Positions 1 to 64,000 of a stretch of 64,000 nucleotides of DNA are shown one piece after another. Below the pieces are notes generated by a model that saw only the letters and a program-made list of their open reading frames with translations, was not told the origin of the DNA and did not search any database. The translations under genes and the position numbers were made by a program. Within the stretch, counting starts at the first letter, position 1, and every line of letters starts with the position of its first letter. Source of the stretch: Lachnospiraceae bacterium OM04-12BH (GTDB lineage: Bacteria > Bacillota > Clostridia > Lachnospirales > Lachnospiraceae). The stretch spans positions 62,327 to 126,326 of the forward strand of contig QULQ01000008.1 of NCBI GenBank assembly GCA_003490145.1, in the 5' to 3' direction.

Positions 1-2
1 CG

Positions 3-164
3 CTGCCGCTTGGAATGACAGCATTAAGCGGATTGATGAGAAATACAAGTATATCTATTATACTGGCTGGGATTTTAATTTCCTCAGTGCCATTGATATT
101 AATTTATGCGTTTGGCCAGAAGTATTTTGTACAGGGAATTTCCCTTTCTGGACTAAAGGGTTAA
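3..164 (+). CDS. Carbohydrate ABC transporter permease, C-terminal end (partial)
   Basis: Only the last 53 codons are in the window; the 5' end lies outside. The translation has a hydrophobic segment (ISIILAGILISSVPLILIYA) followed by FGQKYFVQGISLSGLKG, the usual ending of MalG/LacG-type inner-membrane permeases of sugar ABC importers. It stops 24 nt before a GH32 fructosidase, so the two are probably cotranscribed and the transporter is likely to import sucrose or fructo-oligosaccharides. The substrate is an inference from this neighbour. Confidence 0.75.
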   Translation: MPLGMTALSGLMRNTSISIILAGILISSVPLILIYAFGQKYFVQGISLSGLKG

Positions 165-188
165 ACAGATGAAAGGATATCGTATAGC

Positions 189-1655
189 ATGAAAGAATTT
201 AGTACAGATTTGAGAAAAGTGCGGGAATATGAAAGCGAAGCACTGAAAGGGCATAGTGAAAATAAGCTGCCGGTTTTTCATATGAAGGTACCGATGGGAT
301 GGATGAATGACCCTAATGGATTTTCCTTATATGAGGGAGATTATCATCTTTTCTTCCAGTATCATCCCTATTCCCGGGAATGGGGATCCATGCACTGGGG
401 GCACGTGAAAAGCCAGGATTTTATCCGCTGGGAGCATCTGCCGGTGGCACTTGCACCGGATCAGGTATACGACAAGGAAGGCTGTTTTTCAGGAACGGCT
501 ATAGAAGACAATGGAAAGCATATCCTTGCCTATACAAGCGTATATTATGAGGATGGAATAGAAGAACCTGATAAAATACGACAGACACAGAGTATTGCAA
601 TAGGTGATGGAGAGAATTATACAAAGCAGGAAAATAATCCGGTGATCGATAAGAAGCTTCTGCCGGAAGGAGCAAGTCTGGTAGATTTTAGAGATCCCAA
701 AATTTTTAAGAGTCATGGCAGTTATAATATGATTGTGGCGAACAGAGACAGGGATGGACGCGGACAGCTCCTGAAATTTGAATCTGCTGATCTAAAGAAA
801 TGGCAGTATATGGGTGTATTTTACAAACCGGAAAAAAAACTGGGAAGAATGTGGGAATGTCCGGATTATTTTGAATTGGAAGATACAAAGGTGCTGCTGG
901 TTTCTCCTCAGGATATGGAGGCTGAGGGATTGCAGTATCATTGCGGAAATGGCTCCCTGTATCTTACAGGGAAAGAAAGGGAGGGACATTTCTGTGAGGA
1001 TTATATCGACTGTCTGGATTATGGAATAGATTTTTATGCACCGCAATCATTATTAACAAAAGACGGAAGAAGAGTTATGACTGCATGGATGCAGTCATGG
1101 GATGTAAACAGCTATCCGGAGGATTTTATATGGCGCGGAATGATGATATGTCCGAGAGAGCTGCATCTGGAGGATGGTAAGATTCGGCAGACTCCGGTAA
1201 GAGAGCTAAAGCAATACTGGAAAAATGAGATCAGTTTTGAGAAGATTAAAGTATCCGGAGCTGTTTCGTTGGAAGGAATCAGGGGACGTGTACTTGATCT
1301 GACAATTACCATCAGAGACATGTGCTGTGATGCAGTGGAGATCAGGCTGGCAAAAAAGGATAAGAAATATATCAGTATTGCTTATCAGCCCAAGCAGCAG
1401 CTTCTTACCTTTGACCGGAAGTATATGCAATGTATCCGGGATATAGTAAATGAAAGAAAAGTAGAGCTGACAAAAAGATCTGATGCCATAACCCTGAGAA
1501 TATTGCTGGATATATATTCCATTGAAATTTTTATGAATAATGGGGAAAAAACATTGACTTCTTTGTATTTTATGCAGGATGATTATGATGGTATAGAATT
1601 TGTTTCCTATGGCGGATATTGTGAAATGGATATCTGCAAAAGAGATATCTATTGA
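189..1655 (+). CDS. Glycoside hydrolase family 32 beta-fructosidase (sucrase/fructanase), cytoplasmic
   Basis: This enzyme hydrolyses beta-fructofuranosides such as sucrose and short fructans. The three GH32 signatures are visible: WMNDPNG with nucleophile Asp41, FRDP at about residues 167-170, and WECPDYF with acid/base Glu223. A C-terminal beta-sandwich follows, and the 488-aa length suits a single-unit intracellular enzyme. There is no signal peptide, so the substrate should arrive through the transporter encoded just upstream. An AAAGGA-like ribosome binding site precedes the ATG. The next gene belongs to the arabinose cluster, so this is the end of a separate sucrose/fructan operon. Exact specificity (sucrose, sucrose-6-phosphate or kestose) cannot be read from the sequence. 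Confidence 0.92.
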   Translation: MKEFSTDLRKVREYESEALKGHSENKLPVFHMKVPMGWMNDPNGFSLYEGDYHLFFQYHPYSREWGSMHWGHVKSQDFIRWEHLPVALAPDQVYDKEGCFSGTAIEDNGKHILAYTSVYYEDGIEEPDKIRQTQSIAIGDGENYTKQENNPVIDKKLLPEGASLVDFRDPKIFKSHGSYNMIVANRDRDGRGQLLKFESADLKKWQYMGVFYKPEKKLGRMWECPDYFELEDTKVLLVSPQDMEAEGLQYHCGNGSLYLTGKEREGHFCEDYIDCLDYGIDFYAPQSLLTKDGRRVMTAWMQSWDVNSYPEDFIWRGMMICPRELHLEDGKIRQTPVRELKQYWKNEISFEKIKVSGAVSLEGIRGRVLDLTITIRDMCCDAVEIRLAKKDKKYISIAYQPKQQLLTFDRKYMQCIRDIVNERKVELTKRSDAITLRILLDIYSIEIFMNNGEKTLTSLYFMQDDYDGIEFVSYGGYCEMDICKRDIY

Positions 1656-1717
1656 ATGTGTATCATAGAGAAATGTCGTATTATATATGCGGCGGTGTAG
1701 AAACGAGGGGAGATTTG

Positions 1718-2806
1718 ATGGAACAGAAGCAGCCCAAGTATTATCAGCTTATGACAGATCTGAAGGAGAAGGTGACAAAGGGCGAGATCCGCCCAGGCGA
1801 TAAGCTTCCCTCTGAAAATGAACTGTCAGCGGCTTACCAGATCAGCCGCCAGACAGTCAGGAAAGCGCTGGCAGTACTTGATAGTGAAGGCTATATTTAT
1901 GCCGAGCATGGCAGGGGAACATTTTGCCGGGAAAGAGTGATGCACACAGGAAATTCCAGAAATATTGCTGTTGTCACTACTTATCTGTCGGACTATATTT
2001 TTCCTCGGGTCATTCAGGGGATCGATGAGGTACTGACCAGAGAGGGATACAGTATTATCCTGAAAAATACAAAGAACTCCAGAAGCCAGGAGGCGAAGTG
2101 CCTGGAGGAGCTTTTACAGAAGGACATTGAGGGGATCATCATAGAGCCAAGCAAGAGCCATATTTACTGTCGTCATACGGAGCTTTATGGGAAGCTGGAG
2201 GAATACGGGATTCCTTATGTGTTTATCCAGGGGTGCTTTGATCAGCTCAGTGAAAAGCCAAAGGTGCTGATGGACGACTGCCTTGGTGGCTATTTGATCA
2301 CGAAATATCTAATCGAGACCGGGCACAGAAATATCATTGGCGTGTTCAAGTCAGATGATATGCAGGGACAGAACAGACACCGTGGCTATGTACAGGCGCT
2401 GCAGGAGGCCGGACTTGTCTATGATCCGGACAGGGTGATCTGGTTTTATACGGAGGACAGAAGGGTGCACCCTTATGATGGGATATGCAGGCTGGTACAG
2501 AAGCAGGCTGCCATGGACAGTGTCGTATGCTACAATGACCAGATCGCCATGAAGGTGATACAGGCACTGCAGGATATGGGAAAAAGGGTGCCGGAGGACA
2601 TTTCTGTTACCGGCTACGACAATTCCTTTATGGCTGCAGGTGACGGCTTTCACCTGACGACCATTGTTCACCCGCAGGAAAAGCTGGGAGAGATGGCGGC
2701 AGAGCTTCTGCTTGATCTGATCCACCACAGGGAAGGTCTGGAGAGCGAACAGATCCTGATTGAGCCGGAGCTGGTGATCGGAAATTCCTGTCTTGACAGA
2801 CGCTGA
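1718..2806 (+). CDS. araR: AraR-type arabinose regulator (GntR wHTH + LacI-like sensor domain)
   Basis: A 362-aa chimeric regulator. Residues about 5-75 are a GntR winged helix-turn-helix (KLPSENELSAAYQISRQTVR, then HGRGTF). The rest is a LacI/GalR-type periplasmic-binding fold that normally binds the sugar effector. This architecture is that of AraR of Bacillus and Clostridium, which represses arabinose genes until L-arabinose binds. The next genes are araA, a pentulokinase and araD, which fits. The ATG at 1718 is chosen because GAGGGG lies 7 nt upstream; an upstream in-frame ATG at 1652 overlaps the GH32 stop and has no such site. A likely operator lies before araA at 2831-2856. Confidence 0.9.
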   Translation: MEQKQPKYYQLMTDLKEKVTKGEIRPGDKLPSENELSAAYQISRQTVRKALAVLDSEGYIYAEHGRGTFCRERVMHTGNSRNIAVVTTYLSDYIFPRVIQGIDEVLTREGYSIILKNTKNSRSQEAKCLEELLQKDIEGIIIEPSKSHIYCRHTELYGKLEEYGIPYVFIQGCFDQLSEKPKVLMDDCLGGYLITKYLIETGHRNIIGVFKSDDMQGQNRHRGYVQALQEAGLVYDPDRVIWFYTEDRRVHPYDGICRLVQKQAAMDSVVCYNDQIAMKVIQALQDMGKRVPEDISVTGYDNSFMAAGDGFHLTTIVHPQEKLGEMAAELLLDLIHHREGLESEQILIEPELVIGNSCLDRR

Positions 2807-2830
2807 CAAGGATGGCGGCTGCGAAAAAAC

Positions 2831-2856
2831 AACTTGTAAAGATAAGCATACAAGTT
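2831..2856. promoter_or_regulatory. Candidate AraR operator upstream of araA
   Basis: A perfect 8-bp inverted repeat, AACTTGTA at 2831-2838 and TACAAGTT at 2849-2856, is separated by 10 bp in the araR-araA intergenic region. The half-sites resemble those of known AraR boxes (TTGTAC/GTACAA), but the spacing is wider than the 2-bp core gap of the Bacillus site. No T-run follows, so it is not a terminator. Binding by the adjacent AraR is an inference. Confidence 0.55.
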
Positions 2857-2911
2857 ATACCATTACAGTATAAAAGACGATTATTTCATGTATTGTAAGG
2901 AGGTATCTTGT

Positions 2912-4408
2912 ATGTTACAGAAAAAGAATTATGTATTTTGGTTTTGCACCGGTTCCCAGGATCTTTATGGAGAGGAGTGCCTTGCAAAGGTAGCAGAGCA
3001 TTCCCATAAGATCGTAGATGCACTGAATGCATCCGGACTTCTTCCCTATGAGGTGGTCTGGAAGCCTACGCTGATCACTAATGAACTGATCCGCAGAACC
3101 TTTAATGAGGCAAATCTTGATGAAAGCTGTGCCGGTGTGATCACATGGATGCATACCTTTTCACCGGCAAAATCCTGGATCCTGGGTCTGCAGGAGTATC
3201 GTAAGCCCCTGTTGCATTTCCATACCCAGTTCAATGAAGAAATTCCCTATGACAGCATTGATATGGACTTTATGAACGAAAACCAGTCTGCCCACGGTGA
3301 CAGGGAATATGGTCATATTGTCAGCAGAATGCGGATCGAGAGAAAGGTAGTTGTTGGCCACTGGTCTGATCCTGTGGTAGTCGGCAAAATCGCATCCTTT
3401 ATGAGAACAGCGGTAGGTATCGTGGAGAGCAGCCATATCCGTGTCATGCGTGTGGCAGACAATATGAGAAATGTAGCGGTTACCGAAGGTGACAAGGTAG
3501 AAGCACAGATCAAATTTGGCTGGGAAGTAGATGCATACCCTGTCAATGAGATCGCAGAAAGTGTGGATGCGGTTTCTGCTTCTGATGTCAATGCGCTGGT
3601 GGATGAGTATTATGAGAAATACAATATTCTTCTGGAGGGAAGAGATCCGGAGGAATTTAAGAAGCATGTGGCTGTCCAGGCACAGATCGAGATCGGTTTT
3701 GAGCGTTTCCTGGAGGAAAAGAACTATCAGGCGATCGTAACGCACTTTGGTGATCTTGGGAAATTGAAGCAGCTTCCCGGCCTTGCCATCCAGAGACTGA
3801 TGGAAAAGGGCTATGGCTTTGGTGCAGAGGGTGACTGGAAGGTGGCAGCCATGGTCAGACTGATGAAGATCATGACCGGTGACATGAAGAACCCGAAGGG
3901 AACCTCCATGCTGGAGGACTATACCTACAATCTGGTGAAGGGAAAGGAAGGTATTCTGGAGGCACATATGCTGGAGATCTGCCCTTCCATCGCAGAAGGT
4001 CCTATCAGCATCAAGTGTCAGCCCTTAAGCATGGGTGACAGAGAGGATCCGGCAAGACTGGTATTTACCTCCAAGGAAGGAAGCGGTATAGCAGTATCCC
4101 TTATAGATCTCGGCAACCGGTTCCGTATGATCATCAATGATGTAGACTGCAAGAAGGTAGAAAAGCCCATGCCAAAGCTTCCCGTTGCGACCAATTTCTG
4201 GACACCACAGCCGGATATGTATACCGGAGCAGAAGCGTGGATCCTGGCTGGCGGCGCCCATCATACAGCATTCACCTATGACCTGACAGCAGAGCAGATG
4301 GGTGATTTTGCAGCTGCTATGGGTGTAGAGGCTGTTTATATTGACAAGGACACAAAAATCCGTGATTTTAAGAGAGATTTGATGCTCGGAGAGGTGTTTT
4401 ACCGCTAA
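2912..4408 (+). CDS. araA: L-arabinose isomerase
   Basis: This enzyme converts L-arabinose to L-ribulose, the first step of bacterial arabinose catabolism, in the cytoplasm. The N-terminus YVFWFCTGSQDLYGEE is the hallmark of AraA, and the 498-aa length matches the family. The start at 2912 is set by AAGGAGGT at 2897-2904; the in-frame ATG at 2888 lies ahead of that site and would add eight residues. It sits between araR and a pentulokinase gene followed by araD, giving a full route to D-xylulose-5-phosphate. Confidence 0.97.
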   Translation: MLQKKNYVFWFCTGSQDLYGEECLAKVAEHSHKIVDALNASGLLPYEVVWKPTLITNELIRRTFNEANLDESCAGVITWMHTFSPAKSWILGLQEYRKPLLHFHTQFNEEIPYDSIDMDFMNENQSAHGDREYGHIVSRMRIERKVVVGHWSDPVVVGKIASFMRTAVGIVESSHIRVMRVADNMRNVAVTEGDKVEAQIKFGWEVDAYPVNEIAESVDAVSASDVNALVDEYYEKYNILLEGRDPEEFKKHVAVQAQIEIGFERFLEEKNYQAIVTHFGDLGKLKQLPGLAIQRLMEKGYGFGAEGDWKVAAMVRLMKIMTGDMKNPKGTSMLEDYTYNLVKGKEGILEAHMLEICPSIAEGPISIKCQPLSMGDREDPARLVFTSKEGSGIAVSLIDLGNRFRMIINDVDCKKVEKPMPKLPVATNFWTPQPDMYTGAEAWILAGGAHHTAFTYDLTAEQMGDFAAAMGVEAVYIDKDTKIRDFKRDLMLGEVFYR

Positions 4409-4455
4409 ATTTTGTGGTATGGTAATAAGAGAAGCAAAAGGAGGTTACTTGCGAA

Positions 4456-6051
4456 ATGGAAGCAAAAAAATTAATTGAAGAGGGAAAATCTTTCCTCGGA
4501 ATAGAATTTGGTTCTACCAGGATCAAAGCAGTTGTGATTGATGAGGAAGGAAAGCCCCTTGCCAGTGGAAGCCATGAGTGGGAGAACCGCTTTGATAATG
4601 GGATCTGGACCTATACCCTTGAGGATATCTGGGGCGGGCTTCAGGACTGTTATCAGGATCTTCTGAAGGATATTGATAAAACCTACGGCGTTTCTGTCAG
4701 TAGATTTGAGGGCATCGGATTTTCAGCCATGATGCACGGCTATCTGGCATTTGATGCAAAGGATGAGCTGCTGGTACCATTCCGTACCTGGAGAAATACC
4801 ATTACAGAGGAAGCGGCAGAGAAGCTGACAAAGGAATTCTCCTTTAATATTCCACAGAGATGGAGTATTGCCCATCTGTATCAGGCGATCCTGAATCAGG
4901 AAGCACATGTAAAGGATATCGCATTTTTGACCACACTGGCAGGCTATGTACATTATAAGCTGACAGGGGAAAAGGTGCTTGGTGTAGGTGATGCATCCGG
5001 TATGTTCCCGATTGACAGCACCACCGGCACCTATGATGTAGGAATGGTGGATAAGTTTGATAAACTCATCGCATCCTGTGGATTTTCCTGGAAGCTGACA
5101 GAGATCCTGCCGGGTGTCCTGACAGCAGGAGAAAAGGCTGGCGTCCTGACAAAGGAGGGAGCAGCACTTCTGGATGTCAGCGGCAGACTGGAGGCGGGAA
5201 TTCCGCTCTGTCCTCCGGAGGGAGATGCAGGAACCGGCATGGCAGCAACCAACAGTGTCGGGGTCAGAACCGGTAATGTATCTGCAGGAACCAGTATCTT
5301 TGCCATGATCGTACTGGAAAAGGCTCTGTCTTCTGTTTATCCGCAGATCGATATGGTAACTACACCGGATGGGGCACCCGTTGCCATGGTACACTGCAAC
5401 AACTGTACCTCTGATATCAACGCATGGGTCAATATTTTTGATGAATTTGCAGAGAGCATTGGCCACAGAGTAGACAAGAATACCTTATATACTACTTTAT
5501 TTGAGAAAGCACTGGAAGGAGATGCAGACTGCGGCGGTCTTGTTTCCTACAATTATTTCTCAGGAGAGCCGGTTACCGGCTTTGAAGAAGGGGCTCCTCT
5601 CTTTATGAGAAAGGCTGAGGATCACTTTACCCTGGCAAACTTTATGAGAACCCATATTTATTCTTCTCTGGCAGCATTAAAATCAGGACTTGATCTGTTG
5701 TTTGAGAAGGAGGATGTGAAGGTTGACAGGATGTTTGGCCACGGCGGTCTGTTTAAGACCAAAGAAGTCGGACAGAGGATCGCGGCAGCAGCCATGAATA
5801 CACCAGTTTCTGTCATGGAGACAGCAGGAGAAGGCGGTGCATGGGGAATTGCTCTCCTTGCAGCTTATATGCAGGAAAAGGAGCAGAACGAAGAGCTGCA
5901 GGCATTTCTAAACAGAGTGGTCTTTGCCGGAGAAAGCGGCAGCAGTATTTCACCGGATCCTGCTGAGGTGAAGGGCTTTGAAAGCTTTATGGAGCGTTAT
6001 ATGAAGGGGCTTTCCGCAGAGAGAGCAGCTGTAGAGGCATTGAAGGGCTGA
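4456..6051 (+). CDS. FGGY-family carbohydrate kinase, probable L-ribulokinase
   Basis: A 531-aa sugar kinase of the actin-like FGGY family. The N-terminal phosphate-binding loop [15 protein letters not shown] and a C-terminal ATP-binding stretch (GHGGLFKTK, then [13 protein letters not shown]) are visible. Its place between araA and araD indicates phosphorylation of L-ribulose to L-ribulose-5-phosphate. It does not read like classical E. coli or Bacillus AraB. It resembles the divergent clostridial type proposed as an alternative ribulokinase (AraK), so a symbol is withheld. AAAAGGAGG at 4436-4444 supports the start. The araA gap is 47 nt and the araD gap 56 nt, consistent with one operon. 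Confidence 0.85.
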
Positions 6052-6107
6052 GCTGTTTCAGGGCAGTCGGCCCTGCAGAGGAAAAGAAGAATCCGGAGGA
6101 CAGAAGA

Positions 6108-6803
6108 ATGTTAGAAGATTTAAAGCAAAAAGTATACGAAGCGAATATGCTGCTTCCAAAGTATGGACTGGTTACCTTTACCTGGGGAAATGTCAGCGCC
6201 ATTGATACCGAGAGCGGATTGTTTGTCATCAAGCCAAGCGGTGTGGATTATGAGAAGATGACACCGGCTGATATGGTTGTCATGGATCTGCAGGGAAATA
6301 AAGTAGAAGGAGATTTGAGACCTTCATCAGATACTCCTACCCATCTGGAGCTATATAAGGCATTCCCGGAGATCGGAGGGATCGTACATACTCACTCTTC
6401 CTATGCGACAAGCTGGGCGCAGGCAGGCAGAAGTATTCCCTGCTATGGAACGACCCATGCAGATTATATTTACGGCGAGGTTCCGTGTCTGCGCTGCCTG
6501 ACAAAGGAAGAGATCGATGAGGCTTATGAAGAGAATACCGGTCATCTGATCGTCAATGAATTCCAGAGAATGAATAAGGAGGTCATGGCAGTACCGGCAG
6601 TTCTGTGCAAGAACCATGGTCCCTTTGCCTGGGGTAAGGATGCCATGGATGCGGTACACAATGCTGTCGTCCTCGAAGAAGTTGCTAAAATGGCGTACCG
6701 GACAGAAACCATCAATCCTAAGGTTGCACCGGCACCGCAGGAGCTGCAGGATAAGCACTATTACAGAAAGCATGGTGCAAATGCCTATTATGGGCAGAAC
6801 TAA
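6108..6803 (+). CDS. araD: L-ribulose-5-phosphate 4-epimerase
   Basis: This enzyme epimerises L-ribulose-5-phosphate to D-xylulose-5-phosphate, which enters the pentose phosphate pathway. The class II aldolase/AraD fold is clear. Zinc ligands are expected at His94 and His96 (IVHTHSSYA) and His170 (CKNHGPFAW), close to E. coli His95, His97 and His171. Length is 231 aa, as expected. CCGGAGGA lies just upstream of the ATG. This is the third catabolic step encoded in the cluster. A response regulator gene starts 28 nt downstream. Confidence 0.96.
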
Positions 6804-6831
6804 AAGCGTTTGTCTGACAGGGGAAGAGAAT

Positions 6832-8457
6832 ATGCTGAAGGTATTTTTAGCTGAGGATGAATTTATCATCCGGGAAGGGATCAAAAACAATATAGACTGG
6901 CAGGCTTATGGCTATGAGTTTTGTGGAGAGGCAAGCGATGGAGAGCTTGCCTTTCCTTTGATTCAGAAGACAAGACCGGATATCCTGATCACGGATATTA
7001 AAATGCCCTTTATAGATGGACTCGCATTAAGCCGTCTCGTAAAAAAGGAGCTTCCGGAAACAGAGATTATCATTCTCTCCGGGTATGAGGAATTTGATTA
7101 TGCCAAAGAGGCGATCCAGATCGGAGTAGCCAGATATCTGCTGAAGCCTATTAATGGCGAGACGCTGCTGCAGGAGATTGATTCAGTAGCTGAAATCATT
7201 CTGGGTAAACAGAAGGAAAAGGAAATCCGTGAAAAGTATCAGAAGGAAATGGAAGAAAATTCCCTGCGGGATCAGATGGATCTGTTCCAGCATCTGGTAA
7301 CGGGGGACTGTTCCATGGAGGAGCTTCTTTCTGTAGCGGATAAGCTTGATCTGAAGATCATGGCTCCCTGGTACAGCATCGTCCTTTTGAAGATACAGTC
7401 TATGAAGCATGATTATGAGGAGTATTCCGGAAGCATTGTTGTCGTGGATGAAAGAATTGTAAAGCTGGCAGAGCCTGAGCATGTGCTTGTTTTCGACAGG
7501 GCACTGGAGGGCAGAGCATTTCTTTTTAAGGCAGATTCTGAAGAGGAGCTGCTTGCCTACCAGAAGGAATATCTGGGCGATGTGAAAGAGGTGCTTTCCG
7601 GCTATGCGAATCTGCGTTATTTTGGTGGAATCGGCACTCCGGTCAACAGGCTGCGGGAGATCCCTGCGTCCTTTGAGGATGCCAGTCATGCCTTTGCACA
7701 CAGGTACCTGGTAGCAGAAAGCTGTATCCTGGACAGCAGTCTGCTTATGCAGGAAGGTGCCGCAGAGCATGAGGACTTTAGGATCAGTGCTGTGAATCCA
7801 GAACAGATCGACCGTGCGAAAATGCAGGAGTTTCTGCGGACAGGAGATCTGGATGAGGTTGTTTATTTTGTAGATGAATTTTTCGGCAAGCTGGACGGAG
7901 GTGCCATGAAATCCAGGATCTTCCGTCAGTATATCACCATGGATGCGTATTTCAGTATTGTGGATTTTCTAAAGGGGCTTGGATTGCAGAAAGACGAGAT
8001 CGAGGCACCGGATCAGGACGGTTCTATACTGCAGGATGAAAAAAGTGCCATGGATTATATTGTCAGGATCATGAATAAGGCACTTGTGCTGCGTGAGAAA
8101 AGGGCGAGCAGCCGTTATGAGGATGTGGTGAGCGAAGTCATCCATTACATTGAAGATAATTATGCGCAGGAGGAGCTGTCATTGAATCTTCTGGCGTCCC
8201 ATGTAAATTTTTCCCCCAATCATCTGAGTATGATCTTCAGTCAGCAGACAGGACAGACATTGATCAGGTATCTGACTGATTACCGGATGAACCGGGCGAA
8301 GGAGCTGCTTAGGTGCAGCAGTAAGAAGAGCAGTGTGATCAGTATGGAGGTAGGGTATAAGGATCCCCATTATTTTTCCTATCTGTTTAAGAAAACACAG
8401 GGAATGACACCAACTCAGTACAGAGGAGGCAGGGCAGCAGAGGGAGAGGATTTATGA
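6832..8457 (+). CDS. YesN-type response regulator (REC + AraC helix-turn-helix)
   Basis: A 541-aa cytoplasmic transcription factor. Residues 1-120 form a receiver domain with phospho-acceptor Asp55 (LITDIKMP) and the conserved Lys in RYLLKPING. A middle region of no clear family follows, and the last 100 residues are an AraC-type double HTH ending in GYKDPHYFSYLFKKTQGMTPTQYR. The ATG at 6832 is used because an AGGGGAAGAG site precedes it; longer in-frame starts run inside araD. It overlaps the partner kinase gene by ATGA and sits between the ara genes and a sugar importer. It probably activates that importer in response to extracellular sugar. Confidence 0.93.
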   Translation: MLKVFLAEDEFIIREGIKNNIDWQAYGYEFCGEASDGELAFPLIQKTRPDILITDIKMPFIDGLALSRLVKKELPETEIIILSGYEEFDYAKEAIQIGVARYLLKPINGETLLQEIDSVAEIILGKQKEKEIREKYQKEMEENSLRDQMDLFQHLVTGDCSMEELLSVADKLDLKIMAPWYSIVLLKIQSMKHDYEEYSGSIVVVDERIVKLAEPEHVLVFDRALEGRAFLFKADSEEELLAYQKEYLGDVKEVLSGYANLRYFGGIGTPVNRLREIPASFEDASHAFAHRYLVAESCILDSSLLMQEGAAEHEDFRISAVNPEQIDRAKMQEFLRTGDLDEVVYFVDEFFGKLDGGAMKSRIFRQYITMDAYFSIVDFLKGLGLQKDEIEAPDQDGSILQDEKSAMDYIVRIMNKALVLREKRASSRYEDVVSEVIHYIEDNYAQEELSLNLLASHVNFSPNHLSMIFSQQTGQTLIRYLTDYRMNRAKELLRCSSKKSSVISMEVGYKDPHYFSYLFKKTQGMTPTQYRGGRAAEGEDL

Positions 8458-9899
8458 TCAGAAGACTGAAGGATATTTATTACAGATCTTCTCTTGCCAC
8501 CAAGATCCGGTATTCCTATCTGTTTCTGCTGATTCCGCTTCTGATCTTTCTGGTATTTACTTTTTATAATCTGTGGGACATGAACCATAATTATGAGGAT
8601 ATGGTCAATTCTACTGTAGTTGCCAGTGAATTCAGCCTGGACTTCAAGAAGGATTTCGACTATGAAACCTATCTTCTTATTGTAGGAAATAAGACTGTGG
8701 AGGAATCTGAACTGGATTCCATGATAGAAGAGGCTGAAAGAATCGTAGCCGGACTGGAAGAGATCACAGAGGCAGAGGATAATATAGCCAGGCTCGACAG
8801 TGTGAATAAATATCTGAGCAATCTGCGGATTTATGTAGACAGGATCGAGGAAAATCTCCAGAAGGAGAGCCATTATGAGGACAATATGGAAATCTGGGAA
8901 AATGATGTCCAAATCGTCACCTCATTGGTTGGAGATACGATGTCCCAGTACATATACTATGAGGTCAGGGGGATTCAGCAGTCGAGGGCGGCGTATCAGA
9001 CATTCTTCATGAATCTGGTCCGTTTTTCCCTGCTGGGAATGGGTCTGCTCCTGCTCCTTGTCATCATCCTTTCTTATTATATCCCCAGAAGTATTACCAT
9101 GCCGATCACCAGGATCAGCAGGGTAACAAATCAGGTGGCAAAAGGAAATCTGAGTGTCAGGGCTGCAGCGGAAAGCGGTGCAGAGGCGCGGATGCTCAGT
9201 GATTCCCTGAATGCCATGATAGATAAGATCAATGAACTCCTGGATCAGGTGACAACGGAACAGATAAGGCTGCGGAAGGCAGAATTTGAACTGCTGCAGG
9301 CACAGATCAATCCACATTTTCTGTATAATACACTGGATACGATCGTCTGGCTGGCAGAGGCAGGGGATCAGAAGCGGGTCGTCAGCATGGTGGGCAATCT
9401 TTCAGATTTCTTCCGGACAAGTCTGAATCAGGGCAAGGATATTATCTCTATCCGGGAGGAGCTTGCCCATGTCAGAAGCTATCTGGAGATCCAGCAGGTC
9501 AGATATCAGGACATCCTGCGTTATGAAATTACTGTACCTGAGGATCTTTATGAATATAAAATTCCTAAGATCACGATCCAGCCCCTTGTGGAGAATGCCC
9601 TTTATCACGGGATCAAGAATAAAAGAGGGCAGGGAACGATCACCGTTACCGGGAAGAGTAAGGAAAATGGATTTGTCCTGTATGTAAGGGATAACGGTAT
9701 CGGGATGACACAGGAGCGGCTTAATGAGGTACGTGCCGGGATACAGAAGCTTTCCTATACCGGTAAGGAGATCTATGGTCTTTATAATGTGAATGAAAGG
9801 ATCCGGCTGAACTTTGGAGAGACGTATGGAATTTCCATTGAAAGTACTTACGGAGAAGGAACATGCGTAAGCATAAGCCTGCCGGATCAGTGGAAATAA
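8454..9899 (+). CDS. YesM-type sensor histidine kinase
   Basis: A 481-aa membrane kinase. There is one TM helix near residues 20-42, an extracytoplasmic helical sensor region to about 190, a second TM at about 191-211, a HAMP linker, then the His_kinase motif QINPHFLYNTLDTI with phospho-accepting His288. The ATPase domain shows VENALYHGIKNKRGQG and DNGIGM. This is the LytS/YesM class, usually paired with YesN regulators, as here through a 4-nt overlap. The ligand is unknown. The downstream furanose-binding lipoproteins suggest sensing of arabinose- or galactose-type furanosides, directly or through a binding protein. Confidence 0.93.
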   Translation: MIRRLKDIYYRSSLATKIRYSYLFLLIPLLIFLVFTFYNLWDMNHNYEDMVNSTVVASEFSLDFKKDFDYETYLLIVGNKTVEESELDSMIEEAERIVAGLEEITEAEDNIARLDSVNKYLSNLRIYVDRIEENLQKESHYEDNMEIWENDVQIVTSLVGDTMSQYIYYEVRGIQQSRAAYQTFFMNLVRFSLLGMGLLLLLVIILSYYIPRSITMPITRISRVTNQVAKGNLSVRAAAESGAEARMLSDSLNAMIDKINELLDQVTTEQIRLRKAEFELLQAQINPHFLYNTLDTIVWLAEAGDQKRVVSMVGNLSDFFRTSLNQGKDIISIREELAHVRSYLEIQQVRYQDILRYEITVPEDLYEYKIPKITIQPLVENALYHGIKNKRGQGTITVTGKSKENGFVLYVRDNGIGMTQERLNEVRAGIQKLSYTGKEIYGLYNVNERIRLNFGETYGISIESTYGEGTCVSISLPDQWK

Positions 9900-9985
9900 A
9901 AAATCAAACCGAATTCGGAAAAAAATCAACCCCGGGTCTGAGCTGAATAGAATATTGAACCTTCGTAAGAAGTATGTGCATGGAA

Positions 9986-10039
9986 TTTACTGTGTTTTGA
10001 GGATAAGATAATATCATCAAAACACAGTAAAACTTTTTT
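9986..10039 (+). terminator. Strong stem-loop with U-tract directly before the sugar-binding protein gene
   Basis: TTTACTGTGTTTTGA at 9986-10000 pairs perfectly with TCAAAACACAGTAAA at 10017-10031. GATA (10002-10005) and TATC (10012-10015) inside the loop extend the stem, and TTTTTT follows at 10034-10039. It has the form of an intrinsic terminator for the two-component operon. It ends only a few bases before the GGGAGGG ribosome binding site of the next gene, so it could also act as an attenuator or 5' stabiliser. Confidence 0.75.
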
Positions 10040-10054
10040 AAGGGAGGGTTTTCC

Positions 10055-11104
10055 ATGAAGAAGAAATTTTTAGCAGCTATTTTAACCGCAGCCATGGTAC
10101 TTGGACTTACCGCATGCGGAGGTTCAGCAGATACCGCAGCATCTTCTGATGCAGCCGCTGCTGACACAACAGAAACAACAGAAACAACAGAGACAGCAGA
10201 GGTGGCAGATACATCTGCAGCAGGTGAGCTGATCAAGGTTGGCATCATCAACAATGATCCTAATGAATCCGGTTATCGTACAGCAAATGACAAGGATATG
10301 AAGAACATGTTCACAGAGGCAAACGGATATGAAGCATCCTTTGCATACAGCCTTAAGAATGATGAGCAGATCACAGCAGCCCAGAAGTTTATCCAGGACG
10401 GTGTTGATTATCTTCTTCTTTCTGCAGCTGATACAGCTGGATGGGATTCTGTATTAAAGGATGCACAGGATGCAGGAATCAGAGTTATCCTCTTTGACCG
10501 TACCATTGACGCGGATGAGAGCCTTTATGAAGCTTCTATCGTTTCTGATATGGCAAAGGAAGGACAGACGGCAGTTGACTGGTTAAAGGGACAGAACTTA
10601 AGCGAGTATAAGATCATCCACTTACAGGGTGTTATGGGTTCAGCTGCACAGCAGGGACGTACCGGTGCTCTGAATGATGCAGCAGCAAATGACGGCTGGA
10701 CACTGGTTACCCAGCAGACAGCAGAGTGGAACGCAGAGAAGGCACAGCAGATCGTACAGTCAGTCATTGACTCCGGTGAAAGCTTCAACGTAATTTATGC
10801 AGAGAATGACGATATGGCAAAGGGTGCTGTTGCAGCACTGGATAAGGCAAACATTCCTCACGGTGTAGGCAAGGATGTCATCGTAATGGGCTTTGACTGC
10901 AACAAGTGGGCTCTGGAAGAGCTGCTGAACCAGAACTGGAACTATGATGGACAGTGCAATCCTTTCCAGGCTTCCTATATTGACGATATCATCAAGAAGA
11001 TTGAAGCAGGCGAGACAATCTCTGAGAAGACAATCATCATGGATGAGAAGGGATTCGATGCTTCTACCATTACCCAGGCAGATGTAGATCAGTACGGTAT
11101 CTAA
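10055..11104 (+). CDS. Sugar ABC transporter substrate-binding lipoprotein (first of two)
   Basis: A 349-aa lipoprotein. A signal peptide ends in the lipobox LTAC with Cys21, followed by a Ser/Thr/Ala/Glu-rich linker and a type I periplasmic-binding fold (IIHLQGVMGSAAQQGRTG, YAENDDMAKGAVAAL). It belongs to the ribose/galactofuranose (RbsB/YtfQ) group and captures the sugar outside the membrane. AGGGAGGG precedes the ATG. The ATPase and two permeases follow. The ligand cannot be fixed; the neighbouring arabinose genes suggest arabinofuranose or galactofuranose. Its own stem-loops on both sides suggest a higher transcript level than the rest of the transporter. Confidence 0.92.
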   Translation: MKKKFLAAILTAAMVLGLTACGGSADTAASSDAAAADTTETTETTETAEVADTSAAGELIKVGIINNDPNESGYRTANDKDMKNMFTEANGYEASFAYSLKNDEQITAAQKFIQDGVDYLLLSAADTAGWDSVLKDAQDAGIRVILFDRTIDADESLYEASIVSDMAKEGQTAVDWLKGQNLSEYKIIHLQGVMGSAAQQGRTGALNDAAANDGWTLVTQQTAEWNAEKAQQIVQSVIDSGESFNVIYAENDDMAKGAVAALDKANIPHGVGKDVIVMGFDCNKWALEELLNQNWNYDGQCNPFQASYIDDIIKKIEAGETISEKTIIMDEKGFDASTITQADVDQYGI

Positions 11105-11132
11105 AACGGACTGAAGAAAGACGACAGAAAGT

Positions 11133-11188
11133 AAGCGCAGCGCGGCGTAGTAAATGAAGGTGGTACGCATGCACTGCGCTTCTTTTCT
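11133..11188 (+). terminator. Intercistronic stem-loop between binding protein and ATPase genes
   Basis: AAGCGCAG at 11133-11140 pairs with CTGCGCTT at 11174-11181, with a nested GCGTA (11145-11149)/TACGC (11164-11168) stem and a following CTTTTCTCC. This is a typical imperfect hairpin after an ABC binding-protein gene. It probably causes partial termination or protects the 3' end, so that the binding protein is made in excess. Confidence 0.5.
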
Positions 11189-11256
11189 CCAGGAAGAGCC
11201 AAAAATAAATGGTTCTGCGGATCATTTGGAAATCAGAAATAAGGGGTGAACAGACA

Positions 11257-12768
11257 GTGAAAGACAATGCGGTATTAGAAGTAAAGAACATACATAAAAG
11301 CTTTCCCGGTGTACGTGCCCTGCAGGGAGTGGACTTTACTCTCCGGGAGGGAGAAATCCATGCACTGATGGGAGAGAACGGTGCCGGAAAGTCTACCCTG
11401 ATCAAGGTACTGACCGGTGTTTATACCAAGGATGAAGGGGAGATTTTCATCAAAGGAAAAGAGAAGGCAATATCCATTCATTCTCCACAGGAAGCGCAGA
11501 AGCTCGGAATCAGTACAGTGTATCAGGAGATCACACTCTGTCCGAATCTTTCCGTGGCTGAGAATATGTATATCGGCCGGGAGAGCAGTGCCCTGACCAA
11601 CTGGAAAAAAATGAATGCAGATGCAGATAAGATCCTGAAAAATCTGGACATTCCTGCAAAGGCAACCCAGCAGCTTGCAAGCTGCTCGATCGCAGTACAG
11701 CAGATGGTAGCGATTGCAAGGGCTGTAGATATGAACTGTAAGGTGCTGATCCTGGATGAGCCTACCTCATCCCTGGATGAGCAGGAGGTGGAAAAGCTTT
11801 TTGGACTCATGAGGGATCTGAAGTCCAGAGGGGTAGGAATTGTGTTCGTTACCCATTTCCTGGATCAGGTTTATGAGGTCTGTGACCGGATCACCGTACT
11901 TCGTGACGGTAAGCTGGTAGGAGAATATGAAATCAAAGATCTTCCAAGAGTACAGCTTGTTTCCAAAATGCTTGGCAAGGAGCTGGATGATCTTTCTGAT
12001 ATTAAGGGTGAGAGTAAAGCAGAAGCTTCAGATGACTCTGTACCGGTGCTGGAAGCGAAAGGGCTGTACAGCAATGCCGGGATCAAGCCCTTTGACTTCT
12101 ATATTAAGAAGGGAGAAGTCAATGGCTTCACTGGACTTCTGGGATCTGGACGGAGTGAATGCGTCCGTGCTATTTTTGGAGCCGACAAGGTGCTTGGCGG
12201 CATAGTAAAGAAGAATGGAAAAGAAGTGAAGATCACCAGTCCGCTGGCAGCCATGAAAAATGGAATCGCTTATCTGCCTGAAGATCGTAAGAGAGATGGT
12301 ATCGTAGGTGATCTTTCCGTAAAGGAAAATATCATTCTGGCGGCGCAGGTGCTTCGTGGATTCTTTAAGCCTTTTTCAAAAGCAGAAAAAGAAAAGTTTG
12401 CAGAAGAATATATCAAGCTGCTGGATATTAAGACTGCATCTCCTGAGACACCGATCAAATCTCTGTCTGGAGGAAACCAGCAGAAGGTTATCCTGGCAAG
12501 GTGGCTTATGACCCATCCGGAATATCTGATCCTGGATGAGCCGACCAGAGGAATTGACGTAGGAACCAAGGTGGATATCCAGAAGCTGGTATTAAAGCTT
12601 GCCGGTGAAGGAATGAGCGTTACCTTTATTTCTTCGGAAACAGATGAAATGCTCCGTACCTGCTCAAGACTGATCGTTATGAGGGATCGCAAGGTGGTAG
12701 GAGAGCTTTCCGGAGAGGATCTGACACAGAATAAGATTATGAGCACGATTGCCGGAGGTGAAAAATGA
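11257..12768 (+). CDS. ytfR: Sugar ABC transporter ATP-binding protein (two ATPase domains, YtfR/RbsA type)
   Basis: A 503-aa duplicated ATPase that powers monosaccharide import. The first domain has Walker A GENGAGKST and Walker B VLILDEPTSSLD. The second has a degenerate Walker A (GLLGSGRSE), signature LSGGNQQKV and LILDEPTRGID, as in RbsA/AraG/YtfR. The start is GTG at 11257, 7 nt after AAGGGGTGA; an ATG at 11209 lies too far upstream and lacks a site. The C-terminus overlaps the first permease gene by 4 nt. The gene order matches the E. coli galactofuranose importer YtfQ-YtfR-YtfT-YjfF, which is the basis for the symbol. Confidence 0.9.
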   Translation: MKDNAVLEVKNIHKSFPGVRALQGVDFTLREGEIHALMGENGAGKSTLIKVLTGVYTKDEGEIFIKGKEKAISIHSPQEAQKLGISTVYQEITLCPNLSVAENMYIGRESSALTNWKKMNADADKILKNLDIPAKATQQLASCSIAVQQMVAIARAVDMNCKVLILDEPTSSLDEQEVEKLFGLMRDLKSRGVGIVFVTHFLDQVYEVCDRITVLRDGKLVGEYEIKDLPRVQLVSKMLGKELDDLSDIKGESKAEASDDSVPVLEAKGLYSNAGIKPFDFYIKKGEVNGFTGLLGSGRSECVRAIFGADKVLGGIVKKNGKEVKITSPLAAMKNGIAYLPEDRKRDGIVGDLSVKENIILAAQVLRGFFKPFSKAEKEKFAEEYIKLLDIKTASPETPIKSLSGGNQQKVILARWLMTHPEYLILDEPTRGIDVGTKVDIQKLVLKLAGEGMSVTFISSETDEMLRTCSRLIVMRDRKVVGELSGEDLTQNKIMSTIAGGEK

Positions 12769-13868
12769 TGACAACGAAAGTAAGAAAAAAATCCGGGGCG
12801 GCTGATTTCTTTGGCAGTTTGCTGCGTAAACAGATATTTATCCCCATTGCAGCGCTGTTGCTTCTGGCAGTTTTCAATCTGATCGCTGATCCGTCCTTTT
12901 ATAAGATCTCATTGGGATATAACAGTGCAGGAGATCCGGTTCTTTCAGGATATTTGATGACGATCCTGGACTATGGATCAGAGCTTGCGATCCTGGCGAT
13001 CGGTATGACACTGGTTACAGCGGCATCTGGTGGACAGGACATCAGTGTGGGTGCAACGATCGCTATCAGCGGCAGTGTGATACTGCGAGTTCTCTGTGGA
13101 ACAAATTCAAGACCGGATACTCTGCAGGCACCGATCATCGTGGCATTTCTGGTAGCCTGTGTGGCAGCAATGCTCTGTGGAGCCTTTAATGGGATCCTGG
13201 TAGCCTATTTCAAGATTCAGCCGATGGTTGCCACGCTGATCCTGTTTACGGCAGGGCGTTCCATTGCAGCATGGGTCAACAACAATGAACTGCCGATCAT
13301 CAGTGATCCGACATTTTCCTATTTTGGAGGATTTATTCCGGGAATCCCGATCCCTACACCGTTCTTTATTGCAGCAGCCTGTGTGGCAGTGATCATGCTG
13401 GTGATGAAGTTCACCAATCTGGGATTGTATACTCAGGCAGTGGGAATCAATGAAAACTCTTCAAGACTAAATGGTCTGAACCCGGCGTTTATCAAGTTCC
13501 TGACCTTCGTTATTCTTGGGGTATGTGTAGCAGTAGCCGGTCTGATCAAGGTAAGCCGTCTGTCCTCCATTAACTATTCCGTTATTGCAAAGGATATTGA
13601 AATGGATGCCATTCTGGCAGTTGCACTTGGCGGCAACTCCTTAAGTGGTGGCAAATTCAATATGACAGCATCTATTCTTGGTGCTTATGTTATTCAGTTC
13701 CTGACAACTACACTGTACAAGTTCAATGTACAGTCAGATGCCCTTTCTGCCTATAAAGCAGTAGTGGTAATCGTACTGGTGGTACTCAGTACACCGGTAG
13801 TACGTGACTGGTTCACTGCCACCTTTAAGAAGATCAAAGCAGGAGCAGGAAGAAGGGAGGCAGCATAA
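12765..13868 (+). CDS. ytfT: Sugar ABC transporter permease (YtfT-like)
   Basis: A 367-aa integral membrane protein of the RbsC/AraH permease family with about 8-10 hydrophobic segments. It carries family stretches GMTLVTAASGGQDISVGATIAISG and ALGGNSLSGGKFNMTASILGAY. It forms the translocation pore together with the next permease. The presence of two different permeases after one double ATPase is the YtfT/YjfF pattern rather than the single-permease ribose system. It overlaps the ATPase stop by 4 nt and shares one base with the next start, so translation is coupled. Confidence 0.92.
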   Translation: MMTTKVRKKSGAADFFGSLLRKQIFIPIAALLLLAVFNLIADPSFYKISLGYNSAGDPVLSGYLMTILDYGSELAILAIGMTLVTAASGGQDISVGATIAISGSVILRVLCGTNSRPDTLQAPIIVAFLVACVAAMLCGAFNGILVAYFKIQPMVATLILFTAGRSIAAWVNNNELPIISDPTFSYFGGFIPGIPIPTPFFIAAACVAVIMLVMKFTNLGLYTQAVGINENSSRLNGLNPAFIKFLTFVILGVCVAVAGLIKVSRLSSINYSVIAKDIEMDAILAVALGGNSLSGGKFNMTASILGAYVIQFLTTTLYKFNVQSDALSAYKAVVVIVLVVLSTPVVRDWFTATFKKIKAGAGRREAA

Positions 13869-14893
13869 TGAAAAAGAAAATATCCAATATGTCAGACACC
13901 AATCTGCTTCTGACGATCACTGTTGTTGTATTCTTTGCCATGTATATTGGAGCGATCCTGTTTCAGGGAAAGGGCTTTTTAAAGCCGCAGACATTTTTTA
14001 ATATTTTAAATGCTAATGCTTCTCTTATCATACTTTCCTGTGGAATGAGCATTGTTATGATCACAGGAGGAATTGATATTTCCGTGGGTGGTGTGACAGC
14101 TCTTGTCAGCATGTGCTGTGCGGTATATCTGGATTATCACCAGGGAAATGTATTCGTATCCATGCTGATCGCACTGGCCATCGGCCTTGCCTTCGGCGCG
14201 GTACAGGGTTATCTGGTAGCGTATCTGGATATCCAGCCGTTTATCGTAACACTGGCGGGCATGTTTTTTGCAAGAGGCATGACAACTATCGTAAACAGTG
14301 CTCCCTTCAACGTAGCCAACGAGGCTTTTGTCGCACTGAAGGAAACCCGCGTGATCGTACCGGGTATGGGATCGGTAAACAAGCTTGGCAAGTATGTAAA
14401 TGCTTATGTGGAAATAGGTGTGGTAGCTGCCCTGATCATTGTGATCGTTCTGTTCTGTGTCCTCCGCTGGACAAAGCTTGGACGAAGCTTTTATGCAGTA
14501 GGCGGCAACAGACAGAGTGCCCTGATGCTTGGTATCAATGTAAAGAGAACGAGATTCCTTTCTCATCTGATCTGCGGACTGTTGGCAGGAATCGGTGGAT
14601 TCGTATATTTCCTGCATGTAGGCTCCGGCTCCGCTTCCCATGCGAGCGGTATGGAAATGAATGCCATTGCTTCTTCCATTATCGGTGGAACCATGCTGAC
14701 AGGCGGTGTTGGAAATATCATCGGTACATTCTTTGGTGTTCTTTCCTTAAGCACCATTCAGAACATTGTATCTTCTGCAGGTCTTGACCAGGCGTGGTGG
14801 ACAGGAATTACCATTGCAGCAATGCTCTGTCTCTTCCTTGTTGTACAGAGTGTGGTAATTGCCAAGAAGAAAAAAGCGCTGAAAGCAGAATAA
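13868..14893 (+). CDS. yjfF: Sugar ABC transporter permease (YjfF-like)
   Basis: A 341-aa second permease of the same importer with about 8-10 TM segments. The motif GMSIVMITGGIDISVGGVTALVSM and the cytoplasmic stretch TKLGRSFYAVGGNRQSALMLGI (given here only as family landmarks) are typical of the YjfF/RbsC group. Its GTG/ATG junction with the upstream permease is a one-base overlap. A terminator-like region follows at 14945-14979, closing the transporter operon before the second binding-protein gene. Confidence 0.91.
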   Translation: MKKKISNMSDTNLLLTITVVVFFAMYIGAILFQGKGFLKPQTFFNILNANASLIILSCGMSIVMITGGIDISVGGVTALVSMCCAVYLDYHQGNVFVSMLIALAIGLAFGAVQGYLVAYLDIQPFIVTLAGMFFARGMTTIVNSAPFNVANEAFVALKETRVIVPGMGSVNKLGKYVNAYVEIGVVAALIIVIVLFCVLRWTKLGRSFYAVGGNRQSALMLGINVKRTRFLSHLICGLLAGIGGFVYFLHVGSGSASHASGMEMNAIASSIIGGTMLTGGVGNIIGTFFGVLSLSTIQNIVSSAGLDQAWWTGITIAAMLCLFLVVQSVVIAKKKKALKAE

Positions 14894-14944
14894 GGAAACA
14901 GACAGCAGAGGTAACTGCAGGGACAGATGTCTTTTTTGCCTGAT

Positions 14945-14979
14945 GGCGGAAAAGTTCTGCCGGCAGCTGCCTCTTTTTT
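14945..14979 (+). terminator. Probable terminator after the sugar transporter operon
   Basis: GGCGGAA (14945-14951) and TTCTGCC (14955-14961) form a short hairpin. It is followed by the self-complementary GGCAGCTGCC (14962-14971) and a six-T run at 14974-14979. The exact fold is ambiguous, but a GC-rich stem followed by U-run is present. Confidence 0.55.
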
Positions 14980-14980
14980 G

Positions 14981-15009
14981 TTTCCAGATCCCGGTGAATC
15001 AGGTATAAT
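14981..15009 (+). promoter_or_regulatory. Sigma-A promoter of the second sugar-binding protein gene
   Basis: TTTCCA at 14981-14986 and a perfect TATAAT at 15004-15009 are 17 bp apart. Transcription would start near 15015, which rules out the in-frame ATG at 15013 and supports the start at 15046. Confidence 0.6.
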
Positions 15010-15045
15010 AGCATGTATAAGTTTACAGAAAGACGGGAAAAAGAA

Positions 15046-16110
15046 ATGCGTTTACAGAACAGAATCTTAAAGGCAGGTATCTGTCTGCTGGCAGCAGTTT
15101 CTCTTCTTACAGGCTGCAATAAAAAAAGTGAAATGGTGCCAGCAGAGACTTCTCCGGCGCCGAAGCCGGTCGTGATCGGATTTTCCCAGCTTGGAGCAGA
15201 ATCAGACTGGAGAAGTGCCAATACACAGTCCATGAAAACGACCTTTACAGCTGAAAATGGGTACCAGCTTATTTTTGAAGACGGACAGCAGAAGCAGTCA
15301 AATCAGATCCGGGCGATCCGGACATTTATCCAGCAGGATGTGGATTATATTGTGCTGGCACCGGTGACAGAGACCGGATGGGATACGGTGCTCCAGGAAG
15401 CAAAGGATGCCAGGATTCCCGTGATCCTTCTGGACAGACAGGTAGATGCTACGGATGATTCCCTGTTTACCTGCTGGGTCGGTTCAGATTTTGAACTGGA
15501 GGGACGGAAGGTCACTGAATGGCTCAGACAGTATACGATCCGGAAGGGCATTGATCCATCTGAAATCCACATTGTCAATATCCAGGGGACGATCGGAGCA
15601 TCTGCACAGATCGGAAGGACAAAGGGACTGTCCAGGGCAGCAGAGGAGAACGGCTGGGAGCTTCTGGCAGAGGTGCCAGGAGATTTTACCCAGACCAAGG
15701 GCCGGGAAGTGATGGCGGAACTGCTTAACACGTATGAAGATCTGAATGTTGTTTACTGTGAAAATGACAATGAGGCTTTTGGAGCCATTGAAGCGATTGA
15801 AGCAGCAGGAAGAAAGGCAGGCTCTGACCTTCAGGCGGGTGAGATCATGGTGATCTCCTTTGACGGTGTGAAAAAGGAAGCCATGGAGTATGTATATGAG
15901 GATAAGATATCGTGCATCGGAGAGTGTAATCCAGAGCAGGGAGCCATGGTACAGGAGGTAATTGGAAAGCTGGAGCGGGGAGAGACACCAGAGAAGTTTT
16001 CCTATGTCCAGGAGGGGATGCTGACCCATGATGATACGGTTTTGGAAGTGATGGTCGGTGGCAAAAAATACCCGGTTACTGTAGTAACCGGGGAGATGAT
16101 ACAGGAATAA
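15046..16110 (+). CDS. YtfQ-like furanose-binding lipoprotein (second of two)
   Basis: A 354-aa lipoprotein with lipobox LLTGC (Cys24). The mature part strongly resembles E. coli YtfQ, the galactofuranose-binding protein: VIGFSQLGAESDWRSA, EDGQQKQSNQIRAIR, ILLDRQVDA and VNIQGTIGASAQIGR. It is closer to YtfQ than the first binding protein at 10055. It has its own promoter after the transporter terminator, so it may serve as an alternative binding protein for the same transporter or as a sensory partner for the YesM-type kinase. Which one is not visible from sequence. Confidence 0.88.
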   Translation: MRLQNRILKAGICLLAAVSLLTGCNKKSEMVPAETSPAPKPVVIGFSQLGAESDWRSANTQSMKTTFTAENGYQLIFEDGQQKQSNQIRAIRTFIQQDVDYIVLAPVTETGWDTVLQEAKDARIPVILLDRQVDATDDSLFTCWVGSDFELEGRKVTEWLRQYTIRKGIDPSEIHIVNIQGTIGASAQIGRTKGLSRAAEENGWELLAEVPGDFTQTKGREVMAELLNTYEDLNVVYCENDNEAFGAIEAIEAAGRKAGSDLQAGEIMVISFDGVKKEAMEYVYEDKISCIGECNPEQGAMVQEVIGKLERGETPEKFSYVQEGMLTHDDTVLEVMVGGKKYPVTVVTGEMIQE

Positions 16111-16205
16111 GAATCTTGTCAGCTGTTGCCTCTGTAAAGAAAATGTTAAAAAATAGTCTGAATAATTAAAATTCTGTAAATCCGCTTAATGTGAGCAATT
16201 TCTTA

Positions 16206-16214
16206 TGTTATACT
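16206..16214 (+). promoter_or_regulatory. Extended -10 promoter of the DUF1538-PII operon
   Basis: TGT followed by TATACT (16209-16214) gives an extended -10 element. The -35 region about 17 bp upstream (TTAATG) is weak. The position 46 nt before the TTG start fits an operon promoter. Confidence 0.45.
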
Positions 16215-16260
16215 GAAAATCAACAAAGGAAAGAGCATAACAGAAAGGCGACGATTATTA

Positions 16261-17793
16261 TTGAGAATTAACAGATCGAAATTCAAAGAAAAATTTGTAG
16301 AAACCCTAAAGGCAGTATTTCCTATCATAGCGATTGTACTTTTGCTTTGCTTTACCATTGCGCCGATCTCACCAAGTATTGTGATGGCGTTTCTTATAGG
16401 CGGAGTGCTTCTGATCGTGGGAATGCTGCTTTTTTCTATTGGTGTGGATCTTTCCATGACACCTATGGGAGAGAGGGTTGGAACAACAATGACAAAGAGT
16501 AAAAAGCTGAGCATTGTGATTCTGGTTGGCTTTATCATGGGATTTGTGATAACGCTTTCAGAACCGGATCTGCAGGTGCTGGCACAGCAGGTTCCTTCTG
16601 TTCCCAATATGGTACTGATCCTGGCGGTAGCGGCAGGGGTCGGCTTCTTTCTGGTAGCAGCATTGCTCCGTATGCTGCTTTCTATTTCCCTTCCTAAAAT
16701 GCTGGTGATCTGTTATCTGATCGTTTTTGGTCTGGCGTTGTTTGTACCGGCAGATTTTCTGTCAGTTGCTTTCGACTCCGGAGGTGTGACGACAGGACCT
16801 ATGACAGTTCCCTTTATTATGGCTCTTGGTATTGGTATCAGTGCGATCCGAAGTGATAAGCATGCCTCAGATGACAGCTTTGGCCTGGTGGCACTCTGTT
16901 CTGTCGGACCGATCATCGCTGTATTGATCCTTGGACTTATTTATCATCCGGACAGTATGGATTATGTACCGCAGGCTATTCCGGAAATCCAGGACTCTGT
17001 AGCGCTCTGGCATATGTTCGCAACAGAAATTCCGGAGTATATGAAAGAAATGGTGGTCTCTCTTCTGCCGATCATTGTTTTCTTTGGCATTTTTCAGTTG
17101 ATCGCAAGGGATATCAAGAAAAAGACTCTGATCAAGATCGGGATTGGTCTTGTTTATACATATGTAGGTCTGGTATTGTTTTTAACAGGAGTCAATGTAG
17201 GATTTATGCCGGCCGGCAATTATCTGGGACAGGTGATCGCAGGACTGCCCTACCGGTTTATTATCGTACCGATTGGTATGATCATCGGTTATTTCATTGT
17301 ACAGGCGGAGCCGGCAGTATTTGTCCTGACCAAACAGGTAGAGGAGCTGACGGATGGGGCAATTTCGGCAGGAGCCATGGGAACCAGTCTTTCTGTTGGT
17401 GTGTCAGTTTCCATAGGCCTCGCAATGATCCGGGTACTGACAGGGATTTCTATTATGTGGTTTCTCATTCCCGGTTATGCCGTAGCATTGATACTGACCT
17501 TTTTTGTACCGAAGATCTTTACAGCGATTGCTTTTGATTCCGGTGGTGTGGCAAGCGGACCTATGACGGCAACCTTCCTGCTGCCCTTTGCCATGGGTGC
17601 CTGCAGCAGTGTGGGTGGTAATATCATTACGGACGCCTTTGGTGTAGTGGCCATGGTAGCCATGACACCGCTGATCACGATCCAGATCCTTGGTGTGATC
17701 TACAGAATTAAGGCAGAGAATCTGAAGAAGCATGCAGCAGGTATGGCAGCGACACTGGAAGCCTATGGAGATATGGAGATTATTGAATTATGA
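16261..17793 (+). CDS. DUF1538 family multi-pass membrane protein, internally duplicated
   Basis: A 510-aa very hydrophobic protein with about 12 TM segments. Two halves repeat: AFDSGGVTTGPMTVPF near residue 170 and AFDSGGVASGPMTATF near 424, about 254 residues apart, each in a Gly/Ser/Pro-rich re-entrant-like segment. This is the DUF1538 family, whose substrate is unknown; inverted or tandem duplication of this kind is typical of transporters or channels. The start is probably TTG with AAAGGCGA upstream, as no suitable ATG exists. It overlaps a tandem PII gene by ATGA, which suggests control of the membrane protein by a PII trimer or pseudo-trimer, as GlnK controls AmtB. The function is an inference. 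Confidence 0.85.
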   Translation: MRINRSKFKEKFVETLKAVFPIIAIVLLLCFTIAPISPSIVMAFLIGGVLLIVGMLLFSIGVDLSMTPMGERVGTTMTKSKKLSIVILVGFIMGFVITLSEPDLQVLAQQVPSVPNMVLILAVAAGVGFFLVAALLRMLLSISLPKMLVICYLIVFGLALFVPADFLSVAFDSGGVTTGPMTVPFIMALGIGISAIRSDKHASDDSFGLVALCSVGPIIAVLILGLIYHPDSMDYVPQAIPEIQDSVALWHMFATEIPEYMKEMVVSLLPIIVFFGIFQLIARDIKKKTLIKIGIGLVYTYVGLVLFLTGVNVGFMPAGNYLGQVIAGLPYRFIIVPIGMIIGYFIVQAEPAVFVLTKQVEELTDGAISAGAMGTSLSVGVSVSIGLAMIRVLTGISIMWFLIPGYAVALILTFFVPKIFTAIAFDSGGVASGPMTATFLLPFAMGACSSVGGNIITDAFGVVAMVAMTPLITIQILGVIYRIKAENLKKHAAGMAATLEAYGDMEIIEL

Positions 17794-18467
17794 GTAAACT
17801 AAATCTGATGACAACGATCGTGGACAGGAACCAGGTCAGAAAATACCTTCATCTTTATGAGGAGGAGGGGCTGCAGATCATGCTTGTCACCCTGGGAGAT
17901 GGAACTGCCTCAGGAGATGTGCTTGATTATCTGGGGCTGGAAGCGACAGAAAAGGCAGTGATCTTTTCTGTACTGACAGATGAGAATTTTTATAAGACGA
18001 AGAAGAGTCTGCAGAAAAAGCTGCAGATCGATGCACCGGGAGGCGGTATTGCCTTTATCGTGCCCTTCAGCAGTATCGGGGGGAAGAAAGCACTACAGTT
18101 TTTCACAGTGGGTCAGGATTTTCAGAAAGAGGAGGAATCAGCCTTGAAGGATACTACATATGAACTTGTGATTGTGATCGCCAATCAGGGATATATTGAA
18201 ATGGTTATGGATGCAGCAAGAGGAGCCGGAGCTTATGGCGGCACGGTGATCCATGCCAAGGGCACCGGTATGGAGCAGGCTGAGAAATTTATGGGCGTGT
18301 CTCTGGCGGCCGAGAAGGAAATGATCTTTATCGTGGCAAAGAAGGAGCAGAAGAATGATATCATGAAGGCTGTGATGGAACAGGCAGGACTGGATACCAA
18401 GGCAAAATCCATCGTATTTTCCCTGCCTGTTACTGATACCGCAGGCCTGCGACTGCTGGAGGATTAA
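17790..18467 (+). CDS. Tandem PII-like signalling protein
   Basis: A 225-aa cytoplasmic protein made of two PII/GlnB-like ferredoxin folds. Domain 1 covers about residues 1-110. Domain 2 covers about 118-225 and carries AARGAGAYGGTVIHAKGTG, which matches the PII C-loop region. PII proteins bind ATP/ADP and 2-oxoglutarate or related effectors and gate membrane transporters. The two-domain fusion mirrors the two-half DUF1538 protein with which it is translationally coupled. I do not see the canonical Tyr51-type uridylylation T-loop clearly. The transported compound is unknown. The next gene is convergent. Confidence 0.82.
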   Translation: MSKLNLMTTIVDRNQVRKYLHLYEEEGLQIMLVTLGDGTASGDVLDYLGLEATEKAVIFSVLTDENFYKTKKSLQKKLQIDAPGGGIAFIVPFSSIGGKKALQFFTVGQDFQKEEESALKDTTYELVIVIANQGYIEMVMDAARGAGAYGGTVIHAKGTGMEQAEKFMGVSLAAEKEMIFIVAKKEQKNDIMKAVMEQAGLDTKAKSIVFSLPVTDTAGLRLLED

Positions 18468-18479
18468 ACAGTTCAGACA

Positions 18480-19556
18480 TCAGTCATAAATATCCACTTT
18501 GATCCTGTCCTCATAGGGCTTTATCAGCTCGTTAACGGCCTGATAAGCCAGAGAGCGGGAATCTTCTATGATCTCATGGCAGTTTGCCTCTGTGACTTTG
18601 TGATCATTCCTGATCATACTGTCACAGATGTACTGGTTGATCTCCGGGGAGAAGTGAAGCAGATCCATATAGTTGTCCAGATCTGTTACGATCTCTCTGT
18701 CATTCAGGAAATAATACAGTTCCACATTCTCATAAGTAAGAAGTTTTTCCATGGCCTGTTCCATGTTGTACAGGTAGCTTTCCGTTTCTCCGTTCCGGTA
18801 GATATTGTCCCACCAGAGCATGGAATATGGTGGAATGGAAATTTTAAATTGTGTTTCAGGGTGGGCCTCGATCTCTGCACAGAGCAGGGCAAGATTTCCG
18901 TCAAGCTTATCCTGATAGCAGGTTTCCGGCTTCATGTCTTCAATGTTCATTTTCCGGATATAAAGTCCCAGGATCATATCTTCATTAAAGGATTTCCACT
19001 GAGCCCAGTTGTAGGAGTTCCCCTCGTCGTAGTCACCGGTCAGTGACTGGGCGATCATGTAGGGGATCTTTTCAAAAAGCACATCCTTATTCAGGAGATA
19101 TTCAATGTCGTTCAGATGGTTGTCATCATAGAGGTACATAGGACAGCCGGTGCTTTCAAAGGTAGTGACCGGGTCGGCGCAGAGGGCGGATGGGTCCAGG
19201 TTATAAAAAACGTAATTTATCGAATGATCCTGGAAAGCGATATCCAGCAGATAGCAGAGATCTGCGGTAGCGCCATAAGACCGGATTGCCTTGATGGAGG
19301 TGCAGTTAAAACCTTCGTCGAACCAGTGATTATTGTAGTTTTCAGATACAGAAGAACCGGCGATCACGGCATCGTAGTCAAAGTTTTTCAACGAGCCTGC
19401 GCACTGGTATTCCTTGTCTGTCAGAACTGCCTTCAGTCCCGGCAGGGGCTTGTGATACTGATAAAAGGGATCAAATGTCACAACCAGAAGGATACACAAT
19501 AAAAGTAAAACTGCAGTTCCTGTAAAAAAATATTTCAAAAATCTTTTTGCCATCAT
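18480..19556 (-). CDS. SGNH-type O-acyltransferase partner (AlgJ/DltD-like), membrane-anchored
   Basis: A 358-aa protein with one N-terminal TM (YFFTGTAVLLLLCILLVVTF) and an extracytoplasmic SGNH-like domain. The nucleophile block is IAGSSVSEN and the C-terminal block is DLLHFSPE with the Asp/His pair. Such proteins work with MBOAT transferases to move acyl groups onto cell-surface glycans, as in DltB/DltD or AlgI/AlgJ. The MBOAT gene lies 10 nt upstream on the same strand. The start at 19556 (ATGATG) follows AAAAGGA that overlaps the MBOAT stop region. Longer in-frame starts lie inside the MBOAT gene. The acceptor glycan is unknown. Confidence 0.8.
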   Translation of the reverse strand: MMAKRFLKYFFTGTAVLLLLCILLVVTFDPFYQYHKPLPGLKAVLTDKEYQCAGSLKNFDYDAVIAGSSVSENYNNHWFDEGFNCTSIKAIRSYGATADLCYLLDIAFQDHSINYVFYNLDPSALCADPVTTFESTGCPMYLYDDNHLNDIEYLLNKDVLFEKIPYMIAQSLTGDYDEGNSYNWAQWKSFNEDMILGLYIRKMNIEDMKPETCYQDKLDGNLALLCAEIEAHPETQFKISIPPYSMLWWDNIYRNGETESYLYNMEQAMEKLLTYENVELYYFLNDREIVTDLDNYMDLLHFSPEINQYICDSMIRNDHKVTEANCHEIIEDSRSLAYQAVNELIKPYEDRIKVDIYD

Positions 19557-19566
19557 AAAAATCCTT

Positions 19567-21063
19567 TTAAAAATTAAAGTAAATAAAGGTGCTGACCTGA
19601 GAGAAGGAAATGATGCACCAGCAGAAGAGAACAACGATCATCAGAGAGAATTTTCCGGTCAGGGATTTCTCCTCTACGAGCTGCAGGGCATTTTTCCGGC
19701 TGATCAGAACAGCACTGATCACGAGCAGCAGAACAAACAGGATCAGATAAGCTGTGTTCAGCAGGGAAGGCTGGAATAGATTGATTGCCTGTCTGATCAG
19801 GTAAAACTCAGGGATATCAAGCTGAGCTGCAATCTTTGTCAGGTATCCGGTAGAACGGAAGGAGAAAAGATTACGGAACATAGTAAAGGCGTTTGTCATG
19901 CTGTCGCTGCGGAAAAAGAACAGGGACAGGTTGAAAAAGGTAAAGGTGAAGAAAACACCAAGCCATTTTGGAATATAAAATCTGGCTTTTTCCTTTTCAT
20001 TGCTGCCTCTGACACCGATCAGATGCAGATTGTCAAATACCACAAGAAGTCCCTGCATGGAGCCCCATGCCACATAGGTCCAGTTGGCGCCATGCCACAG
20101 ACCGCTTAAGAAAAACACGAGGAAGATATTGATCAGGGTCCGCACCTTTCCCTTACGGCTTCCCCCAAGGGGAATATACACATACTGGATAAAGAAACGG
20201 GACAGGGTGATATGCCATCTCTGCCACAGCTCCTTGACGGTACAGGCTTTGTAGGGAGAATTGAAGTTCACCGGCAGCTTGATATTGAACAGAAGACCAA
20301 GGCCCATGGCCATATCACTGTAGCCGCTGAAATCAAAATAAATTTCGAAGGTATATGCCAGGATCACAAGGAGTGTAGAGGGCGAATCCAGAAAAGCAGT
20401 GTTGGTAAAACCATAATTTACAGGGAGAGCGAGAACGTCTGCCAGCAGTACCTTTTTGGAAAGTCCAAGAGTAAAGAGGGCGATGCCTTTTGCAAAATTC
20501 TCCCGATTGAAGCTCCGAAGATGTTTATCGGCAAACTGCGGCATCATTTCTTTGTAAAGAACAATAGGACCGGCAACAAGCTGTGGGAAAAAGGTAACAA
20601 AGGTGACGTAATCAATGAAAGGATAATGTTCAGCCTTATGCTGGCATCTGTCTACGATGAAGGAAACCTGCTGGAAGGTAAAAAAGCTGATACCAAGAGG
20701 CAGCAGGATATTATGCATGGCCACATTTGTATGGAAAACGGTATTGATGTTTTCAAAGAAGAAATCATAATACTTGAAATAAAATAAAAAGCCCAGATTA
20801 AAGGCAAGTCCTGCCAGAAGAAAAATACGGTCGGACAGCTTTGTCCTGGAAAACCTGAGCAGGAAGCTGAGCAGATAATTGCCGAGTATGCTGACCAGTA
20901 TGATACCCAGATAATACGGATTAAAATAGCCGTAGAACCAGAGTGACATGGCGGCAAGAAAACAGGTGGCGGTCTGATAGAAGCCTCTGCTATTCAGGAA
21001 GTACCAGCCAGCCAGTACGAGCGGCAAAAATATAAAGATAAATATATAGGAATTAAAAAGCAT
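19567..21063 (-). CDS. MBOAT family O-acyltransferase (AlgI/DltB-like)
   Basis: A 498-aa polytopic membrane enzyme. The MBOAT hallmark region WQRWHITLSRFFIQYVYIPLGG and the conserved SGLWHGANWTYVAWG with the catalytic His are present. It carries acyl groups (often acetyl) across the membrane for O-acylation of surface polysaccharide, with the SGNH partner encoded downstream. GGAGGA precedes the ATG at 21063, so the longer in-frame start at 21099 is rejected. A promoter with extended -10 lies upstream at 21090-21119. A DUF4358 lipoprotein gene is divergent, a frequent neighbour of such pairs in Lachnospiraceae. Confidence 0.92.
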   Translation of the reverse strand: MLFNSYIFIFIFLPLVLAGWYFLNSRGFYQTATCFLAAMSLWFYGYFNPYYLGIILVSILGNYLLSFLLRFSRTKLSDRIFLLAGLAFNLGFLFYFKYYDFFFENINTVFHTNVAMHNILLPLGISFFTFQQVSFIVDRCQHKAEHYPFIDYVTFVTFFPQLVAGPIVLYKEMMPQFADKHLRSFNRENFAKGIALFTLGLSKKVLLADVLALPVNYGFTNTAFLDSPSTLLVILAYTFEIYFDFSGYSDMAMGLGLLFNIKLPVNFNSPYKACTVKELWQRWHITLSRFFIQYVYIPLGGSRKGKVRTLINIFLVFFLSGLWHGANWTYVAWGSMQGLLVVFDNLHLIGVRGSNEKEKARFYIPKWLGVFFTFTFFNLSLFFFRSDSMTNAFTMFRNLFSFRSTGYLTKIAAQLDIPEFYLIRQAINLFQPSLLNTAYLILFVLLLVISAVLISRKNALQLVEEKSLTGKFSLMIVVLFCWCIISFSQVSTFIYFNF

Positions 21064-21089
21064 AAAATATCCTCCAGAACCTTCGCTAT

Positions 21090-21119
21090 AGTATAGCATG
21101 GACCGGCATAATTTGTCTA
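21090..21119 (-). promoter_or_regulatory. Promoter of the MBOAT-SGNH operon
   Basis: On the minus strand TAGACA (21119-21114) is followed after 18 bp by TATACT (21095-21090) with an upstream TGC extension. It lies 27 nt before the MBOAT ATG. Confidence 0.5.
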
Positions 21120-21170
21120 ATGCATGGAAATACTGTGAACGGAAAGAAATAAGAAAAGAGGGTATACAAA

Positions 21171-21785
21171 ATGGGTAAATACTGGTTCATGGTACTTTTG
21201 TTTTTGGGTGTTACGGCAATAGGCTGTCAGGGGGATCATACCGGAGAGGACAGCCGGGCCTATGCAGAGGATGAAGCCGGGAGTGAAGCGGTAAATACAC
21301 TGGTTTCAGGCAGTAAATACAGGATCGTCACAGATGTCATGGAGCTGCGTGACAGTGTGGAAGGGATCCTTTTGCAGGATTACTGGCCAGATACAATGCT
21401 TACGGAGGAAGAATTCGCGGAACGGACCGGCATATCAGAAAGTATGTACGACTGCTTTCTGGCAGAATACCAGCGTTCTGAAGCAGGAGTGGATATGCTT
21501 ATACTGGTGAAGGCAAAGGAAGACTATGTGGAGGATGTGGAAACGTATCTGAATGATTACAGGGAGGTTCTGCTGAACATTTATGAAAAACAGCCCATGG
21601 ATGAGGCAAAGATCTTTGCCTCCCGAATTGAAACTATTGGAAATTATGTCTGCTTTGTGCAGCTTGGAGCAAATATCAGTGATCTGAAGGATTCCGGACG
21701 GGAGGAAATGGTACGCCGCTGTCAGGAAGAAAATGAGAGAGCGATCGATATGATGGAGAGAAAAATTGCCCTGTTCGAGGATTAG
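21171..21785 (+). CDS. DUF4358-type lipoprotein
   Basis: A 204-aa predicted lipoprotein with lipobox AIGC (Cys19) and an acidic, mostly alpha/beta mature domain. Features such as YDCFLAEYQRSEAGVDMLILVKA and YVCFVQLGAN resemble the DUF4358 family, whose function is unknown and whose genes often sit beside MBOAT acyltransferases in this family of bacteria. A GAGGG site precedes the ATG. It is divergent from the MBOAT operon and convergent with murG. A role at the cell surface linked to glycan acylation is an inference from location only. Confidence 0.6.
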   Translation: MGKYWFMVLLFLGVTAIGCQGDHTGEDSRAYAEDEAGSEAVNTLVSGSKYRIVTDVMELRDSVEGILLQDYWPDTMLTEEEFAERTGISESMYDCFLAEYQRSEAGVDMLILVKAKEDYVEDVETYLNDYREVLLNIYEKQPMDEAKIFASRIETIGNYVCFVQLGANISDLKDSGREEMVRRCQEENERAIDMMERKIALFED

Positions 21786-21792
21786 CCGCTTT

Positions 21793-22875
21793 TCAGCGGT
21801 TAACGGTTTCCTCGATCAGGTCAGTAATGGCTTTTACGGCATGGAGCTGATTGCTCCTGCTCATGGCCTCAATATAGGTCTGTCTTGTAAAGTAGAGCTC
21901 TGTTATTTTTTCTGTAAGAAGGGCAGGAGAAAGATCATCATCATTCATGACCATGCTGTACCCCTGGGCTTCAAAGGATCTGGCATTGAGGATCTGGTCA
22001 CCTCTGCTGCTGGCTGCAGGAAGGGGGATCAGGAGGTTCGGTTTCCTTAGGGCAAGCAGCTCACAGATGGAATTGGCGCCGGCTCTGGAAATGACTACGT
22101 CTGCAAGGGCAAAGAGATCCTTCAGCTCTGCCTTTACATATTCAAACTGCACATAGCCTTCTGTATGAAGCAGCATATTATCAATTTTATCCTTGCCGCA
22201 GATATGGACGATCTGGAAATCCTTTAACAGCTCCGGGAGTGCGTCCCGTACGGTTTTGTTGATGGAAGCGGCGCCAAGACTTCCGCCTATTACAAGGATG
22301 ACAGGCTTGTTGGCTGTAAAGCCGCAGATATCAAGAGCAGCAACCTTATCACCCTTCAGCAGTTCCTCACGGATCGGGGAGCCGGTCAGGACAGCTTTGC
22401 TTTCAGGAAGGGCAGATACCGTCTCCGGGAAGTTGCAGCATACCTTTCTGGCAACCGGGATACACAGCTTATTGGCAAGTCCCGGTGTCATATCGGATTC
22501 ATGGATGATACAGGGAATGTGCAGAGTTGCAGCTGCCCTTACGACAGGTACGCTGACGAAACCGCCTTTGGAAAAGACAATGTCGGGACGGATCCTCTTC
22601 AGATGATCTCTGGCCTGTACAAAGCCCTTGATGACACGGAAGGGGTCAGTCAGATTTTTCATATCCAGATAGCGTCTGAACTTGCCGGTCGCAATTCCAT
22701 AGTAAGGGATATTAAAATCTGTGATCAGCTTCTTCTCAATTCCGTCATAGGAGCCAATATAGGATATTTCATAACCTAGCTCCTTCAGATGGGGAATCAG
22801 CGCAATATTGGGGGTAACGTGCCCGGCGGTTCCACCGCCTGTCAGCACGATTTTTTTGATTTCTGTATCGCTCAT
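21793..22875 (-). CDS. murG: MurG, lipid II-forming N-acetylglucosaminyltransferase
   Basis: This GT28 enzyme transfers GlcNAc from UDP-GlcNAc to lipid I to make lipid II on the inner face of the membrane. The first G-loop GGGTAGHVTPNIAL, a mid-protein GGSLGAASIN, and the UDP-GlcNAc-binding SRAGANSICELLAL are visible. The 360-aa length is typical. The ATG at 22875 has AGGAGG five bases upstream; the longer in-frame extension is not supported. It stands alone, outside any dcw cluster, which is a common arrangement in Lachnospiraceae. It shares a minus-strand unit with the TSCPD gene 13 nt upstream. Confidence 0.94.
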   Translation of the reverse strand: MSDTEIKKIVLTGGGTAGHVTPNIALIPHLKELGYEISYIGSYDGIEKKLITDFNIPYYGIATGKFRRYLDMKNLTDPFRVIKGFVQARDHLKRIRPDIVFSKGGFVSVPVVRAAATLHIPCIIHESDMTPGLANKLCIPVARKVCCNFPETVSALPESKAVLTGSPIREELLKGDKVAALDICGFTANKPVILVIGGSLGAASINKTVRDALPELLKDFQIVHICGKDKIDNMLLHTEGYVQFEYVKAELKDLFALADVVISRAGANSICELLALRKPNLLIPLPAASSRGDQILNARSFEAQGYSMVMNDDDLSPALLTEKITELYFTRQTYIEAMSRSNQLHAVKAITDLIEETVNR

Positions 22876-22888
22876 GAGAGCCTCCTGT

Positions 22889-23137
22889 TTATTGATTGCC
22901 GTTTTTGATCTCTTCCAGTGCCCTGGCGAGCTGGTCAGGACAGGAGGTTGGTTTGAAACCACAGCGGATTCCCTTCAGCTTACTGATGGCATCATCAATC
23001 TTCATACCTTCTACAAGGTGGGAAATTCCCTGAAGATTTCCGTTGCAGCCGCCATAGAACTGTACAAATTTAATAATTCCGTCCTCTACCTCTACATCAA
23101 TAGAAGTGGAACAGGTTCCTTTTGTCTGATATTTCAT
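22889..23137 (-). CDS. TSCPD domain protein (TIGR03905 family)
   Basis: An 82-aa small cytoplasmic protein with the TSCPD motif (PTSCPDQLARAL) near the C-terminus and a conserved QFYGGCNGNLQGI stretch. The TSCPD domain also occurs at the end of class II ribonucleotide reductases; the stand-alone family has no firmly known role, though the conserved Cys residues suggest metal or redox binding. The start at 23137 follows AAAGGTGG. It heads the murG transcript from a promoter at 23164-23192. Confidence 0.85.
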   Translation of the reverse strand: MKYQTKGTCSTSIDVEVEDGIIKFVQFYGGCNGNLQGISHLVEGMKIDDAISKLKGIRCGFKPTSCPDQLARALEEIKNGNQ

Positions 23138-23163
23138 AATAAGTACCACCTTTCTGATAAAGT

Positions 23164-23192
23164 ATTATACCCAATGATCTGCAATTTTTAAA
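23164..23192 (-). promoter_or_regulatory. Promoter of the TSCPD-murG unit
   Basis: On the minus strand TTTAAA (23192-23187) and TATAAT (23169-23164) are 17 bp apart, 26 nt upstream of the TSCPD start codon. Confidence 0.55.
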
Positions 23193-23291
23193 GTAGCATG
23201 TAAGAATTTGTCGAGAAATGGTGATGCATTTATGCACCGCTTTGCAGACAGCAATTATATAATAGAAGAAGAATTTTTAAGGAGGAATGTT

Positions 23292-23945
23292 ATGTTGTAC
23301 TCATTATGGAAATATAAACTGTTACTGTTTCTGATCATCTTATTCTTTGTCTGTAGTATTATATGCCAGATCGTTCCGGGAGTGATCCTTTCCCATCTCC
23401 TTGAGGAAACAGAGAATATGGCAGCTACTAAGAACCGACCGTTGAAACAGTGCAGGCTGAAATATATCAATTGTTGTCAGTTAAACGGAAGGGTAGTCAA
23501 TACTGGCGTTTTTGTGGACAGGTTTATCAGAAAGCTCACCTTTTCAGGGATTTCTCTGAACAGGATAAGCAATATGGCAGGACAGATGATGATGCTTTCC
23601 ATACTGATCACAGGGATCTGTGTCTGCCGGTGTCTTTCAGCGGGTGGGACTCTGTTTCAGATTATTCCCTATTATGTGATCAGTATACTGGAGCTTTATC
23701 TCTATTTTACACTTTCTGGAGCGGTAGATATAGCAGGACGGAAGGAAGCCCTGAAAATAGAGCTTACGGATTATCTGGAGAATCATCTGATGCCAAGACT
23801 GCAGGAAACGATGGAGGAAGAAAGCAGGGAAAAAGAGAAGCGGCCAGCAGATACAGAAGAATCTGTACAGGAGGGGAACGGGCTTGATCTGTCACAGATA
23901 CGCAGGGATGAACTGGAGGAGCTTCTGCGGGAACTGATCGGATAG
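23292..23945 (+). CDS. Hypothetical membrane protein with charged C-terminal tail
   Basis: A 217-aa protein I do not recognise. A first TM lies at about residues 8-30 (LLLFLIILFFVCSIICQIVPGV). A Cys-rich loop of about 70 residues follows, then two further TM segments around residues 100-155. The tail from about 170 on is strongly charged and probably helical (QETMEEESREKEKRPADTEE). The ATG at 23292 is set by TAAGGAGG at 23278-23285. It is a single gene between divergent murG and a HAD phosphatase gene. No function is proposed. Confidence 0.7.
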   Translation: MLYSLWKYKLLLFLIILFFVCSIICQIVPGVILSHLLEETENMAATKNRPLKQCRLKYINCCQLNGRVVNTGVFVDRFIRKLTFSGISLNRISNMAGQMMMLSILITGICVCRCLSAGGTLFQIIPYYVISILELYLYFTLSGAVDIAGRKEALKIELTDYLENHLMPRLQETMEEESREKEKRPADTEESVQEGNGLDLSQIRRDELEELLRELIG

Positions 23946-24054
23946 AAGTGCCGACATATATTTCATATGCAGAAGCAGCAGACCGGGTGTTTGACTTTTA
24001 GGACAGGATTTTATACTATTAGAGCAGAGTACAAAAGAAAAGGCGGCTCATCAC

Positions 24055-24882
24055 ATGTCTGTAAAATGTATTGCCCTGGATATGGACAGAACGACACTAA
24101 ATGCACAGGGAATGTTGTCGGAAGAAAATAAAAAGGCGATACGCTTTGCCATAGAAAAGGGCGTTCACGTGGTCATAGCAAGTGGACGTGCTTTTTCCTC
24201 TCTGCCCGGGGAAGTGACAGAGATTCCCGGAATTGAATATGCGGTCACCTGTAACGGAGCGGAGGTCTATGAAATTTCCACAGGGAGATGTCTGAAAAGC
24301 TCCTGTCTTTCACCGGAAAGTGTGGAAAGGATCCTTTCGCTGACAGAGAAAGGTGACGTGACATACGAAGGCTTTATCCGGGGAAAAGCTTTTGCAGGAG
24401 AGGAATATGTGAAGGATCCGGTACGCTTTGGAGCGACCAGGCAGGCGGTTGATTATGTTCAGAGAACCAGACAGATGGAGCCGGATATCAGGGCATTTCT
24501 GCTTTCCCATAAAGAAGAGCTGAACAGCATGGATATTATCGTGAAAAATGAGGATGTCAAGGAAGCCGTCTGGGCGCTTTTGGAAAAAGAGGTTCCGGAT
24601 ATTTACATTACATCCTCAATAGTACAGCTTATAGAAATCTCTTCATTACACAGCGGAAAGCACAACGGAGTCAGATTTATTGCAGGTCAGCTTGGCCTGT
24701 CCATGGAGGAAGTGGCAGCCTTTGGCGATGCGGACAATGATGCGGATATGCTGAAAGAGGCAGGAGTTGGGATTGCTGTAGGGAATGCTTCTGGGCGGGC
24801 TATGGAAGCGGCAGATATGGTCGTGCCTCATCATGACAGAGATGGTGTGGCAGCAGGGATCTATCGGCTGCTTGGTGAATGA
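24055..24882 (+). CDS. Cof-type HAD-IIB hydrolase (sugar or cofactor phosphatase)
   Basis: A 275-aa cytoplasmic phosphatase. Motif I is ALDMDRTTLN (Asp9 nucleophile, Asp11 acid/base), motif II VIASGRAF, and motif IV FGDADNDADML with Mg2+-binding Asp residues. A C2B cap lies in the middle. Members dephosphorylate sugar phosphates, pyridoxal phosphate or flavin precursors; the substrate cannot be predicted. TTGACT (23991-23996) and TATACT (24012-24017) upstream may be a promoter, though the spacing is short. It is 15 nt ahead of the YwlG-family gene. Confidence 0.9.
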   Translation: MSVKCIALDMDRTTLNAQGMLSEENKKAIRFAIEKGVHVVIASGRAFSSLPGEVTEIPGIEYAVTCNGAEVYEISTGRCLKSSCLSPESVERILSLTEKGDVTYEGFIRGKAFAGEEYVKDPVRFGATRQAVDYVQRTRQMEPDIRAFLLSHKEELNSMDIIVKNEDVKEAVWALLEKEVPDIYITSSIVQLIEISSLHSGKHNGVRFIAGQLGLSMEEVAAFGDADNDADMLKEAGVGIAVGNASGRAMEAADMVVPHHDRDGVAAGIYRLLGE

Positions 24883-24897
24883 AGGAGGAACGGATAT

Positions 24898-25491
24898 ATG
24901 ACAGCAAAAGGGATGGCAGACAGAAAAATGACAGCTTCCTTTCTGGAGGAAGTAAAAGAGGAAGCCGGCAGGGCAACAGAGCAGCTGCTCCTGCAGGCGA
25001 AAACAGAGCCGGGTGATATTCTGATCGTTGGCTGTTCTTCCAGTGAGATTGTGGGAGAGCGGATCGGAACCTTTTCCAGTGTGGAGACGGCACAGGCGGT
25101 TTTTGAAGGAATCTATGAGGTAACGCAGGCACATGGGCTGTTTCTGGCAGCACAGTGCTGTGAGCATCTGAACCGTGCAGTGATCGTGGAAAAGGAACTG
25201 ATGAAACGGGATCATCTGACCAGAGTAAATGTCGTACCAAAGCCCAAGGCCGGCGGATCCTTTGGAACTACTGCCTATCAGCGGTTTAAGGAGCCTGTAG
25301 CAGTAGAAAAGATCACAGCACAGGCAGGTATGGATATCGGGGATACCCTGATCGGTATGCATCTGCAGCCTGTGGCAGTACCCGTAAGAATAGAAGTGAA
25401 ACAGATCGGAAATGCCCATCTGGTATGCGCCAGAACACGGGCAAAGTTCGTAGGCGGCAGCAGGGCAGTATATGATGAGGCGCTTTTGTAA
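24898..25491 (+). CDS. UPF0340/YwlG (TIGR01440) family protein
   Basis: A 197-aa protein of the YwlG family, found widely in Firmicutes and of unknown function. Landmarks are GDILIVGCSSSEIVGERIGT, AQCCEHLNRAVIVE and VNVVPKPKAGGSFGTTAY. GGAGGAAC lies ahead of the ATG. It follows the HAD gene closely and probably shares its transcript. Its stop codon lies in the loop of a strong bidirectional terminator. Confidence 0.9.
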   Translation: MTAKGMADRKMTASFLEEVKEEAGRATEQLLLQAKTEPGDILIVGCSSSEIVGERIGTFSSVETAQAVFEGIYEVTQAHGLFLAAQCCEHLNRAVIVEKELMKRDHLTRVNVVPKPKAGGSFGTTAYQRFKEPVAVEKITAQAGMDIGDTLIGMHLQPVAVPVRIEVKQIGNAHLVCARTRAKFVGGSRAVYDEALL

Positions 25492-25507
25492 GCGCCTCTA
25501 TTTTTCT
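25477..25507. terminator. Bidirectional terminator between convergent genes
   Basis: GAGGCGCTT (25477-25485) pairs perfectly with AAGCGCCTC (25490-25498), followed by TATTTTT on the plus strand. The YwlG-family stop codon lies at the loop and the convergent nuclease gene ends at the right arm, so both genes share this hairpin. Confidence 0.85.
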
Positions 25508-26211
25508 GCAAGCAGCTTCTTTAATGCAGCGATTTCAGCATCCTTTTGAGCAAGCAATTCTTCCTGTGCCTCAATCTTCTCCTGAATGCCCTTCATTCTC
25601 CGGTAGTAATCTTCTCTGGCCTGGCACTGCAGGCGTATCTTTTCCTCCTGTGTCAGATGATAGACAGTTTCTGAAGCTTCTTTTAAATATTCATTGTTTT
25701 GAGAAAGCATATGCAGTTCCTCCCAGGTTCTGGCTTTGAAGAGGGAAGCCCAGAAGTCGATATGACAGGCCTTATCCTCATCAGTTGCTAAGTGTATCTG
25801 CGTTAAGTCTAACACAGACAGCTGCAGTTTGTCACTATAAACAGTATGATTTTTTACATTCAAAAGTTTATAGGTGGCATAAAATTCCCGGCAGAGGTAG
25901 CTTAAGGAGCGCTCCGGCCAGTTATGTTCATTAATGACCTGCATTTCCAGGTTGATCAGGGTATTCTGGTTAAGAACTACCCGGATATCAAGGAAAAAGG
26001 TCTTATCACTGGTGGATTCGCCAAGTACGATAGGATTCGTAATCTCCACGGAAGAGATTTCTGATGGAGAAAGGTGGAGCAGCGAGGCAATGAGGCCGGT
26101 AAGTACCTTGTTGTTTCGCTGCAGGAGAGCACGGAACAGGTAGTCATTGGTCATAGGGATGGTGAGAGCACCACGTTCCGGGAGCTGGAAGTTGTTTTGA
26201 TTGTCAGACAT
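25498..26211 (-). CDS. Rpn/PD-(D/E)XK nuclease family protein (transposase-like)
   Basis: A 237-aa protein of the Rpn (recombination-promoting nuclease, PDDEXK_2) family. The core includes MTNDYLFRALLQRNNKVLTGLIASLL, then FLDIRVVLNQNTLINLEMQV with the D...ExQ-type active-site strand. A long C-terminal coiled coil (IQEKIEAQEELLAQKDAEIAALKKLL) follows. Such genes are numerous in Firmicutes genomes and cut DNA; whether they are selfish or serve defence is debated. The ATG at 26211 follows AAGGAGGA. No terminal repeats or target duplications are evident, so it is listed as a gene and not as an insertion sequence. Confidence 0.85.
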   Translation of the reverse strand: MSDNQNNFQLPERGALTIPMTNDYLFRALLQRNNKVLTGLIASLLHLSPSEISSVEITNPIVLGESTSDKTFFLDIRVVLNQNTLINLEMQVINEHNWPERSLSYLCREFYATYKLLNVKNHTVYSDKLQLSVLDLTQIHLATDEDKACHIDFWASLFKARTWEELHMLSQNNEYLKEASETVYHLTQEEKIRLQCQAREDYYRRMKGIQEKIEAQEELLAQKDAEIAALKKLLAEK

Positions 26212-26497
26212 GAAAATAAGATCCTCCTTAGAATGGTGTGAAAAGTAATAAGCGAAAATATCCGGTGAAAACCGGAAGGATGTTCCAAAAGGAACAAGAG
26301 TGAAATTGAAATAATTCTTCTGTGTTGAATGCAGTATATCAGCCAGCTCTATATCGTGCAAGTAGAAAAAAATTGCTGCACCGGGAAGCATAAACAGTCA
26401 GATATACAGTTTTTATACAAGAGGATGTAGGAAAGAACGGAAGGAGATCAAGATTTTGTATTGTGCAATCTGCCAGTCCGGTAAAAATGCAGAAATC
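26212..26497. other. Intergenic stretch upstream of pgi
   Basis: About 370 bases separate the divergent nuclease gene and pgi. Apart from the pgi promoter at 26498-26526 and the AAGGAGGA site of the minus-strand gene, I see no gene, repeat or clear structured RNA. An in-frame extension of the nuclease gene into this area lacks a ribosome binding site. Confidence 0.5.
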
Positions 26498-26526
26498 TTG
26501 AAAAAATCGATATTCTCTGATACACT
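26498..26526 (+). promoter_or_regulatory. Sigma-A promoter of pgi
   Basis: TTGAAA at 26498-26503 and TACACT at 26521-26526 are separated by exactly 17 bp, 55 nt before the pgi start codon. Confidence 0.7.
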
Positions 26527-26581
26527 AGAAAAGATTTAAAGGGAAAGTTTTATCAATATAATAATAAAAGGAGTGTATATT

Positions 26582-27928
26582 ATGAGCAAAGTAACATTTG
26601 ACTATTCCAAAGCGGCTCCCTTCATTAAGGATCATGAAGTTGATTCCATGAAGAAACTGGCAGAAGATGCAAAGGAACTGCTTGTATCAAAGACAGGTGC
26701 AGGCAATGATTTCCTTGGATGGATCGATCTGCCGGTAGATTATGACAAGGATGAGTTTGCAAGAATCAAGAAGGCAGCAGCCAAGATCCAGAGCGATTCC
26801 GAGGTACTGCTTGTGATCGGTATTGGCGGATCCTACCTGGGTGCCAGAGCAGCCGTTGAGTTCTTACGTCACAGCTTCTATAACGTGGTAAGTAAAGAGA
26901 TCAGAAAGACTCCTGAAATCTATTTCGTAGGAAATTCTATCAGCTCTACTTATATCAGACATCTGATGGATGTGATCGGAGACAGGGATTTTTCCATCAA
27001 CATGATCAGTAAGTCAGGTACAACAACTGAGCCGGCCATTGCATTCCGTGTATTCAAGGAAATGATGGAGAAGAAGTATGGCAAGGAAGAGGCTGCCAAG
27101 AGAATTTATGCAACCACTGACAGAGTAAAGGGATCCTTAAAGCATCTTGCAACCGAGGAGGGCTATGAGACCTTCGTTGTTCCGGATGATATCGGTGGAC
27201 GTTTCTCTGTACTTACCGCAGTAGGTCTTCTTCCAATCGCAGTCAGCGGAGCTGATATCGATAAGCTGATGGAGGGTGCCAGAGCAGGACGTGAAACAGC
27301 ATTAAATGCACCTTTTGAAGAGAACGATTCCTTGAAATATGCAGCAATCCGTAATATCCTGTTAAGAAAAGGTAAGGAGATCGAAATCCTTGCAAACTAT
27401 GAACCCAGCGTTCACTATGTATCTGAGTGGTGGAAGCAGCTTTACGGTGAGAGCGAGGGTAAGGATCAGAAGGGTATTTTCCCGGCAAGTGTAGACCTTA
27501 CCACAGACCTTCACTCCATGGGGCAGTTCATTCAGGATGGTTCCAGAAATATGTTTGAGACCGTGATCAATATTGAAACAAGCAGAGAAGAGCTCGTACT
27601 GCAGGAAGAGCCTGTTGATCTGGACGGACTTAACTATCTGGCAGGAAAGAGCGTTGACTTTGTAAACAAGAGCGCTATGAACGGAACCATTCTTGCACAT
27701 ACAGACGGACAGGTTCCCAACCTTATGGTAAAGGTTCCTGAAGTAAATGAGTTCTATCTTGGTGAGCTGTTCTATTTCTTTGAATTTGCCTGCGGTGTCA
27801 GCGGATATCTGCTTGGTGTAAATCCTTTCAATCAGCCTGGTGTGGAAAGCTATAAGAAGAATATGTTTGCCCTTCTTGGAAAGCCCGGCTATGAGGCACA
27901 GAGAGAAGAACTGTTAAAGAGGCTGTAA
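26582..27928 (+). CDS. pgi: Glucose-6-phosphate isomerase
   Basis: This glycolytic enzyme interconverts glucose-6-phosphate and fructose-6-phosphate. The signature [15 protein letters not shown], the SIS-domain stretch [16 protein letters not shown] and [16 protein letters not shown] are present. At 448 aa it is the short Firmicutes/archaeal-size bacterial form, like that of Bacillus. The ATG at 26582 is set by AAAAGGAG; an upstream GTG in frame overlaps that site. A 2-hydroxyacid dehydrogenase gene follows after 25 nt. Confidence 0.97.
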
Positions 27929-27953
27929 TAACGGATAAAGGAACAGAAAAATT

Positions 27954-28913
27954 ATGAAGATTGTAGTACTGGAAAGAAACAGCGTGGGAACTGACATTTC
28001 CATCGAGGGGATCACTTCTCTTGGAGAAGCAGTGGTTTATCCAAATACCGTAGCGGATGAAGTCGTAGAGCGTATCCATGACGCAGAGATCATTGTAGCC
28101 AATAAAGTACCCTTAAATGAAAGCACCCTGAAGGATGCACCGAATGTAAAGCTGATCTGTGAATTTGCCACAGGCTTTGACAATGTGGATATTGCATACT
28201 GCAGGAGCAGAGGGATCAAGGTTGCCAATATCGTAGGATATTCTACCGATTCTGTTGCACAGCACACCTTTGCACTCTGCCTGTATGTACTGGAGAAATT
28301 AAAACGTTATGATGACTATGTAAAGTCAGGAACCTATGCAGCCCAGAGCCGTTTTTCCAACTTTGATCTTCCGTTCTTTGAGCTTGCAGGAAAGACATGG
28401 GGTATTGTCGGCATGGGAAATATCGGCAGAAAGGTAGCCCAGATCGCAGCCGCTTTTGGATGCAGGGTAATCTTTTACTCTGTAACCGGAAAGAGCAGCT
28501 GTACCGATTATGAGAGAGTGGATTTTGATACTCTTCTTGCAGAATCTGATGTTCTTTCCCTGCACTGCCCGTTAAGTGATCTGACAAGACATCTGATCAA
28601 CAAAGAGGCACTGAAAAAGATGAAATCATCTGCAGTTCTGGTTAATGTGGCAAGAGGACCTGTTGTCTGTGATGAGGATCTTTACGAAGCACTGGTGGAG
28701 GGTGAGATTGCAGGAGCTGGACTTGATGTAACAAGTACCGAGCCTATGAAGGAATCCAATCCTTTAAGCAGGATTCAGGACAGCAGCCGTCTGATCATTA
28801 CGCCGCATATGGCATGGGCCAGTGTAGAAGCACGGATCAGATGTGTCAACGAGACTGCAGAAAACATCAAAGCTTTCTTAAGCGGCGAGAACAGAAATAT
28901 TGTGAATTTGTAA
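27954..28913 (+). CDS. D-2-hydroxyacid dehydrogenase
   Basis: A 319-aa NAD(P)-dependent oxidoreductase of the D-isomer-specific family (hydroxypyruvate/glycerate, D-lactate or related 2-oxoacids). The Rossmann loop is GIVGMGNIGRKV. Catalytic Arg is in NVARGPVV, the Glu in DVTSTEP and the His in ITPHMAW. After the second Rossmann strand the sequence is VIFYSVTGKS, where NAD-specific members usually have an Asp, so NADP use is possible. It is probably cotranscribed with pgi. Its stop codon abuts the -35 box of the trp promoter. Confidence 0.88.
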   Translation: MKIVVLERNSVGTDISIEGITSLGEAVVYPNTVADEVVERIHDAEIIVANKVPLNESTLKDAPNVKLICEFATGFDNVDIAYCRSRGIKVANIVGYSTDSVAQHTFALCLYVLEKLKRYDDYVKSGTYAAQSRFSNFDLPFFELAGKTWGIVGMGNIGRKVAQIAAAFGCRVIFYSVTGKSSCTDYERVDFDTLLAESDVLSLHCPLSDLTRHLINKEALKKMKSSAVLVNVARGPVVCDEDLYEALVEGEIAGAGLDVTSTEPMKESNPLSRIQDSSRLIITPHMAWASVEARIRCVNETAENIKAFLSGENRNIVNL

Positions 28914-28942
28914 TTGACAATTTCATACAGAAGCAGTATGAT
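28914..28942 (+). promoter_or_regulatory. Sigma-A promoter of the trp operon
   Basis: A consensus TTGACA at 28914-28919 and TATGAT at 28937-28942 are exactly 17 bp apart. The -35 box begins on the base after the upstream stop codon. Transcription would start near 28949, at the head of the T-box leader. Confidence 0.85.
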
Positions 28943-28948
28943 AAAGAA

Positions 28949-29246
28949 AATTTAAGAACACTGAAACCGTTGAAGCGGAGATAACGGTGATGATGCTCCT
29001 ACAGAGAGCCTGTGATTGCTGAGAGCAGGTGGAAAACAAGTCATCAAATGGACCGCTGAGGGTGCAGGGAAAGGCATATATTTAAGAGCCGAGTATTCTG
29101 CAACGTGAGACATACGTCAGTTGTCAGGGATATGTTAGTATCTCGTAAGAGTACAGCGCAGGCTGTAAATCAAGGTGGCACCGCGGATAGTAGTAAAGTT
29201 TATTCGTCCTTGACAGAATCATAGATTCTGTCAGGGACTTTTTTAT
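28949..29246 (+). promoter_or_regulatory. Tryptophan T-box riboswitch leader with terminator
   Basis: A T-box leader that reads uncharged tRNA. Stem I is closed by AGCGG (28974 region) and CCGCT after the specifier. The specifier triplet is TGG at 29049-29051 (Trp), flanked by an A-rich loop. The conserved antiterminator T-box AAGGTGGCACCGCG lies at 29172-29185. The intrinsic terminator is TGACAGAATC (29211-29220) with GATTCTGTCA (29224-29233), followed by six T at 29239-29244. Uncharged tRNA-Trp should stabilise the antiterminator and switch on trpE and the rest of the operon. Confidence 0.95.
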
Positions 29247-29273
29247 TGCCATAAGGAAGAAGCAGGAGGACAT

Positions 29274-30737
29274 ATGATCACACCATCTCTCAATGACTTA
29301 CAGGAAATCAGAAAACAGGGAATCTACCGGACAGCACCAGTCAGCATGGAGATCCTTTCCGATATCAAAACACCCATAGAGGTACTTAAGATCCTGAAAA
29401 ATGTTTCAGATCACTGTTATCTGCTGGAATCTGTTGCAGACAATGAGAAGTGGGGCCGGTATACCTTCCTTGGATATGATCCGAGTCTTGAGATCACCTG
29501 CCTGAACGGACAGATGAAGATTGGATCCCTTACCTTTGAAACAACGGATCCGGGAAGCTATATCAGGCAGGTCGTTGCAGATCACAAGAGCCCGAAGTTT
29601 GACTACCTTCCTTCCTTTACCGGTGGACTGGTAGGTTACTTCTCCTACGATTATCTGAAATATGCAGAACCGACACTGCGGCTGGATGCAGAGGATACGG
29701 AAGGCTTTAAAGATGTGGATCTGATGCTGTTTGACAAGGTGATCGCCTTTGATAATTTCAGACAGAAGATCATCCTGATGGTCAACATTGATCTGGAGCA
29801 TCTGGAAACAGAATATAACAGAGCTTCTCTGGAGCTGCGCAGTATGGCAGATCTGATCAAGAACGGTGAGCCAAAGGAAGATATCCCGGGACACTGCACT
29901 ACACCGGTAACCCAGCTTTTTCAGAAAGAGGAATACTGTGAAATGGTGGAAAAAGCAAAGCATCATATCAAGGAAGGAGATATCTTCCAGATCGTATTAT
30001 CCAACCGACTGGAAGCCGGATTTGAAGGCAGTCTCTTAAATACCTATCGGATCCTGCGTACGTTAAATCCTTCACCGTATATGTTTTATTTCTCCAGCAG
30101 CGATATGGAGGTAGCAGGAGCTTCACCGGAAACGCTGGTCAAGCTGGAGGATGGTGTACTGCATACCTTCCCGCTTGCAGGCACGAGGCCAAGAGGAAAG
30201 ACAGAGGAAGAGGATCTCCGACTGGAGAAGGAGCTGCTTGCCGATGAAAAGGAACTGGCAGAGCACAATATGCTGGTAGATCTTGGAAGAAATGATATCG
30301 GAAAGATCAGCAGGTTCGGATCTGTGGAAGTGGAGAAATATCACTGTATTGAAAGATATTCCCACGTTATGCACATCGGATCGACGGTACGGGGAGAGAT
30401 CAGGGATGACTGCGATGCCCTGTCAGCGATCGATTCCATTCTTCCGGCAGGAACACTTTCCGGGGCGCCGAAGCTTCGGGCATGCCAGCTCATCAATGAT
30501 CTGGAAAACAATAAAAGAGGCATTTATGGCGGAGCCATTGGTTATATAGATTTCACTGGCAACCTGGATACCTGTATCGCTATCCGGATCGCCTACAAGA
30601 AAAATAATAAGGTATTTATCCGGAGCGGAGCCGGCATTGTAGCCGATTCTGTTCCGGAAAAGGAATATCAGGAATGTCTGAATAAGGCAGCGGCTGTGGT
30701 AAGGGCACTGGAACTGGCAAAGGAGGTAACGGAATGA
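29274..30737 (+). CDS. trpE: Anthranilate synthase component I
   Basis: The large subunit converts chorismate to anthranilate using ammonia supplied by TrpG. The tryptophan feedback-binding motif LLES is at residues 50-53. The chorismate-binding core shows [29 protein letters not shown] and [13 protein letters not shown]. Length is 487 aa. It is the first gene after the Trp T-box, and its stop overlaps trpG by ATGA. The LLES motif argues for TrpE rather than the related PabB. Confidence 0.97.
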
Positions 30738-31306
30738 TCCTTTTAATTGATAATTATGACAGCTTTTCCTATAACCTGTTTCAGCTCGTGGGATCCATTA
30801 ATTCGGATATTCAGGTGATCCGGAATGATGTATCCACACCAGGAGAGATCCGGAGGTTGAAGCCTTCCTCCATCATTATCTCTCCGGGGCCGGGAAGACC
30901 GGAGGACGCGGGGATCTGTATTGATGTGGTAAAGGAACTGGCTGGGGAGATTCCGATCCTTGGAGTGTGCCTTGGACACCAGGCGATCTGCAAAGCATTT
31001 GGAGCTACAGTTTCCTATGCAAAAGAGCTGATGCACGGAAAGCAGTCACTGGCAGAGCTGGATCTCACATCGCCTGTTTTTAAGGGGCTTTATGAGAAGA
31101 TCCCGGTAGCCAGATATCATTCCCTTGCAGCAGTCAGAGATACCATTCCGGACTGCCTTAAGGTGATCGCAGAAACAGAGGATGGCGAAGTCATGGCAGT
31201 CCAGCATAAGGAAAAGGCTGTGTACGGACTGCAGTTTCATCCGGAATCGATCCTGACACCGGATGGCAGAGTGATTCTTCAGAACTTTTTAAACCTTCAG
31301 AAATAA
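30734..31306 (+). CDS. trpG: Anthranilate synthase component II (glutamine amidotransferase)
   Basis: A 190-aa class I amidotransferase that releases ammonia from glutamine for TrpE. The catalytic triad is visible: Cys79 in GVCLGHQ and His169/Glu171 in QFHPES. It is not fused to TrpD, unlike in E. coli. Its start overlaps the trpE stop by 4 nt, which fits equimolar production of the two subunits. Confidence 0.97.
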
Positions 31307-31335
31307 AAATACAGGAAAGAGAAAGGGCGAAAAAC

Positions 31336-32355
31336 ATGATTAAAGAAGCGATTATCAAAATTGTTGACAAACAGGATCTGACTTATGACGAAGCCTATGC
31401 AGTTATGAACGAGGTCATGAGCGGAAAGACTTCCCCCACACAGAATGCTGCTTTTCTGGCAGCACTTTCTACCAAGAGTACCAAGGCAGAGACGATCGAT
31501 GAGATCGCAGGCTGTGCAGCAGCTATGAGAGAGCATGCGTTAAAGGTTGAGCACGATATGGATGTGCTGGAGATCGTAGGAACCGGTGGTGATAATGCAC
31601 ACAGCTTCAATATTTCCACAACCTCTGCCCTTGTGATCGCAGCAGGCGGCGTGAAGGTTGCCAAGCATGGAAACCGTGCAGCTTCCTCCCTCTGCGGAAC
31701 AGCAGACTGCCTGGAAGCACTGGGTGTAAATATTGACCAGACTCCGGAGAAATGTGTGGAGCTTCTTAAGAAGGTGGGTATCTGCTTCTTCTTTGCACAG
31801 AAGTACCACACTTCCATGAAGTATGTTGGTGCAATCCGTAAGGAGCTTGGAATCCGTACCGTATTCAATATCCTTGGCCCCCTGACCAACCCGGCAACAC
31901 CCAATATGCAGCTTCTTGGTGTTTATGATGAGTCACTGGTGGAGCCTCTGGCCAGAGTACTGACAAGCCTTGGCGTAAAGAGAGGCATGGTAGTATATGG
32001 AACCGACAAGCTGGATGAGATTTCTGCAAGCTCCCCTACGCTGATCTGCGAGTTTAAGGACGGAGAATACCAGACTTATACCATTACACCTGAAGAATTT
32101 GGCATGAAAACATGCAAAAAGGATGATCTGCTTGGTGGCACACCGGCAGAAAATGCAGAGATCACACGTGCGATCCTGAAGGGTGAGGACAAAGGACCAA
32201 GGAGAAATGCAGTTCTTTTAAATGCCGGTGCAGCCCTTTACATTGGTGGCAGGACAGAGAGCTTTGCAGATGGTATCCGGCTTGCCGGAGAACTGATCGA
32301 CAGCGGCAAAGCACTGGAAACACTGGAAGCATTTATTAAGGAGAGCAATTCATGA
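31336..32355 (+). CDS. trpD: Anthranilate phosphoribosyltransferase
   Basis: This 339-aa enzyme joins anthranilate and PRPP to form phosphoribosyl anthranilate. The PRPP-binding loop [18 protein letters not shown] and the following [21 protein letters not shown] are conserved. It begins 29 nt after trpG, the largest gap in the operon, and overlaps trpC by ATGA. Confidence 0.97.
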
Positions 32356-33143
32356 CATCCATTTTACATACCATTGCAGAGCATGCAAAGGTGCGGGTAG
32401 AGGAAGCCAAAAAGCAAAAGTCACTTTCTGAGGTAAAAAAGGAGGCACTGGCTATGGAGCCTCTTTCCGGATTCCCTTTTGAAAAGGCACTGGCAGAAGG
32501 CGATATCAGTTTTATCTGTGAATGTAAGAAGGCATCCCCGTCGAAAGGACTGATCGCAGAAGCTTTTCCCTATGTGGAGATCGCAAGAGAATACGAGAGA
32601 GCAGGTGCATCCTGTATTTCCGTACTGACTGAGCCAAAGTGGTTTCTTGGCAGTGACCGGTACCTGCAAGAGATCACAGAAGCGGTTTCCATTCCCTGTA
32701 TCCGGAAGGATTTTACCGTAGATGAATATATGATCTACGAGGCAAGACTTCTTGGTGCATCCGCAGTGCTTCTGATCTGTGCACTTCTTCCGGAGGAAAC
32801 GATCCGGGAGTACATCAGGATCTGTGACAGCCTTGGTCTGTCAGCACTGGTGGAAGCCCATGATGAAGAGGAAATAGCCATGGCGCTCCGGGCAGGAGCC
32901 AGGATCATTGGCGTAAACAACAGAAATCTGAAGGATTTCACAGTAGATGTCCACAATTCCGAAAGGCTTCGCAGTCTGGTTCCTCCCTCTGTTCTTTTCG
33001 TAGCAGAGAGCGGGATCAAAACAGCCGGGGATATTGGTGTACTGCGGAAAGCCGGTGTGAATGGTGTGCTGATTGGGGAGACGCTGATGCGTTCCCAGGA
33101 TAAAAAAGCCATGCTTGATACATTGAAAGGAATCCGGTCATGA
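32352..33143 (+). CDS. trpC: Indole-3-glycerol phosphate synthase
   Basis: This 263-aa TIM barrel closes CdRP to indole-3-glycerol phosphate. Conserved parts are [15 protein letters not shown] with the catalytic Lys, [22 protein letters not shown], and [10 protein letters not shown]. It is not fused to TrpF. It has 4-nt overlaps with both trpD and trpF. Confidence 0.97.
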
Positions 33144-33736
33144 CAAAAATTAAAATATGCGGCCTTCGGAGAGAACAGGATATCCGCTATGCCAATGAAC
33201 TGATGCCGGATTATATCGGATTTGTTTTTCTGAAGGGGAAGATGCGGTATGTCACCTTTGAAGAGGCAGCACACCTTCGAAGCCTCCTGGATCCGGTAAT
33301 CCCGGCGGTTGGCGTGTTTGTCAATGAGCCGGTTGAAAATGTGATCCGGCTGCTTCAGTCGGGAACGATCCAGATCGCACAGCTTCACGGGCAGGAAGAC
33401 GAAGCCTATGCTGAAGAGCTGAGAAGAGCCGGTGATCACTGTATTATCCGGGCATTTGCAGTCAGAAGCAGCGAGGATATCCACAGAGCCTTTGCTTTTC
33501 CGGCAGATTATCCTCTGCTCGACAATGGGAAAGGAACCGGGGAAACCTTTGACTGGTCACTTTTTCAGGAGCAGGAGAAACCGTTTTTCCTGGCAGGCGG
33601 GCTTTCACCTGAGAATGTAAAAGAAGCAATAGAATGTTTTCATCCTTATGCTGTAGATGTCAGCTCAGGAGTGGAAACAGATGGATTTAAAGATTATGAG
33701 AAAATGAAGGCATTTATGGATGCCGTGAGGAGGTAA
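33140..33736 (+). CDS. trpF: Phosphoribosylanthranilate isomerase
   Basis: This 198-aa TIM barrel performs the Amadori rearrangement of PRA to CdRP. The N-terminal KICGLRREQDI carries the catalytic Cys. LLDNGKGTGETFDW and the terminal AVDVSSGVET phosphate-binding region follow. It is a single-domain protein, overlaps trpC by 4 nt, and lies 3 nt before trpB. Confidence 0.96.
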   Translation: MTKIKICGLRREQDIRYANELMPDYIGFVFLKGKMRYVTFEEAAHLRSLLDPVIPAVGVFVNEPVENVIRLLQSGTIQIAQLHGQEDEAYAEELRRAGDHCIIRAFAVRSSEDIHRAFAFPADYPLLDNGKGTGETFDWSLFQEQEKPFFLAGGLSPENVKEAIECFHPYAVDVSSGVETDGFKDYEKMKAFMDAVRR

Positions 33737-33739
33737 CAG

Positions 33740-34930
33740 ATGTCAAAATCAAGAGGACGCTTTGGCGTACATGGTGGTCAGTATATTCCGGAAACACTGA
33801 TGAATGCCGTGATCGAGCTGGAAGAAGCGTATAACCATTATAAGGATGATCCGGAATTTAACAGAGAGCTGACTGCTCTTTTCAATGATTATGCAGGCCG
33901 TCCCAGCCGTCTTTATTATGCAGAAAAGATGACAAAGGATCTGGGTGGTGCCAAAATTTATCTGAAAAGAGAGGATCTGAACCATACCGGTTCCCATAAG
34001 ATCAACAATGTACTTGGTCAGGCTCTGCTGGCGAAAAAAATGGGTAAAACAAGACTGATCGCTGAAACAGGTGCCGGGCAGCACGGTGTTGCCACAGCTA
34101 CGGCAGCAACTCTGCTTGGCATGGAGTGTGTGGTTTTCATGGGTGAAGAGGATACGAAGCGTCAGGCACTGAACGTATATCGTATGCGTCTCCTTGGTGC
34201 GGAAGTGATTCCGGTAAAGACCGGTACAGCGACACTGAAGGATGCTGTTTCCGAGGCTATGAGAGAGTGGACCAGCAGGATTGATGATACACATTACTGC
34301 CTTGGCTCTGTTATGGGACCACATCCCTTCCCAACCATGGTCAGGGACTTTCAGTCTGTGATCTCCAAAGAAATCAAACAGCAGATCCTGGAAAAGGAGG
34401 GACGGCTGCCGGATGTTGTGCTTGCCTGTGTGGGAGGCGGAAGCAATTCTATCGGTACCTTTTATCACTTTATTGAAGATAAAAATGTGGAACTGATCGG
34501 CTGTGAGGCTGCCGGAAGAGGAATCGATACCTTCGAGACAGCAGCAACCATTAATACCGGACGGCTTGGTATTTTTCATGGCATGAAATCCTATTTCTGC
34601 CAGGATAAATATGGACAGATCGCCCCGGTTTATTCGATCTCAGCAGGACTTGATTATCCAGGGATCGGGCCGGAGCATGCATGGCTCCATGATACCGGCA
34701 GGGCAAGCTACGTGCCGGTAACAGATGATGAAGCAGTAAACGCTTTTGAATATCTGTCACGTACCGAGGGCATTATCCCAGCGATCGAAAGCGCCCATGC
34801 AGTGGCTCATGCCATGAAGATCGCAGGAAGCTATGATAAGGATAAAATTATGGTAATTACCATTTCAGGCCGTGGTGACAAGGACTGTGCAGCCATCGCC
34901 CGTTACAGAGGGGAGGATATCAATGAGTAA
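33740..34930 (+). CDS. trpB: Tryptophan synthase beta chain
   Basis: A 396-aa PLP enzyme that condenses indole with serine to tryptophan. The PLP lysine is Lys87 in HTGSHKINN, the same number as in Salmonella TrpB. The phosphate-binding GGGSNSIG and the substrate loop AETGAGQHG are intact. It is of the TrpB1 type that pairs with TrpA, whose gene overlaps by 8 nt. Confidence 0.98.
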
Positions 34931-35699
34931 GATCAAAGAAGCATTTGCAAAAGGCAAAGCATTTATTCCATTTATTACCTGTGGAGATCCGGATCTGGAA
35001 ACCACCAAGGCTGTTGTAAAGAGTATGGCGGCAAATGGTGCAGACCTGATCGAGCTTGGAATTTCTTTTTCTGATCCTACTGCAGAAGGTCCTGTCATTC
35101 AGGGAGCAAACTTAAGGGCACTGACCGGTGGCGTGACAACAGACAAGATCTTTGACATGGTGCGGGAGCTGAGAAAAGAGCTCACCCTTCCCATGGTATT
35201 TATGACCTATGCTAACGTGGTATTTTCCTATGATGCAGACAAGTTTATTTCCACCTGTGCAGAAATTGGAATCGATGGTCTGATCCTTCCGGATCTTCCT
35301 TATGAGGAAAAGGAAGAGTTTTCAGATATCTGTAAGAAATATGGTGTGGAGCTGATCTCTCTGATCGCACCTACCTCAGAAAACCGTGTGGCTATGATTG
35401 CCAGAGAGGCGGAAGGATTTATCTATATCGTATCCAGCCTTGGTGTGACCGGTGTGCGGAGCGAGATCCGAACAGATATTTCCTCTCTCGTGAAGCTGGT
35501 AAGAGAAAATTCTTCCGTACCATGTGCTGTAGGCTTTGGTATTTCCACTCCGGAGCAGGCGGCAAAGATGGCCGATATTTCTGATGGTGCGATCGTAGGC
35601 TCTGCAATCGTGAAGCTGATCGCCCAGTACGGGAAAGAGGCAGCAGGCCCTGTCGGAGAATATGTGAAGTCCATGACAGATGCGGTTCACGCACTGTAA
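34923..35699 (+). CDS. trpA: Tryptophan synthase alpha chain
   Basis: A 258-aa TIM barrel that cleaves indole-3-glycerol phosphate to indole, channelled to TrpB. Catalytic Glu is Glu44 in [11 protein letters not shown]. The residue equivalent to E. coli Asp60 is Glu (TAEG instead of ADG), a variation I believe is shared by related Firmicutes. The start at 34923 follows GAGGGGAGG and overlaps the trpB stop. A longer in-frame start at 34872 lies inside trpB. The operon probably ends at the hairpin 35722-35737. Confidence 0.96.
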
Positions 35700-35721
35700 A
35701 TTTGAATAAATGTGCAAGTGA

Positions 35722-35746
35722 CCCGGAGGTTTCCGGGGCATTTTAC
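35722..35746 (+). terminator. Probable terminator of the trp operon
   Basis: CCCGGA (35722-35727) and TCCGGG (35732-35737) form a GC-rich hairpin followed by GGCATTTTA. The T-tract is short, so termination may be incomplete. Confidence 0.5.
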
Positions 35747-35749
35747 TGC

Positions 35750-35778
35750 TTGAAGGAATATAACCGGACAGGTATAAT
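35750..35778 (+). promoter_or_regulatory. Sigma-A promoter of the GH31 gene
   Basis: TTGAAG at 35750-35755 and a perfect TATAAT at 35773-35778 are separated by 17 bp. The leader includes a possible seven-codon reading frame (35822-35845) with AAGGAAGG before it, of unproven relevance. Confidence 0.7.
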
Positions 35779-35859
35779 AATCTCATGGGGGAAATTTACG
35801 AAAATTTTTAAGGAAGGATTAATGGCTGGCGGCGTAAAGGGCTAGTCCGGGATGAAATT

Positions 35860-37854
35860 ATGGTAAAAAAATACAGCTTTGGCAATCCCATTGAAACAGA
35901 TGCAGTTGTAAAGGATATTGCAGAAACTGAATGGAAGGACGGCATATTCAGAAAAGAGGGCAATTCTTTTCACTATACACTCCGGCCGGATGAGATCATT
36001 TACGGTCTTGGCGAAAATGTACGTGGCATGAATAAGAGAGGCTGGCGGTATGTGAGTGAATGTGCGGACAATCCGAATCACTGCGAGCATACAAATTCTC
36101 TTTATGGAGCCCACAATTTTATCATGGCTGGTGACGGCGTGCAGAAGACCTGTGGCCTGTTTGTAGATACACCGGGCAGAGTCACCTTTGATGCTGGTTA
36201 TACAGATATCGATGAACTCTGTATCACTATGGAAGATGGAAATTACAAGCTTTATCTGATCGAAGGCGCATCCTATCCTGATGTGGTAAAGGAATTCCGT
36301 GAGCTGATCGGAAGAAGCTATATTGCACCCCGCTGGGCATTTGGATATGGACAGAGCCGCTGGAGCTACAATACCGCAGATGAAGTCAGAGAGGTTGCAG
36401 CAGAATATAAAAAGAGAAATATCCCTATCGACAGTATTTATCTGGATATTGACTATATGGAGCGGTACAAGGACTTTACCATTAACCGGGATACCTTTGC
36501 AGATTTCGAAGATCTGGTAAAGGAAATGAAGGAGCAGAACATTCACCTGGTTCCGATCATAGACGGCGGTGTGAAGAAAGAGGATGGCTATGATGTCTAT
36601 GAGGAAGGAAAAGAAAAGGGGTATTTCTGTAAGGATGAGGATGGCGAGGACTTTGTCATCGGTGTATGGCCCGGCAAGTGCTGCTTCCCGGATATGTTGA
36701 ATGATGAGGCCAGGGAATGGTTTGGCGACAAGTACCGGATCCTGATCGATAAGGGAATTGACGGCTTCTGGAATGACATGAATGAGCCGGCAATCTTTTA
36801 TTCTGAGAAACGTCTGAAAAAGGTCTTTGACAAGATGGAAGAATATAAAACAGCCAATCTGGATGTCAATACCTTCTTTGAAATGACGGATCTGATCGGT
36901 ACGATCTCCAATAATCCGGAGGATTATGCTTCCTTTTATCATAATTATAAGGGAAAGCGTTACCGCCATGATAAGGTGCATAACCTGTTTGGCTACTATA
37001 TGACAAGATCTGCGGCGGAAGCGTTTGAGCGTTATGTGCCGGAGAAGAGAATCCTGCTGTTTTCCAGAGCATCCTATATTGGAATGCACAGGTCTGGTGG
37101 TATCTGGCAGGGGGATAATATGGCATGGTGGTCACATCTGAAGATGAATGTGAAAATGATGCCATCCCTTAATATGTGTGGCTTCCTTTACACTGGTGCA
37201 GATGTCGGTGGATTTGGTGCAGATACGACAGAGGATCTGGTGTTAAGATGGCTTGAATTTGCTGTATTTACACCTCTGCTTCGAAATCACTCCGCAAGAG
37301 GGACCAGAAGACAGGAGGTTTACCGTTTTTCCCATGTGCAGGACTTTGCGGATGTGATCGGTGTGCGTTATCAGATCCTTCCTTATATATACAGTGAATA
37401 TATGAAAGCAGCACTTCGAAATACCATGATGTTCAGCCCGTTGTCTTTTATTTACGGAGGGGATGCACTGGCAGGACAGGTGGAGGATCAGCTTCTGATC
37501 GGGGAAAATATTATGATTGCACCGGTCTGTGAGCAGAATGCTTCCGGCAGAGTGGTATATTTCCCGGAGAGAATGAAGCAGCTTATCTTCAGAAAAGGAA
37601 CCGTTGCAGAGGGGATTGTTTACGAAAAAGGCTTTGCCTATGTTGATATGCCGATGGGCAGTGTGAATATTTTCCTGAGAGAAGGATATCTTTTTCCGGT
37701 AGCAAAGGGTGGAAAGTGTGTAGAAGATGTTGATTTTGAAGACCTGACGCTGTATTCTTTTGGAGAAGAGATAAAACCGTATGAGTACTATCTGGACGAT
37801 GGAGAAACCAAAGACTTTAATATAGAGTTACATGTCCGTATGCTGAGCTGTTAA
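35860..37854 (+). CDS. Glycoside hydrolase family 31 (alpha-glucosidase type)
   Basis: A 664-aa cytoplasmic enzyme that probably releases glucose from alpha-glucosides; GH31 also contains alpha-xylosidases. The nucleophile region is GFWNDMNEPAIF with Asp306. RWAFGYGQSRWSY, the SIYLDIDYME stretch and YTGADVGGFGADTTEDLVLRW are GH31 landmarks. There is no signal peptide. The C-terminal beta-domain is short compared with many family members. The ribosome binding site is weak (GGGATGA). It has its own promoter and is monocistronic or joined to the following methyltransferase gene. Confidence 0.92.
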   Translation: MVKKYSFGNPIETDAVVKDIAETEWKDGIFRKEGNSFHYTLRPDEIIYGLGENVRGMNKRGWRYVSECADNPNHCEHTNSLYGAHNFIMAGDGVQKTCGLFVDTPGRVTFDAGYTDIDELCITMEDGNYKLYLIEGASYPDVVKEFRELIGRSYIAPRWAFGYGQSRWSYNTADEVREVAAEYKKRNIPIDSIYLDIDYMERYKDFTINRDTFADFEDLVKEMKEQNIHLVPIIDGGVKKEDGYDVYEEGKEKGYFCKDEDGEDFVIGVWPGKCCFPDMLNDEAREWFGDKYRILIDKGIDGFWNDMNEPAIFYSEKRLKKVFDKMEEYKTANLDVNTFFEMTDLIGTISNNPEDYASFYHNYKGKRYRHDKVHNLFGYYMTRSAAEAFERYVPEKRILLFSRASYIGMHRSGGIWQGDNMAWWSHLKMNVKMMPSLNMCGFLYTGADVGGFGADTTEDLVLRWLEFAVFTPLLRNHSARGTRRQEVYRFSHVQDFADVIGVRYQILPYIYSEYMKAALRNTMMFSPLSFIYGGDALAGQVEDQLLIGENIMIAPVCEQNASGRVVYFPERMKQLIFRKGTVAEGIVYEKGFAYVDMPMGSVNIFLREGYLFPVAKGGKCVEDVDFEDLTLYSFGEEIKPYEYYLDDGETKDFNIELHVRMLSC

Positions 37855-37904
37855 ATGACCGGAAGGCTGGCAGCAGGTTTTGTCAGCGGAAGGGAGTTAA
37901 GCAG

Positions 37905-39107
37905 ATGAGTGAAACCATAGTAACACTGAAAAAGGGAGAAGGCCGTACACTGAAAGCCGGTGGTATGTGGGTTTTTGATAATGAGATCGAAAGCATCATG
38001 GGACGTTTTGAAAATGGAAGCATCGTGACAGTACATGATTTTGACGGCTATCCTATGGGAAGAGGCTTTATCAACCAGAATTCCAAAATAAGGATCCGCC
38101 TGATGACCAGAAATGTAAATCAGGAAATTGACCGCGAATTCTTAAGGGACCGTGTCAGAATGGCATGGGAGTACCGCAAGAAGACTGTTAATACGGGAAG
38201 CTGCAGGGTGATTTTCGGAGAAGCAGATTTCCTACCGGGACTTGTGATCGACAAGTTTTCGGATGTGCTTGTAGTGGAATCCCTTGCGCTTGGCATTGAC
38301 CGTTTCAAGCTGGAGATCGTGGAGCTGTTAAAGGAAGAGCTTCTGAAGGATGGCATAAGGATCCGTGGTGTCTATGAGAGAAGTGATGCCAAGGTAAGGC
38401 TGAATGAAGGCATGGAGCGGGTGAAGGGCTTCCTTTCTGAAGAGTTTGATACCAATGTTGAGATCGTTGAGAATGGTGTGAAATATCTGGTAGATGTGAG
38501 GGACGGACAGAAGACAGGATTTTTCCTGGATCAGAAATATAACCGTCTGGCGATCCAGAAGCTGTGCAAGGATGCCAGAGTTCTGGATTGCTTTACCCAT
38601 ACAGGTTCCTTTGCCCTGAATGCGGCGATCGCTGGAGCAAAAGAGGTTACTGGTGTAGATGCATCGGAACTGGCAGTGGAACAGGCTGCGAAGAATGCAG
38701 CGCTGAATGGTGTACAGGACAGAGCGAAGTTCATCTGCAGGGATGTATTTGAACTGCTGCCGGAGCTTGAAAAGCAGGGAGAGAAGTATGATGTGGTGAT
38801 CCTGGATCCCCCAGCTTTCACCAAGTCCCGTAATTCTGTAAAGAATGCAATAAAGGGCTATCGTGAGATCAATCTCCGTGCCATGAAGCTGGTAAAGGAT
38901 GGCGGCTTCCTTGCTACCTGTTCCTGCTCCCATTTCATGACTTATGAGCTGTTTACAGAAACGATCGGGCAGGCGGCCCGTAACGTGCACAAGAGACTGC
39001 GCCAGGTGGAATTCCGGACACAGGCTCCGGATCATCCGATCCTCTGGGCGGCAGACGAGTCATACTATTTGAAATTCTACATTTTTCAGGTCGTCGATGA
39101 AAAATAA
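37905..39107 (+). CDS. RlmI-like 23S rRNA (cytosine-C5) methyltransferase
   Basis: A 400-aa SAM-dependent RNA methyltransferase with an N-terminal PUA domain (residues about 1-80) and a C-terminal Rossmann domain. Motif I lies in VLDCFTHTGSFALNAA, motif IV is ILDPPAFTKS, and the catalytic Cys is in ATCSCSHFM. This matches RlmI (YccW) that modifies C1962 of 23S rRNA in E. coli. GGAAGGGAG precedes the ATG. It is the last gene before the accessory region. Confidence 0.9.
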   Translation: MSETIVTLKKGEGRTLKAGGMWVFDNEIESIMGRFENGSIVTVHDFDGYPMGRGFINQNSKIRIRLMTRNVNQEIDREFLRDRVRMAWEYRKKTVNTGSCRVIFGEADFLPGLVIDKFSDVLVVESLALGIDRFKLEIVELLKEELLKDGIRIRGVYERSDAKVRLNEGMERVKGFLSEEFDTNVEIVENGVKYLVDVRDGQKTGFFLDQKYNRLAIQKLCKDARVLDCFTHTGSFALNAAIAGAKEVTGVDASELAVEQAAKNAALNGVQDRAKFICRDVFELLPELEKQGEKYDVVILDPPAFTKSRNSVKNAIKGYREINLRAMKLVKDGGFLATCSCSHFMTYELFTETIGQAARNVHKRLRQVEFRTQAPDHPILWAADESYYLKFYIFQVVDEK

Positions 39108-39193
39108 GGACTGGAAAGTGGCGGTTTGGCTACGGTATTGAGATTTTTTTTAAAAGGAAGCTATGATATTATTATCATGGAAGTAATGAACAG

Positions 39194-39226
39194 AGAGTGA
39201 TCGAGAAAATGCGGTTGCTCTTTTTT
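39194..39226 (+). terminator. Terminator at the edge of the accessory region
   Basis: AGAGTGATCG (39194-39203) pairs with CGGTTGCTCT (39212-39221) using some G-U pairs, followed by six T. It ends the rRNA methyltransferase transcript. A further eight-T run lies at 39144-39151. Confidence 0.65.
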
Positions 39227-39227
39227 A

Positions 39228-39255
39228 TTGTGAAGGGATTTACATATGTTATAAT
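39228..39255 (+). promoter_or_regulatory. Promoter at the head of the cassette region
   Basis: TTGTGA at 39228-39233 and TATAAT at 39250-39255 are 16 bp apart with a TGT extension of the -10. It lies right after a terminator and about 11 bp before the first intergenic repeat, so it could drive the first genes of the array. Confidence 0.6.
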
Positions 39256-39265
39256 AAAACAAATT

Positions 39266-39287
39266 AACAAATCGGAAATTGTGAGGG
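39266..39287 (+). repeat. Cassette-boundary repeat, right-half copy 1
   Basis: AACAAATCGGAAATTGTGAGGG matches the shared right-half core (ATCGGAAGTTGT plus purine-rich Shine-Dalgarno) found before several genes of the accessory region. It directly precedes the start codon at 39293. Confidence 0.6.
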
Positions 39288-39292
39288 TAATT

Positions 39293-39949
39293 ATGATAAA
39301 GTTTTTGAATGATATCAGGAATGTAGAAAAACCAATATCTAATAATAGAAAAATTATAAATACTATAGCTGTATTGTTACTTGGAATAGCTTTGGGGACT
39401 TTTTCAAAATTTTTGGATTTTCGTCAAGCTGAACTTCCCAGTGTGCTTATGGCAATAGATGGAGCATTAGATGTTCATAATTTCCTTGGACGTTTTGCAA
39501 TCTGGGTATTGATTGCACTGTGTATTTCTATTTATAGCAATTCTGCAATAAGAGCAAGCATTAATGTTTTTGCATTCTTTATTGGTATGGTTGCAAGTTA
39601 CTATTTGTATTCAAACTATATTGCAGGATTTTTTCCAAGAAGTTATGCGGTGATTTGGTTTGGATTTACAGCTGTTTCTCCATTATTGTCTTTTGCCTGC
39701 TGGTATGCAAGGGGGAAAAGCAAACTGGCACTTATACTATCGGCGCTGATTTTGGCAGTATTGTTCAATATGTGCTTTGTATATGGATGCTGGTATTTTA
39801 ATGCAAAATCTGTTTTAGAAGTGATAGTCTTTATTATTGGACTTATTGTTTTGAGGAGAGACACATTGAGGAGTTCTGCGCTAATGGGAACGATTAGTAT
39901 AGTTCTTGTAGTTTTACTTGATATGGTTATTCCATTTCATTTTGGATAA
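39293..39949 (+). CDS. Multi-pass membrane protein of unknown function
   Basis: A 218-aa protein with about six TM segments, including IINTIAVLLLGIALGTF near the N-terminus and TISIVLVVLLDMVIPF at the C-terminus. I do not assign a family with confidence. The start at 39293 follows GTGAGGG within the repeat; a longer in-frame start (39197) lies inside the upstream terminator. The gene is AT-rich compared with everything to its left, which marks the beginning of the accessory region. It is flanked by repeat copies at 39266 and 39953. Confidence 0.7.
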   Translation: MIKFLNDIRNVEKPISNNRKIINTIAVLLLGIALGTFSKFLDFRQAELPSVLMAIDGALDVHNFLGRFAIWVLIALCISIYSNSAIRASINVFAFFIGMVASYYLYSNYIAGFFPRSYAVIWFGFTAVSPLLSFACWYARGKSKLALILSALILAVLFNMCFVYGCWYFNAKSVLEVIVFIIGLIVLRRDTLRSSALMGTISIVLVVLLDMVIPFHFG

Positions 39950-39952
39950 ACA

Positions 39953-39990
39953 ACTTCAAGTTTGGAGAATTGAAAAAAACGGAATTTACC
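39953..39990 (+). repeat. Cassette-boundary repeat, full-length copy 2
   Basis: It begins ACTTCAAGTTTGGAGAATTG and ends ACGGAATTTACC, three bases after the preceding stop codon. It matches the full-length copies at 42089, 58166 and 61901 with scattered differences. Confidence 0.7.
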
Positions 39991-40009
39991 TATTAGGACA
40001 TATAAACTG

Positions 40010-40065
40010 TTGACAATAAAGCTCCTATATAGTATGTTTTTGGTAAACTACTATATAGGAGCTTT
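40010..40065 (+). promoter_or_regulatory. MarR-gene promoter with overlapping long inverted repeat operator
   Basis: TTGACA (40010-40015) and TATGTT (40033-40038) are 17 bp apart. A 17-bp perfect inverted repeat, AAAGCTCCTATATAGTA (40018-40034) and TACTATATAGGAGCTTT (40049-40065), covers the spacer, the -10 box and the start site; each arm holds the palindrome CTATATAG. The right arm also contains the AGGAG site of the MarR gene. This is the layout of an autoregulated MarR-family operon. Confidence 0.75.
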
Positions 40066-40068
40066 TGT

Positions 40069-40506
40069 ATGGAAATGAATGGAGGATTTCTTGTCACCAA
40101 AATAAAACAGCTTGGAGACCGGATTTTCGAGAAGATTCTCAGTGAAAAGAATATTGATGCGTTTAATGGAGCCCAGGGGCGTATTCTTTATGTGCTGTGG
40201 CAGGAGGATGGTATCTCAATCAGGTCACTCTCGACTAAATGCGGATTAGCGATAACATCTCTTACTACGATGCTGGAAAGAATGGAAAATCAAGGGCTGA
40301 TAAGCCGTGTTCAGTCTGAAACGGACAAAAGGAAAACACTCCTGTTTCTGACTGAGAAAGCACATACCTTAAAGGGCGAGTATGATTCTGTATCTGATGA
40401 GATGGGCAATATTTACTACAAAGGTTTTTCAAAGGAAGAAATTACCCGGTTTGAGGAATGCCTCGACCGCATCAGAAAGAATCTTGAGGAGTGGCAGAAG
40501 TCATGA
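40069..40506 (+). CDS. MarR family regulator of a radical SAM gene pair
   Basis: A 145-aa winged-helix regulator. The recognition region is ISIRSLSTKCGLAITSLTTMLERMENQGLI followed by the wing VQSETDKRKTLLFLT, given as family landmarks. Gene order MarR-radical SAM-radical SAM with 4-nt and 13-nt overlaps matches what genome annotation calls the radical SAM mobile pair system, of unknown function. It probably represses its own operon through the inverted repeat at 40018-40065. The start could be 40069 or 40075; AGGAG at 40058 favours the first. Confidence 0.88.
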   Translation: MEMNGGFLVTKIKQLGDRIFEKILSEKNIDAFNGAQGRILYVLWQEDGISIRSLSTKCGLAITSLTTMLERMENQGLISRVQSETDKRKTLLFLTEKAHTLKGEYDSVSDEMGNIYYKGFSKEEITRFEECLDRIRKNLEEWQKS

Positions 40507-41192
40507 GTATTTGTATCAAAGATCAGATTCAGAACATGAATATCGTCATTGGCTGCACAGTGGGGTGTGCATATTGCTATGCCCGCAACAACGTGAAACG
40601 CTGGCATATGATTGATGACTTCGCTGACCCTGAATTCTTTCCGGGTAAGCTCAAGATGATGGAAAAGAAACGTCCGCAGAACTTTCTTCTTACTGGGATG
40701 AGCGATCTCTCCGGATGGAAGCCGGAATGGAGAGACGAGGTATTTGCAAAGATCCGTGAAAATCCGCAGCATCAGTTCCTGTTCCTTACCAAGCGACCTG
40801 ATTTGCTGGATTTTGATACCGATCTGGAAAACGCATGGTTTGGCGTTACGGTGACGAGGAAAGCAGAACTGTGGCGTATCGACGCACTTCGGAAAAACGT
40901 CAGAGCAAAACATTACCATGTTAGCTTTGAGCCGTTATTCGACGATCCCGGCACAGTTGACCTTTCCGGAATCAATTGGATCGTTGTCGGCACCATGACC
41001 GGAGCTCAGAACAGGAAGATTCATACGGAGCCGGAATGGGCATGGTCTCTGGCGGACCAGGCACATAAGCTCGGCATTCCGGTGTTTATGAAGGAAGACC
41101 TTGTCCCTATCATAGGGGATGAAAATATGATTCAGGAAATGCCGGAAGAATTTAATAAAGTGTTAGAGGTACAGAAATCATGGAAGAAGTAA
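40503..41192 (+). CDS. Radical SAM protein, 'mobile pair' protein A type
   Basis: A 229-aa protein whose only clear motif is the iron-sulfur cluster site CTVGCAYCYAR near residue 20 (CX3CX2C), diagnostic for radical SAM enzymes. LFLTKRPDLL and YHVSFEPLFDD resemble DUF5131-like members. It starts in the ATGA overlap with the MarR gene. It would cleave SAM to a 5'-deoxyadenosyl radical; the substrate is unknown. The trio is GC-richer than its AT-rich neighbours, which suggests separate acquisition. Confidence 0.85.
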   Translation: MSICIKDQIQNMNIVIGCTVGCAYCYARNNVKRWHMIDDFADPEFFPGKLKMMEKKRPQNFLLTGMSDLSGWKPEWRDEVFAKIRENPQHQFLFLTKRPDLLDFDTDLENAWFGVTVTRKAELWRIDALRKNVRAKHYHVSFEPLFDDPGTVDLSGINWIVVGTMTGAQNRKIHTEPEWAWSLADQAHKLGIPVFMKEDLVPIIGDENMIQEMPEEFNKVLEVQKSWKK

Positions 41193-42088
41193 TAAATGGA
41201 ATCCTCATTCGTGAGGTGGAAACAAAGAACATCATGACTAAGTCTAGTCTGCCGGTAGGCGGTTACTCGGTCAATCCCTATGTGGGCTGTACACATGCCT
41301 GCAAGTATTGCTATGCTTCTTTTATGAAGCGCTTTACCGGGCACAAGGAGGAATGGGGCACTTTCCTTGATGTGAAGCATTGGCCGGAAATTAAAAATCC
41401 GAAGAAATATGCCGGACAGCGGGTGGTCATCGGTTCTGTGACAGATGGCTACAATCCACAGGAGGAGCAATTCGGGAATACCAGAAAACTTCTGGAGCAG
41501 CTGATCGGCAGTGACGCAGATATTCTGATCTGCACAAAGTCGGATCTTGTGGTACGGGATATTGATCTGCTGAAGAAGCTTGGACATGTAACCGTTTCAT
41601 GGTCGATCAACACACTGGATGAAAATTTCAAGAACGATATGGATTCTGCTTCGAGCATTGAGCGCCGTATCTCTGCTATGAAGCAGGTATATGAAGCAGG
41701 TATCCGTACAGTCTGTTTCGTATCCCCGGTATTCCCTGGTATCACGGACTTTGAAGCAATCTTTGAGCGGGTAAAGGATCAGTGCGATCTGTTCTGGCTC
41801 GAAAATCTCAATCTTCGAGGCGGTTTCAAAAAGACAATTATGGATTATATCGCCGGAAAATATCCTGATCTTGTACCACTTTACGACGAGATCTATAACA
41901 AGCATAACCGCAGCTATTTTGAAGCACTTGAAGTAAAAGCTGAGAAAATGGCTAAGAAGTATGATTGTGCTTTTGTGGATAATGAAATGCCTTATGGCAG
42001 AGTCCCGCAGGGGCATCCGGTGATCGTAGATTATTTCTATCATGAGGAAATCCGTGGGACAGAGAATACCGGAAAAAGAAATCGCTAA
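41180..42088 (+). CDS. Radical SAM protein, 'mobile pair' protein B type
   Basis: A 302-aa radical SAM enzyme of the SPL-like (spore photoproduct lyase-related) appearance, with cluster motif CTHACKYCYA near residue 36 and VVIGSVTDGYNPQEE and LLEQLIGSDADILICTKSD downstream. It overlaps protein A by 13 nt, so the two are translated together and may form a complex or act in sequence. Substrate and function are unknown. A full-length boundary repeat begins on the base after its stop codon. Confidence 0.85.
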   Translation: MEEVINGILIREVETKNIMTKSSLPVGGYSVNPYVGCTHACKYCYASFMKRFTGHKEEWGTFLDVKHWPEIKNPKKYAGQRVVIGSVTDGYNPQEEQFGNTRKLLEQLIGSDADILICTKSDLVVRDIDLLKKLGHVTVSWSINTLDENFKNDMDSASSIERRISAMKQVYEAGIRTVCFVSPVFPGITDFEAIFERVKDQCDLFWLENLNLRGGFKKTIMDYIAGKYPDLVPLYDEIYNKHNRSYFEALEVKAEKMAKKYDCAFVDNEMPYGRVPQGHPVIVDYFYHEEIRGTENTGKRNR

Positions 42089-42130
42089 CTTCCGGCTTGT
42101 AGAATTAAGAAAATCGTTGTTTATAGAGGT
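42089..42130 (+). repeat. Cassette-boundary repeat, full-length copy 3
   Basis: CTTCCGGCTTGTAGAATTAA and GAAAATCGTTGTTTATAGAGG form a copy directly after the stop codon of the radical SAM B gene. The GTAGAATTAAGAAAATCG core is identical to the copy at 58166. Confidence 0.75.
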
Positions 42131-42138
42131 AAATGCAA

Positions 42139-42591
42139 ATGGCAATTGAGTATAGAAAATTATGTGAAAAGGATCTGGATATATTCATTGAAATGAGAAT
42201 AAATCAGTTGAGAGAAGAGGGGGCTAAAGAGGATATTGATTTAAAACCAGCTTTACGGGATTATTATATACGCCATATGAAAGATGGTACATTTGTTTCG
42301 TGGATAGCAGTAGATGATGAAAAAATCATTGGTACAAGCGGAATGTCATTTGTAGAAAAACCACCATATTTCGGATGTCCCAGTGGAAAGATGGGGCTTT
42401 TATCCAGCATGTTTACAAATGCCGATTACAGACGGATGGGAATTGCAAAAGAACTTTTACATAGAGTTGTTAAAGAAGCCCAAAATTATGGCTGTGGTAC
42501 GATTCAAATTACAGCATCTGATATGGGAGTGAAATTATATACTGCATATGGATTTGTTCATAACGGTAATTTCATGCAATACAAACTTTAA
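42139..42591 (+). CDS. GNAT family N-acetyltransferase
   Basis: A 150-aa acetyl-CoA-dependent acyltransferase. Motif A is SSMFTNADYRRMGIAKELL with the Q/RxxGxG/A pyrophosphate loop (RRMGIA); the C-terminal beta-bulge is YTAYGFVHNG. The substrate (small amine, antibiotic or peptide) is not predictable. The ATG at 42139 is better spaced from GAGG in the boundary repeat than the ATG at 42133. Confidence 0.85.
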   Translation: MAIEYRKLCEKDLDIFIEMRINQLREEGAKEDIDLKPALRDYYIRHMKDGTFVSWIAVDDEKIIGTSGMSFVEKPPYFGCPSGKMGLLSSMFTNADYRRMGIAKELLHRVVKEAQNYGCGTIQITASDMGVKLYTAYGFVHNGNFMQYKL

Positions 42592-42600
42592 GGAGATCAT

Positions 42601-42762
42601 ATGAGTTTTACGATGTTATTGCTTCTCGCATACATAGTAATGGGTGTGGGAAGTTTTATCGCTTTTAAGCGAAAGCACAAAGCAATTGGTATAGCATTGC
42701 TGCTTGTAATAGTGCTTAGTGTCTTGATTTTGGGATACATGTGGATTCATTCGCCAATGTAA
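42601..42762 (+). CDS. Small two-TM membrane protein (53 aa)
   Basis: A short gene with AAGGAGA 5 nt before its ATG, ten bases after the GNAT stop. It encodes 53 residues with two hydrophobic helices (MLLLLAYIVMGVGSFIAF and IGIALLLVIVLSVLILGYMW) joined by a basic RKHK turn. No family is recognised. It ends just before a boundary repeat, so it probably shares a cassette with the GNAT gene. Confidence 0.65.
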   Translation: MSFTMLLLLAYIVMGVGSFIAFKRKHKAIGIALLLVIVLSVLILGYMWIHSPM

Positions 42763-42787
42763 CAATCGGAAGTTGTAGTAAAGGAGG
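42763..42787 (+). repeat. Cassette-boundary repeat, right-half copy 4
   Basis: CAATCGGAAGTTGTAGTAAA followed by GGAGG begins on the base after a stop codon and supplies the ribosome binding site of the next gene. ATCGGAAGTTGT is identical in the copies at 57156 and 59745. Confidence 0.75.
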
Positions 42788-42793
42788 TTTACA

Positions 42794-43171
42794 ATGGGGT
42801 TTTGGATTTTTATGTTGATTATGGATTTGCTTCTTCCATTTACGATGATTGGTTTTGGAAGATATTTTATGAAAAAGGCTCCCAAGGAAATAAATTCAGT
42901 ATTTGGATATCGGACTTCGATGTCTATGAAGAACAAAGACACATGGGAATTTGCTCATAAATATTGTGGTAAAGTCTGGTATGTCTGTGGAATGGTTATG
43001 TTGCCGATAACAGTAATCTTCATGCTTTTAGTGATTGGAAAAAATGAGGATTGTGTTGGGAGCATAGGAGGAATTATCTGTGGTGTTCAACTTATTCCTT
43101 TAATTGGGTCTATTCTCCCAACAGAAATAGCATTAAAAAAGAATTTTGATAAGAATGGAACAAGACGATAA
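42794..43171 (+). CDS. SdpI family membrane protein
   Basis: A 125-aa membrane protein with three to four TM segments. The family motif NSVFGYRTSMSMKNKDTWEFAHKY is split here as NSVFGYRTSMSMKN and DTWEFAHKY. SdpI of Bacillus gives immunity to the SdpC killing factor; the wider family is often of unknown role. No SdpC-like toxin gene is nearby, so an orphan immunity or stress role is possible. GGAGG from the repeat precedes the ATG. Confidence 0.8.
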   Translation: MGFWIFMLIMDLLLPFTMIGFGRYFMKKAPKEINSVFGYRTSMSMKNKDTWEFAHKYCGKVWYVCGMVMLPITVIFMLLVIGKNEDCVGSIGGIICGVQLIPLIGSILPTEIALKKNFDKNGTRR

Positions 43172-43192
43172 ATTCAAGTTTATGGAGAGTCG
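43172..43192 (+). repeat. Cassette-boundary repeat, left-half copy 5
   Basis: TTCAAGTTTATGGAGAGTCG follows a stop codon directly and resembles the left half (ATTCAAGTTTGTAG) of full-length copies. Confidence 0.5.
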
Positions 43193-43197
43193 CCGTT

Positions 43198-43623
43198 ATG
43201 ATTAGAGAATTTCAAAGGGATGATATAAATAAAGTTGCAGATATATGGTTGGATACAAATATAAAGGCACATAATTTTATCCCCGCCGAATACTGGAAAA
43301 GCAATTTCAAATCAGTAAAAGAAGCGTTGTTACTAGCAGAGGTTTATGTGTATGAGTATGATACAGAAATACAGGGTTTTATAGGGTTAAATGATGAATA
43401 TGTTGAGGGCATTTTTGTTTCTGGTGAAATGCAATCGCAGGGTATAGGTAAAATTCTGCTGAATTATGCAAAGGATAAAAGGAATAAGTTGCACTTGAAC
43501 GTATACCAAAAGAACGCACGGGCAATATCTTTTTATAAGAGAGAAGGATTTGAGATTCAGCATAGTGGCTTAGATGAGGCTACCGGAGAAAAAGATTATG
43601 TAATGACATGGCAACACAAATAG
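43198..43623 (+). CDS. GNAT family N-acetyltransferase
   Basis: A 141-aa acetyltransferase. The CoA loop is in SGEMQSQGIGKILLNYAK (QSQGIG), with NVYQKNARAISFYKREGFEI as the C-terminal part, typical of the YiaC/RimI-like small GNATs. It is unrelated in detail to the GNAT at 42139. It sits between boundary repeats as a single gene. The substrate is unknown. Confidence 0.87.
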   Translation: MIREFQRDDINKVADIWLDTNIKAHNFIPAEYWKSNFKSVKEALLLAEVYVYEYDTEIQGFIGLNDEYVEGIFVSGEMQSQGIGKILLNYAKDKRNKLHLNVYQKNARAISFYKREGFEIQHSGLDEATGEKDYVMTWQHK

Positions 43624-43659
43624 AAATTCCAGTAAGCTGGTGTGTTTAACCGAGAGACG

Positions 43660-43677
43660 AATTTGAATTTTTAGGAG
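43660..43677 (+). repeat. Possible cassette-boundary repeat, left-half copy 6
   Basis: AATTTGAATTTTTAGGAG resembles the left half of the repeat and carries the AGGAG of the next gene. It is preceded by a small CCAG/CTGG hairpin at 43629-43640. Confidence 0.4.
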
Positions 43678-43683
43678 AAAACG

Positions 43684-44646
43684 ATGAAGAAATGGACAAA
43701 AATATTGTTGATAATAGTTATAGTTATTTTACTTTTGTTTGTGGGAATGTCCTATTTTATAGGGACGCAAGTTTTCATGGGGTCTACTCAATTGGTTACT
43801 TGTGAAGATACTTCAAAAGTGAAAGATAGTTTTTGGGAAAGATATAATATGGATTATGATGTTTTCTGCAGTACATATACTATAGAAAAAGTTGAAATCA
43901 CTTCAACTTTTGATGAACATATGATACCGGCAGATTACATATATGCTCTTGGTGAAGAAGGAGATAAGAATAATCCAACAGTTATTTTAGTGCATGGTCT
44001 TGGTGGAAATCGTTATACCAATTATCCTTTAGCAGAAATGTTTTTGCAGAAAGGATATAATGTATTGACTTATGACCAGAGAAGTAGCAACGAAAATACA
44101 GCTCAATATACTACATTTGGATACTGGGAAAAATATGATTTGGTTGATTACATTGATTATGTCTATAGCCATGCACCGGAGCAAGTGATAGGAATATGGG
44201 GTACATCGTTTGGTGGAGCAACTGCAGGATTAGCAATGGGAGATAAGGATGTTGAAAACAAAGTGGATTTTCTGATTCTAGATTGTCCGGTTAGTGATAT
44301 GAAATGGATGGTAGAAGAAGAAATGAGAAAGATGGATATTGGATTGCCTATATCTTACATGACATTCTGTGGCAACATTATCAACAAAATGGAATTGGGA
44401 TTTAGTTATGATGATGCAAATGTATGTGACAAAATTGCAGATATTGAAATTCCGGTTTTGGTAATAAACAGTGAAGCAGATACATTAACCCCACAGTTTA
44501 TGGGACAAGAAATATATGATTCAATACAAAATGAAGAAATTAAAATGATTTGGACGGTAACTGATAGTGAACATACAGAAATGTGGTTAGATTACAACCA
44601 AGAATATCGAGAAAAGGTTCAAGAATTATTGAATTTTACTAAATAA
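43684..44646 (+). CDS. Membrane-anchored alpha/beta hydrolase
   Basis: A 320-aa protein with an N-terminal TM (ILLIIVIVILLLFVGMSYF) and an alpha/beta-hydrolase domain. The oxyanion stretch is LVHGLGGNRYTNYP, the nucleophile elbow GTSFGGA, the acid in NSEADTLTP and the His in DSEHTEMW. It would act outside or at the membrane on an ester or peptide. It resembles the BEM46-like serine hydrolases often found as single accessory genes. AGGAG precedes the ATG. Confidence 0.87.
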   Translation: MKKWTKILLIIVIVILLLFVGMSYFIGTQVFMGSTQLVTCEDTSKVKDSFWERYNMDYDVFCSTYTIEKVEITSTFDEHMIPADYIYALGEEGDKNNPTVILVHGLGGNRYTNYPLAEMFLQKGYNVLTYDQRSSNENTAQYTTFGYWEKYDLVDYIDYVYSHAPEQVIGIWGTSFGGATAGLAMGDKDVENKVDFLILDCPVSDMKWMVEEEMRKMDIGLPISYMTFCGNIINKMELGFSYDDANVCDKIADIEIPVLVINSEADTLTPQFMGQEIYDSIQNEEIKMIWTVTDSEHTEMWLDYNQEYREKVQELLNFTK

Positions 44647-44662
44647 TAGAAATAGGGAAAGT

Positions 44663-44700
44663 AAACTTTCAGTAATTCTGAGAGATGAAGTTGTATAGGT
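44663..44700 (+). repeat. Possible cassette-boundary repeat, copy 7
   Basis: AAACTTTCAGTAATTCTGAG and AGATGAAGTTGTATAGG carry inverted ends AACTT(T)CA and TGAAGTT and the right-half ending GAAGTTGTA-GG. Confidence 0.5.
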
Positions 44701-44707
44701 GATGAAA

Positions 44708-45289
44708 ATGAAAAAAGTAATCTTTGAAAAATCTATATTAAGTTGTGTGCTGATTTTTCTTATATGCTGTATCGCAAGAGTTGTAGAGTACTTTGGGATA
44801 AGAACAGACGAAACAATCCTAGCAGAGAATTTTATACATAAGGTTTTTGGCATAATTATTTTGGTGGTAATGCTTGTGTTATCAAAGCTTTCTTGGGATA
44901 GCATCGGATTTACAAAAACTAAGATTGTACAGAATGTCTTAAAAGGATTGGCGTTGGGAGTTTCCTGCTTTTCAATTGCTTATCTTGTAGAATGTGTTCT
45001 GCTGTATTGTATGAATGGGAATGTTCAGCTTTCTGTTTATACAAGTGGTTTTTCATTAAACGGTGAGGCGGTTAAGCAAACTGGAATTGGATTTATTCTA
45101 CTTTGTATTACTTTCAATCTTATAAATGTTTGGATGGAAGAGGGGATTTTTCGAGGACTTTTCTCTCGTCTGCTTGAAAATAGAATGAGTTTCAAAGGCA
45201 TAGTGTTTTTTATTGCCTTATTATTCGGAGTTTGGCATTGGGTTATGCCTATGAGAGACTATATAGAAGGCAACTCATGTAATATCTAA
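44708..45289 (+). pseudogene. CPBP intramembrane protease, C-terminally truncated
   Basis: A 193-aa polytopic membrane protein of the CPBP/Abi family (prenyl endopeptidase-like; often linked to bacteriocin self-immunity). The EEGIFRG motif and the second motif FGVWHW are present, but the last TM region and its conserved H/N residues are missing: after YIEGNS the frame reads CNI and stops. An unrelated coding remnant begins at the same point (45288). I infer that a deletion or recombination replaced the 3' end, so activity is doubtful. Confidence 0.65.
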
Positions 45290-45422
45290 CAACGAAGCTG
45301 ATAATTTGCAGATTATAAGAATATTAATAGGTCAGCTTATATCTTTTGTTTTAGTGATGAGTTTCTACAAAAAAGAGCGTAGCTGGGCAAAGGCTAGGTG
45401 GCTGGATTTAGAGCTTGGATAA
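45288..45422 (+). pseudogene. C-terminal remnant of an unidentified membrane protein
   Basis: An open frame without a start runs through this stretch. It encodes a TM-like segment (IIRILIGQLISFVLVMSFYK) and a basic tail ending WLDLELG before TAA. It is in a different frame from the CPBP gene it abuts, so the two are joined fragments of different genes. Confidence 0.5.
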
Positions 45423-45429
45423 TAAAAAA

Positions 45430-45465
45430 ATTTGAATTTGTAGAATTAGTAAATCTCGATTTTGG
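45430..45465 (+). repeat. Cassette-boundary repeat, full-length copy 8 (degenerate)
   Basis: TTTGAATTTGTAGAATTAGT then AAATCTCGATTTTGGG matches the full-length copies with several changes. It begins a few bases after the stop of the preceding remnant. Confidence 0.6.
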
Positions 45466-45521
45466 GAAATACAAGAATGTGTCTCATTATGGTTTTAATG
45501 CGGTTTGTAAGGAGAAACAAT

Positions 45522-45839
45522 ATGATTGGGTTTGTTATATGGTCACTTTTGGGAGTGTTTATAATTGGATTAGGAATAAAAGATATGTTTTCTAAGAATC
45601 CCGTTGGATTCTGGGCTAATACCGAAACAATAAAAGTAAAAGATGTTAAAGGTTACAATCGTGCGAGCGGACTATTGTTTATAATCTATGGAATCATTTT
45701 TGTTATATTAGGAATTCCACTGTTAGATGGTCAAAATACACCATACGTTCTGTTGTCGGTTATTGGTGTGATGGTGGAAACAATTGTAATTATGGCTGCT
45801 TATAGTTTAGTTATCGTTAAAAAGTATGAAGAGAAGTAA
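45522..45839 (+). CDS. DUF3784-like small membrane protein
   Basis: A 105-aa protein with three TM segments (IGFVIWSLLGVFIIGLGI, GLLFIIYGIIFVILGIP, LLSVIGVMVETIVIMAAYS). The segment VGFWANTETIKVKDVKGYNRA is typical of DUF3784/DUF6199-like small membrane proteins common in Firmicutes accessory DNA. Function is unknown. The ATG at 45522 follows TAAGGAG; in-frame ATGs further upstream are unsupported. Confidence 0.65.
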   Translation: MIGFVIWSLLGVFIIGLGIKDMFSKNPVGFWANTETIKVKDVKGYNRASGLLFIIYGIIFVILGIPLLDGQNTPYVLLSVIGVMVETIVIMAAYSLVIVKKYEEK

Positions 45840-45840
45840 A

Positions 45841-45862
45841 TAACTTTGAAGTTGCAAGGAGG
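45841..45862 (+). repeat. Possible cassette-boundary repeat, copy 9
   Basis: TAACTTTGAAGTTGCAAGGAGG contains the near-palindrome AACTTTGAAGTT and the ribosome binding site of the next gene. It looks like a version with the centre deleted. Confidence 0.45.
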
Positions 45863-45867
45863 AAATT

Positions 45868-46893
45868 ATGAAATTTATGCAAACAGAGAAAAAACAGCTA
45901 TTGATCTATGTGATTATAGCATACGGAATCACATATGTAATGGGACTTCTGATGTGGTATGGCTATGGAAAAGGTCTTGATCTCAGCGCTTTTCCAAATG
46001 CGCAGATGCTGTATCCAGCGGCAGGTGTGATGATGGCTTATTTAATTACCAAAAAAGGAGATAAAAATCTTCCAACGGCTTTTTACATATTCTTTGTAGC
46101 TCTCACGTCGGTGCTGGTTGTCTGCACGGCGGCTTCTGTTCTGGCTCCCCAAAATAGAGATCTGATGAGCATGCCATATTCTCAGTGGGCACCGATCATG
46201 AATTACGTTATAATAGGTGGCAGCGTTATTTTCTGGATTCTTCTTCTGCAATCCGGTAAAGAAAAGCGCAGATCCTATGGACTGAACAGCGAACATTGGA
46301 ATATATCTATTCGTATGATCCTGTTGTTTATTGGATTATATCTTCTCAGATTTGTGATTGCCTGTGCTCTGAGCGGCCAGCTTTCTGAATTTGGCAAAAT
46401 AATGGCAAATCCTACTACCTGGATCATATTTTTTACTGTTTTGGTAAACTTTTTCCTGTCAGTAGTGGCATTCTTTGGAGAAGAATACGGATGGAGATAT
46501 TATCTTCAGCCTCTTCTTCAGAAAAAATTTGGACTAAAAGGCGGCGTAATCCTTTTGGGCTGTGTGTGGGCTGTATGGCATCTGCCAATAGACTTCTTCT
46601 ATTACACTACGCCGGATATGGGGCTGGCGGCTCTGGCAAGCCAGTTTGTTACCTGTATTTCACTGGGGATTTTTATGGCATATACTTATATGAAAACCCA
46701 GAATATCTGGGTCCCGATAATTATTCATTTTCTGAATAATAATATGGTGGTAGTTTTTTCAGGAACGTACTCTGCGGATGTACTTCAGAATCAGCAAATC
46801 CACTGGGGAGATATTCCTGTTGCACTGGTAATGAATCTGCTGATCTTTGGATGGGTGATCTTTCTGAAGCCATTTAAGGAGAAAAAAGCATAA
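45868..46893 (+). CDS. CPBP family intramembrane metalloprotease
   Basis: A 341-aa membrane protein with about eight TM segments. The three CPBP motifs are intact: FGEEYGWRYYLQ (EExxxR), VWAVWHLPID (FxxxH-type) and IIIHFLNNNM (HxxxN). The family includes eukaryotic Rce1 and bacterial bacteriocin-immunity proteins. Unlike its truncated neighbour at 44708 it is complete, and its base composition is more GC-rich. The tyrosine-recombinase remnant starts within three bases of its stop codon. Confidence 0.88.
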   Translation: MKFMQTEKKQLLIYVIIAYGITYVMGLLMWYGYGKGLDLSAFPNAQMLYPAAGVMMAYLITKKGDKNLPTAFYIFFVALTSVLVVCTAASVLAPQNRDLMSMPYSQWAPIMNYVIIGGSVIFWILLLQSGKEKRRSYGLNSEHWNISIRMILLFIGLYLLRFVIACALSGQLSEFGKIMANPTTWIIFFTVLVNFFLSVVAFFGEEYGWRYYLQPLLQKKFGLKGGVILLGCVWAVWHLPIDFFYYTTPDMGLAALASQFVTCISLGIFMAYTYMKTQNIWVPIIIHFLNNNMVVVFSGTYSADVLQNQQIHWGDIPVALVMNLLIFGWVIFLKPFKEKKA

Positions 46894-46895
46894 TA

Positions 46896-47171
46896 TTGAA
46901 TTCATTCAAATTATTTAGAACAATTTGCAGGAGTAGACTTACTGAAAGCGGTGTGGAGTTACGATTACGAGAAATGGGGAAGAAGTTAGGTGTAGAAAAG
47001 GTACACCCACATAAGTTCAGAAGGACTATGGTCACCAGAGCAATTGAGAAAGGTATGCCGATTGAACAGGTACAGAAAATTCTGGGACATGAGCAAATAG
47101 ATACAACACTCAGATATGCAATGGTTAATCAAAACAATGTGAAGCTATCGCATCGAAAATATATTTCATAG
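46896..47171 (+). pseudogene. C-terminal fragment of a tyrosine recombinase
   Basis: About 91 residues corresponding to the catalytic end of a phage/Xer-type integrase: HPHKFRRTMVT (HxxR box), VQKILGHEQIDTT (second His) and LRYAMV with the nucleophile Tyr. The N-terminal DNA-binding domains and first catalytic Arg are absent, and no good start codon or ribosome binding site is seen. It is a relic inside the cassette region, immediately before a toxin-antitoxin promoter. Confidence 0.85.
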
Positions 47172-47172
47172 A

Positions 47173-47201
47173 TTGACTTGTAACGCAAAAGACGTTACAA
47201 T
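47173..47201 (+). promoter_or_regulatory. Toxin-antitoxin promoter with operator
   Basis: TTGACT (47173-47178) and TACAAT (47196-47201) are 17 bp apart. A perfect inverted repeat, TTGTAACG (47178-47185) and CGTTACAA (47193-47200), lies across the spacer and -10 box, as expected for autoregulation by the antitoxin. Confidence 0.8.
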
Positions 47202-47225
47202 AAAAGAAAGATGGAGGTGTATTCT

Positions 47226-47528
47226 ATGGGAAAAACAGCAACATTAAATATAAGAGTAAATCCAGATGTAAAAGAAAATGCAGAAAGTGTATTGGCACAA
47301 TTAGGGATACCAATGGCTACTGCTATAGATATGTATTTAAAACAAATATCATTAGTAGGAGGAATTCCCTTTTCTGTTGTATTACCAAAAGCAGCTAATT
47401 CAGTGAATGCAGATATGATGTCTGCTACACAGATTCATCAAAAGTTAGAAAAAGGATATGCCGATATAGAGAAAGGAAATGTTGAGGATGCAGCTAGTGC
47501 GTTTGTGGCATTTAGAGAGAGGCATTAA
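47226..47528 (+). CDS. RelB/DinJ family antitoxin
   Basis: A 100-aa antitoxin. The N-terminal ribbon-helix-helix (TLNIRVNPDVKENAESVLAQLGIPMATAIDMYLKQI region) binds DNA, and the acidic C-terminal part wraps the toxin. It starts at 47226 after GGAGGT and overlaps the toxin gene by one base. It should bind the operator at 47178-47200. Confidence 0.92.
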   Translation: MGKTATLNIRVNPDVKENAESVLAQLGIPMATAIDMYLKQISLVGGIPFSVVLPKAANSVNADMMSATQIHQKLEKGYADIEKGNVEDAASAFVAFRERH

Positions 47529-47848
47529 TGAAGCAATATAAGGTAGAGATTACAAAAGAAGCTTTGCAGGATATGGAAGATATATACAATTATATTGCTA
47601 TAGATTTGCTTGCTCCGGATAATGCAATGGGGCAATATAATCGCATTGCTGATGAAATACTTACATTAGACACTTTCCCGGAACGATTTAGGATTATGGA
47701 TTCTGAGCCGGAAAAGAGAATGGAGTTGCGTAGAATGCTCGTCGATAATTATTCAGTGTTTTACACAATCCGTGACGAAAGGGTAATTGTAACGGATGTG
47801 TTATACACGGCATCTGATATAGAAGCACGTTTGAGAGGCGAGCTATAA
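47528..47848 (+). CDS. RelE/ParE family toxin
   Basis: A 106-aa toxin of the RelE/ParE superfamily with the pattern YKVEITKEALQDMEDIYNYI at the start and RRMLVDNYSVFYTIRDERVIVTDVLY near the end. ParE-like members poison gyrase and RelE-like ones cleave mRNA at the ribosome; the sequence alone does not decide. TAATG coupling with the antitoxin is typical. Such pairs stabilise mobile regions. Confidence 0.9.
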   Translation: MKQYKVEITKEALQDMEDIYNYIAIDLLAPDNAMGQYNRIADEILTLDTFPERFRIMDSEPEKRMELRRMLVDNYSVFYTIRDERVIVTDVLYTASDIEARLRGEL

Positions 47849-47860
47849 AAGCACGCGTTT

Positions 47861-47886
47861 ATTTGAAGTTTACTAAGTAAAAGGAG
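47861..47886 (+). repeat. Possible cassette-boundary repeat, copy 10
   Basis: ATTTGAAGTTTACTAAGTAA then AAGGAG resembles copies 9 and 11 and leads into the next gene's ribosome binding site. Confidence 0.4.
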
Positions 47887-47890
47887 CAAT

Positions 47891-48580
47891 ATGAAGGTAG
47901 TAATTATACATGGTCAAAGTCATAAAGGCTCAACTTATCACATTGCTCATATGCTGGCAGTAAAAATAAGTGAAGATATAAAAGAATTTTTTCTTCCAAG
48001 AGATTTTGGAGAGTTTTGTGTTGGGTGTACAAAGTGTTTTACTGAGTCAGAGAAGAAATGTCCTCATTTTGAAAAACTAAAGCCAATAACTGACGCAATG
48101 GATGAGGCGAATGTTATTATTTTAGCCAGTCCGGTTTATGTATATCATACGACTGGAGCTATGAAAGCTTTTTTAGACCATTACGGATACAGATGGATGG
48201 TGCACAGTCCAGAAGAATCTATGTTTAAAAAGCAAGGAGTATGCATATCTACAGCTGCAGGCGCAGGTATGAAATCGACTAACAAAGATATGATGGATAG
48301 TCTGTTTTTTTGGGGAGTGGCAAAAAGATATAAGTACGGTGTAGGTGTTGCAGCTGTTGATTGGAACGGTGTAAGTGAAAAGAAAAAGAAAGCAATTGAG
48401 AAGGCAACATCAAGTGTTGCAAAGAGAATCATATATAATTCTGGAAACATTAAACCCGGAATCAAAACAAAGGGGATGTTTTGGATTATGCATTTGATGC
48501 AGAAGAATGGTTTTAATCCTCGTGATGCTGAATATTGGAAGGCAAAAGGGTGGACAGGGAAAATAAGACCTTGGAAATAA
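47891..48580 (+). CDS. Flavodoxin-like NAD(P)H-dependent oxidoreductase
   Basis: A 229-aa FMN-binding reductase. The phosphate loop is VIIHGQSHKGSTYHIA, a Cys pair FCVGCTKCFTESEKKCPH follows, and ILASPVYVYHTTGAMKAFLDHYGYRW is the flavin-contacting motif of the NADPH-dependent FMN reductase family. It may reduce quinones or nitro compounds. It is a single gene between repeat copies. AAGGAG precedes the ATG. Confidence 0.88.
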   Translation: MKVVIIHGQSHKGSTYHIAHMLAVKISEDIKEFFLPRDFGEFCVGCTKCFTESEKKCPHFEKLKPITDAMDEANVIILASPVYVYHTTGAMKAFLDHYGYRWMVHSPEESMFKKQGVCISTAAGAGMKSTNKDMMDSLFFWGVAKRYKYGVGVAAVDWNGVSEKKKKAIEKATSSVAKRIIYNSGNIKPGIKTKGMFWIMHLMQKNGFNPRDAEYWKAKGWTGKIRPWK

Positions 48581-48602
48581 ACCTTGAAGTTTACAGCGAG
48601 GT
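48581..48602 (+). repeat. Possible cassette-boundary repeat, copy 11
   Basis: CCTTGAAGTTTACAGCGAGG begins on the base after a stop codon and ends in the GAGG of the next gene. Confidence 0.45.
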
Positions 48603-48610
48603 AAAAGTTT

Positions 48611-49374
48611 ATGAATAACTATAATGAAGTGAAAAAATCATTTGGTACACAAGCAGAGAAATTTGCTTCATATCATATGTCTAAGGCAGAATATACCGAT
48701 TATTTGATTCGTAGTATTCAGGCAAAGGGCAATGAACATGCATTGGAGGTTGCTGCTGGAACCTGTATATGTGGAAGAGCAGTGGCTCCTTATGTTAAGG
48801 ACATTACTTGTTTGGATTTGACAGAAGCAATGTTGGAGCAGGGAAAAAAACTGGCAAAGCAAGAAGGTATTCAGAACATATCATTTGTATCGGGGAATGC
48901 GGAATGCTTACCTTTTGAAGATGAAACATTTGACCTTGTGATTACAAGACTTTCATTGCACCATTTTGTTGAGCCTGAAAAGCCTTTTCGGGAGATGCAA
49001 CGAGTTTTGAAAAAGGTGGAAAACTTGTTATTTGGGATATGGTAGCGACTACAGAAGAATTGCGTGAAACTAATGACGCTATTGAAACGATGCGTGATAA
49101 CTCACATACAAGAATACTTAGCAGAGAAGAATTTGAAGCATTGTTTGAGGATGCTTTTGAGCTTCAGCTTGAAGAAACAACACTTGTTCCTGTAAATCTA
49201 CAAAGTTGGATGGATTTGACAAGTACACCAGAGGATATTCAAAAAGATATTATTGATAAAATGGAATACGATTTGAATGGTGGAGATAAAACAGGTTTTA
49301 ATCCCTATATCAAGGAGGGACAAATATGCTTTGACCATAGGTGGTTATTGCTGATTGGAAAAAAGGAAAACTAA
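48611..49374 (+). pseudogene. Class I SAM-dependent methyltransferase, frameshifted
   Basis: A methyltransferase-11-type gene. The first part (to 49045) includes ALEVAAGTCICGRAVAPYV, DLTEAMLEQGKKLA and FDLVITRLSLHHF. The second part (from about 49039) continues the same protein in another frame with DMVATTEELRE onward. A run of five A at 49010-49014, where six would keep VLKKGGKLVIWDM in frame, causes the shift. Either it is a decayed gene, a slippage-prone locus or a sequencing error. The full product would be about 253 aa. Confidence 0.8.
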
Positions 49375-49395
49375 TCCCCATTTATCAAGAAAAAG

Positions 49396-49416
49396 AAACT
49401 TTCAGTTTATAGGGAT
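49396..49416 (+). repeat. Possible cassette-boundary repeat, copy 12
   Basis: AAACTTTCAGTTTATAGGGA resembles the start of copy 7. It follows the methyltransferase stop by about 20 bases. Confidence 0.35.
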
Positions 49417-49444
49417 GATTCAATAATTATTTTTGCATGAAAAA

Positions 49445-49560
49445 AGGTGCGAAGCACCCTAGTCCGTCCAGGGCGACAGCCTTGGCCCATAGATGTGTTG
49501 TGACACATCGTATTGGGTTATTATCTGTCACGCTTCGCTCAGATATCGTAGCTTTGCTAC
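49445..49560. other. Hairpin-rich non-coding stretch, possible mobilisation or replication site
   Basis: Three perfect short hairpins occur in 116 bp: GGTGC/GCACC (49445-49457), ATGTGT/ACACAT (49492-49507) and CGTAGC/GCTACG (49546-49560). The sequence between is GC-richer than its surroundings and encodes no convincing protein. It lies beside a DNA primase remnant, so a conjugative-element oriT or origin relic is possible. Confidence 0.4.
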
Positions 49561-49568
49561 GAAAAGAA

Positions 49569-49590
49569 AAATTGAATTTGTAAAGAAATC
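49569..49590 (+). repeat. Possible cassette-boundary repeat, left-half copy 13
   Basis: AAATTGAATTTGTAAAGAAATC resembles the left half and centre of full-length copies. Confidence 0.45.
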
Positions 49591-49601
49591 AGCAAGGGCT
49601 G

Positions 49602-49633
49602 AAAAAAGGAATCGAGAAATCGGTTCCTTTTTT
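49602..49633. terminator. Bidirectional intrinsic terminator
   Basis: AAAAAAGGAATCG (49602-49614) pairs with CGGTTCCTTTTTT (49621-49633) around the loop AGAAAT, giving U-tracts on both strands. Confidence 0.8.
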
Positions 49634-49634
49634 G

Positions 49635-49772
49635 TTATGGTGACGAGGAAAATGCAACATGCTTGTCATCATGGAACGGACAACAAGCCATTCCATTTCG
49701 ACCGATTTTCATATGCAAAGCCCAATCAAGAATCTGCATATGTGATCCATATTTCTCCTGTATCACCTTTTT
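49635..49772 (-). pseudogene. CHC2 zinc-finger DNA primase fragment
   Basis: On the minus strand about 44 residues read QILDWALHMKIGRNGMACCP then FHDDKH, which matches the N-terminal CHC2 zinc-finger region of primases carried by integrative conjugative elements. The frame then ends in unrelated residues. No start codon is in place and the catalytic TOPRIM part is absent, so this is a relic of a mobile element. Confidence 0.65.
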
Positions 49773-49791
49773 CAGTGTGTTAGGAAAAGGA

Positions 49792-50172
49792 ATGGGAAGC
49801 TTGTTTCGGGAGTTTGTCATAGGTGCAGATTCTTTCGGACAGTTAAGCAGCGGAATACCTAACCGTATCCTTTCCGGGCCTATGTACTGGCTGATCGTAG
49901 CTATTGTTATGGGAATTTTATTCATAATAACCGGATTACTGATAGTTGGGATTGGCTATCAGGTTGGAAAAATCTACCGGAAATATTGCTGGGATATCCT
50001 CAGTATCATAGTGGCGATAACGAGTACAGCTATTGTAATTTACTTTGGAGAATGGATTAAAAACGCTATTCCGATAAATCTCATGGTATTTCTATTACTA
50101 TCACATGTTATTTATATTTACTTTCATGCTAATATATATTATCATATTAGCATGAAAGGAGAATCTATATGA
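49792..50172 (+). pseudogene. Membrane protein remnant of probable mobile-element origin
   Basis: An open frame of 126 codons with three TM segments (YWLIVAIVMGILFIITGLLI, WDILSIIVAITSTAIVIYF, INLMVFLLLSHVIYIYF). Its last 20 codons are simply a translation of the AbiE operator and the frame overlaps the antitoxin start, so the natural C-terminus is missing. The upstream ribosome binding site is poorly spaced. I do not recognise the family; position suggests a conjugative-element gene. Confidence 0.4.
50121..50158. promoter_or_regulatory. Inverted repeat operator upstream of abiEi
   Basis: CTTTCATGCTAATAT (50121-50135) and ATATTAGCATGAAAG (50144-50158) form a perfect 15-bp inverted repeat with 8 bp between. 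It ends 10 bp before the antitoxin start and its right arm runs into the AGGAG site. AbiEi antitoxins are known to repress their own promoters through inverted repeats, so this is the likely target. Confidence 0.75.
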
Positions 50173-50762
50173 CTCAATTTGAAAAATTAGATTTGTTATT
50201 GCGTGAATGTGGAGGGACAATTCAGACATTTCAAGTCCTAAATAATGGAATTAGTAAGTCTGTGTTTTATGCCTATGTGAAGGAACGAGGATTAGAGCAA
50301 GCTTCTCATGGTGTGTATGTATCACCTGATACGTGGACAGATGCGATGTTCCTTTTGCATTTGCGTTGTGGTCAAGCTGTATTTTCTCACGAAACTGCAT
50401 TGTTTTTTCATGATTTAACGGACAGAGAGCCTTTGAAATACACCATAACAGTAAGAACTGGATATAATCCAAGCCGTTTGCAGGAAGACGGTTTTCAAGT
50501 GTATACAGTAAAAAAGGATTTACATGAAATAGGGATCACAACTATGCTGACATCATTTGGACATTCAGTTCCGGTTTATGATATGGAGAGAACGATTTGC
50601 GATCTGCTTCGCAGCAGGAAAAATATTGAAATGCAGGTATTCCAAGATGCATTAAAGCAATATGCGAAACGTAAGGATAAAAACTTACGGATGCTTATGA
50701 AATACGCAGCTATGTTTCATGTTGAAAAGATACTAAGACCATATTTGGAGGTGTTACTTTAG
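50169..50762 (+). CDS. AbiEi-type antitoxin (type IV toxin-antitoxin system)
   Basis: A 197-aa protein with an N-terminal winged HTH (GTIQTFQVLNNGISKSVFYAYVKE region), then the AbiEi domain with HGVYVSPDTW and YDMERTICDLLR. It is both a DNA-binding autorepressor and the neutraliser of the AbiEii nucleotidyltransferase toxin, in an abortive phage-defence module. It directly precedes the toxin gene with no gap. Confidence 0.9.
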   Translation: MTQFEKLDLLLRECGGTIQTFQVLNNGISKSVFYAYVKERGLEQASHGVYVSPDTWTDAMFLLHLRCGQAVFSHETALFFHDLTDREPLKYTITVRTGYNPSRLQEDGFQVYTVKKDLHEIGITTMLTSFGHSVPVYDMERTICDLLRSRKNIEMQVFQDALKQYAKRKDKNLRMLMKYAAMFHVEKILRPYLEVLL

Positions 50763-51683
50763 ATGATAACAACGGCAAGACAATTAAAGGATTTGATTCG
50801 TAATCTGTCAAAGAAAAAATCCGCAGATGCACAGATTTTGGTGCGGAATTATATGATGGAACGTTTTTTAGAACGAATTTCTTTATCAGAGTATAAAAAT
50901 CAGTTTATATTAAAAGGTGGGATGCTGGTGGCGGCAATGGTCGGTCTGGATGCCAGAGCTACTATGGATCTGGATGCTACCATAAAAGGCACTAATGTCA
51001 GTGTGGAGGATGTAGAGATGATTATATCCAAAATTATATCAATCCCCCTGAACGATGGTGTCTCGTTTCGGATCAAACGGATATCAGAAATCATGGAAGA
51101 AGCAGATTATCCGGGTGTTCGTGTAAGCATGGAAACAAAATTCGACGGCGTAATCACCCCATTAAAGATTGATATTTCTACAGGAGATATCATTACACCA
51201 AGAGAAATCAAGTACAACTTTAATCTTATGCTTGAAAATCGCACAATCGAGGTATGGGCATATAATCTGGAAACGGTATTGGCTGAAAAACTGGAAACTG
51301 TTATTAGTCGAAACGTTACAAATACACGAATGAGAGATTTTTATGACATCTATATTTTACAAAAACTGTATGGGGAGCAACTTTCAAAAGATGTATTAAG
51401 GGATGCACTTGTTGCTACCGCTAAGAAGCGAGAAACGTTAGAACAGATAGAAACTGAAGACATAGATGAGGTTTTTGACGAGATTCAATCCAGCTCTGTT
51501 ATGGAAAATCTATGGAAAGCTTATCAAAGAAATTATTCTTACTCTGCTGACATTCCATGGCATACAATTATGAAATCAATTCGCACATTATATGAAATTA
51601 TATCAAAAAATACATATAATGTATTGCAGTTCTCCAAGAACGTAGAAAAGCCGAATGACGGAACAACAAAACAAGGGAAGTAG
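50763..51683 (+). CDS. AbiEii/AbiGii family nucleotidyltransferase toxin
   Basis: A 306-aa toxin with the nucleotidyltransferase fold. The GG motif and catalytic Asp pair lie in FILKGGMLVAAM and RATMDLDATI, with a further PLKIDISTGD and the conserved AYNLETVLAEKLETVISR and MRDFYDIY. AbiEii-type enzymes add nucleotides to tRNA or other targets and stop growth on phage infection. It is complete and in step with its antitoxin. The response-regulator gene begins only 7 nt downstream. Confidence 0.92.
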   Translation: MITTARQLKDLIRNLSKKKSADAQILVRNYMMERFLERISLSEYKNQFILKGGMLVAAMVGLDARATMDLDATIKGTNVSVEDVEMIISKIISIPLNDGVSFRIKRISEIMEEADYPGVRVSMETKFDGVITPLKIDISTGDIITPREIKYNFNLMLENRTIEVWAYNLETVLAEKLETVISRNVTNTRMRDFYDIYILQKLYGEQLSKDVLRDALVATAKKRETLEQIETEDIDEVFDEIQSSSVMENLWKAYQRNYSYSADIPWHTIMKSIRTLYEIISKNTYNVLQFSKNVEKPNDGTTKQGK

Positions 51684-51690
51684 TTGCACT

Positions 51691-52383
51691 ATGAATAAAA
51701 TTCTGATTATAGATGATGACAGAGAACTGTGCGCTTTGATTAAACGTAGCGTACAAGCAGAAAACATAGAAGCTGATTTTTGTAATACCGGAAAAGAGGG
51801 CTTACAAAAATTAAGAGAGCAGGAATATCAGCTTGTGGTGCTGGATGTGATGATGCCTGGTATGGATGGCTTTGAAACGCTGGAAGAAATCCGCAAAGAG
51901 AACAGTCTGCCGATTTTGATGTTCACATCTAAAAATGACAGCATTTCTAAAGTACGGGGGTTACGGGCCGGAGCGGACGATTATCTTACAAAACCGTTTG
52001 ATATGGATGAACTGATTGCCCGTATTGCGTCTCTTATTCGCCGCTACACTCGCTTTAATCAGCAAGCTGGAGCCATACAAAAGCTAAATTTTGACGGATT
52101 GCAGATTGACCTTGAAAATCGTTCTGTTACTACATCAAACGGCACTTTTGAACTTCCGCCAAAGGAATTTGATTTGCTCCTGTACTGTGCAAAGCATCAA
52201 GGAAAAATTTTGACCAAACAGCAGATTTATGAGGAAGTATGGGGTGAAGAATATTTCTATGATGACAGTAACATTATGGCGATCATCAGCCGACTTCGTA
52301 AAAAATTAGAAGTCAATCCTTCAAGCCCAAAGTATATACAAACGGTCAAAGGGATTGGCTACCGGTTTAATAAGGAGGTGTAG
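51691..52383 (+). CDS. OmpR family response regulator of a lantibiotic-type ABC operon
   Basis: A 230-aa regulator. The receiver domain (1-120) has DDD near residue 10, the phospho-acceptor in VVLDVMMPGMDG and Lys in YLTKPFD. The C-terminal winged helix shows LPPKEFDLLLYCAKHQGKILT and YIQTVKGIGYRF. The ATG at 51691 follows AGGGAAG. It is paired with the kinase 5 nt downstream. The four 11-bp-phased repeats at 53362-53402 before the ABC operon are its likely binding sites. Confidence 0.93.
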   Translation: MNKILIIDDDRELCALIKRSVQAENIEADFCNTGKEGLQKLREQEYQLVVLDVMMPGMDGFETLEEIRKENSLPILMFTSKNDSISKVRGLRAGADDYLTKPFDMDELIARIASLIRRYTRFNQQAGAIQKLNFDGLQIDLENRSVTTSNGTFELPPKEFDLLLYCAKHQGKILTKQQIYEEVWGEEYFYDDSNIMAIISRLRKKLEVNPSSPKYIQTVKGIGYRFNKEV

Positions 52384-52388
52384 TCAGC

Positions 52389-53306
52389 ATGGAAATTATC
52401 GTATTCTTGTCCATTGTGATTGCTGTTGTGGCTGTATTGACTTCCATCGTTCTCGTTCGGCGTGTAAAAAAACAAATAGCAGAAATGACCGATGTGCTGG
52501 TTGATGTGAAAAACGGAAATGGCAACCGGCGTATTCTATCTGCAACAAATGAACTGACAGCACCTCTTGCCTATGAAATCAATGAGATCGTTGTGGCCTA
52601 TGAAAGCAGACTTTCAACTGTACGGCAGACAGAAGAAACCAACCGCCAGCTTATGACGAGCCTTTCCCATGATGTGCGAACGCCCCTTACTACTCTGATT
52701 GGGTATCTTGACGCTGCACACAAAGGACTGGTCACAGGAAAAGACCGGGATGATTATATTGAAACCGCCCGCCGGAAAGCCCATGATCTGAAAGAATATA
52801 TTGATGTACTCTTTGACTGGTTCAAGTTAAATTCTAACGAGTTTGCTTTGGAGATCCAGAGTGTTGAGGCCGCAGAGCTGACAAGAAATATCCTCATTGA
52901 CTGGATACCGATTTTTGAGGATAAACAGGTTGAGTATGACATTGATATTCCCGAACATCCTGTCCGGGTAAGATTAGATATGGATAGCTATATGAGGATC
53001 ATCAATAACCTTATTCAAAATGTAATCGCTCATAGCCATGCAGACAAAATTAAAATTTCCCTATCGAAGAAGGAAAACAGCATGGAGCTGTTGCTGGCGG
53101 ATAATGGAGTGGGAATTGAGAAAGAAGATTTGAAACACATATTTGAACGGCTTTATAAGTGTGATAAAGGACGCTCTGAAAAAGGCAGCGGACTTGGTCT
53201 TTCTATTGTCTATCAGCTTGTAGAAAAGATGGGTGGAAGCATAACAGTTGAAAGCTTTCCGGGAAAGGGAACTGAATTTGTGTTGAGTTTTCCTTTGGAG
53301 ATTTAA
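52389..53306 (+). CDS. Sensor histidine kinase with one membrane segment
   Basis: A 305-aa kinase. One N-terminal TM (residues about 3-25) is followed by a short linker, the H-box SLSHDVRTPLTTL, N-box IINNLIQNVIAHS and G-boxes DNGVGI and GSGLGLSIV. There is no extracellular sensor domain, so the signal may be read within the membrane or through the ABC transporter or the lipoprotein encoded downstream. It ends before a terminator at 53311-53333. Confidence 0.92.
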   Translation: MEIIVFLSIVIAVVAVLTSIVLVRRVKKQIAEMTDVLVDVKNGNGNRRILSATNELTAPLAYEINEIVVAYESRLSTVRQTEETNRQLMTSLSHDVRTPLTTLIGYLDAAHKGLVTGKDRDDYIETARRKAHDLKEYIDVLFDWFKLNSNEFALEIQSVEAAELTRNILIDWIPIFEDKQVEYDIDIPEHPVRVRLDMDSYMRIINNLIQNVIAHSHADKIKISLSKKENSMELLLADNGVGIEKEDLKHIFERLYKCDKGRSEKGSGLGLSIVYQLVEKMGGSITVESFPGKGTEFVLSFPLEI

Positions 53307-53310
53307 GCGG

Positions 53311-53340
53311 GTTCCCGTCCTTACGGCGGGAACTCTTGTC
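53311..53340 (+). terminator. Terminator after the two-component genes
   Basis: GTTCCCG (53311-53317) pairs with CGGGAAC (53327-53333), followed by TCTTGTCATTTT. It separates the regulatory genes from the ABC operon, which needs its own promoter. Confidence 0.6.
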
Positions 53341-53361
53341 ATTTTAGCCGAATTTCAAATT

Positions 53362-53415
53362 GCAAGGTTAATGCAAGGTTGCGGCAAGGTTAATGCAAGG
53401 TTGGCATGATAGAAT
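53362..53415 (+). promoter_or_regulatory. Four phased direct repeats and extended -10 promoter of the ABC operon
   Basis: GCAAGGTT occurs four times at 53362, 53373, 53384 and 53395, each exactly 11 bp apart. The last copies cover the -35 region of an extended -10 promoter, TGA plus TAGAAT at 53410-53415. OmpR-family regulators bind head-to-tail repeats at this spacing, so the adjacent response regulator is the probable activator. The promoter position excludes translation from the ATG at 53406. Confidence 0.75.
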
Positions 53416-53441
53416 ACCTTACAGAACAGGAGGTTTTGAAT

Positions 53442-54368
53442 ATGGATACAAATTATATCATTAAAACAAAAAATCTGACGAAGCAATACGGCTCACAAAA
53501 GAGTGTGGCTGACTTAAATATCCATGTGAAGCGTGGGAGAATTTACGGTCTGCTGGGCAGAAACGGAGCCGGAAAAACCACTACCATGAAAATGCTGTTG
53601 GGCTTAACGAAGCCGACTTCCGGGGAGGTCAAAATCTGGGGAAAGTCTTTGCAAGGGAATGAAAAGAAGTTGCTGCCCCGTATCGGAAGCCTGATTGAGT
53701 CCCCCGGTTTTTATCCCAATCTGACCGGCACAGAGAACCTGCGTATCTTTGCTACTCTGCGGGGCGTACCAAACAATCATGCTATCAAAGATGCTCTGGA
53801 TCTGGTAGGACTGCCCTACAAAGATAAAAAGCTCTTTTCACAGTATTCTCTTGGTATGAAGCAGCGGCTTGCCATCGCCCTTGCCGTTATGCACGATCCG
53901 GAGCTTTTGATTTTGGATGAGCCGATCAACGGCCTCGATCCCATCGGTATTGCAGAAGTACGCTCCTTTATTCGGGAGCTTTGCGACGCAAGAGGAAAAA
54001 CTATTTTGATTTCCAGTCACATTCTTTCGGAGATTTCTTTGCTGGCTGACGATATTGGAATTATCGACCATGGCGCGTTGCTGGAAGAAGAAAGCCTTGC
54101 TGAGCTGGAGCAAAAAAGCAGTAAGCATATCCGTTTTACGCTCTCTGATACTGCACAGGCGGCAAGAATTTTGGAACGCAATTTCCATGAAAACCATTTC
54201 TCCATACAGGACGACCACAATCTGCGCCTGCACAACCTGGATCTGCCTGTGGGGAAAATTGTAACTGCCTTTGTAGAAAACGGATTGGAGGTATCGGAGG
54301 TGCATACTTGTGAAGAAAGTCTTGAAGATTACTTCAAGCGTGTGACAGGGGGAGAAGGAATTGCTTAA
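53442..54368 (+). CDS. ABC transporter ATP-binding protein, lantibiotic protection/BcrA type
   Basis: A 308-aa ATPase with Walker A GLLGRNGAGKTT, signature YSLGMKQRL and Walker B LLILDEPINGLDP. It belongs to the ABC-2 export group with BcrA and the LanF immunity ATPases, which expel or block membrane-active peptides. The start at 53442 follows AGGAGG. Two permease genes and a lipoprotein gene follow without gaps, the usual layout of a LanFEG-type immunity or bacitracin-type resistance operon. No bacteriocin precursor gene is seen, so a resistance role against peptides from other strains is inferred. Confidence 0.92.
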   Translation: MDTNYIIKTKNLTKQYGSQKSVADLNIHVKRGRIYGLLGRNGAGKTTTMKMLLGLTKPTSGEVKIWGKSLQGNEKKLLPRIGSLIESPGFYPNLTGTENLRIFATLRGVPNNHAIKDALDLVGLPYKDKKLFSQYSLGMKQRLAIALAVMHDPELLILDEPINGLDPIGIAEVRSFIRELCDARGKTILISSHILSEISLLADDIGIIDHGALLEEESLAELEQKSSKHIRFTLSDTAQAARILERNFHENHFSIQDDHNLRLHNLDLPVGKIVTAFVENGLEVSEVHTCEESLEDYFKRVTGGEGIA

Positions 54369-55155
54369 ACTAATCAAATGCGAATTTTTGAAATTAAAAC
54401 GGAAGCCATTGGTATTTATTTCCCTACTGCTTTCTGTTTTCATGCCATTGGCTTATGCTTTCTTTCTGGCAGATGTAAACACTGATGTGGATGCTGTAAA
54501 TGGAGTGATGTCCAGCCTATTCCAGCTTAGTGCATATTTGCTTTTGATGCCGCTTCTTGTGATACTGGCTTCGAATCTGTTGTTTGAGGAACTTGATAAT
54601 GACACACTGAAAAACCTTGTTACCGTACCGGTAAATAGAACCAAGCTGGTGCTGTCCAAGATGCTGGTTTTACTGTTGTTTGCCGTTGGCTTTATGGCAG
54701 TTGGAGGATTGGTAAATCTTGCGGTTTTGTTGTTTCAGGGTTGGGAACCGGTTGGGTTTTGGACCTTGTTTGGCGTTGGAATTGAAGAAGGGCTGATTAT
54801 GTGGGTGGGCGCACTTCCCTGTATTCTGCTCGTTGTTCTTCTTAATAAAAACTATATCGTGTCTGTCGTGATTACCTTTTTCTATACGATTGCGAATTAT
54901 ATCCTTTCCATGAACGATATGTTTCTCACACAGCCTTTTGGTTTGAACATAGGAACCCTGTTTCCGGGGCCGCTGGCCTTCCGCTGGACATTCCAATTTT
55001 ATGACCAAAGCCAGACCAGTGCGGAGTTAGCAGATTTGTTGGAACGGGTCAGTCCGTATTTTCTGAATGGTGTTCAGGTATTCGGTGTGATTATTGTGGA
55101 AGCCATTGTATTTCTTGCGCTGATTGCATTTGTTTACCGGCGACAGGAAATCTAA
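54361..55155 (+). CDS. ABC-2 permease, lantibiotic protection type, first subunit
   Basis: A 264-aa permease with about six TM segments, starting KLIKCEFLKLKRKPLVFISLL, the common beginning of LanE/LanG-type permeases. The start is TTG at 54361, overlapping the ATPase stop by 8 nt with GGAGAAGG upstream. It pairs with the next permease to form the membrane part. Confidence 0.87.
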   Translation: MLKLIKCEFLKLKRKPLVFISLLLSVFMPLAYAFFLADVNTDVDAVNGVMSSLFQLSAYLLLMPLLVILASNLLFEELDNDTLKNLVTVPVNRTKLVLSKMLVLLLFAVGFMAVGGLVNLAVLLFQGWEPVGFWTLFGVGIEEGLIMWVGALPCILLVVLLNKNYIVSVVITFFYTIANYILSMNDMFLTQPFGLNIGTLFPGPLAFRWTFQFYDQSQTSAELADLLERVSPYFLNGVQVFGVIIVEAIVFLALIAFVYRRQEI

Positions 55156-55167
55156 GGGGGTGTGACT

Positions 55168-55983
55168 ATGTGGAACTTATTAAAATCGGAATTACTGAAA
55201 CTGCGCCGGTGCCAGATTCTTTTGGTAGGGCTGGTGGCGCTTGCACTCTGTCCTTTGGTTCAGTATGGAAGTCAGTTGATTGTGGAAGCAGAGTACCGAA
55301 ATCCAAATTATGATTTTTCTGCACTATTTGAAAATGTTGTTTGGGGAAACACTCAGATATTCCTTCCAATTTCACTGGTAATGATCGGAGGATGGCTTAT
55401 AGACAGAGAATCCACTCATGATACACTGAAAAACATCATGACAATTCCTGTTTCTATGCCGAAAATGTTGGGAGCTAAGTTACTTTTAGTCGGTATGCTT
55501 GCAGTTCTGCTGGGAATATACAGCGTTGGCATTACCTTGATTACTGGATTGACGGTTGGATTATCGGGACTGACAGCGGAAGTGTTTTTTCATGGAGGTA
55601 CGCAGATCGTGTTAGCGGCTCTGACGACCTATTTGGTCTGTATGCCGCTGATCCTGATTTTTGGGCAGATCCGAGGGGCATATCTGGGCGGTTCCATTCT
55701 GGCGTTCTTCCTTGGATACAGCATGTTGTTTTTCAAAAGTGGTATCCATGCCAGCATCTATCCGTTCTCTGCTGCGCTGATTTTAGTGGGATTTGACATG
55801 AGTGAATATGCCGGAACAACCACATCTTCAACCCCTTTGTTGGCGGTCATTGGGGTTGGCATCATGGTTCTCTGGGCGGTGCTGTTGTTACTGATGTCCA
55901 GTAACAAAAAAGAAATGAAATCCCGTAAACAGGCAAATGCCAAGGGAAAAGGAAAGCGTGCTGTACGCAGGAAAGGAAGGTGA
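55168..55983 (+). CDS. ABC-2 permease, lantibiotic protection type, second subunit
   Basis: A 271-aa permease with about six TM segments. The N-terminus MWNLLKSELLKLRRCQILL and the loop WLIDRESTHDTLKNIMTIPVS are shared with LanE/LanG and BcrB-like permeases. The ATG at 55168 follows AAGGGGGTG; a GTG six bases earlier overlaps that site. The C-terminus is very basic (NAKGKGKRAVRRKGR). Confidence 0.87.
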   Translation: MWNLLKSELLKLRRCQILLVGLVALALCPLVQYGSQLIVEAEYRNPNYDFSALFENVVWGNTQIFLPISLVMIGGWLIDRESTHDTLKNIMTIPVSMPKMLGAKLLLVGMLAVLLGIYSVGITLITGLTVGLSGLTAEVFFHGGTQIVLAALTTYLVCMPLILIFGQIRGAYLGGSILAFFLGYSMLFFKSGIHASIYPFSAALILVGFDMSEYAGTTTSSTPLLAVIGVGIMVLWAVLLLLMSSNKKEMKSRKQANAKGKGKRAVRRKGR

Positions 55984-55988
55984 TAGCT

Positions 55989-56450
55989 GTGAAGAAAATA
56001 GTTTTATCATTATGCTTGATACTATTGGGTGCTTCTGTGCTTTCAGGTTGTACAAAAGACGAATTTCTCGATCAGTATAACAATATTGTTCAGTCTGCTG
56101 GTTCCATAGCGCTTACCGGAAATTCATCCTTACAAGGTACGAAAGAAAAAGGAATTGATGATTATACAGGAAGCTATACAGCCAACTATGAGGATTTTTC
56201 AGATACAGAGTATTTGTTCGGCGGAACTTCCATAAAGCGTGAAGCTGGTAAGGATCTGTCTATTGACTGCGCGCTGGAGGTTACGGAGGGAACTGCAAAA
56301 GTATTCTGGATTTCTGGATCTGATGAAGCAGTCACTTTGTTTGAAACAACCGGAACATATAGTGATACAATTACACTCCCTGAAGGTGGAAACTATATCG
56401 GTATTGAATGTGAGAATTTCACTGGAAACATTGAATTAAATATTGAATAA
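55989..56450 (+). CDS. Small surface lipoprotein of the ABC operon
   Basis: A 153-aa lipoprotein with lipobox VLSGC (Cys21) and a beta-rich mature domain. It starts with GTG at 55989, preceded by AGGAAGGTGA. I recognise no family, but a lipoprotein at the end of a LanFEG-like operon suggests a peptide-binding immunity (LanI-like) or sensing role. This is an inference from position. Confidence 0.75.
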   Translation: MKKIVLSLCLILLGASVLSGCTKDEFLDQYNNIVQSAGSIALTGNSSLQGTKEKGIDDYTGSYTANYEDFSDTEYLFGGTSIKREAGKDLSIDCALEVTEGTAKVFWISGSDEAVTLFETTGTYSDTITLPEGGNYIGIECENFTGNIELNIE

Positions 56451-56477
56451 TACTCTGCCGGACGACGGCAAAAGAAA

Positions 56478-56549
56478 AAAGCCGCCGTAGAGCAGACAAT
56501 TTGACACGCCCATTTGAAACGGCGGCTTTGATTTTCAGAGCCGCCGTTT
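56478..56549 (+). terminator. Terminator region with three mutually complementary segments
   Basis: Segment A (56478-56488, AAAGCCGCCGT) and segment C (56539-56549, AGCCGCCGTTT) can each pair with segment B (56517-56529, AAACGGCGGCTTT). The B-C hairpin is a perfect 11-bp stem followed by CTTTG; the A-B hairpin has a 28-nt loop followed by TTTGATTTT. It ends the ABC operon. Confidence 0.65.
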
Positions 56550-56632
56550 CTTTGCGCCTACACAAACCTATGATAAATTTTCTGGAAATATTGTAGCTAA
56601 TAGTGATTTAAACTGTTGTATTTGTTTAAAAA

Positions 56633-56872
56633 TCAAAATATTTTTAATGAGTTTTCCGCATCTACCCACATCTGTATATTTCCATCAAGATATAACCTTG
56701 CATATTCAAGAGGGTCATCAATAGCGAGTGCGTTTAATGCACAGTCTGATCCAGGTGTAGTCTTTAAATTCTTTTCAGTTTCCCAGCAGTCAATGCGAAG
56801 CATATAGCCGGCACTGGTATAAACATCAATACTGTTGCACTGTGGATTGTATTCTGCAAATATTGTTCTCAT
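56633..56872 (-). CDS. Small conserved protein, probably DUF6061 family
   Basis: A 79-aa soluble protein beginning MRTIFAEYNPQCNSIDVYTS, with GSDCALNALAIDDPLEYARLYLDG near the middle. I believe it is the DUF6061 family, which occurs in integrative elements of gut Firmicutes and has no known function. AAGGAGATGGG precedes the ATG. It is one of the few minus-strand genes here and probably marks the edge of the mobile-element block. Confidence 0.7.
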   Translation of the reverse strand: MRTIFAEYNPQCNSIDVYTSAGYMLRIDCWETEKNLKTTPGSDCALNALAIDDPLEYARLYLDGNIQMWVDAENSLKIF

Positions 56873-56988
56873 CGTATCCCATCTCCTTATGATTCAATCG
56901 ATCATTAATTGTAAAAATTAAGAAGCATTCCAATCAGTTCACCATGTCAGTTTTATTTTGTGTTATACTATTTTATATAATTTTTTTG

Positions 56989-57059
56989 CCCTTGTATTTT
57001 CCCTTATCAGAGTTCGTAAACTTATATGGGAAGATATAACACAAGGGAAACAATAAGGG
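56989..57059. repeat. Symmetric set of four CCCTTRT motifs in a 313-bp gene-free stretch
   Basis: CCCTTGT (56989) and CCCTTAT (57001) face ACAAGGG (57041) and ATAAGGG (57053), each pair 12 bp apart, so the set is a two-fold symmetric array. It lies in the region 56873-57185, which has no gene. It may be a recombination arm-site, operator or element boundary. Promoter-like TATACT and TATAAT stretches occur just to its left (56963-56981). Confidence 0.5.
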
Positions 57060-57155
57060 AAAGCTCGCCTGCGACAAATCCAGCGTTTTAAATGGTTTAC
57101 AGTGAATTTAATAACAAAATATAACAGTTATTAAATTTCTTAAAACAGGTAAAAT

Positions 57156-57177
57156 CTCAATCGGAAGTTGTGGAGGT
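57156..57177 (+). repeat. Cassette-boundary repeat, right-half copy 15
   Basis: CTCAATCGGAAGTTGTGGAGG shares CAATCGGAAGTTGT exactly with copy 4 and supplies the ribosome binding site of the next gene. It marks the return of the array after the mobile-element block. Confidence 0.7.
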
Positions 57178-57185
57178 AGAAAAAC

Positions 57186-57780
57186 ATGTATAGAATATAT
57201 AGTGCACTTATCGAAATTGTTGCGGCAGCTGTTTTTATAATTCCTATTTGGTGCATATATAACAAGTTATGTTTTCATAGCTGGAAACGAACTATTATTT
57301 ATATGGTATTTGGGTTTTATTTTACTGCAGTCTTAGCACTTGTAGGCTTTCCTAATATAACATCTCTGAAAATTGATTTTGCAGTGAACGTTATCCCGTT
57401 TTTTTGATATGGTTTCGGATTTCATTAATGCTTGTTTGAATATACTTTTATTTGTTCCATTTGGTTTCTTTTTGCCGATATTGTGGGATAAATTTAGAAA
57501 CATTAAAAATATTGCCTTAATGGGATTTATAGCTACAAGTTTAATTGAAATATCACAGATTTTTACTTTTAGAACGAGTGATATAAACGATATTATTACA
57601 AATACTGTTGGTACTATAATTGGATATTTTATTGTACATAGGATAACTGATAATTTTACGAAGCGAATCTTTTCAAATTCAAAAATGGGTGACTTTTACA
57701 TAATATGTGTATCTGTAGCACTTATTATGTTCTTCCTTCAACCATTTATTTCATCATTGTTATGGGAAATGGTGCTGTAA
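57186..57780 (+). pseudogene. VanZ-like membrane protein, frameshifted
   Basis: The two frames 57186-57407 and 57409-57780 together encode one VanZ-family protein with five to six TM segments (NVIPF, then NILLFVPFGFFLPILW, SLIEISQIFTFRTSDINDIITNTVG). A run of seven T (57399-57405), where six would keep FFDMVSDF in frame, causes the break. VanZ-like proteins give low-level teicoplanin resistance in some cases. It is either decayed, phase-variable or a sequencing error. Confidence 0.8.
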
Positions 57781-57829
57781 CTTCCCGTTTATTGGGAAGT
57801 CGCAGAGAACGAAAAATCGGTATTTGACA
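57781..57829 (+). repeat. Cassette-boundary repeat, variant copy 16
   Basis: CTTCCCGTTTATTGGGAAGT with a 7-bp hairpin (ACTTCCC/GGGAAGT) and then AAAAATCGGTATTTGACAG follows a stop codon directly. It resembles the left end of copy 3 (AACTTCC) and the AAATCGG core. Confidence 0.55.
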
Positions 57830-57850
57830 GAGCGAAAGGAGCTGGATAAT

Positions 57851-58165
57851 ATGTTCATTATTATTTATGATTTTTCAATGGCAGTACTCATGTTTCTATT
57901 TGGAATATATTTTTACAAATCAAAAGGAAAAGCTGCCCGATTTTTGTCTGGTTATAATATGAAGTCAGAAGAAGAACGAAAAAAATATGATGAAAACGCT
58001 ATGTGTAAGGCATATGGAAAAAGAATGATGGTTATGTCTTTGCCGTTCATTGTAGGAATAATCATAGATATTCAATATCAAGGAACCGGTTGCTTGATTG
58101 CATGGATGATATGGCTTATTATGTTTATTTCATTGCTTATTGACAGACGTAAAAGAGAACGATAA
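57851..58165 (+). CDS. DUF3784 domain membrane protein
   Basis: A 104-aa protein with TM segments at the start (IIIYDFSMAVLMFLFGIYF) and in the second half, around the DUF3784 hallmark RFLSGYNMKSEEERKKYDE and CKAYGKRM. The role of the family is unknown. The ATG at 57851 follows AAAGGAG; the in-frame extension to 57824 runs through the repeat and is rejected. Confidence 0.8.
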   Translation: MFIIIYDFSMAVLMFLFGIYFYKSKGKAARFLSGYNMKSEEERKKYDENAMCKAYGKRMMVMSLPFIVGIIIDIQYQGTGCLIAWMIWLIMFISLLIDRRKRER

Positions 58166-58207
58166 ATTCAAGTTTGTAGAATTAAGAAAATCGGAATTCA
58201 ACAGGAG
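58166..58207 (+). repeat. Cassette-boundary repeat, full-length copy 17 (reference copy)
   Basis: ATTCAAGTTTGTAGAATTAA then GAAAATCGGAATTCAACAGGAG begins on the base after a stop codon and ends at a Shine-Dalgarno-like AGGAG. It is open in frame with the next gene, so automatic annotation can wrongly extend that protein with FKFVELRKSEF. Confidence 0.8.
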
Positions 58208-58226
58208 AAATGAAAGGAATAATGTT

Positions 58227-58862
58227 ATGGATGATAATCAAAGGATGAAAATCCGAAATTTCGTGTATTTAAACCAAGGAGCATTAAAAGGGCAAATTCT
58301 TTTTACAGGATCATCTTTGATGGAAATGTTTCCTGTCTGTGAAATTGCACGAAGCCAGGGTATCGAACAAGTGATATATAATCGTGGCGTTGGTGGATTG
58401 AATACAGATGAGTTTCTGGAAAATATCGATACATTGCTTTTAGATCTTGAGCCATCAAAGATATTTATCAATATCGGCACTAATGATATTACAAAAGAAC
58501 GATTTGGAAATCAGTGGATGTCACATTTAATGGATAATATCTGTAGAATCATGGAAATTATCAAATCCCGTATTCCAGATGCGGAAATTTTTATCATGGC
58601 GTTTTATCCTGCAAATCTTCACCTGCCATGGCAGACAGAACAATCAATTCAATGGATGAAACTCCGGACTCCTGAGAATCTTACATTATGTAATCATCGA
58701 TTAAAAGAAATAGCAGAAAAATACGGTTGTCGTTATCTTGATTGTAATGAAGCCCTTGTTGATGCACATGGTGAACAGAAATCGGAGTATGCCATTGATG
58801 GTGTACATATGTATGCAAATGGATATTTGAATGTTTTTAAGTCTTTAAAGCCTTATTTGTAA
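58227..58862 (+). CDS. SGNH/GDSL-type hydrolase
   Basis: A 211-aa cytoplasmic esterase-like protein. Block I is LFTGSSLMEMFP (nucleophile Ser), block II YNRGVGGLNTDEF, block III NIGTNDITK and block V AIDGVHMYANGY with the Asp/His pair. It may deacylate small molecules or glycans. The start at 58227 follows AAAGGAAT; the open frame upstream is a translation of the repeat. It shares one base overlap region with the next frame. Confidence 0.88.
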   Translation: MDDNQRMKIRNFVYLNQGALKGQILFTGSSLMEMFPVCEIARSQGIEQVIYNRGVGGLNTDEFLENIDTLLLDLEPSKIFINIGTNDITKERFGNQWMSHLMDNICRIMEIIKSRIPDAEIFIMAFYPANLHLPWQTEQSIQWMKLRTPENLTLCNHRLKEIAEKYGCRYLDCNEALVDAHGEQKSEYAIDGVHMYANGYLNVFKSLKPYL

Positions 58863-58897
58863 TGCATGAAAGAGTTTTATTAGTGGAACAAAAAGTA

Positions 58898-58920
58898 AAC
58901 AAATCGGGAGTTTTGGAGAG
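58898..58920 (+). repeat. Cassette-boundary repeat, right-half copy 18
   Basis: AACAAATCGGGAGTTTTGGAGAG is close to copy 1 (AACAAATCGGAAATTGTGAGGG). It precedes the alpha/beta hydrolase start at 58928. Confidence 0.6.
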
Positions 58921-58927
58921 AAAATTA

Positions 58928-59740
58928 ATGGAAGAAAAAACATATCAGACTCCTTGCGGAACAATCCACTATTGGACAAACGTTTCACACCCGGATGAAA
59001 TTACCCTTGTTTTTCTGCCCGGATTGACTGCCGATCATAGATTGTTTGATAAGCAGATTCAACATTTCAAGGAGAAGTATAATGTTGTGGTATGGGATGC
59101 ACCGGCACACGCCGCTTCATGGCCGTTTCGGTTTGATTTCGATTTGTTCGATAAGGCAAAATGGCTGAACGATATTTTAAATCAAGATAAAATTGCCAAA
59201 CCGGTCATTGTTGGGCAGTCTATGGGCGGATATGTTGGACAGGCTTATGCACAGCTCTATCCAAACCGATTAACAGGCTTTGTCTCCATTGACTCTGCAC
59301 CGTTGCAACGAAACTATGTGACTGCGGTTGAACTCTGGCTTCTGAAGCGAATGGAACCAGTATATGCTCATTATCCGTGGAAATTGCTTTTGAAATCGGG
59401 GACGGAAGGAGTTGCCACGTCTGATTATGGTAGAAATCTAATGCGTGAAATGATGCTGGTCTATGATGGTGACCAAAAGCGTTATGCGAAAATTGCTGGG
59501 CATGGTTTTCGTATTTTGGCAGAGGCAATGGAAAAGAATCTGCCATATGAACTGAAGTGCCCATCTCTGTTAATATGTGGAACTCAAGACCATGCCGGTT
59601 CATGTATAAGGTATAACAAAGCATGGCACCAAAAGAGTAGAATTCCTTTGAAGTGGATTGAAGGAGCTGGACATAATTCTAATACAGATAAACCGGAATT
59701 GATAAACAGTTTAATAGAAGAATTTGCCGCAGGTATTTAA
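58928..59740 (+). CDS. Alpha/beta hydrolase
   Basis: A 270-aa soluble hydrolase. FLPGLTADHRLFDKQ is the oxyanion region, VGQSMGGYVGQAYA the nucleophile elbow, LICGTQDHAGS the acid region and EGAGHNSNTD the His. The substrate is unknown; the overall form is of the MhpC/YvaM-like group. The start at 58928 (MEEKTYQTP) follows GGAGAG; the frame upstream runs through the repeat. Confidence 0.88.
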   Translation: MEEKTYQTPCGTIHYWTNVSHPDEITLVFLPGLTADHRLFDKQIQHFKEKYNVVVWDAPAHAASWPFRFDFDLFDKAKWLNDILNQDKIAKPVIVGQSMGGYVGQAYAQLYPNRLTGFVSIDSAPLQRNYVTAVELWLLKRMEPVYAHYPWKLLLKSGTEGVATSDYGRNLMREMMLVYDGDQKRYAKIAGHGFRILAEAMEKNLPYELKCPSLLICGTQDHAGSCIRYNKAWHQKSRIPLKWIEGAGHNSNTDKPELINSLIEEFAAGI

Positions 59741-59744
59741 TAAC

Positions 59745-59793
59745 AGACAACTCCCAGATTATGTAATCGCAAAATCGGAAGTTGTAGGGAGGT
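59745..59793 (+). repeat. Cassette-boundary repeat, copy 19 with inverted ends
   Basis: ACAACTCCC at 59747-59755 and GGAAGTTGT at 59777-59785 are near-perfect inverted ends around a 21-bp centre, and GGGAGG follows. This copy best shows that the element may fold as a hairpin. Confidence 0.65.
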
Positions 59794-59799
59794 ATCGTG

Positions 59800-61155
59800 A
59801 TGAAACGAGTGATCGCAATTTTACTTATTTCAATCAATATAATTTCTCTGACTGCCTGTACGCAGAAGGCAGGGGAAAATGAAAAATATCAAGTTGTTGC
59901 TGCTGAGTATCCGAGTATGGCAAAGTATCCAGATGAAAGTAAATATACGAAATTAAATGGTGACTTTGACAGTGATGGTTTTGATAAGGTTTACGATGCA
60001 TGGTGGGCCGATCGCAAAAAACAGATGAATCAACCGGATGGTTATAGAGATGGTCTGGATAGCTATCTGTCCACGCTTGTGCCACAGCTGCTCAGTGAAA
60101 CCGGTGGAGAAAACAAAGCTTGTTCTCCGATTAATATTTATATGGCTCTTGCCATGCTGGCGGAGGTGACCGATGGTAATAGCCGAAGCCAGATTCTGAA
60201 CCTGCTTGATTGCAATGATATAAACTCTCTTCATGAGAAGGCGTCTGCAGTCTGGAATGCAAATTACTGTGATGACGGTGCCGTAACCAGCATTCTCGCA
60301 AATTCTCTGTGGATGAACGATCAAATCAAATTTAAGCAGAATACTTTGGATTCGCTGGCAAAATATTATTATGCATCCTCCTTCCGGGGAGAAATGGGAT
60401 CTGCCGCTTATGATAAGGCACTTCAGGAGTGGATTAATCAACAGACTGGTGGACTTCTGGAAGAACAGGCCTCGAAATTGTCGATGGATCCGGAGACCAT
60501 CCTTGCTCTGGTTTCTACCATTTATTTCCGCACAAAATGGGATGGAGAGTTTTCTGAAAGTAATACAAAGCAGGATACATTTCATGCTGACAATGGTGAT
60601 GTGACTTGTGATTTCATGCACCAGAGCAATACAAATACGTATTATTGGAGCGAGCGCTTTTCAGCAGCAGCCAAAAAGCTGGAAGGCAGCGGATATATGT
60701 GGTTTATACGGCCGGATGAGGGCATAACACCGGAGGAATTGCTTGCCGATGAGCATACCATGGAATTTCTTCTCAGCAGCGGTGAGAAGGCCGAAAGCAA
60801 ATTTTTGATGGTGAATTTAGCAGTTCCTAAGTTTGATGTGGCATCCGATATGGAGCTGAAAAAGGATTTGATGAACCTTGGTATTACGGATATCTTTGAC
60901 CCGGAAACCGCTGATTTTTCTCCTATGACCGATGATACAGCGGCATATCTTTCTCAGGCTAAGCATGCGGTGCGTGTTGCGGTTGATGAGGAAGGAGTTA
61001 CGGCTGCGGCCTACACAGTGATGATGACAGCAGGTGCGTGCGCTCCGCCGGAGGAAGAGGTTGATTTCATTTTAAACCGACCGTTTATATTTGCTATCAC
61101 AGGGACAGACGGATTGCCGCTGTTTGTGGGAATTGTTCATCAGCCGCAGGTGTAG
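59800..61155 (+). CDS. Serpin-family protease inhibitor, predicted lipoprotein
   Basis: A 451-aa secreted lipoprotein (lipobox SLTAC, Cys20) with a full serpin fold. Landmarks are NIYMALAMLAEVTDGNSRSQIL, NSLWMNDQI, STIYFRTKWDGEF, the hinge VDEEGVTAAAYT and the ending RPFIFAITGTDGLPLFVG. Counting from the hinge (P17-P16 = EE) gives P1 Ala and P1' Cys, which would suit elastase-like proteases. Gut bacterial serpins known from bifidobacteria and Eubacterium block host elastase-type enzymes; a similar role is inferred. AGGGAGG precedes the ATG. Confidence 0.9.
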   Translation: MKRVIAILLISINIISLTACTQKAGENEKYQVVAAEYPSMAKYPDESKYTKLNGDFDSDGFDKVYDAWWADRKKQMNQPDGYRDGLDSYLSTLVPQLLSETGGENKACSPINIYMALAMLAEVTDGNSRSQILNLLDCNDINSLHEKASAVWNANYCDDGAVTSILANSLWMNDQIKFKQNTLDSLAKYYYASSFRGEMGSAAYDKALQEWINQQTGGLLEEQASKLSMDPETILALVSTIYFRTKWDGEFSESNTKQDTFHADNGDVTCDFMHQSNTNTYYWSERFSAAAKKLEGSGYMWFIRPDEGITPEELLADEHTMEFLLSSGEKAESKFLMVNLAVPKFDVASDMELKKDLMNLGITDIFDPETADFSPMTDDTAAYLSQAKHAVRVAVDEEGVTAAAYTVMMTAGACAPPEEEVDFILNRPFIFAITGTDGLPLFVGIVHQPQV

Positions 61156-61176
61156 TCTAGGTGGTTTCAAGAATAT

Positions 61177-61900
61177 ATGAGTGAATTGATTAAGGCTGAT
61201 AATGAATATAAAGAGTGGATTGCCGGAATATCCACTGATTTTAGAAAAAGCCAAATCAGGGCTTCTATGAAGATAAATGATGAGATGCTAAGATTTTATT
61301 GGAATATTGGTAAGGGTATTTCATCTATGAGTGAACAGTTCGGATATGGAATGGGATTCTATAAAACGGTGAGTGATGATTTGAAATCCATTTTGCCAGA
61401 TGTGAAATCATTTTCTCCAACCAATTTAAAATATATGAGATACTTTTATGAGATGTATTCTGATGCAGTATTTTGTCCTCAGGTTGAGGACGAATTGATT
61501 ACAGATGCAAATCGTCCCCAAGTTGGGGATGATTTACAAATCATTTTTAGAATTCCATGGGGACATAACAAAATAATACTTGATAATTGCAAAGGAAATT
61601 CTGCAAAGGCATTGCTATGTAGTTGTAGAAATCAAGACAGGAAAATTTGATTCTTCTTATGCAGGTCAATTGGGAACTTATGTTGTAGCTGTTAATCATC
61701 AGATGAAAACAGAAGCTGATAATCCTACTTTGGGACTTCTGATTTGTAAAGATATGGATAAAGTAGAAGCCCAGTATGCATTAGAATCTACTAGCCAGCC
61801 ACTTGGTATTTCTAGTTATGAATTATCAAAACTTATACCAGAAGAGTTCAGAGGTAGTATGCCTACCATTGAAGAAATTGAGGCTGAATTAAATGAATAA
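61177..61900 (+). pseudogene. DUF1016 (YhcG-type) nuclease gene with internal deletion
   Basis: The first frame (61177-61650) holds the N-terminal DUF1016 domain (RASMKINDEMLRFYWNIGKGIS). The second frame (entered near 61590-61620) holds the PD-(D/E)XK C-terminal part (CYVVVEIKTGKF, YAGQLGTYVVAVNHQMK, LGISSYELSKLIPEEF). The middle of the usual protein is missing and the join is out of frame. YhcG proteins are linked to recombination and phage defence. This copy is probably inactive. Confidence 0.85.
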
Positions 61901-61942
61901 ATTTCAATTTGCAGAATTAAGAAAACTGGTAATTGTGAGGAG
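61901..61942 (+). repeat. Cassette-boundary repeat, full-length copy 20
   Basis: ATTTCAATTTGCAGAATTAA then GAAAACTGGTAATTGTGAGGAG begins on the base after a stop codon and ends in GAGGAG before the next ATG. It shares AGAATTAAGAAAA with copies 3 and 17. Confidence 0.75.
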
Positions 61943-61948
61943 AAAAGA

Positions 61949-62317
61949 ATGAATATAAAGCAATTTTGGAAAGCTGTTCTTGCTCAGGATGAGGAAGAAA
62001 TCAGAAAATATTTCCACAAGGATGCCTATGTAAATTGGCATTGTACCAACGAACATTTTACTGTGGATGAATATATTATTGCGAACTGTGAGTACCCTGG
62101 AGAATGGGATGGAATTATCGAACGGACAGAAATAGTAAATGAGTTAATTATCACCGTTACGCAAATCTATCCCAGGGATAAAAGTATTTCTTTCCATGTA
62201 ACATCCTTTATTCAAACAAAAGATGATAAAATCATAGCAATGGACGAATATTATGCCGATGATGGAAGTGCACCGCAGTGGAGATTGGACAAGCACATAG
62301 GAACATCTGTTAAATAA
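61949..62317 (+). CDS. NTF2-like (SnoaL/DUF4440-type) small protein
   Basis: A 122-aa soluble alpha+beta protein that starts FWKAVLAQDEEEIRKYFHKDAYVNWH and ends IAMDEYYADDGSAPQW, the pattern of NTF2-like cone folds. Members are small-molecule-binding or enzymatic, with no fixed role. GAGGAG from the repeat precedes the ATG. It is the last gene of the array. Confidence 0.8.
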   Translation: MNIKQFWKAVLAQDEEEIRKYFHKDAYVNWHCTNEHFTVDEYIIANCEYPGEWDGIIERTEIVNELIITVTQIYPRDKSISFHVTSFIQTKDDKIIAMDEYYADDGSAPQWRLDKHIGTSVK

Positions 62318-62377
62318 TTTTCAGTTGTGCGCCCAGCCTAAGACACAGGCAGGATATTGCTACTCGTTTTTCGCTGA

Positions 62378-62485
62378 GAAAAGGCTTTGAATCCGGATCG
62401 GTTTTTTGAACAGCTGACACCTCATGGATTGCGTCATACCTTTGCAACGAACTGTATCGAAAACGGAATGGAGCCTAAGAACTAG
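62378..62485 (+). pseudogene. Tyrosine recombinase fragment (HxxR box)
   Basis: About 35 codons read NPDRFFEQLTPHGLRHTFAT then NCIENGMEPKN before a stop. The HGLRHTFAT box is diagnostic of tyrosine recombinases; the rest of the catalytic domain, including the Tyr, is missing. It is a second integrase relic and lies at the right edge of the repeat-bearing region. It is not part of the fragment at 46896. Confidence 0.75.
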
Positions 62486-62580
62486 AAAATAGTGAAAAAA
62501 TAGTGAAATATTAATGGAAAAAGCTCTCCTTTTCGATTATATTCAGCTGCACCTTGTCTAAACATCATAATTCCTCCCAA

Positions 62581-63933
62581 TTAACCTTCCTCTTTCAACA
62601 AGTATCTTCTGGCTTTGCGTTCACCTTCTACCGATAAAATGCCATCATCTACCATTTCTTTGAGTATTCTCTTGACCGTTGAATCTGCAAGCCCTAACAG
62701 TTCTCTTGCCTCCATATTACTGATACTGCCATGTTCTTTTACATATTGAGCGATCACTTCTTGTCTATCAACTTTTATCGGCTTTTTATCGGCTTTTATC
62801 GGCTTTTTATCGGTTTTTTCTTCTGACCGATAAAAACATACCACAAATCCGGATTTCATTTTCTTAAATTCGTATCTTACTCCGGCAGCATCACAAGCTT
62901 CTGCAATACGCTTTAATCCAGTTCCAAAGCTCTCGATATCCTTTGAATAATAAAGCATTCGTGCAATCTTAGGATTTCTGCGAATCGGTCTTTCAGCCTT
63001 ATCAATAAAGTCTTGCGGCTCATATCCTTCCGGAAAAGCTCCGGGATTATAAATTTCAACCCTATCCTTATAAATTGCAACTTCATTACTCTGAGCAGAT
63101 GCATAATCCTTATGGCAAAACGAATTTAATAATGCCTCACGAATCGCATCCACCGGAATCTCAGGTATCTCCGTACGCTGTAAAGCTCCTGTAAATTCCA
63201 CTCTCCAATGAATATTGCTCCTAATATAGTTTTCAGCGATATCCACAAGTTTTAATACAGGTCCATGATGACGCTGGATATCATTAAATGTTAATCTCTC
63301 ATTGGTAGCAAAAATTGCCATCTGTACATCTTGTACAATATCATCACTGAATAATACCTTTCCTGCATTCAACAAAGAATCCCCATCTGTTAATTCCAAC
63401 TGATTCAAAACGGTCTTTTTATCAGTGTAAGAAATTGCGATTCTGCCTACCTCGTGTGCCTGTGTTGTATATTTCTTCAAAAGTTCCTCATCGATATCAT
63501 CAATCGTCTTATTGGATACCAGACTTTCCCAACGATTACCTTCTCTGCCACTACGCAACAGCAATTCCGTAATCTGTTCCGGCGACATGGTTAAATCCTC
63601 ATCAGCCACACGAATCTTTGCCACGCCATACGCAAAATAAGGGACTTGGTTCCCTTCAAATTTTACATGAATACAATCTCTACCATCTACCACCACTTTA
63701 TTGATTTCAGGATATATTTTGGGTTCAATAAAATTTTTGATTTTCTGGCTGACTTCACGCAATGATTCTTCTGTAACAACTTGTCCTATTACGGTTCCGT
63801 CAGGCTTTACGCCAAAATATAATTCTCCATGCTGATGTTTATTCAAAATTGCACAGATTGACAGTACTGCTTCTTTCAATTCCCCAGTGGACTTTTTAAA
63901 TTCCAATGTTTCCGTTTCAATACCTAAAATCAA
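62581..63933 (-). CDS. Schlafen/AlbA_2-type putative DNA-binding regulator with C-terminal HTH
   Basis: A 450-aa protein. It starts with an AlbA_2/Schlafen-like domain (ETETLEFKKSTGELKEAVLSICA, then GELYFGVKPDGTVIGQ). A middle HATPase_c_4-like region follows with ALLNSFCHKDYA, VEIYNPGAFPEG and ESFGTGLKRI, and a winged HTH (SISNMEARELLGLADSTVKRILKEM) closes it. Such proteins are called RecG-like or AlbA regulators; the role is unclear. The best start is TTG at 63933 with AAAGGGG upstream; ATGs at 63963 and 63981 lack such a site. A short tandem repeat encodes the KKPIK repeats near 62780-62820. Confidence 0.8.
   Translation of the reverse strand: MILGIETETLEFKKSTGELKEAVLSICAILNKHQHGELYFGVKPDGTVIGQVVTEESLREVSQKIKNFIEPKIYPEINKVVVDGRDCIHVKFEGNQVPYFAYGVAKIRVADEDLTMSPEQITELLLRSGREGNRWESLVSNKTIDDIDEELLKKYTTQAHEVGRIAISYTDKKTVLNQLELTDGDSLLNAGKVLFSDDIVQDVQMAIFATNERLTFNDIQRHHGPVLKLVDIAENYIRSNIHWRVEFTGALQRTEIPEIPVDAIREALLNSFCHKDYASAQSNEVAIYKDRVEIYNPGAFPEGYEPQDFIDKAERPIRRNPKIARMLYYSKDIESFGTGLKRIAEACDAAGVRYEFKKMKSGFVVCFYRSEEKTDKKPIKADKKPIKVDRQEVIAQYVKEHGSISNMEARELLGLADSTVKRILKEMVDDGILSVEGERKARRYLLKEEG
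62778..62816. repeat. In-frame tandem repeat within the Schlafen-type gene
   Basis: Alternating TTTTATCGGC and TTTTTATCGGC units give two 18-bp-type repeats that encode DKKPIKADKKPIKVD in the linker before the HTH. Copy number could vary without breaking the frame. Confidence 0.6.
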
Positions 63934-64000
63934 ATCACTAACCCCTTTACTGCATTTCTTCATATAGTCATTATTGTGCATCTATGACTAAATTCTATGA

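Follow-up and report, generated by a model that had tools for sequence, protein, structure and literature searches.

The window, i.e., the whole 64-kb stretch of Lachnospiraceae bacterium OM04-12BH DNA analyzed here, contains two arrays of + strand genes punctuated by short boundary elements. They lie at 39266-49411 and 57155-62330 and flank a decayed mobile element that has kept one end (Table 1), where the first-pass annotation had described a single array. The gene to the left of array 1 (37905-39107) is presumably rlmI-like. A promoter previously placed ahead of the array at 39228-39255 does have a 10/12 match, but the same 1 kb holds 7 promoter-like sites, compared to 4.6 +/- 2.1 by chance.

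The three genes of the radical-SAM cassette in array 1 score above the curated cut-offs of TIGR04472 (MarR regulator), TIGR04471, and TIGR04470 (radical SAM mobile pair proteins A and B), and none of them is an integrase. This cassette has cores on both sides, and neither recombination genes nor an arm-like repeat were found within it. The alpha/beta hydrolase gene of array 1 is flanked by weak or absent cores (spacers with p 0.063 and 0.42), and no core lies between the serpin and the DUF1016/YhcG-like gene of array 2. No integrase ORF was recognized in the decayed element, in which we take the gene following the AbiEi-like gene (50763-51683) to be AbiEii.

Table 1. Features of array 1, the decayed element, and array 2; single cores are divided around their middle six bases, and core scores are from the 18-bp core PWM.
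Feature	Position	Strand	Score or basis
Core AACAAA-TCGGAA-ATTGTG, start of array 1	39266..39283	+	12.0
Cassette gene, membrane protein by eye	39293..39949	+	sequence
Double core, J1 TTCAAG, J2 ACGGAA, around micro-unit TTTGGAGAATTGAAAAAA	39949..39990	+	18.7 and 11.1
Radical-SAM cassette: MarR regulator, radical SAM mobile pair proteins A and B	40069..42088	+	
Double core TTCCGG, TCGTTG	42084..42125	+	9.4 and 12.6
Cassette: GNAT acetyltransferase, small ORF (42601-42762)	42133..42762	+	PF00583
Single core TAACAA-TCGGAA-GTTGTA	42760..42777	+	13.0
Cassette: SdpI family membrane protein	42794..43171	+	PF13630; 4 upstream contexts
Single core GATAAA-TTCAAG-TTTATG	43167..43184	+	14.2
Cassette: GNAT acetyltransferase	43198..43623	+	family search
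Gene: alpha/beta hydrolase	43684..44646	+	PF00561
Gene: CPBP-type protease, tail disrupted	44702..45289	+	PF02517
Double core TTTGAA, TCTCGA	45425..45465	+	15.6 and 10.2
Cassette: small protein	45522..45839	+	no Pfam match
Single core AATAAC-TTTGAA-GTTGCA	45839..45856	+	10.2
Stretch: CPBP-like protease, integrase fragment, RelB/ParE-type pair	45868..47848	+	CPBP models below cut-off
Integrase C-terminal fragment	46896-47171	+	35 bits with integron-integrase model
RelB/ParE-type pair	47211-47848	+	
Gene: flavodoxin-like reductase	47891..48580	+	weak matches only; FMN-reductase models far below cut-off
Cassette: methyltransferase, reading frame broken	48611..49374	+	PF08241
Core AGAAAC-TTTCAG-TTTATA, end of array 1	49394..49411	+	12.5
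Decayed integrative element, left limit uncertain	49565..57154		
AbiEi-like gene (in decayed element)	50169-50762		PF17194 below cut-off
Two-component genes, ABC transporter	51691-55983		by eye; ABC model below cut-off
DUF6061 gene	56633-56872	-	PF19537
Terminal leader with arm-like repeats	up to 57154		common to L060, L017, L069
Core TCTCAA-TCGGAA-GTTGTG, joining decayed-element end to array 2	57155..57172	+	8.9
Cassette: VanZ-like, reading frame broken	57186..57780	+	PF04892
Core GAAAAA-TCGGTA-TTTGAC	57811..57828	+	13.4
Cassette: small protein	57851..58165	+	ORF
Double core TTCAAG, TCGGAA	58161..58202	+	18.5 and 8.8
Cassette: GDSL/SGNH hydrolase	58227..58862	+	PF13472
Core AACAAA-TCGGGA-GTTTTG	58898..58915	+	9.8
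Cassette: alpha/beta hydrolase	58928..59740	+	PF00561; other neighbors in L008/L023 and L060
Double core TCCCAG, TCGGAA	59746..59786	+	8.1 and 15.0
Serpin	59800-61155	+	PF00079
DUF1016/YhcG-like gene, frame broken	61177-61900	+	PF06250, PF17761
Double core TTTCAA, CTGGTA	61896..61937	+	14.4; second below threshold, by eye
Cassette gene	61949..62317	+	no Pfam match
Weak terminal core AATAAT-TTTCAG-TTGTGC	62313..62330	+	best of spacer 3.3, p 0.05

Structure and detection of the core

The boundary element consists of one or two cores in which AAA(C) and (G)TTTG enclose a variable 6-bp coupling sequence, an arrangement like that of Tn916-type elements. The A-rich left arm (AAA or AAC) often shares bases with the TAA that stops the preceding gene, and the right arm, (G)TTTG, leads into the ribosome binding site ahead of the following one. 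Read on the opposite strand, the core looks almost the same. Full elements are two tandem cores, and what had been listed as right-half copies are single cores, except that the site near 59745 holds both. Furthermore, the proposal that each cassette carries its own boundary has to be revised: the boundary is split, the left arm going with the upstream unit and the right arm with the downstream unit.

A full-element PWM, whose training set included the window's own copies, gave 38-61 of 68.8 bits for the copies at 39951, 42086, 58163, and 61898, and everything else in the 64 kb, on both strands, stayed at or below 12 bits. For a second PWM, covering the 18-bp core, the training loci were all fetched from outside the window; it scored above 8 at 21 + strand versus 6 minus strand positions in the spacers of the region (2,624 bp), at 10 and 8 inside its genes, and at 3 and 3 in window positions 1-39100. 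Above a score of 12, the spacers retained 12 + strand and 0 minus strand matches, the genes 1 and 2, and positions 1-39100 none on either strand. Seven of the 21 + strand spacer cores belong to the four full copies and 13 are further cores; the remaining match, at 53388 in the transporter operon, is probably due to chance. Thus, the elements noticed between the + strand genes are real, with 4 full copies and 13 further single cores above threshold between 39266 and 62330.

When each spacer was compared with its own shuffles, 15 of the 24 reached p<0.05 on the + strand and 12 on the minus strand; at p<0.01, the numbers were 10 and 1, so the strands are separated only at that level. Six of the 24 spacers have no believable core (44641-44704, 47166-47213, 47843-47893, 55150-55170, 56445-56635, and 61150-61179), and three are borderline (43618-43686, p 0.063; 56867-57188, p 0.073; 62312-62345, p 0.05). 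At gathering scores, no Rfam family was found at the element sites. A scan of species genomes placed the element at 22 sites, 18 of them believable. Across 17 genomes, 1-5 full copies per genome were found in varying gene neighborhoods, and the even genome-wide spread, also among core genes and with conserved order, that would mark ordinary dispersed repeats was not seen in them.

Exchange of cassettes between genomes

Comparison with other loci was most informative for the radical-SAM cassette, whose copies end near the flanking cores. On its left side, 21 copies have at least 19 different neighbors (L071/L121 and L117/L122 are alike), and on its right side, 22 copies have about 20 (L116/L123 and L118/L121 are alike), although in 3 of these 22 (L080, L118, and L121) homology does not extend past the stop codon and no core follows. 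At its roughly 20 sites, the unit is mostly 96-98% identical (L126, 94%; L080, 91-96%), and 39955-42092 is matched at 97.6% by two plasmid records of Lachnospira eligens. In the double core at 39949..39990, the right part is near-constant in 21 copies, and behind the unchanged left end formed by radical SAM protein B, the middle six bases are of seven kinds, with an eighth in L126.

In total, 79 of 125 homology ends between the window and the loci lie within 15 bp of a core from a list made by hand, compared to 3.6% of random positions; without the radical-SAM cassette and the leader, our own count over the same rows is 31 of 50. Moreover, among 656 candidate sites, many of which are chance matches, 33 clusters of left ends were joined to two or more right partners and 28 clusters of right starts to two or more left partners; a few of these clusters reflect reverse reading or an indel that splits one partner in two. 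Occupied and empty versions of a boundary were found for a 278-bp unit with one 75-aa ORF (L058 versus L121, also L071) and for a 1,482-bp unit (L055 versus L057), so the gain or loss of exact units that had been suggested as a check is seen between species.

The GNAT acetyltransferase cassette at 43198..43623 recurs at 100% identity over 432 bp in L077 (from the genome of Roseburia faecis locus L003), and the methyltransferase cassette over 824 bp, likewise at 100%, in L057. The small-protein cassette at 45522..45839 is preceded by three other left ends (L014, L005, and L115), and a 72% homologue of the last gene of array 2 comes after the radical-SAM cassette in L055. The weak terminal core behind that gene carries TTGTGCGCCCAGC, which in L156 also follows an integrase-side element end. 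One cassette start was found in four contexts: at an integrase-side end (L160), at a leader end (L085), behind a micro-unit (L121), and in L012. Judged from these genome comparisons, the window genes are true cassettes that occur and are exchanged as exact units with junctions in the core. The cassette-capture reading of the first-pass annotation is supported in that the same elements enclose different genes and a given gene appears beside different neighbors.

Integrated elements at the cassette cores

The same cores serve as insertion sites for integrated elements that encode a tyrosine integrase and a Tn916-like Xis. In L069, compared to L117 and L122, a 6,241-bp element with integrase and excisionase sits exactly in a cassette boundary that is empty elsewhere; it has TTCCAG at both ends, and the empty site reads TTCCAG in L122 and TTCAAG in L117. 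In genome G004, two ends 7.7 kb apart, one of which adjoins an array, both carry TCGGAG and are taken for the ends of one element. A script that sought AAA-N6-TT without imposing a fixed position returned 28 distinct integrase-side ends with AAA, six bases (15 kinds), and TT; the distance from core to arm repeat was 91 bp in 26 and 92 bp in one, with L148 read separately. The rule did not hold at two integrase loci (L137 and L151) and at a reversed end in L069. The other element end mostly reads ...AAATCTCAA, followed by different cassettes or other DNA, and the end of the window's decayed element likewise stands before other cassettes elsewhere. Repeats of the AAGGGAAA type lie near element ends, the integrase (PF00589) and excisionase (PF09035) near one end in L069 and L085, and a MobA/MobL-type relaxase was found in two elements (L085, by Pfam; L114, by phmmer).

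Such an integrase was detected at E<=1e-50 in 18 of 32 core-positive versus 4 of 32 core-negative genomes (Fisher p 0.0005), which were hand-picked from 57 pattern-positive and 349 negative genomes with kinship not matched; 14 core-positive genomes had none at this threshold, and at least one core-positive genome (G041) looks like chance.

Shuffling by homologous recombination between dispersed boundary repeats or between arrays would suit elements that are short, similar, and repeated, and exchange between long shared cassettes could give some of the breakpoints. However, single cores have only about 10 bp in common, the middle six bases vary behind one unchanged left end, an element sits exactly between two cassettes that touch elsewhere, and this core recurs at a constant position in element ends; we consider this explanation improbable. 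Ordinary tandem accretion, in which each cassette is a once complete element shrunk to two cores and one cargo gene, is unlikely as well and amounts to a version of our preferred explanation with the cassettes themselves moving less. Its model is set out in passages of PMC5704250 on CIMEs (ICESt1/ICESt3 type), which share with the cassettes that non-autonomous units lie between attachment sites and adjoin, or are carried by, related elements; here, however, each unit is a single gene or operon, and the units form arrays with low-specificity cores at many places. The stretch 49565-57154 looks like the remnant of a complete element, no trace of which was recognized in the cassettes, but accretion accounts for one site and not for the same minimal unit at some 20 sites of such high identity.

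Proposed mechanism and comparison with known systems

We favor as the likely explanation that the loci are arrays of non-autonomous cassettes bounded by a core that integrated elements also use as their attachment core. The element integrase would then move the cassettes. In cis, it could pair its own element end with the core beyond a neighboring cassette, which would be taken along with the element and later left behind; in trans, two flanking cores could recombine, releasing the cassette as a circle that might enter another core, with element ends taking the part of attI. Since the same core lies at resident-element insertions and at most boundaries in these shuffled arrays of small, unrelated genes, integron-like gene swapping built from different parts appears to be present in gut Lachnospiraceae.

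In passages of two papers on Tn916 and Tn1549 (PMC12084037, PMC5871717), targets are T- and A-rich stretches around about 6 bp, with almost no homology needed and the polarity TTTT-N6-AAAA. The elements described here are similar in their tyrosine integrase, Tn916-like excisionase, arm-like repeats, and ends joined to variable targets via about 6 bp with AT-rich flanks. In contrast, the cassettes have cores only, the one examined being without arms, integrase, or relaxase, and the core polarity, AAA-N6-TTT, is the opposite.

In an integron, an attC moves almost entirely with the gene upstream of it. The arrays resemble integrons and CALINs (integrase-less attC clusters) in that small accessory genes with a common orientation are separated by boundary elements and shuffled, and in having an attI-like platform. 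An integron-type system proper, with an attC-like single-strand hairpin (AAYTTC...GAARTT) and an integron integrase encoded elsewhere, would fit these cassette-like genes, and in a scripted pairing analysis, 72% of cells had complementary outer arms at the best register, and for all 70 sites, 3 of 7 columns had more mutual information than shuffles (p<0.05). With one site per downstream unit (50), however, only 1 of 7 columns (-8/+25) exceeded the shuffles, the C-G column paired less often than shuffled, and the right part of the element goes with the downstream gene in 21 copies. Moreover, of the sequences scored with the integron integrase model, the element integrases reach 54-61 bits and the window's fragment 35 bits, against a 265-bit cut-off. 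Where the first-pass annotation described an array without an integron integrase, a tyrosine integrase does exist in elements integrated at the same cores. An integron-type system is highly improbable, and the data are better matched by a Tn916-type core acting as double-stranded DNA than by an attC hairpin: the site is a core with coupling bases rather than a folded attC and is split between neighbors, the integrase seen in the elements is not of the IntI type, and the platform is an element end.

Although the NCBIfam names of the radical SAM mobile pair (TIGR04470, TIGR04471, and TIGR04472) say mobile, the family rows seen give no mechanism, whereas the present data provide the ends of the unit. 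In the papers searched, we found neither the phrase "Radical SAM mobile pair" nor a description of such a cassette system. More tentatively, gut Lachnospiraceae might share a second, independently evolved integron-like capture platform, in which arm-less single-gene circles would be inserted in trans by element integrases, with element ends as attI-like landing places. If the cassette reading is true, Gram-positive gut commensals would have a cassette system of their own, which would account for near-identical small genes with new neighbors in different genera and allow such cassettes to be annotated with exact boundaries; that an integrase of low specificity can serve as a general cassette recombinase would then be open to testing.

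Boundary motif of the cassette arrays

Many gene boundaries between positions 39266 and 62330 of the window bear versions of one motif. Alignment of the junctions resolved it into a core composed of a left arm (AAA or AAC), six variable bases and a right arm, (G)TTTG, which extends into the ribosome binding site. In the full 45-bp element, found at four gene boundaries in the window, two such cores, J1 (often TTCMAG) and J2 (often TCGGAA), flank an 18-bp micro-unit, TTTGGAGAATTGAGAAAA, and three consecutive cores were found in L014 (L handles denote loci fetched from other genomes). The first-pass annotation had placed the element between the end of one gene and the next ribosome binding site, and the same placement was seen by eye in the fetched loci. 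Its description of the intervening genes as unrelated and nearly all on the + strand also holds, with varied families and 35 of 36 genes or gene pieces on that strand. The repertoire comprises acetyltransferases, SdpI, CPBP proteases, hydrolases and a toxin-antitoxin pair as well as a methyltransferase, VanZ, a GDSL hydrolase, a serpin and DUF1016; the gene names rlmI, AbiEii, HxlR and those of two-component genes are our assumption. A core model trained outside the window gave 21 matches scoring >8 on the + strand of the spacers of this region and 6 on their minus strand; over the 39 kb left of the arrays it gave 3 per strand at that score.

Positions of features in the window
Feature	Position	Observation
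T-box leader	28961-29214	96.8 bits
Candidate promoter	39228	Upstream of array 1
Array 1	39266-49411
Radical-SAM cassette	40069-42088	MarR, radical SAM A and B genes
Tyrosine recombinase fragment	46896-47171	C-terminal
Decayed mobile element	49565-57154	Between the arrays
Leader-type element end	57154	Retained
Array 2	57155-62330
Longer micro-unit	57779-57820	TTTATTGGGAAGTCGCAGAGAACGAAAAA
Putative second integrase remnant	62380-62485	C-terminus, by eye; directly after array 2

A single fixed crossover place within the 45-bp element was rejected, as cassettes join at the first or the second core: the radical-SAM cassette is joined at J1 in 21 copies, and the SdpI cassette at J2 in the window and in L006. 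Behind radical-SAM B, one left end is joined to 15 right partners, and 7 different hexamers occupy the variable positions. The two arms therefore derive from different cassettes. An attC-like hairpin, which requires covarying arms, is disfavoured: although some mutual information was found in three of the seven columns of the full site set, the arms show little of the required covariation. It should be noted that L065, L115 and L077, like the window, carry the longer micro-unit instead of the 18-bp one, and that it recurs upstream of different genes. Furthermore, a left end reading ...GTATTTGAAAA.NNNGAACAA or similar has six different right partners across L069, L071, L116, L117, L121 and L122, resembling a hot spot.

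Cassettes as exchanged units

The genes are rearranged as units: the radical-SAM cassette, which corresponds to the NCBIfam 'radical SAM mobile pair', has at least 19 different left neighbours in 21 copies and about 20 different right neighbours in 22 copies. On its left, high conservation begins at the core and drops upstream of it; on its right, conservation extends to ATCGCTAAC and drops beyond, and three of the 22 copies (L080, L118 and L121) have no core behind the cassette. Pooled over all loci, 79 of the 125 homology ends fall no more than 15 bp from a core (random positions, 3.6%), as do 31 of 50 when the radical-SAM cassette and the leader are left out (manual count over the same rows). 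Between species, cassette identity is 95-100% for some and 71-91% for others. At the start of the hydrolase cassette in L008 and L036, GGAAGTTTTGGAGAGAAAATC is tandemly repeated.

A check for exact gain or loss of a unit, suggested in the first-pass annotation, gave positive cases between loci of different genomes. In L058, a 278-bp unit containing a single small ORF lies between cassettes that abut each other in L121 and L071, and 1,482 bp present in L055 are absent at the same place in L057. Moreover, a 6,241-bp element in L069 separates two cassettes that are directly adjacent in L117 and L122, with TTCCAG at both of its ends and in the empty L122 site. The occupied/empty scan returned 15 pairs. 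We discounted four whose unit is flanked by copies of one and the same sequence (L060, L074, L116:3469 and L086, numbers after a colon being positions in the locus), the pair L116+/L071- as a reverse reading, and two pairs against L055 with more than one unit differing (L069:2668 and L122:8108). The remaining pairs further include L116 against L117/L122 (4,079 bp), L116 against L071 (3,957 bp) and L121 against L085 (8,020 bp).

Integrated elements and a proposed route of cassette movement

A tyrosine integrase (PF00589) and a Tn916-like excisionase (PF09035) are encoded by the integrated elements in L069 and L085, the latter with a MobA/MobL relaxase (Pfam), and homologues of all three were found in L114 (phmmer). 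Downstream of the integrase stop codon lie AAGGGAAA-type repeats, and 28 distinct integrase-side ends show AAA, six variable bases and TT at a fixed place; two additional integrase loci break this pattern. At the opposite end, a leader adjoins a DUF6061 gene and in most cases terminates in AAATCTCAA; here too six variable bases come next, and beyond them cassettes or other DNA. The window, in which no integrase of this type was detected, retains such a leader end. In genome G004, TCGGAG occurs at both of the ends taken for one element, one of them adjoining an array. One cassette start was found at an integrase-side end (L160) and at a leader end (L085). The integrase was present in 18 of 32 core-positive versus 4 of 32 core-negative genomes, both hand-picked and unmatched for kinship. 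At the right end of L069, TTTGCCGAAATATATTTC follows the radical-SAM cassette and corresponds to an integrase-side element end read in reverse; that cassette therefore seems to lie between two elements. The tyrosine recombinase fragment in array 1 has its only strong match among the scanned loci in L072:2184-3173, and this recombinase was provisionally set aside as the cassette mover. The L072 gene adjoins restriction-modification-like genes.

We propose as the most likely mechanism that the integrase recognises the short arms and accepts widely varying six-base sequences separating them. Such tolerance is reported for Tn916 and Tn1549 (PMC12084037, PMC5871717), relative to which the A/T polarity is opposite here. 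Given a tolerant integrase, any cassette boundary with a core would be a possible partner. An element choosing the core beyond a neighbouring cassette would depart carrying that cassette and might later drop it, a route that would need little beyond cis-mobilisation as already published (PMC5704250). A cassette might also leave alone as a circle, which is the more novel part of the proposal. Because the arms overlap the stop codon and the ribosome binding site, expression of a unit from upstream would be possible; what the first-pass annotation set as a promoter at the head of the array is a candidate and not an established promoter.

Distribution and classification

When the collection of species genomes was first scanned with TTTGNAGAATTRAGAAAANCGG, 22 stretches were returned, 18 of which were judged real; L002, L004, L016 and L021 were discarded as chance matches. 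Going by record titles, most of the 18 belong to genera that we take to be Lachnospiraceae. Each of 17 genomes searched further holds 1-5 element copies, and the reversed pattern gave 0 matches in the same genomes. At up to 3 mismatches, 48 of 397 Lachnospiraceae genomes had a match (reversed control pattern, 9); as 9 of 23 additional loci (L091-L113) were judged real elements by eye, the true share of the family is below 48 genomes. A DNA similarity search recovered two plasmid records and, as short pieces only, four phage records, and the viral scan a single stretch, L023. The gene left of array 1 has a match in 229 of the 397 genomes with a best identity of only 79%, so that no close relative is among them.

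No description of such arrays turned up in searches of the openly licensed literature. Except for target polarity, the integrated elements belong to the Tn916-like type. For the cassettes the nearest counterparts are CIMEs, from which they differ by their reduction to single genes or operons and their presence at many sites. Because the arms lack the attC feature and the integrase seen belongs to a type other than IntI, the arrays are not classed as an integron, yet by the proposed mechanism they most likely work like one.
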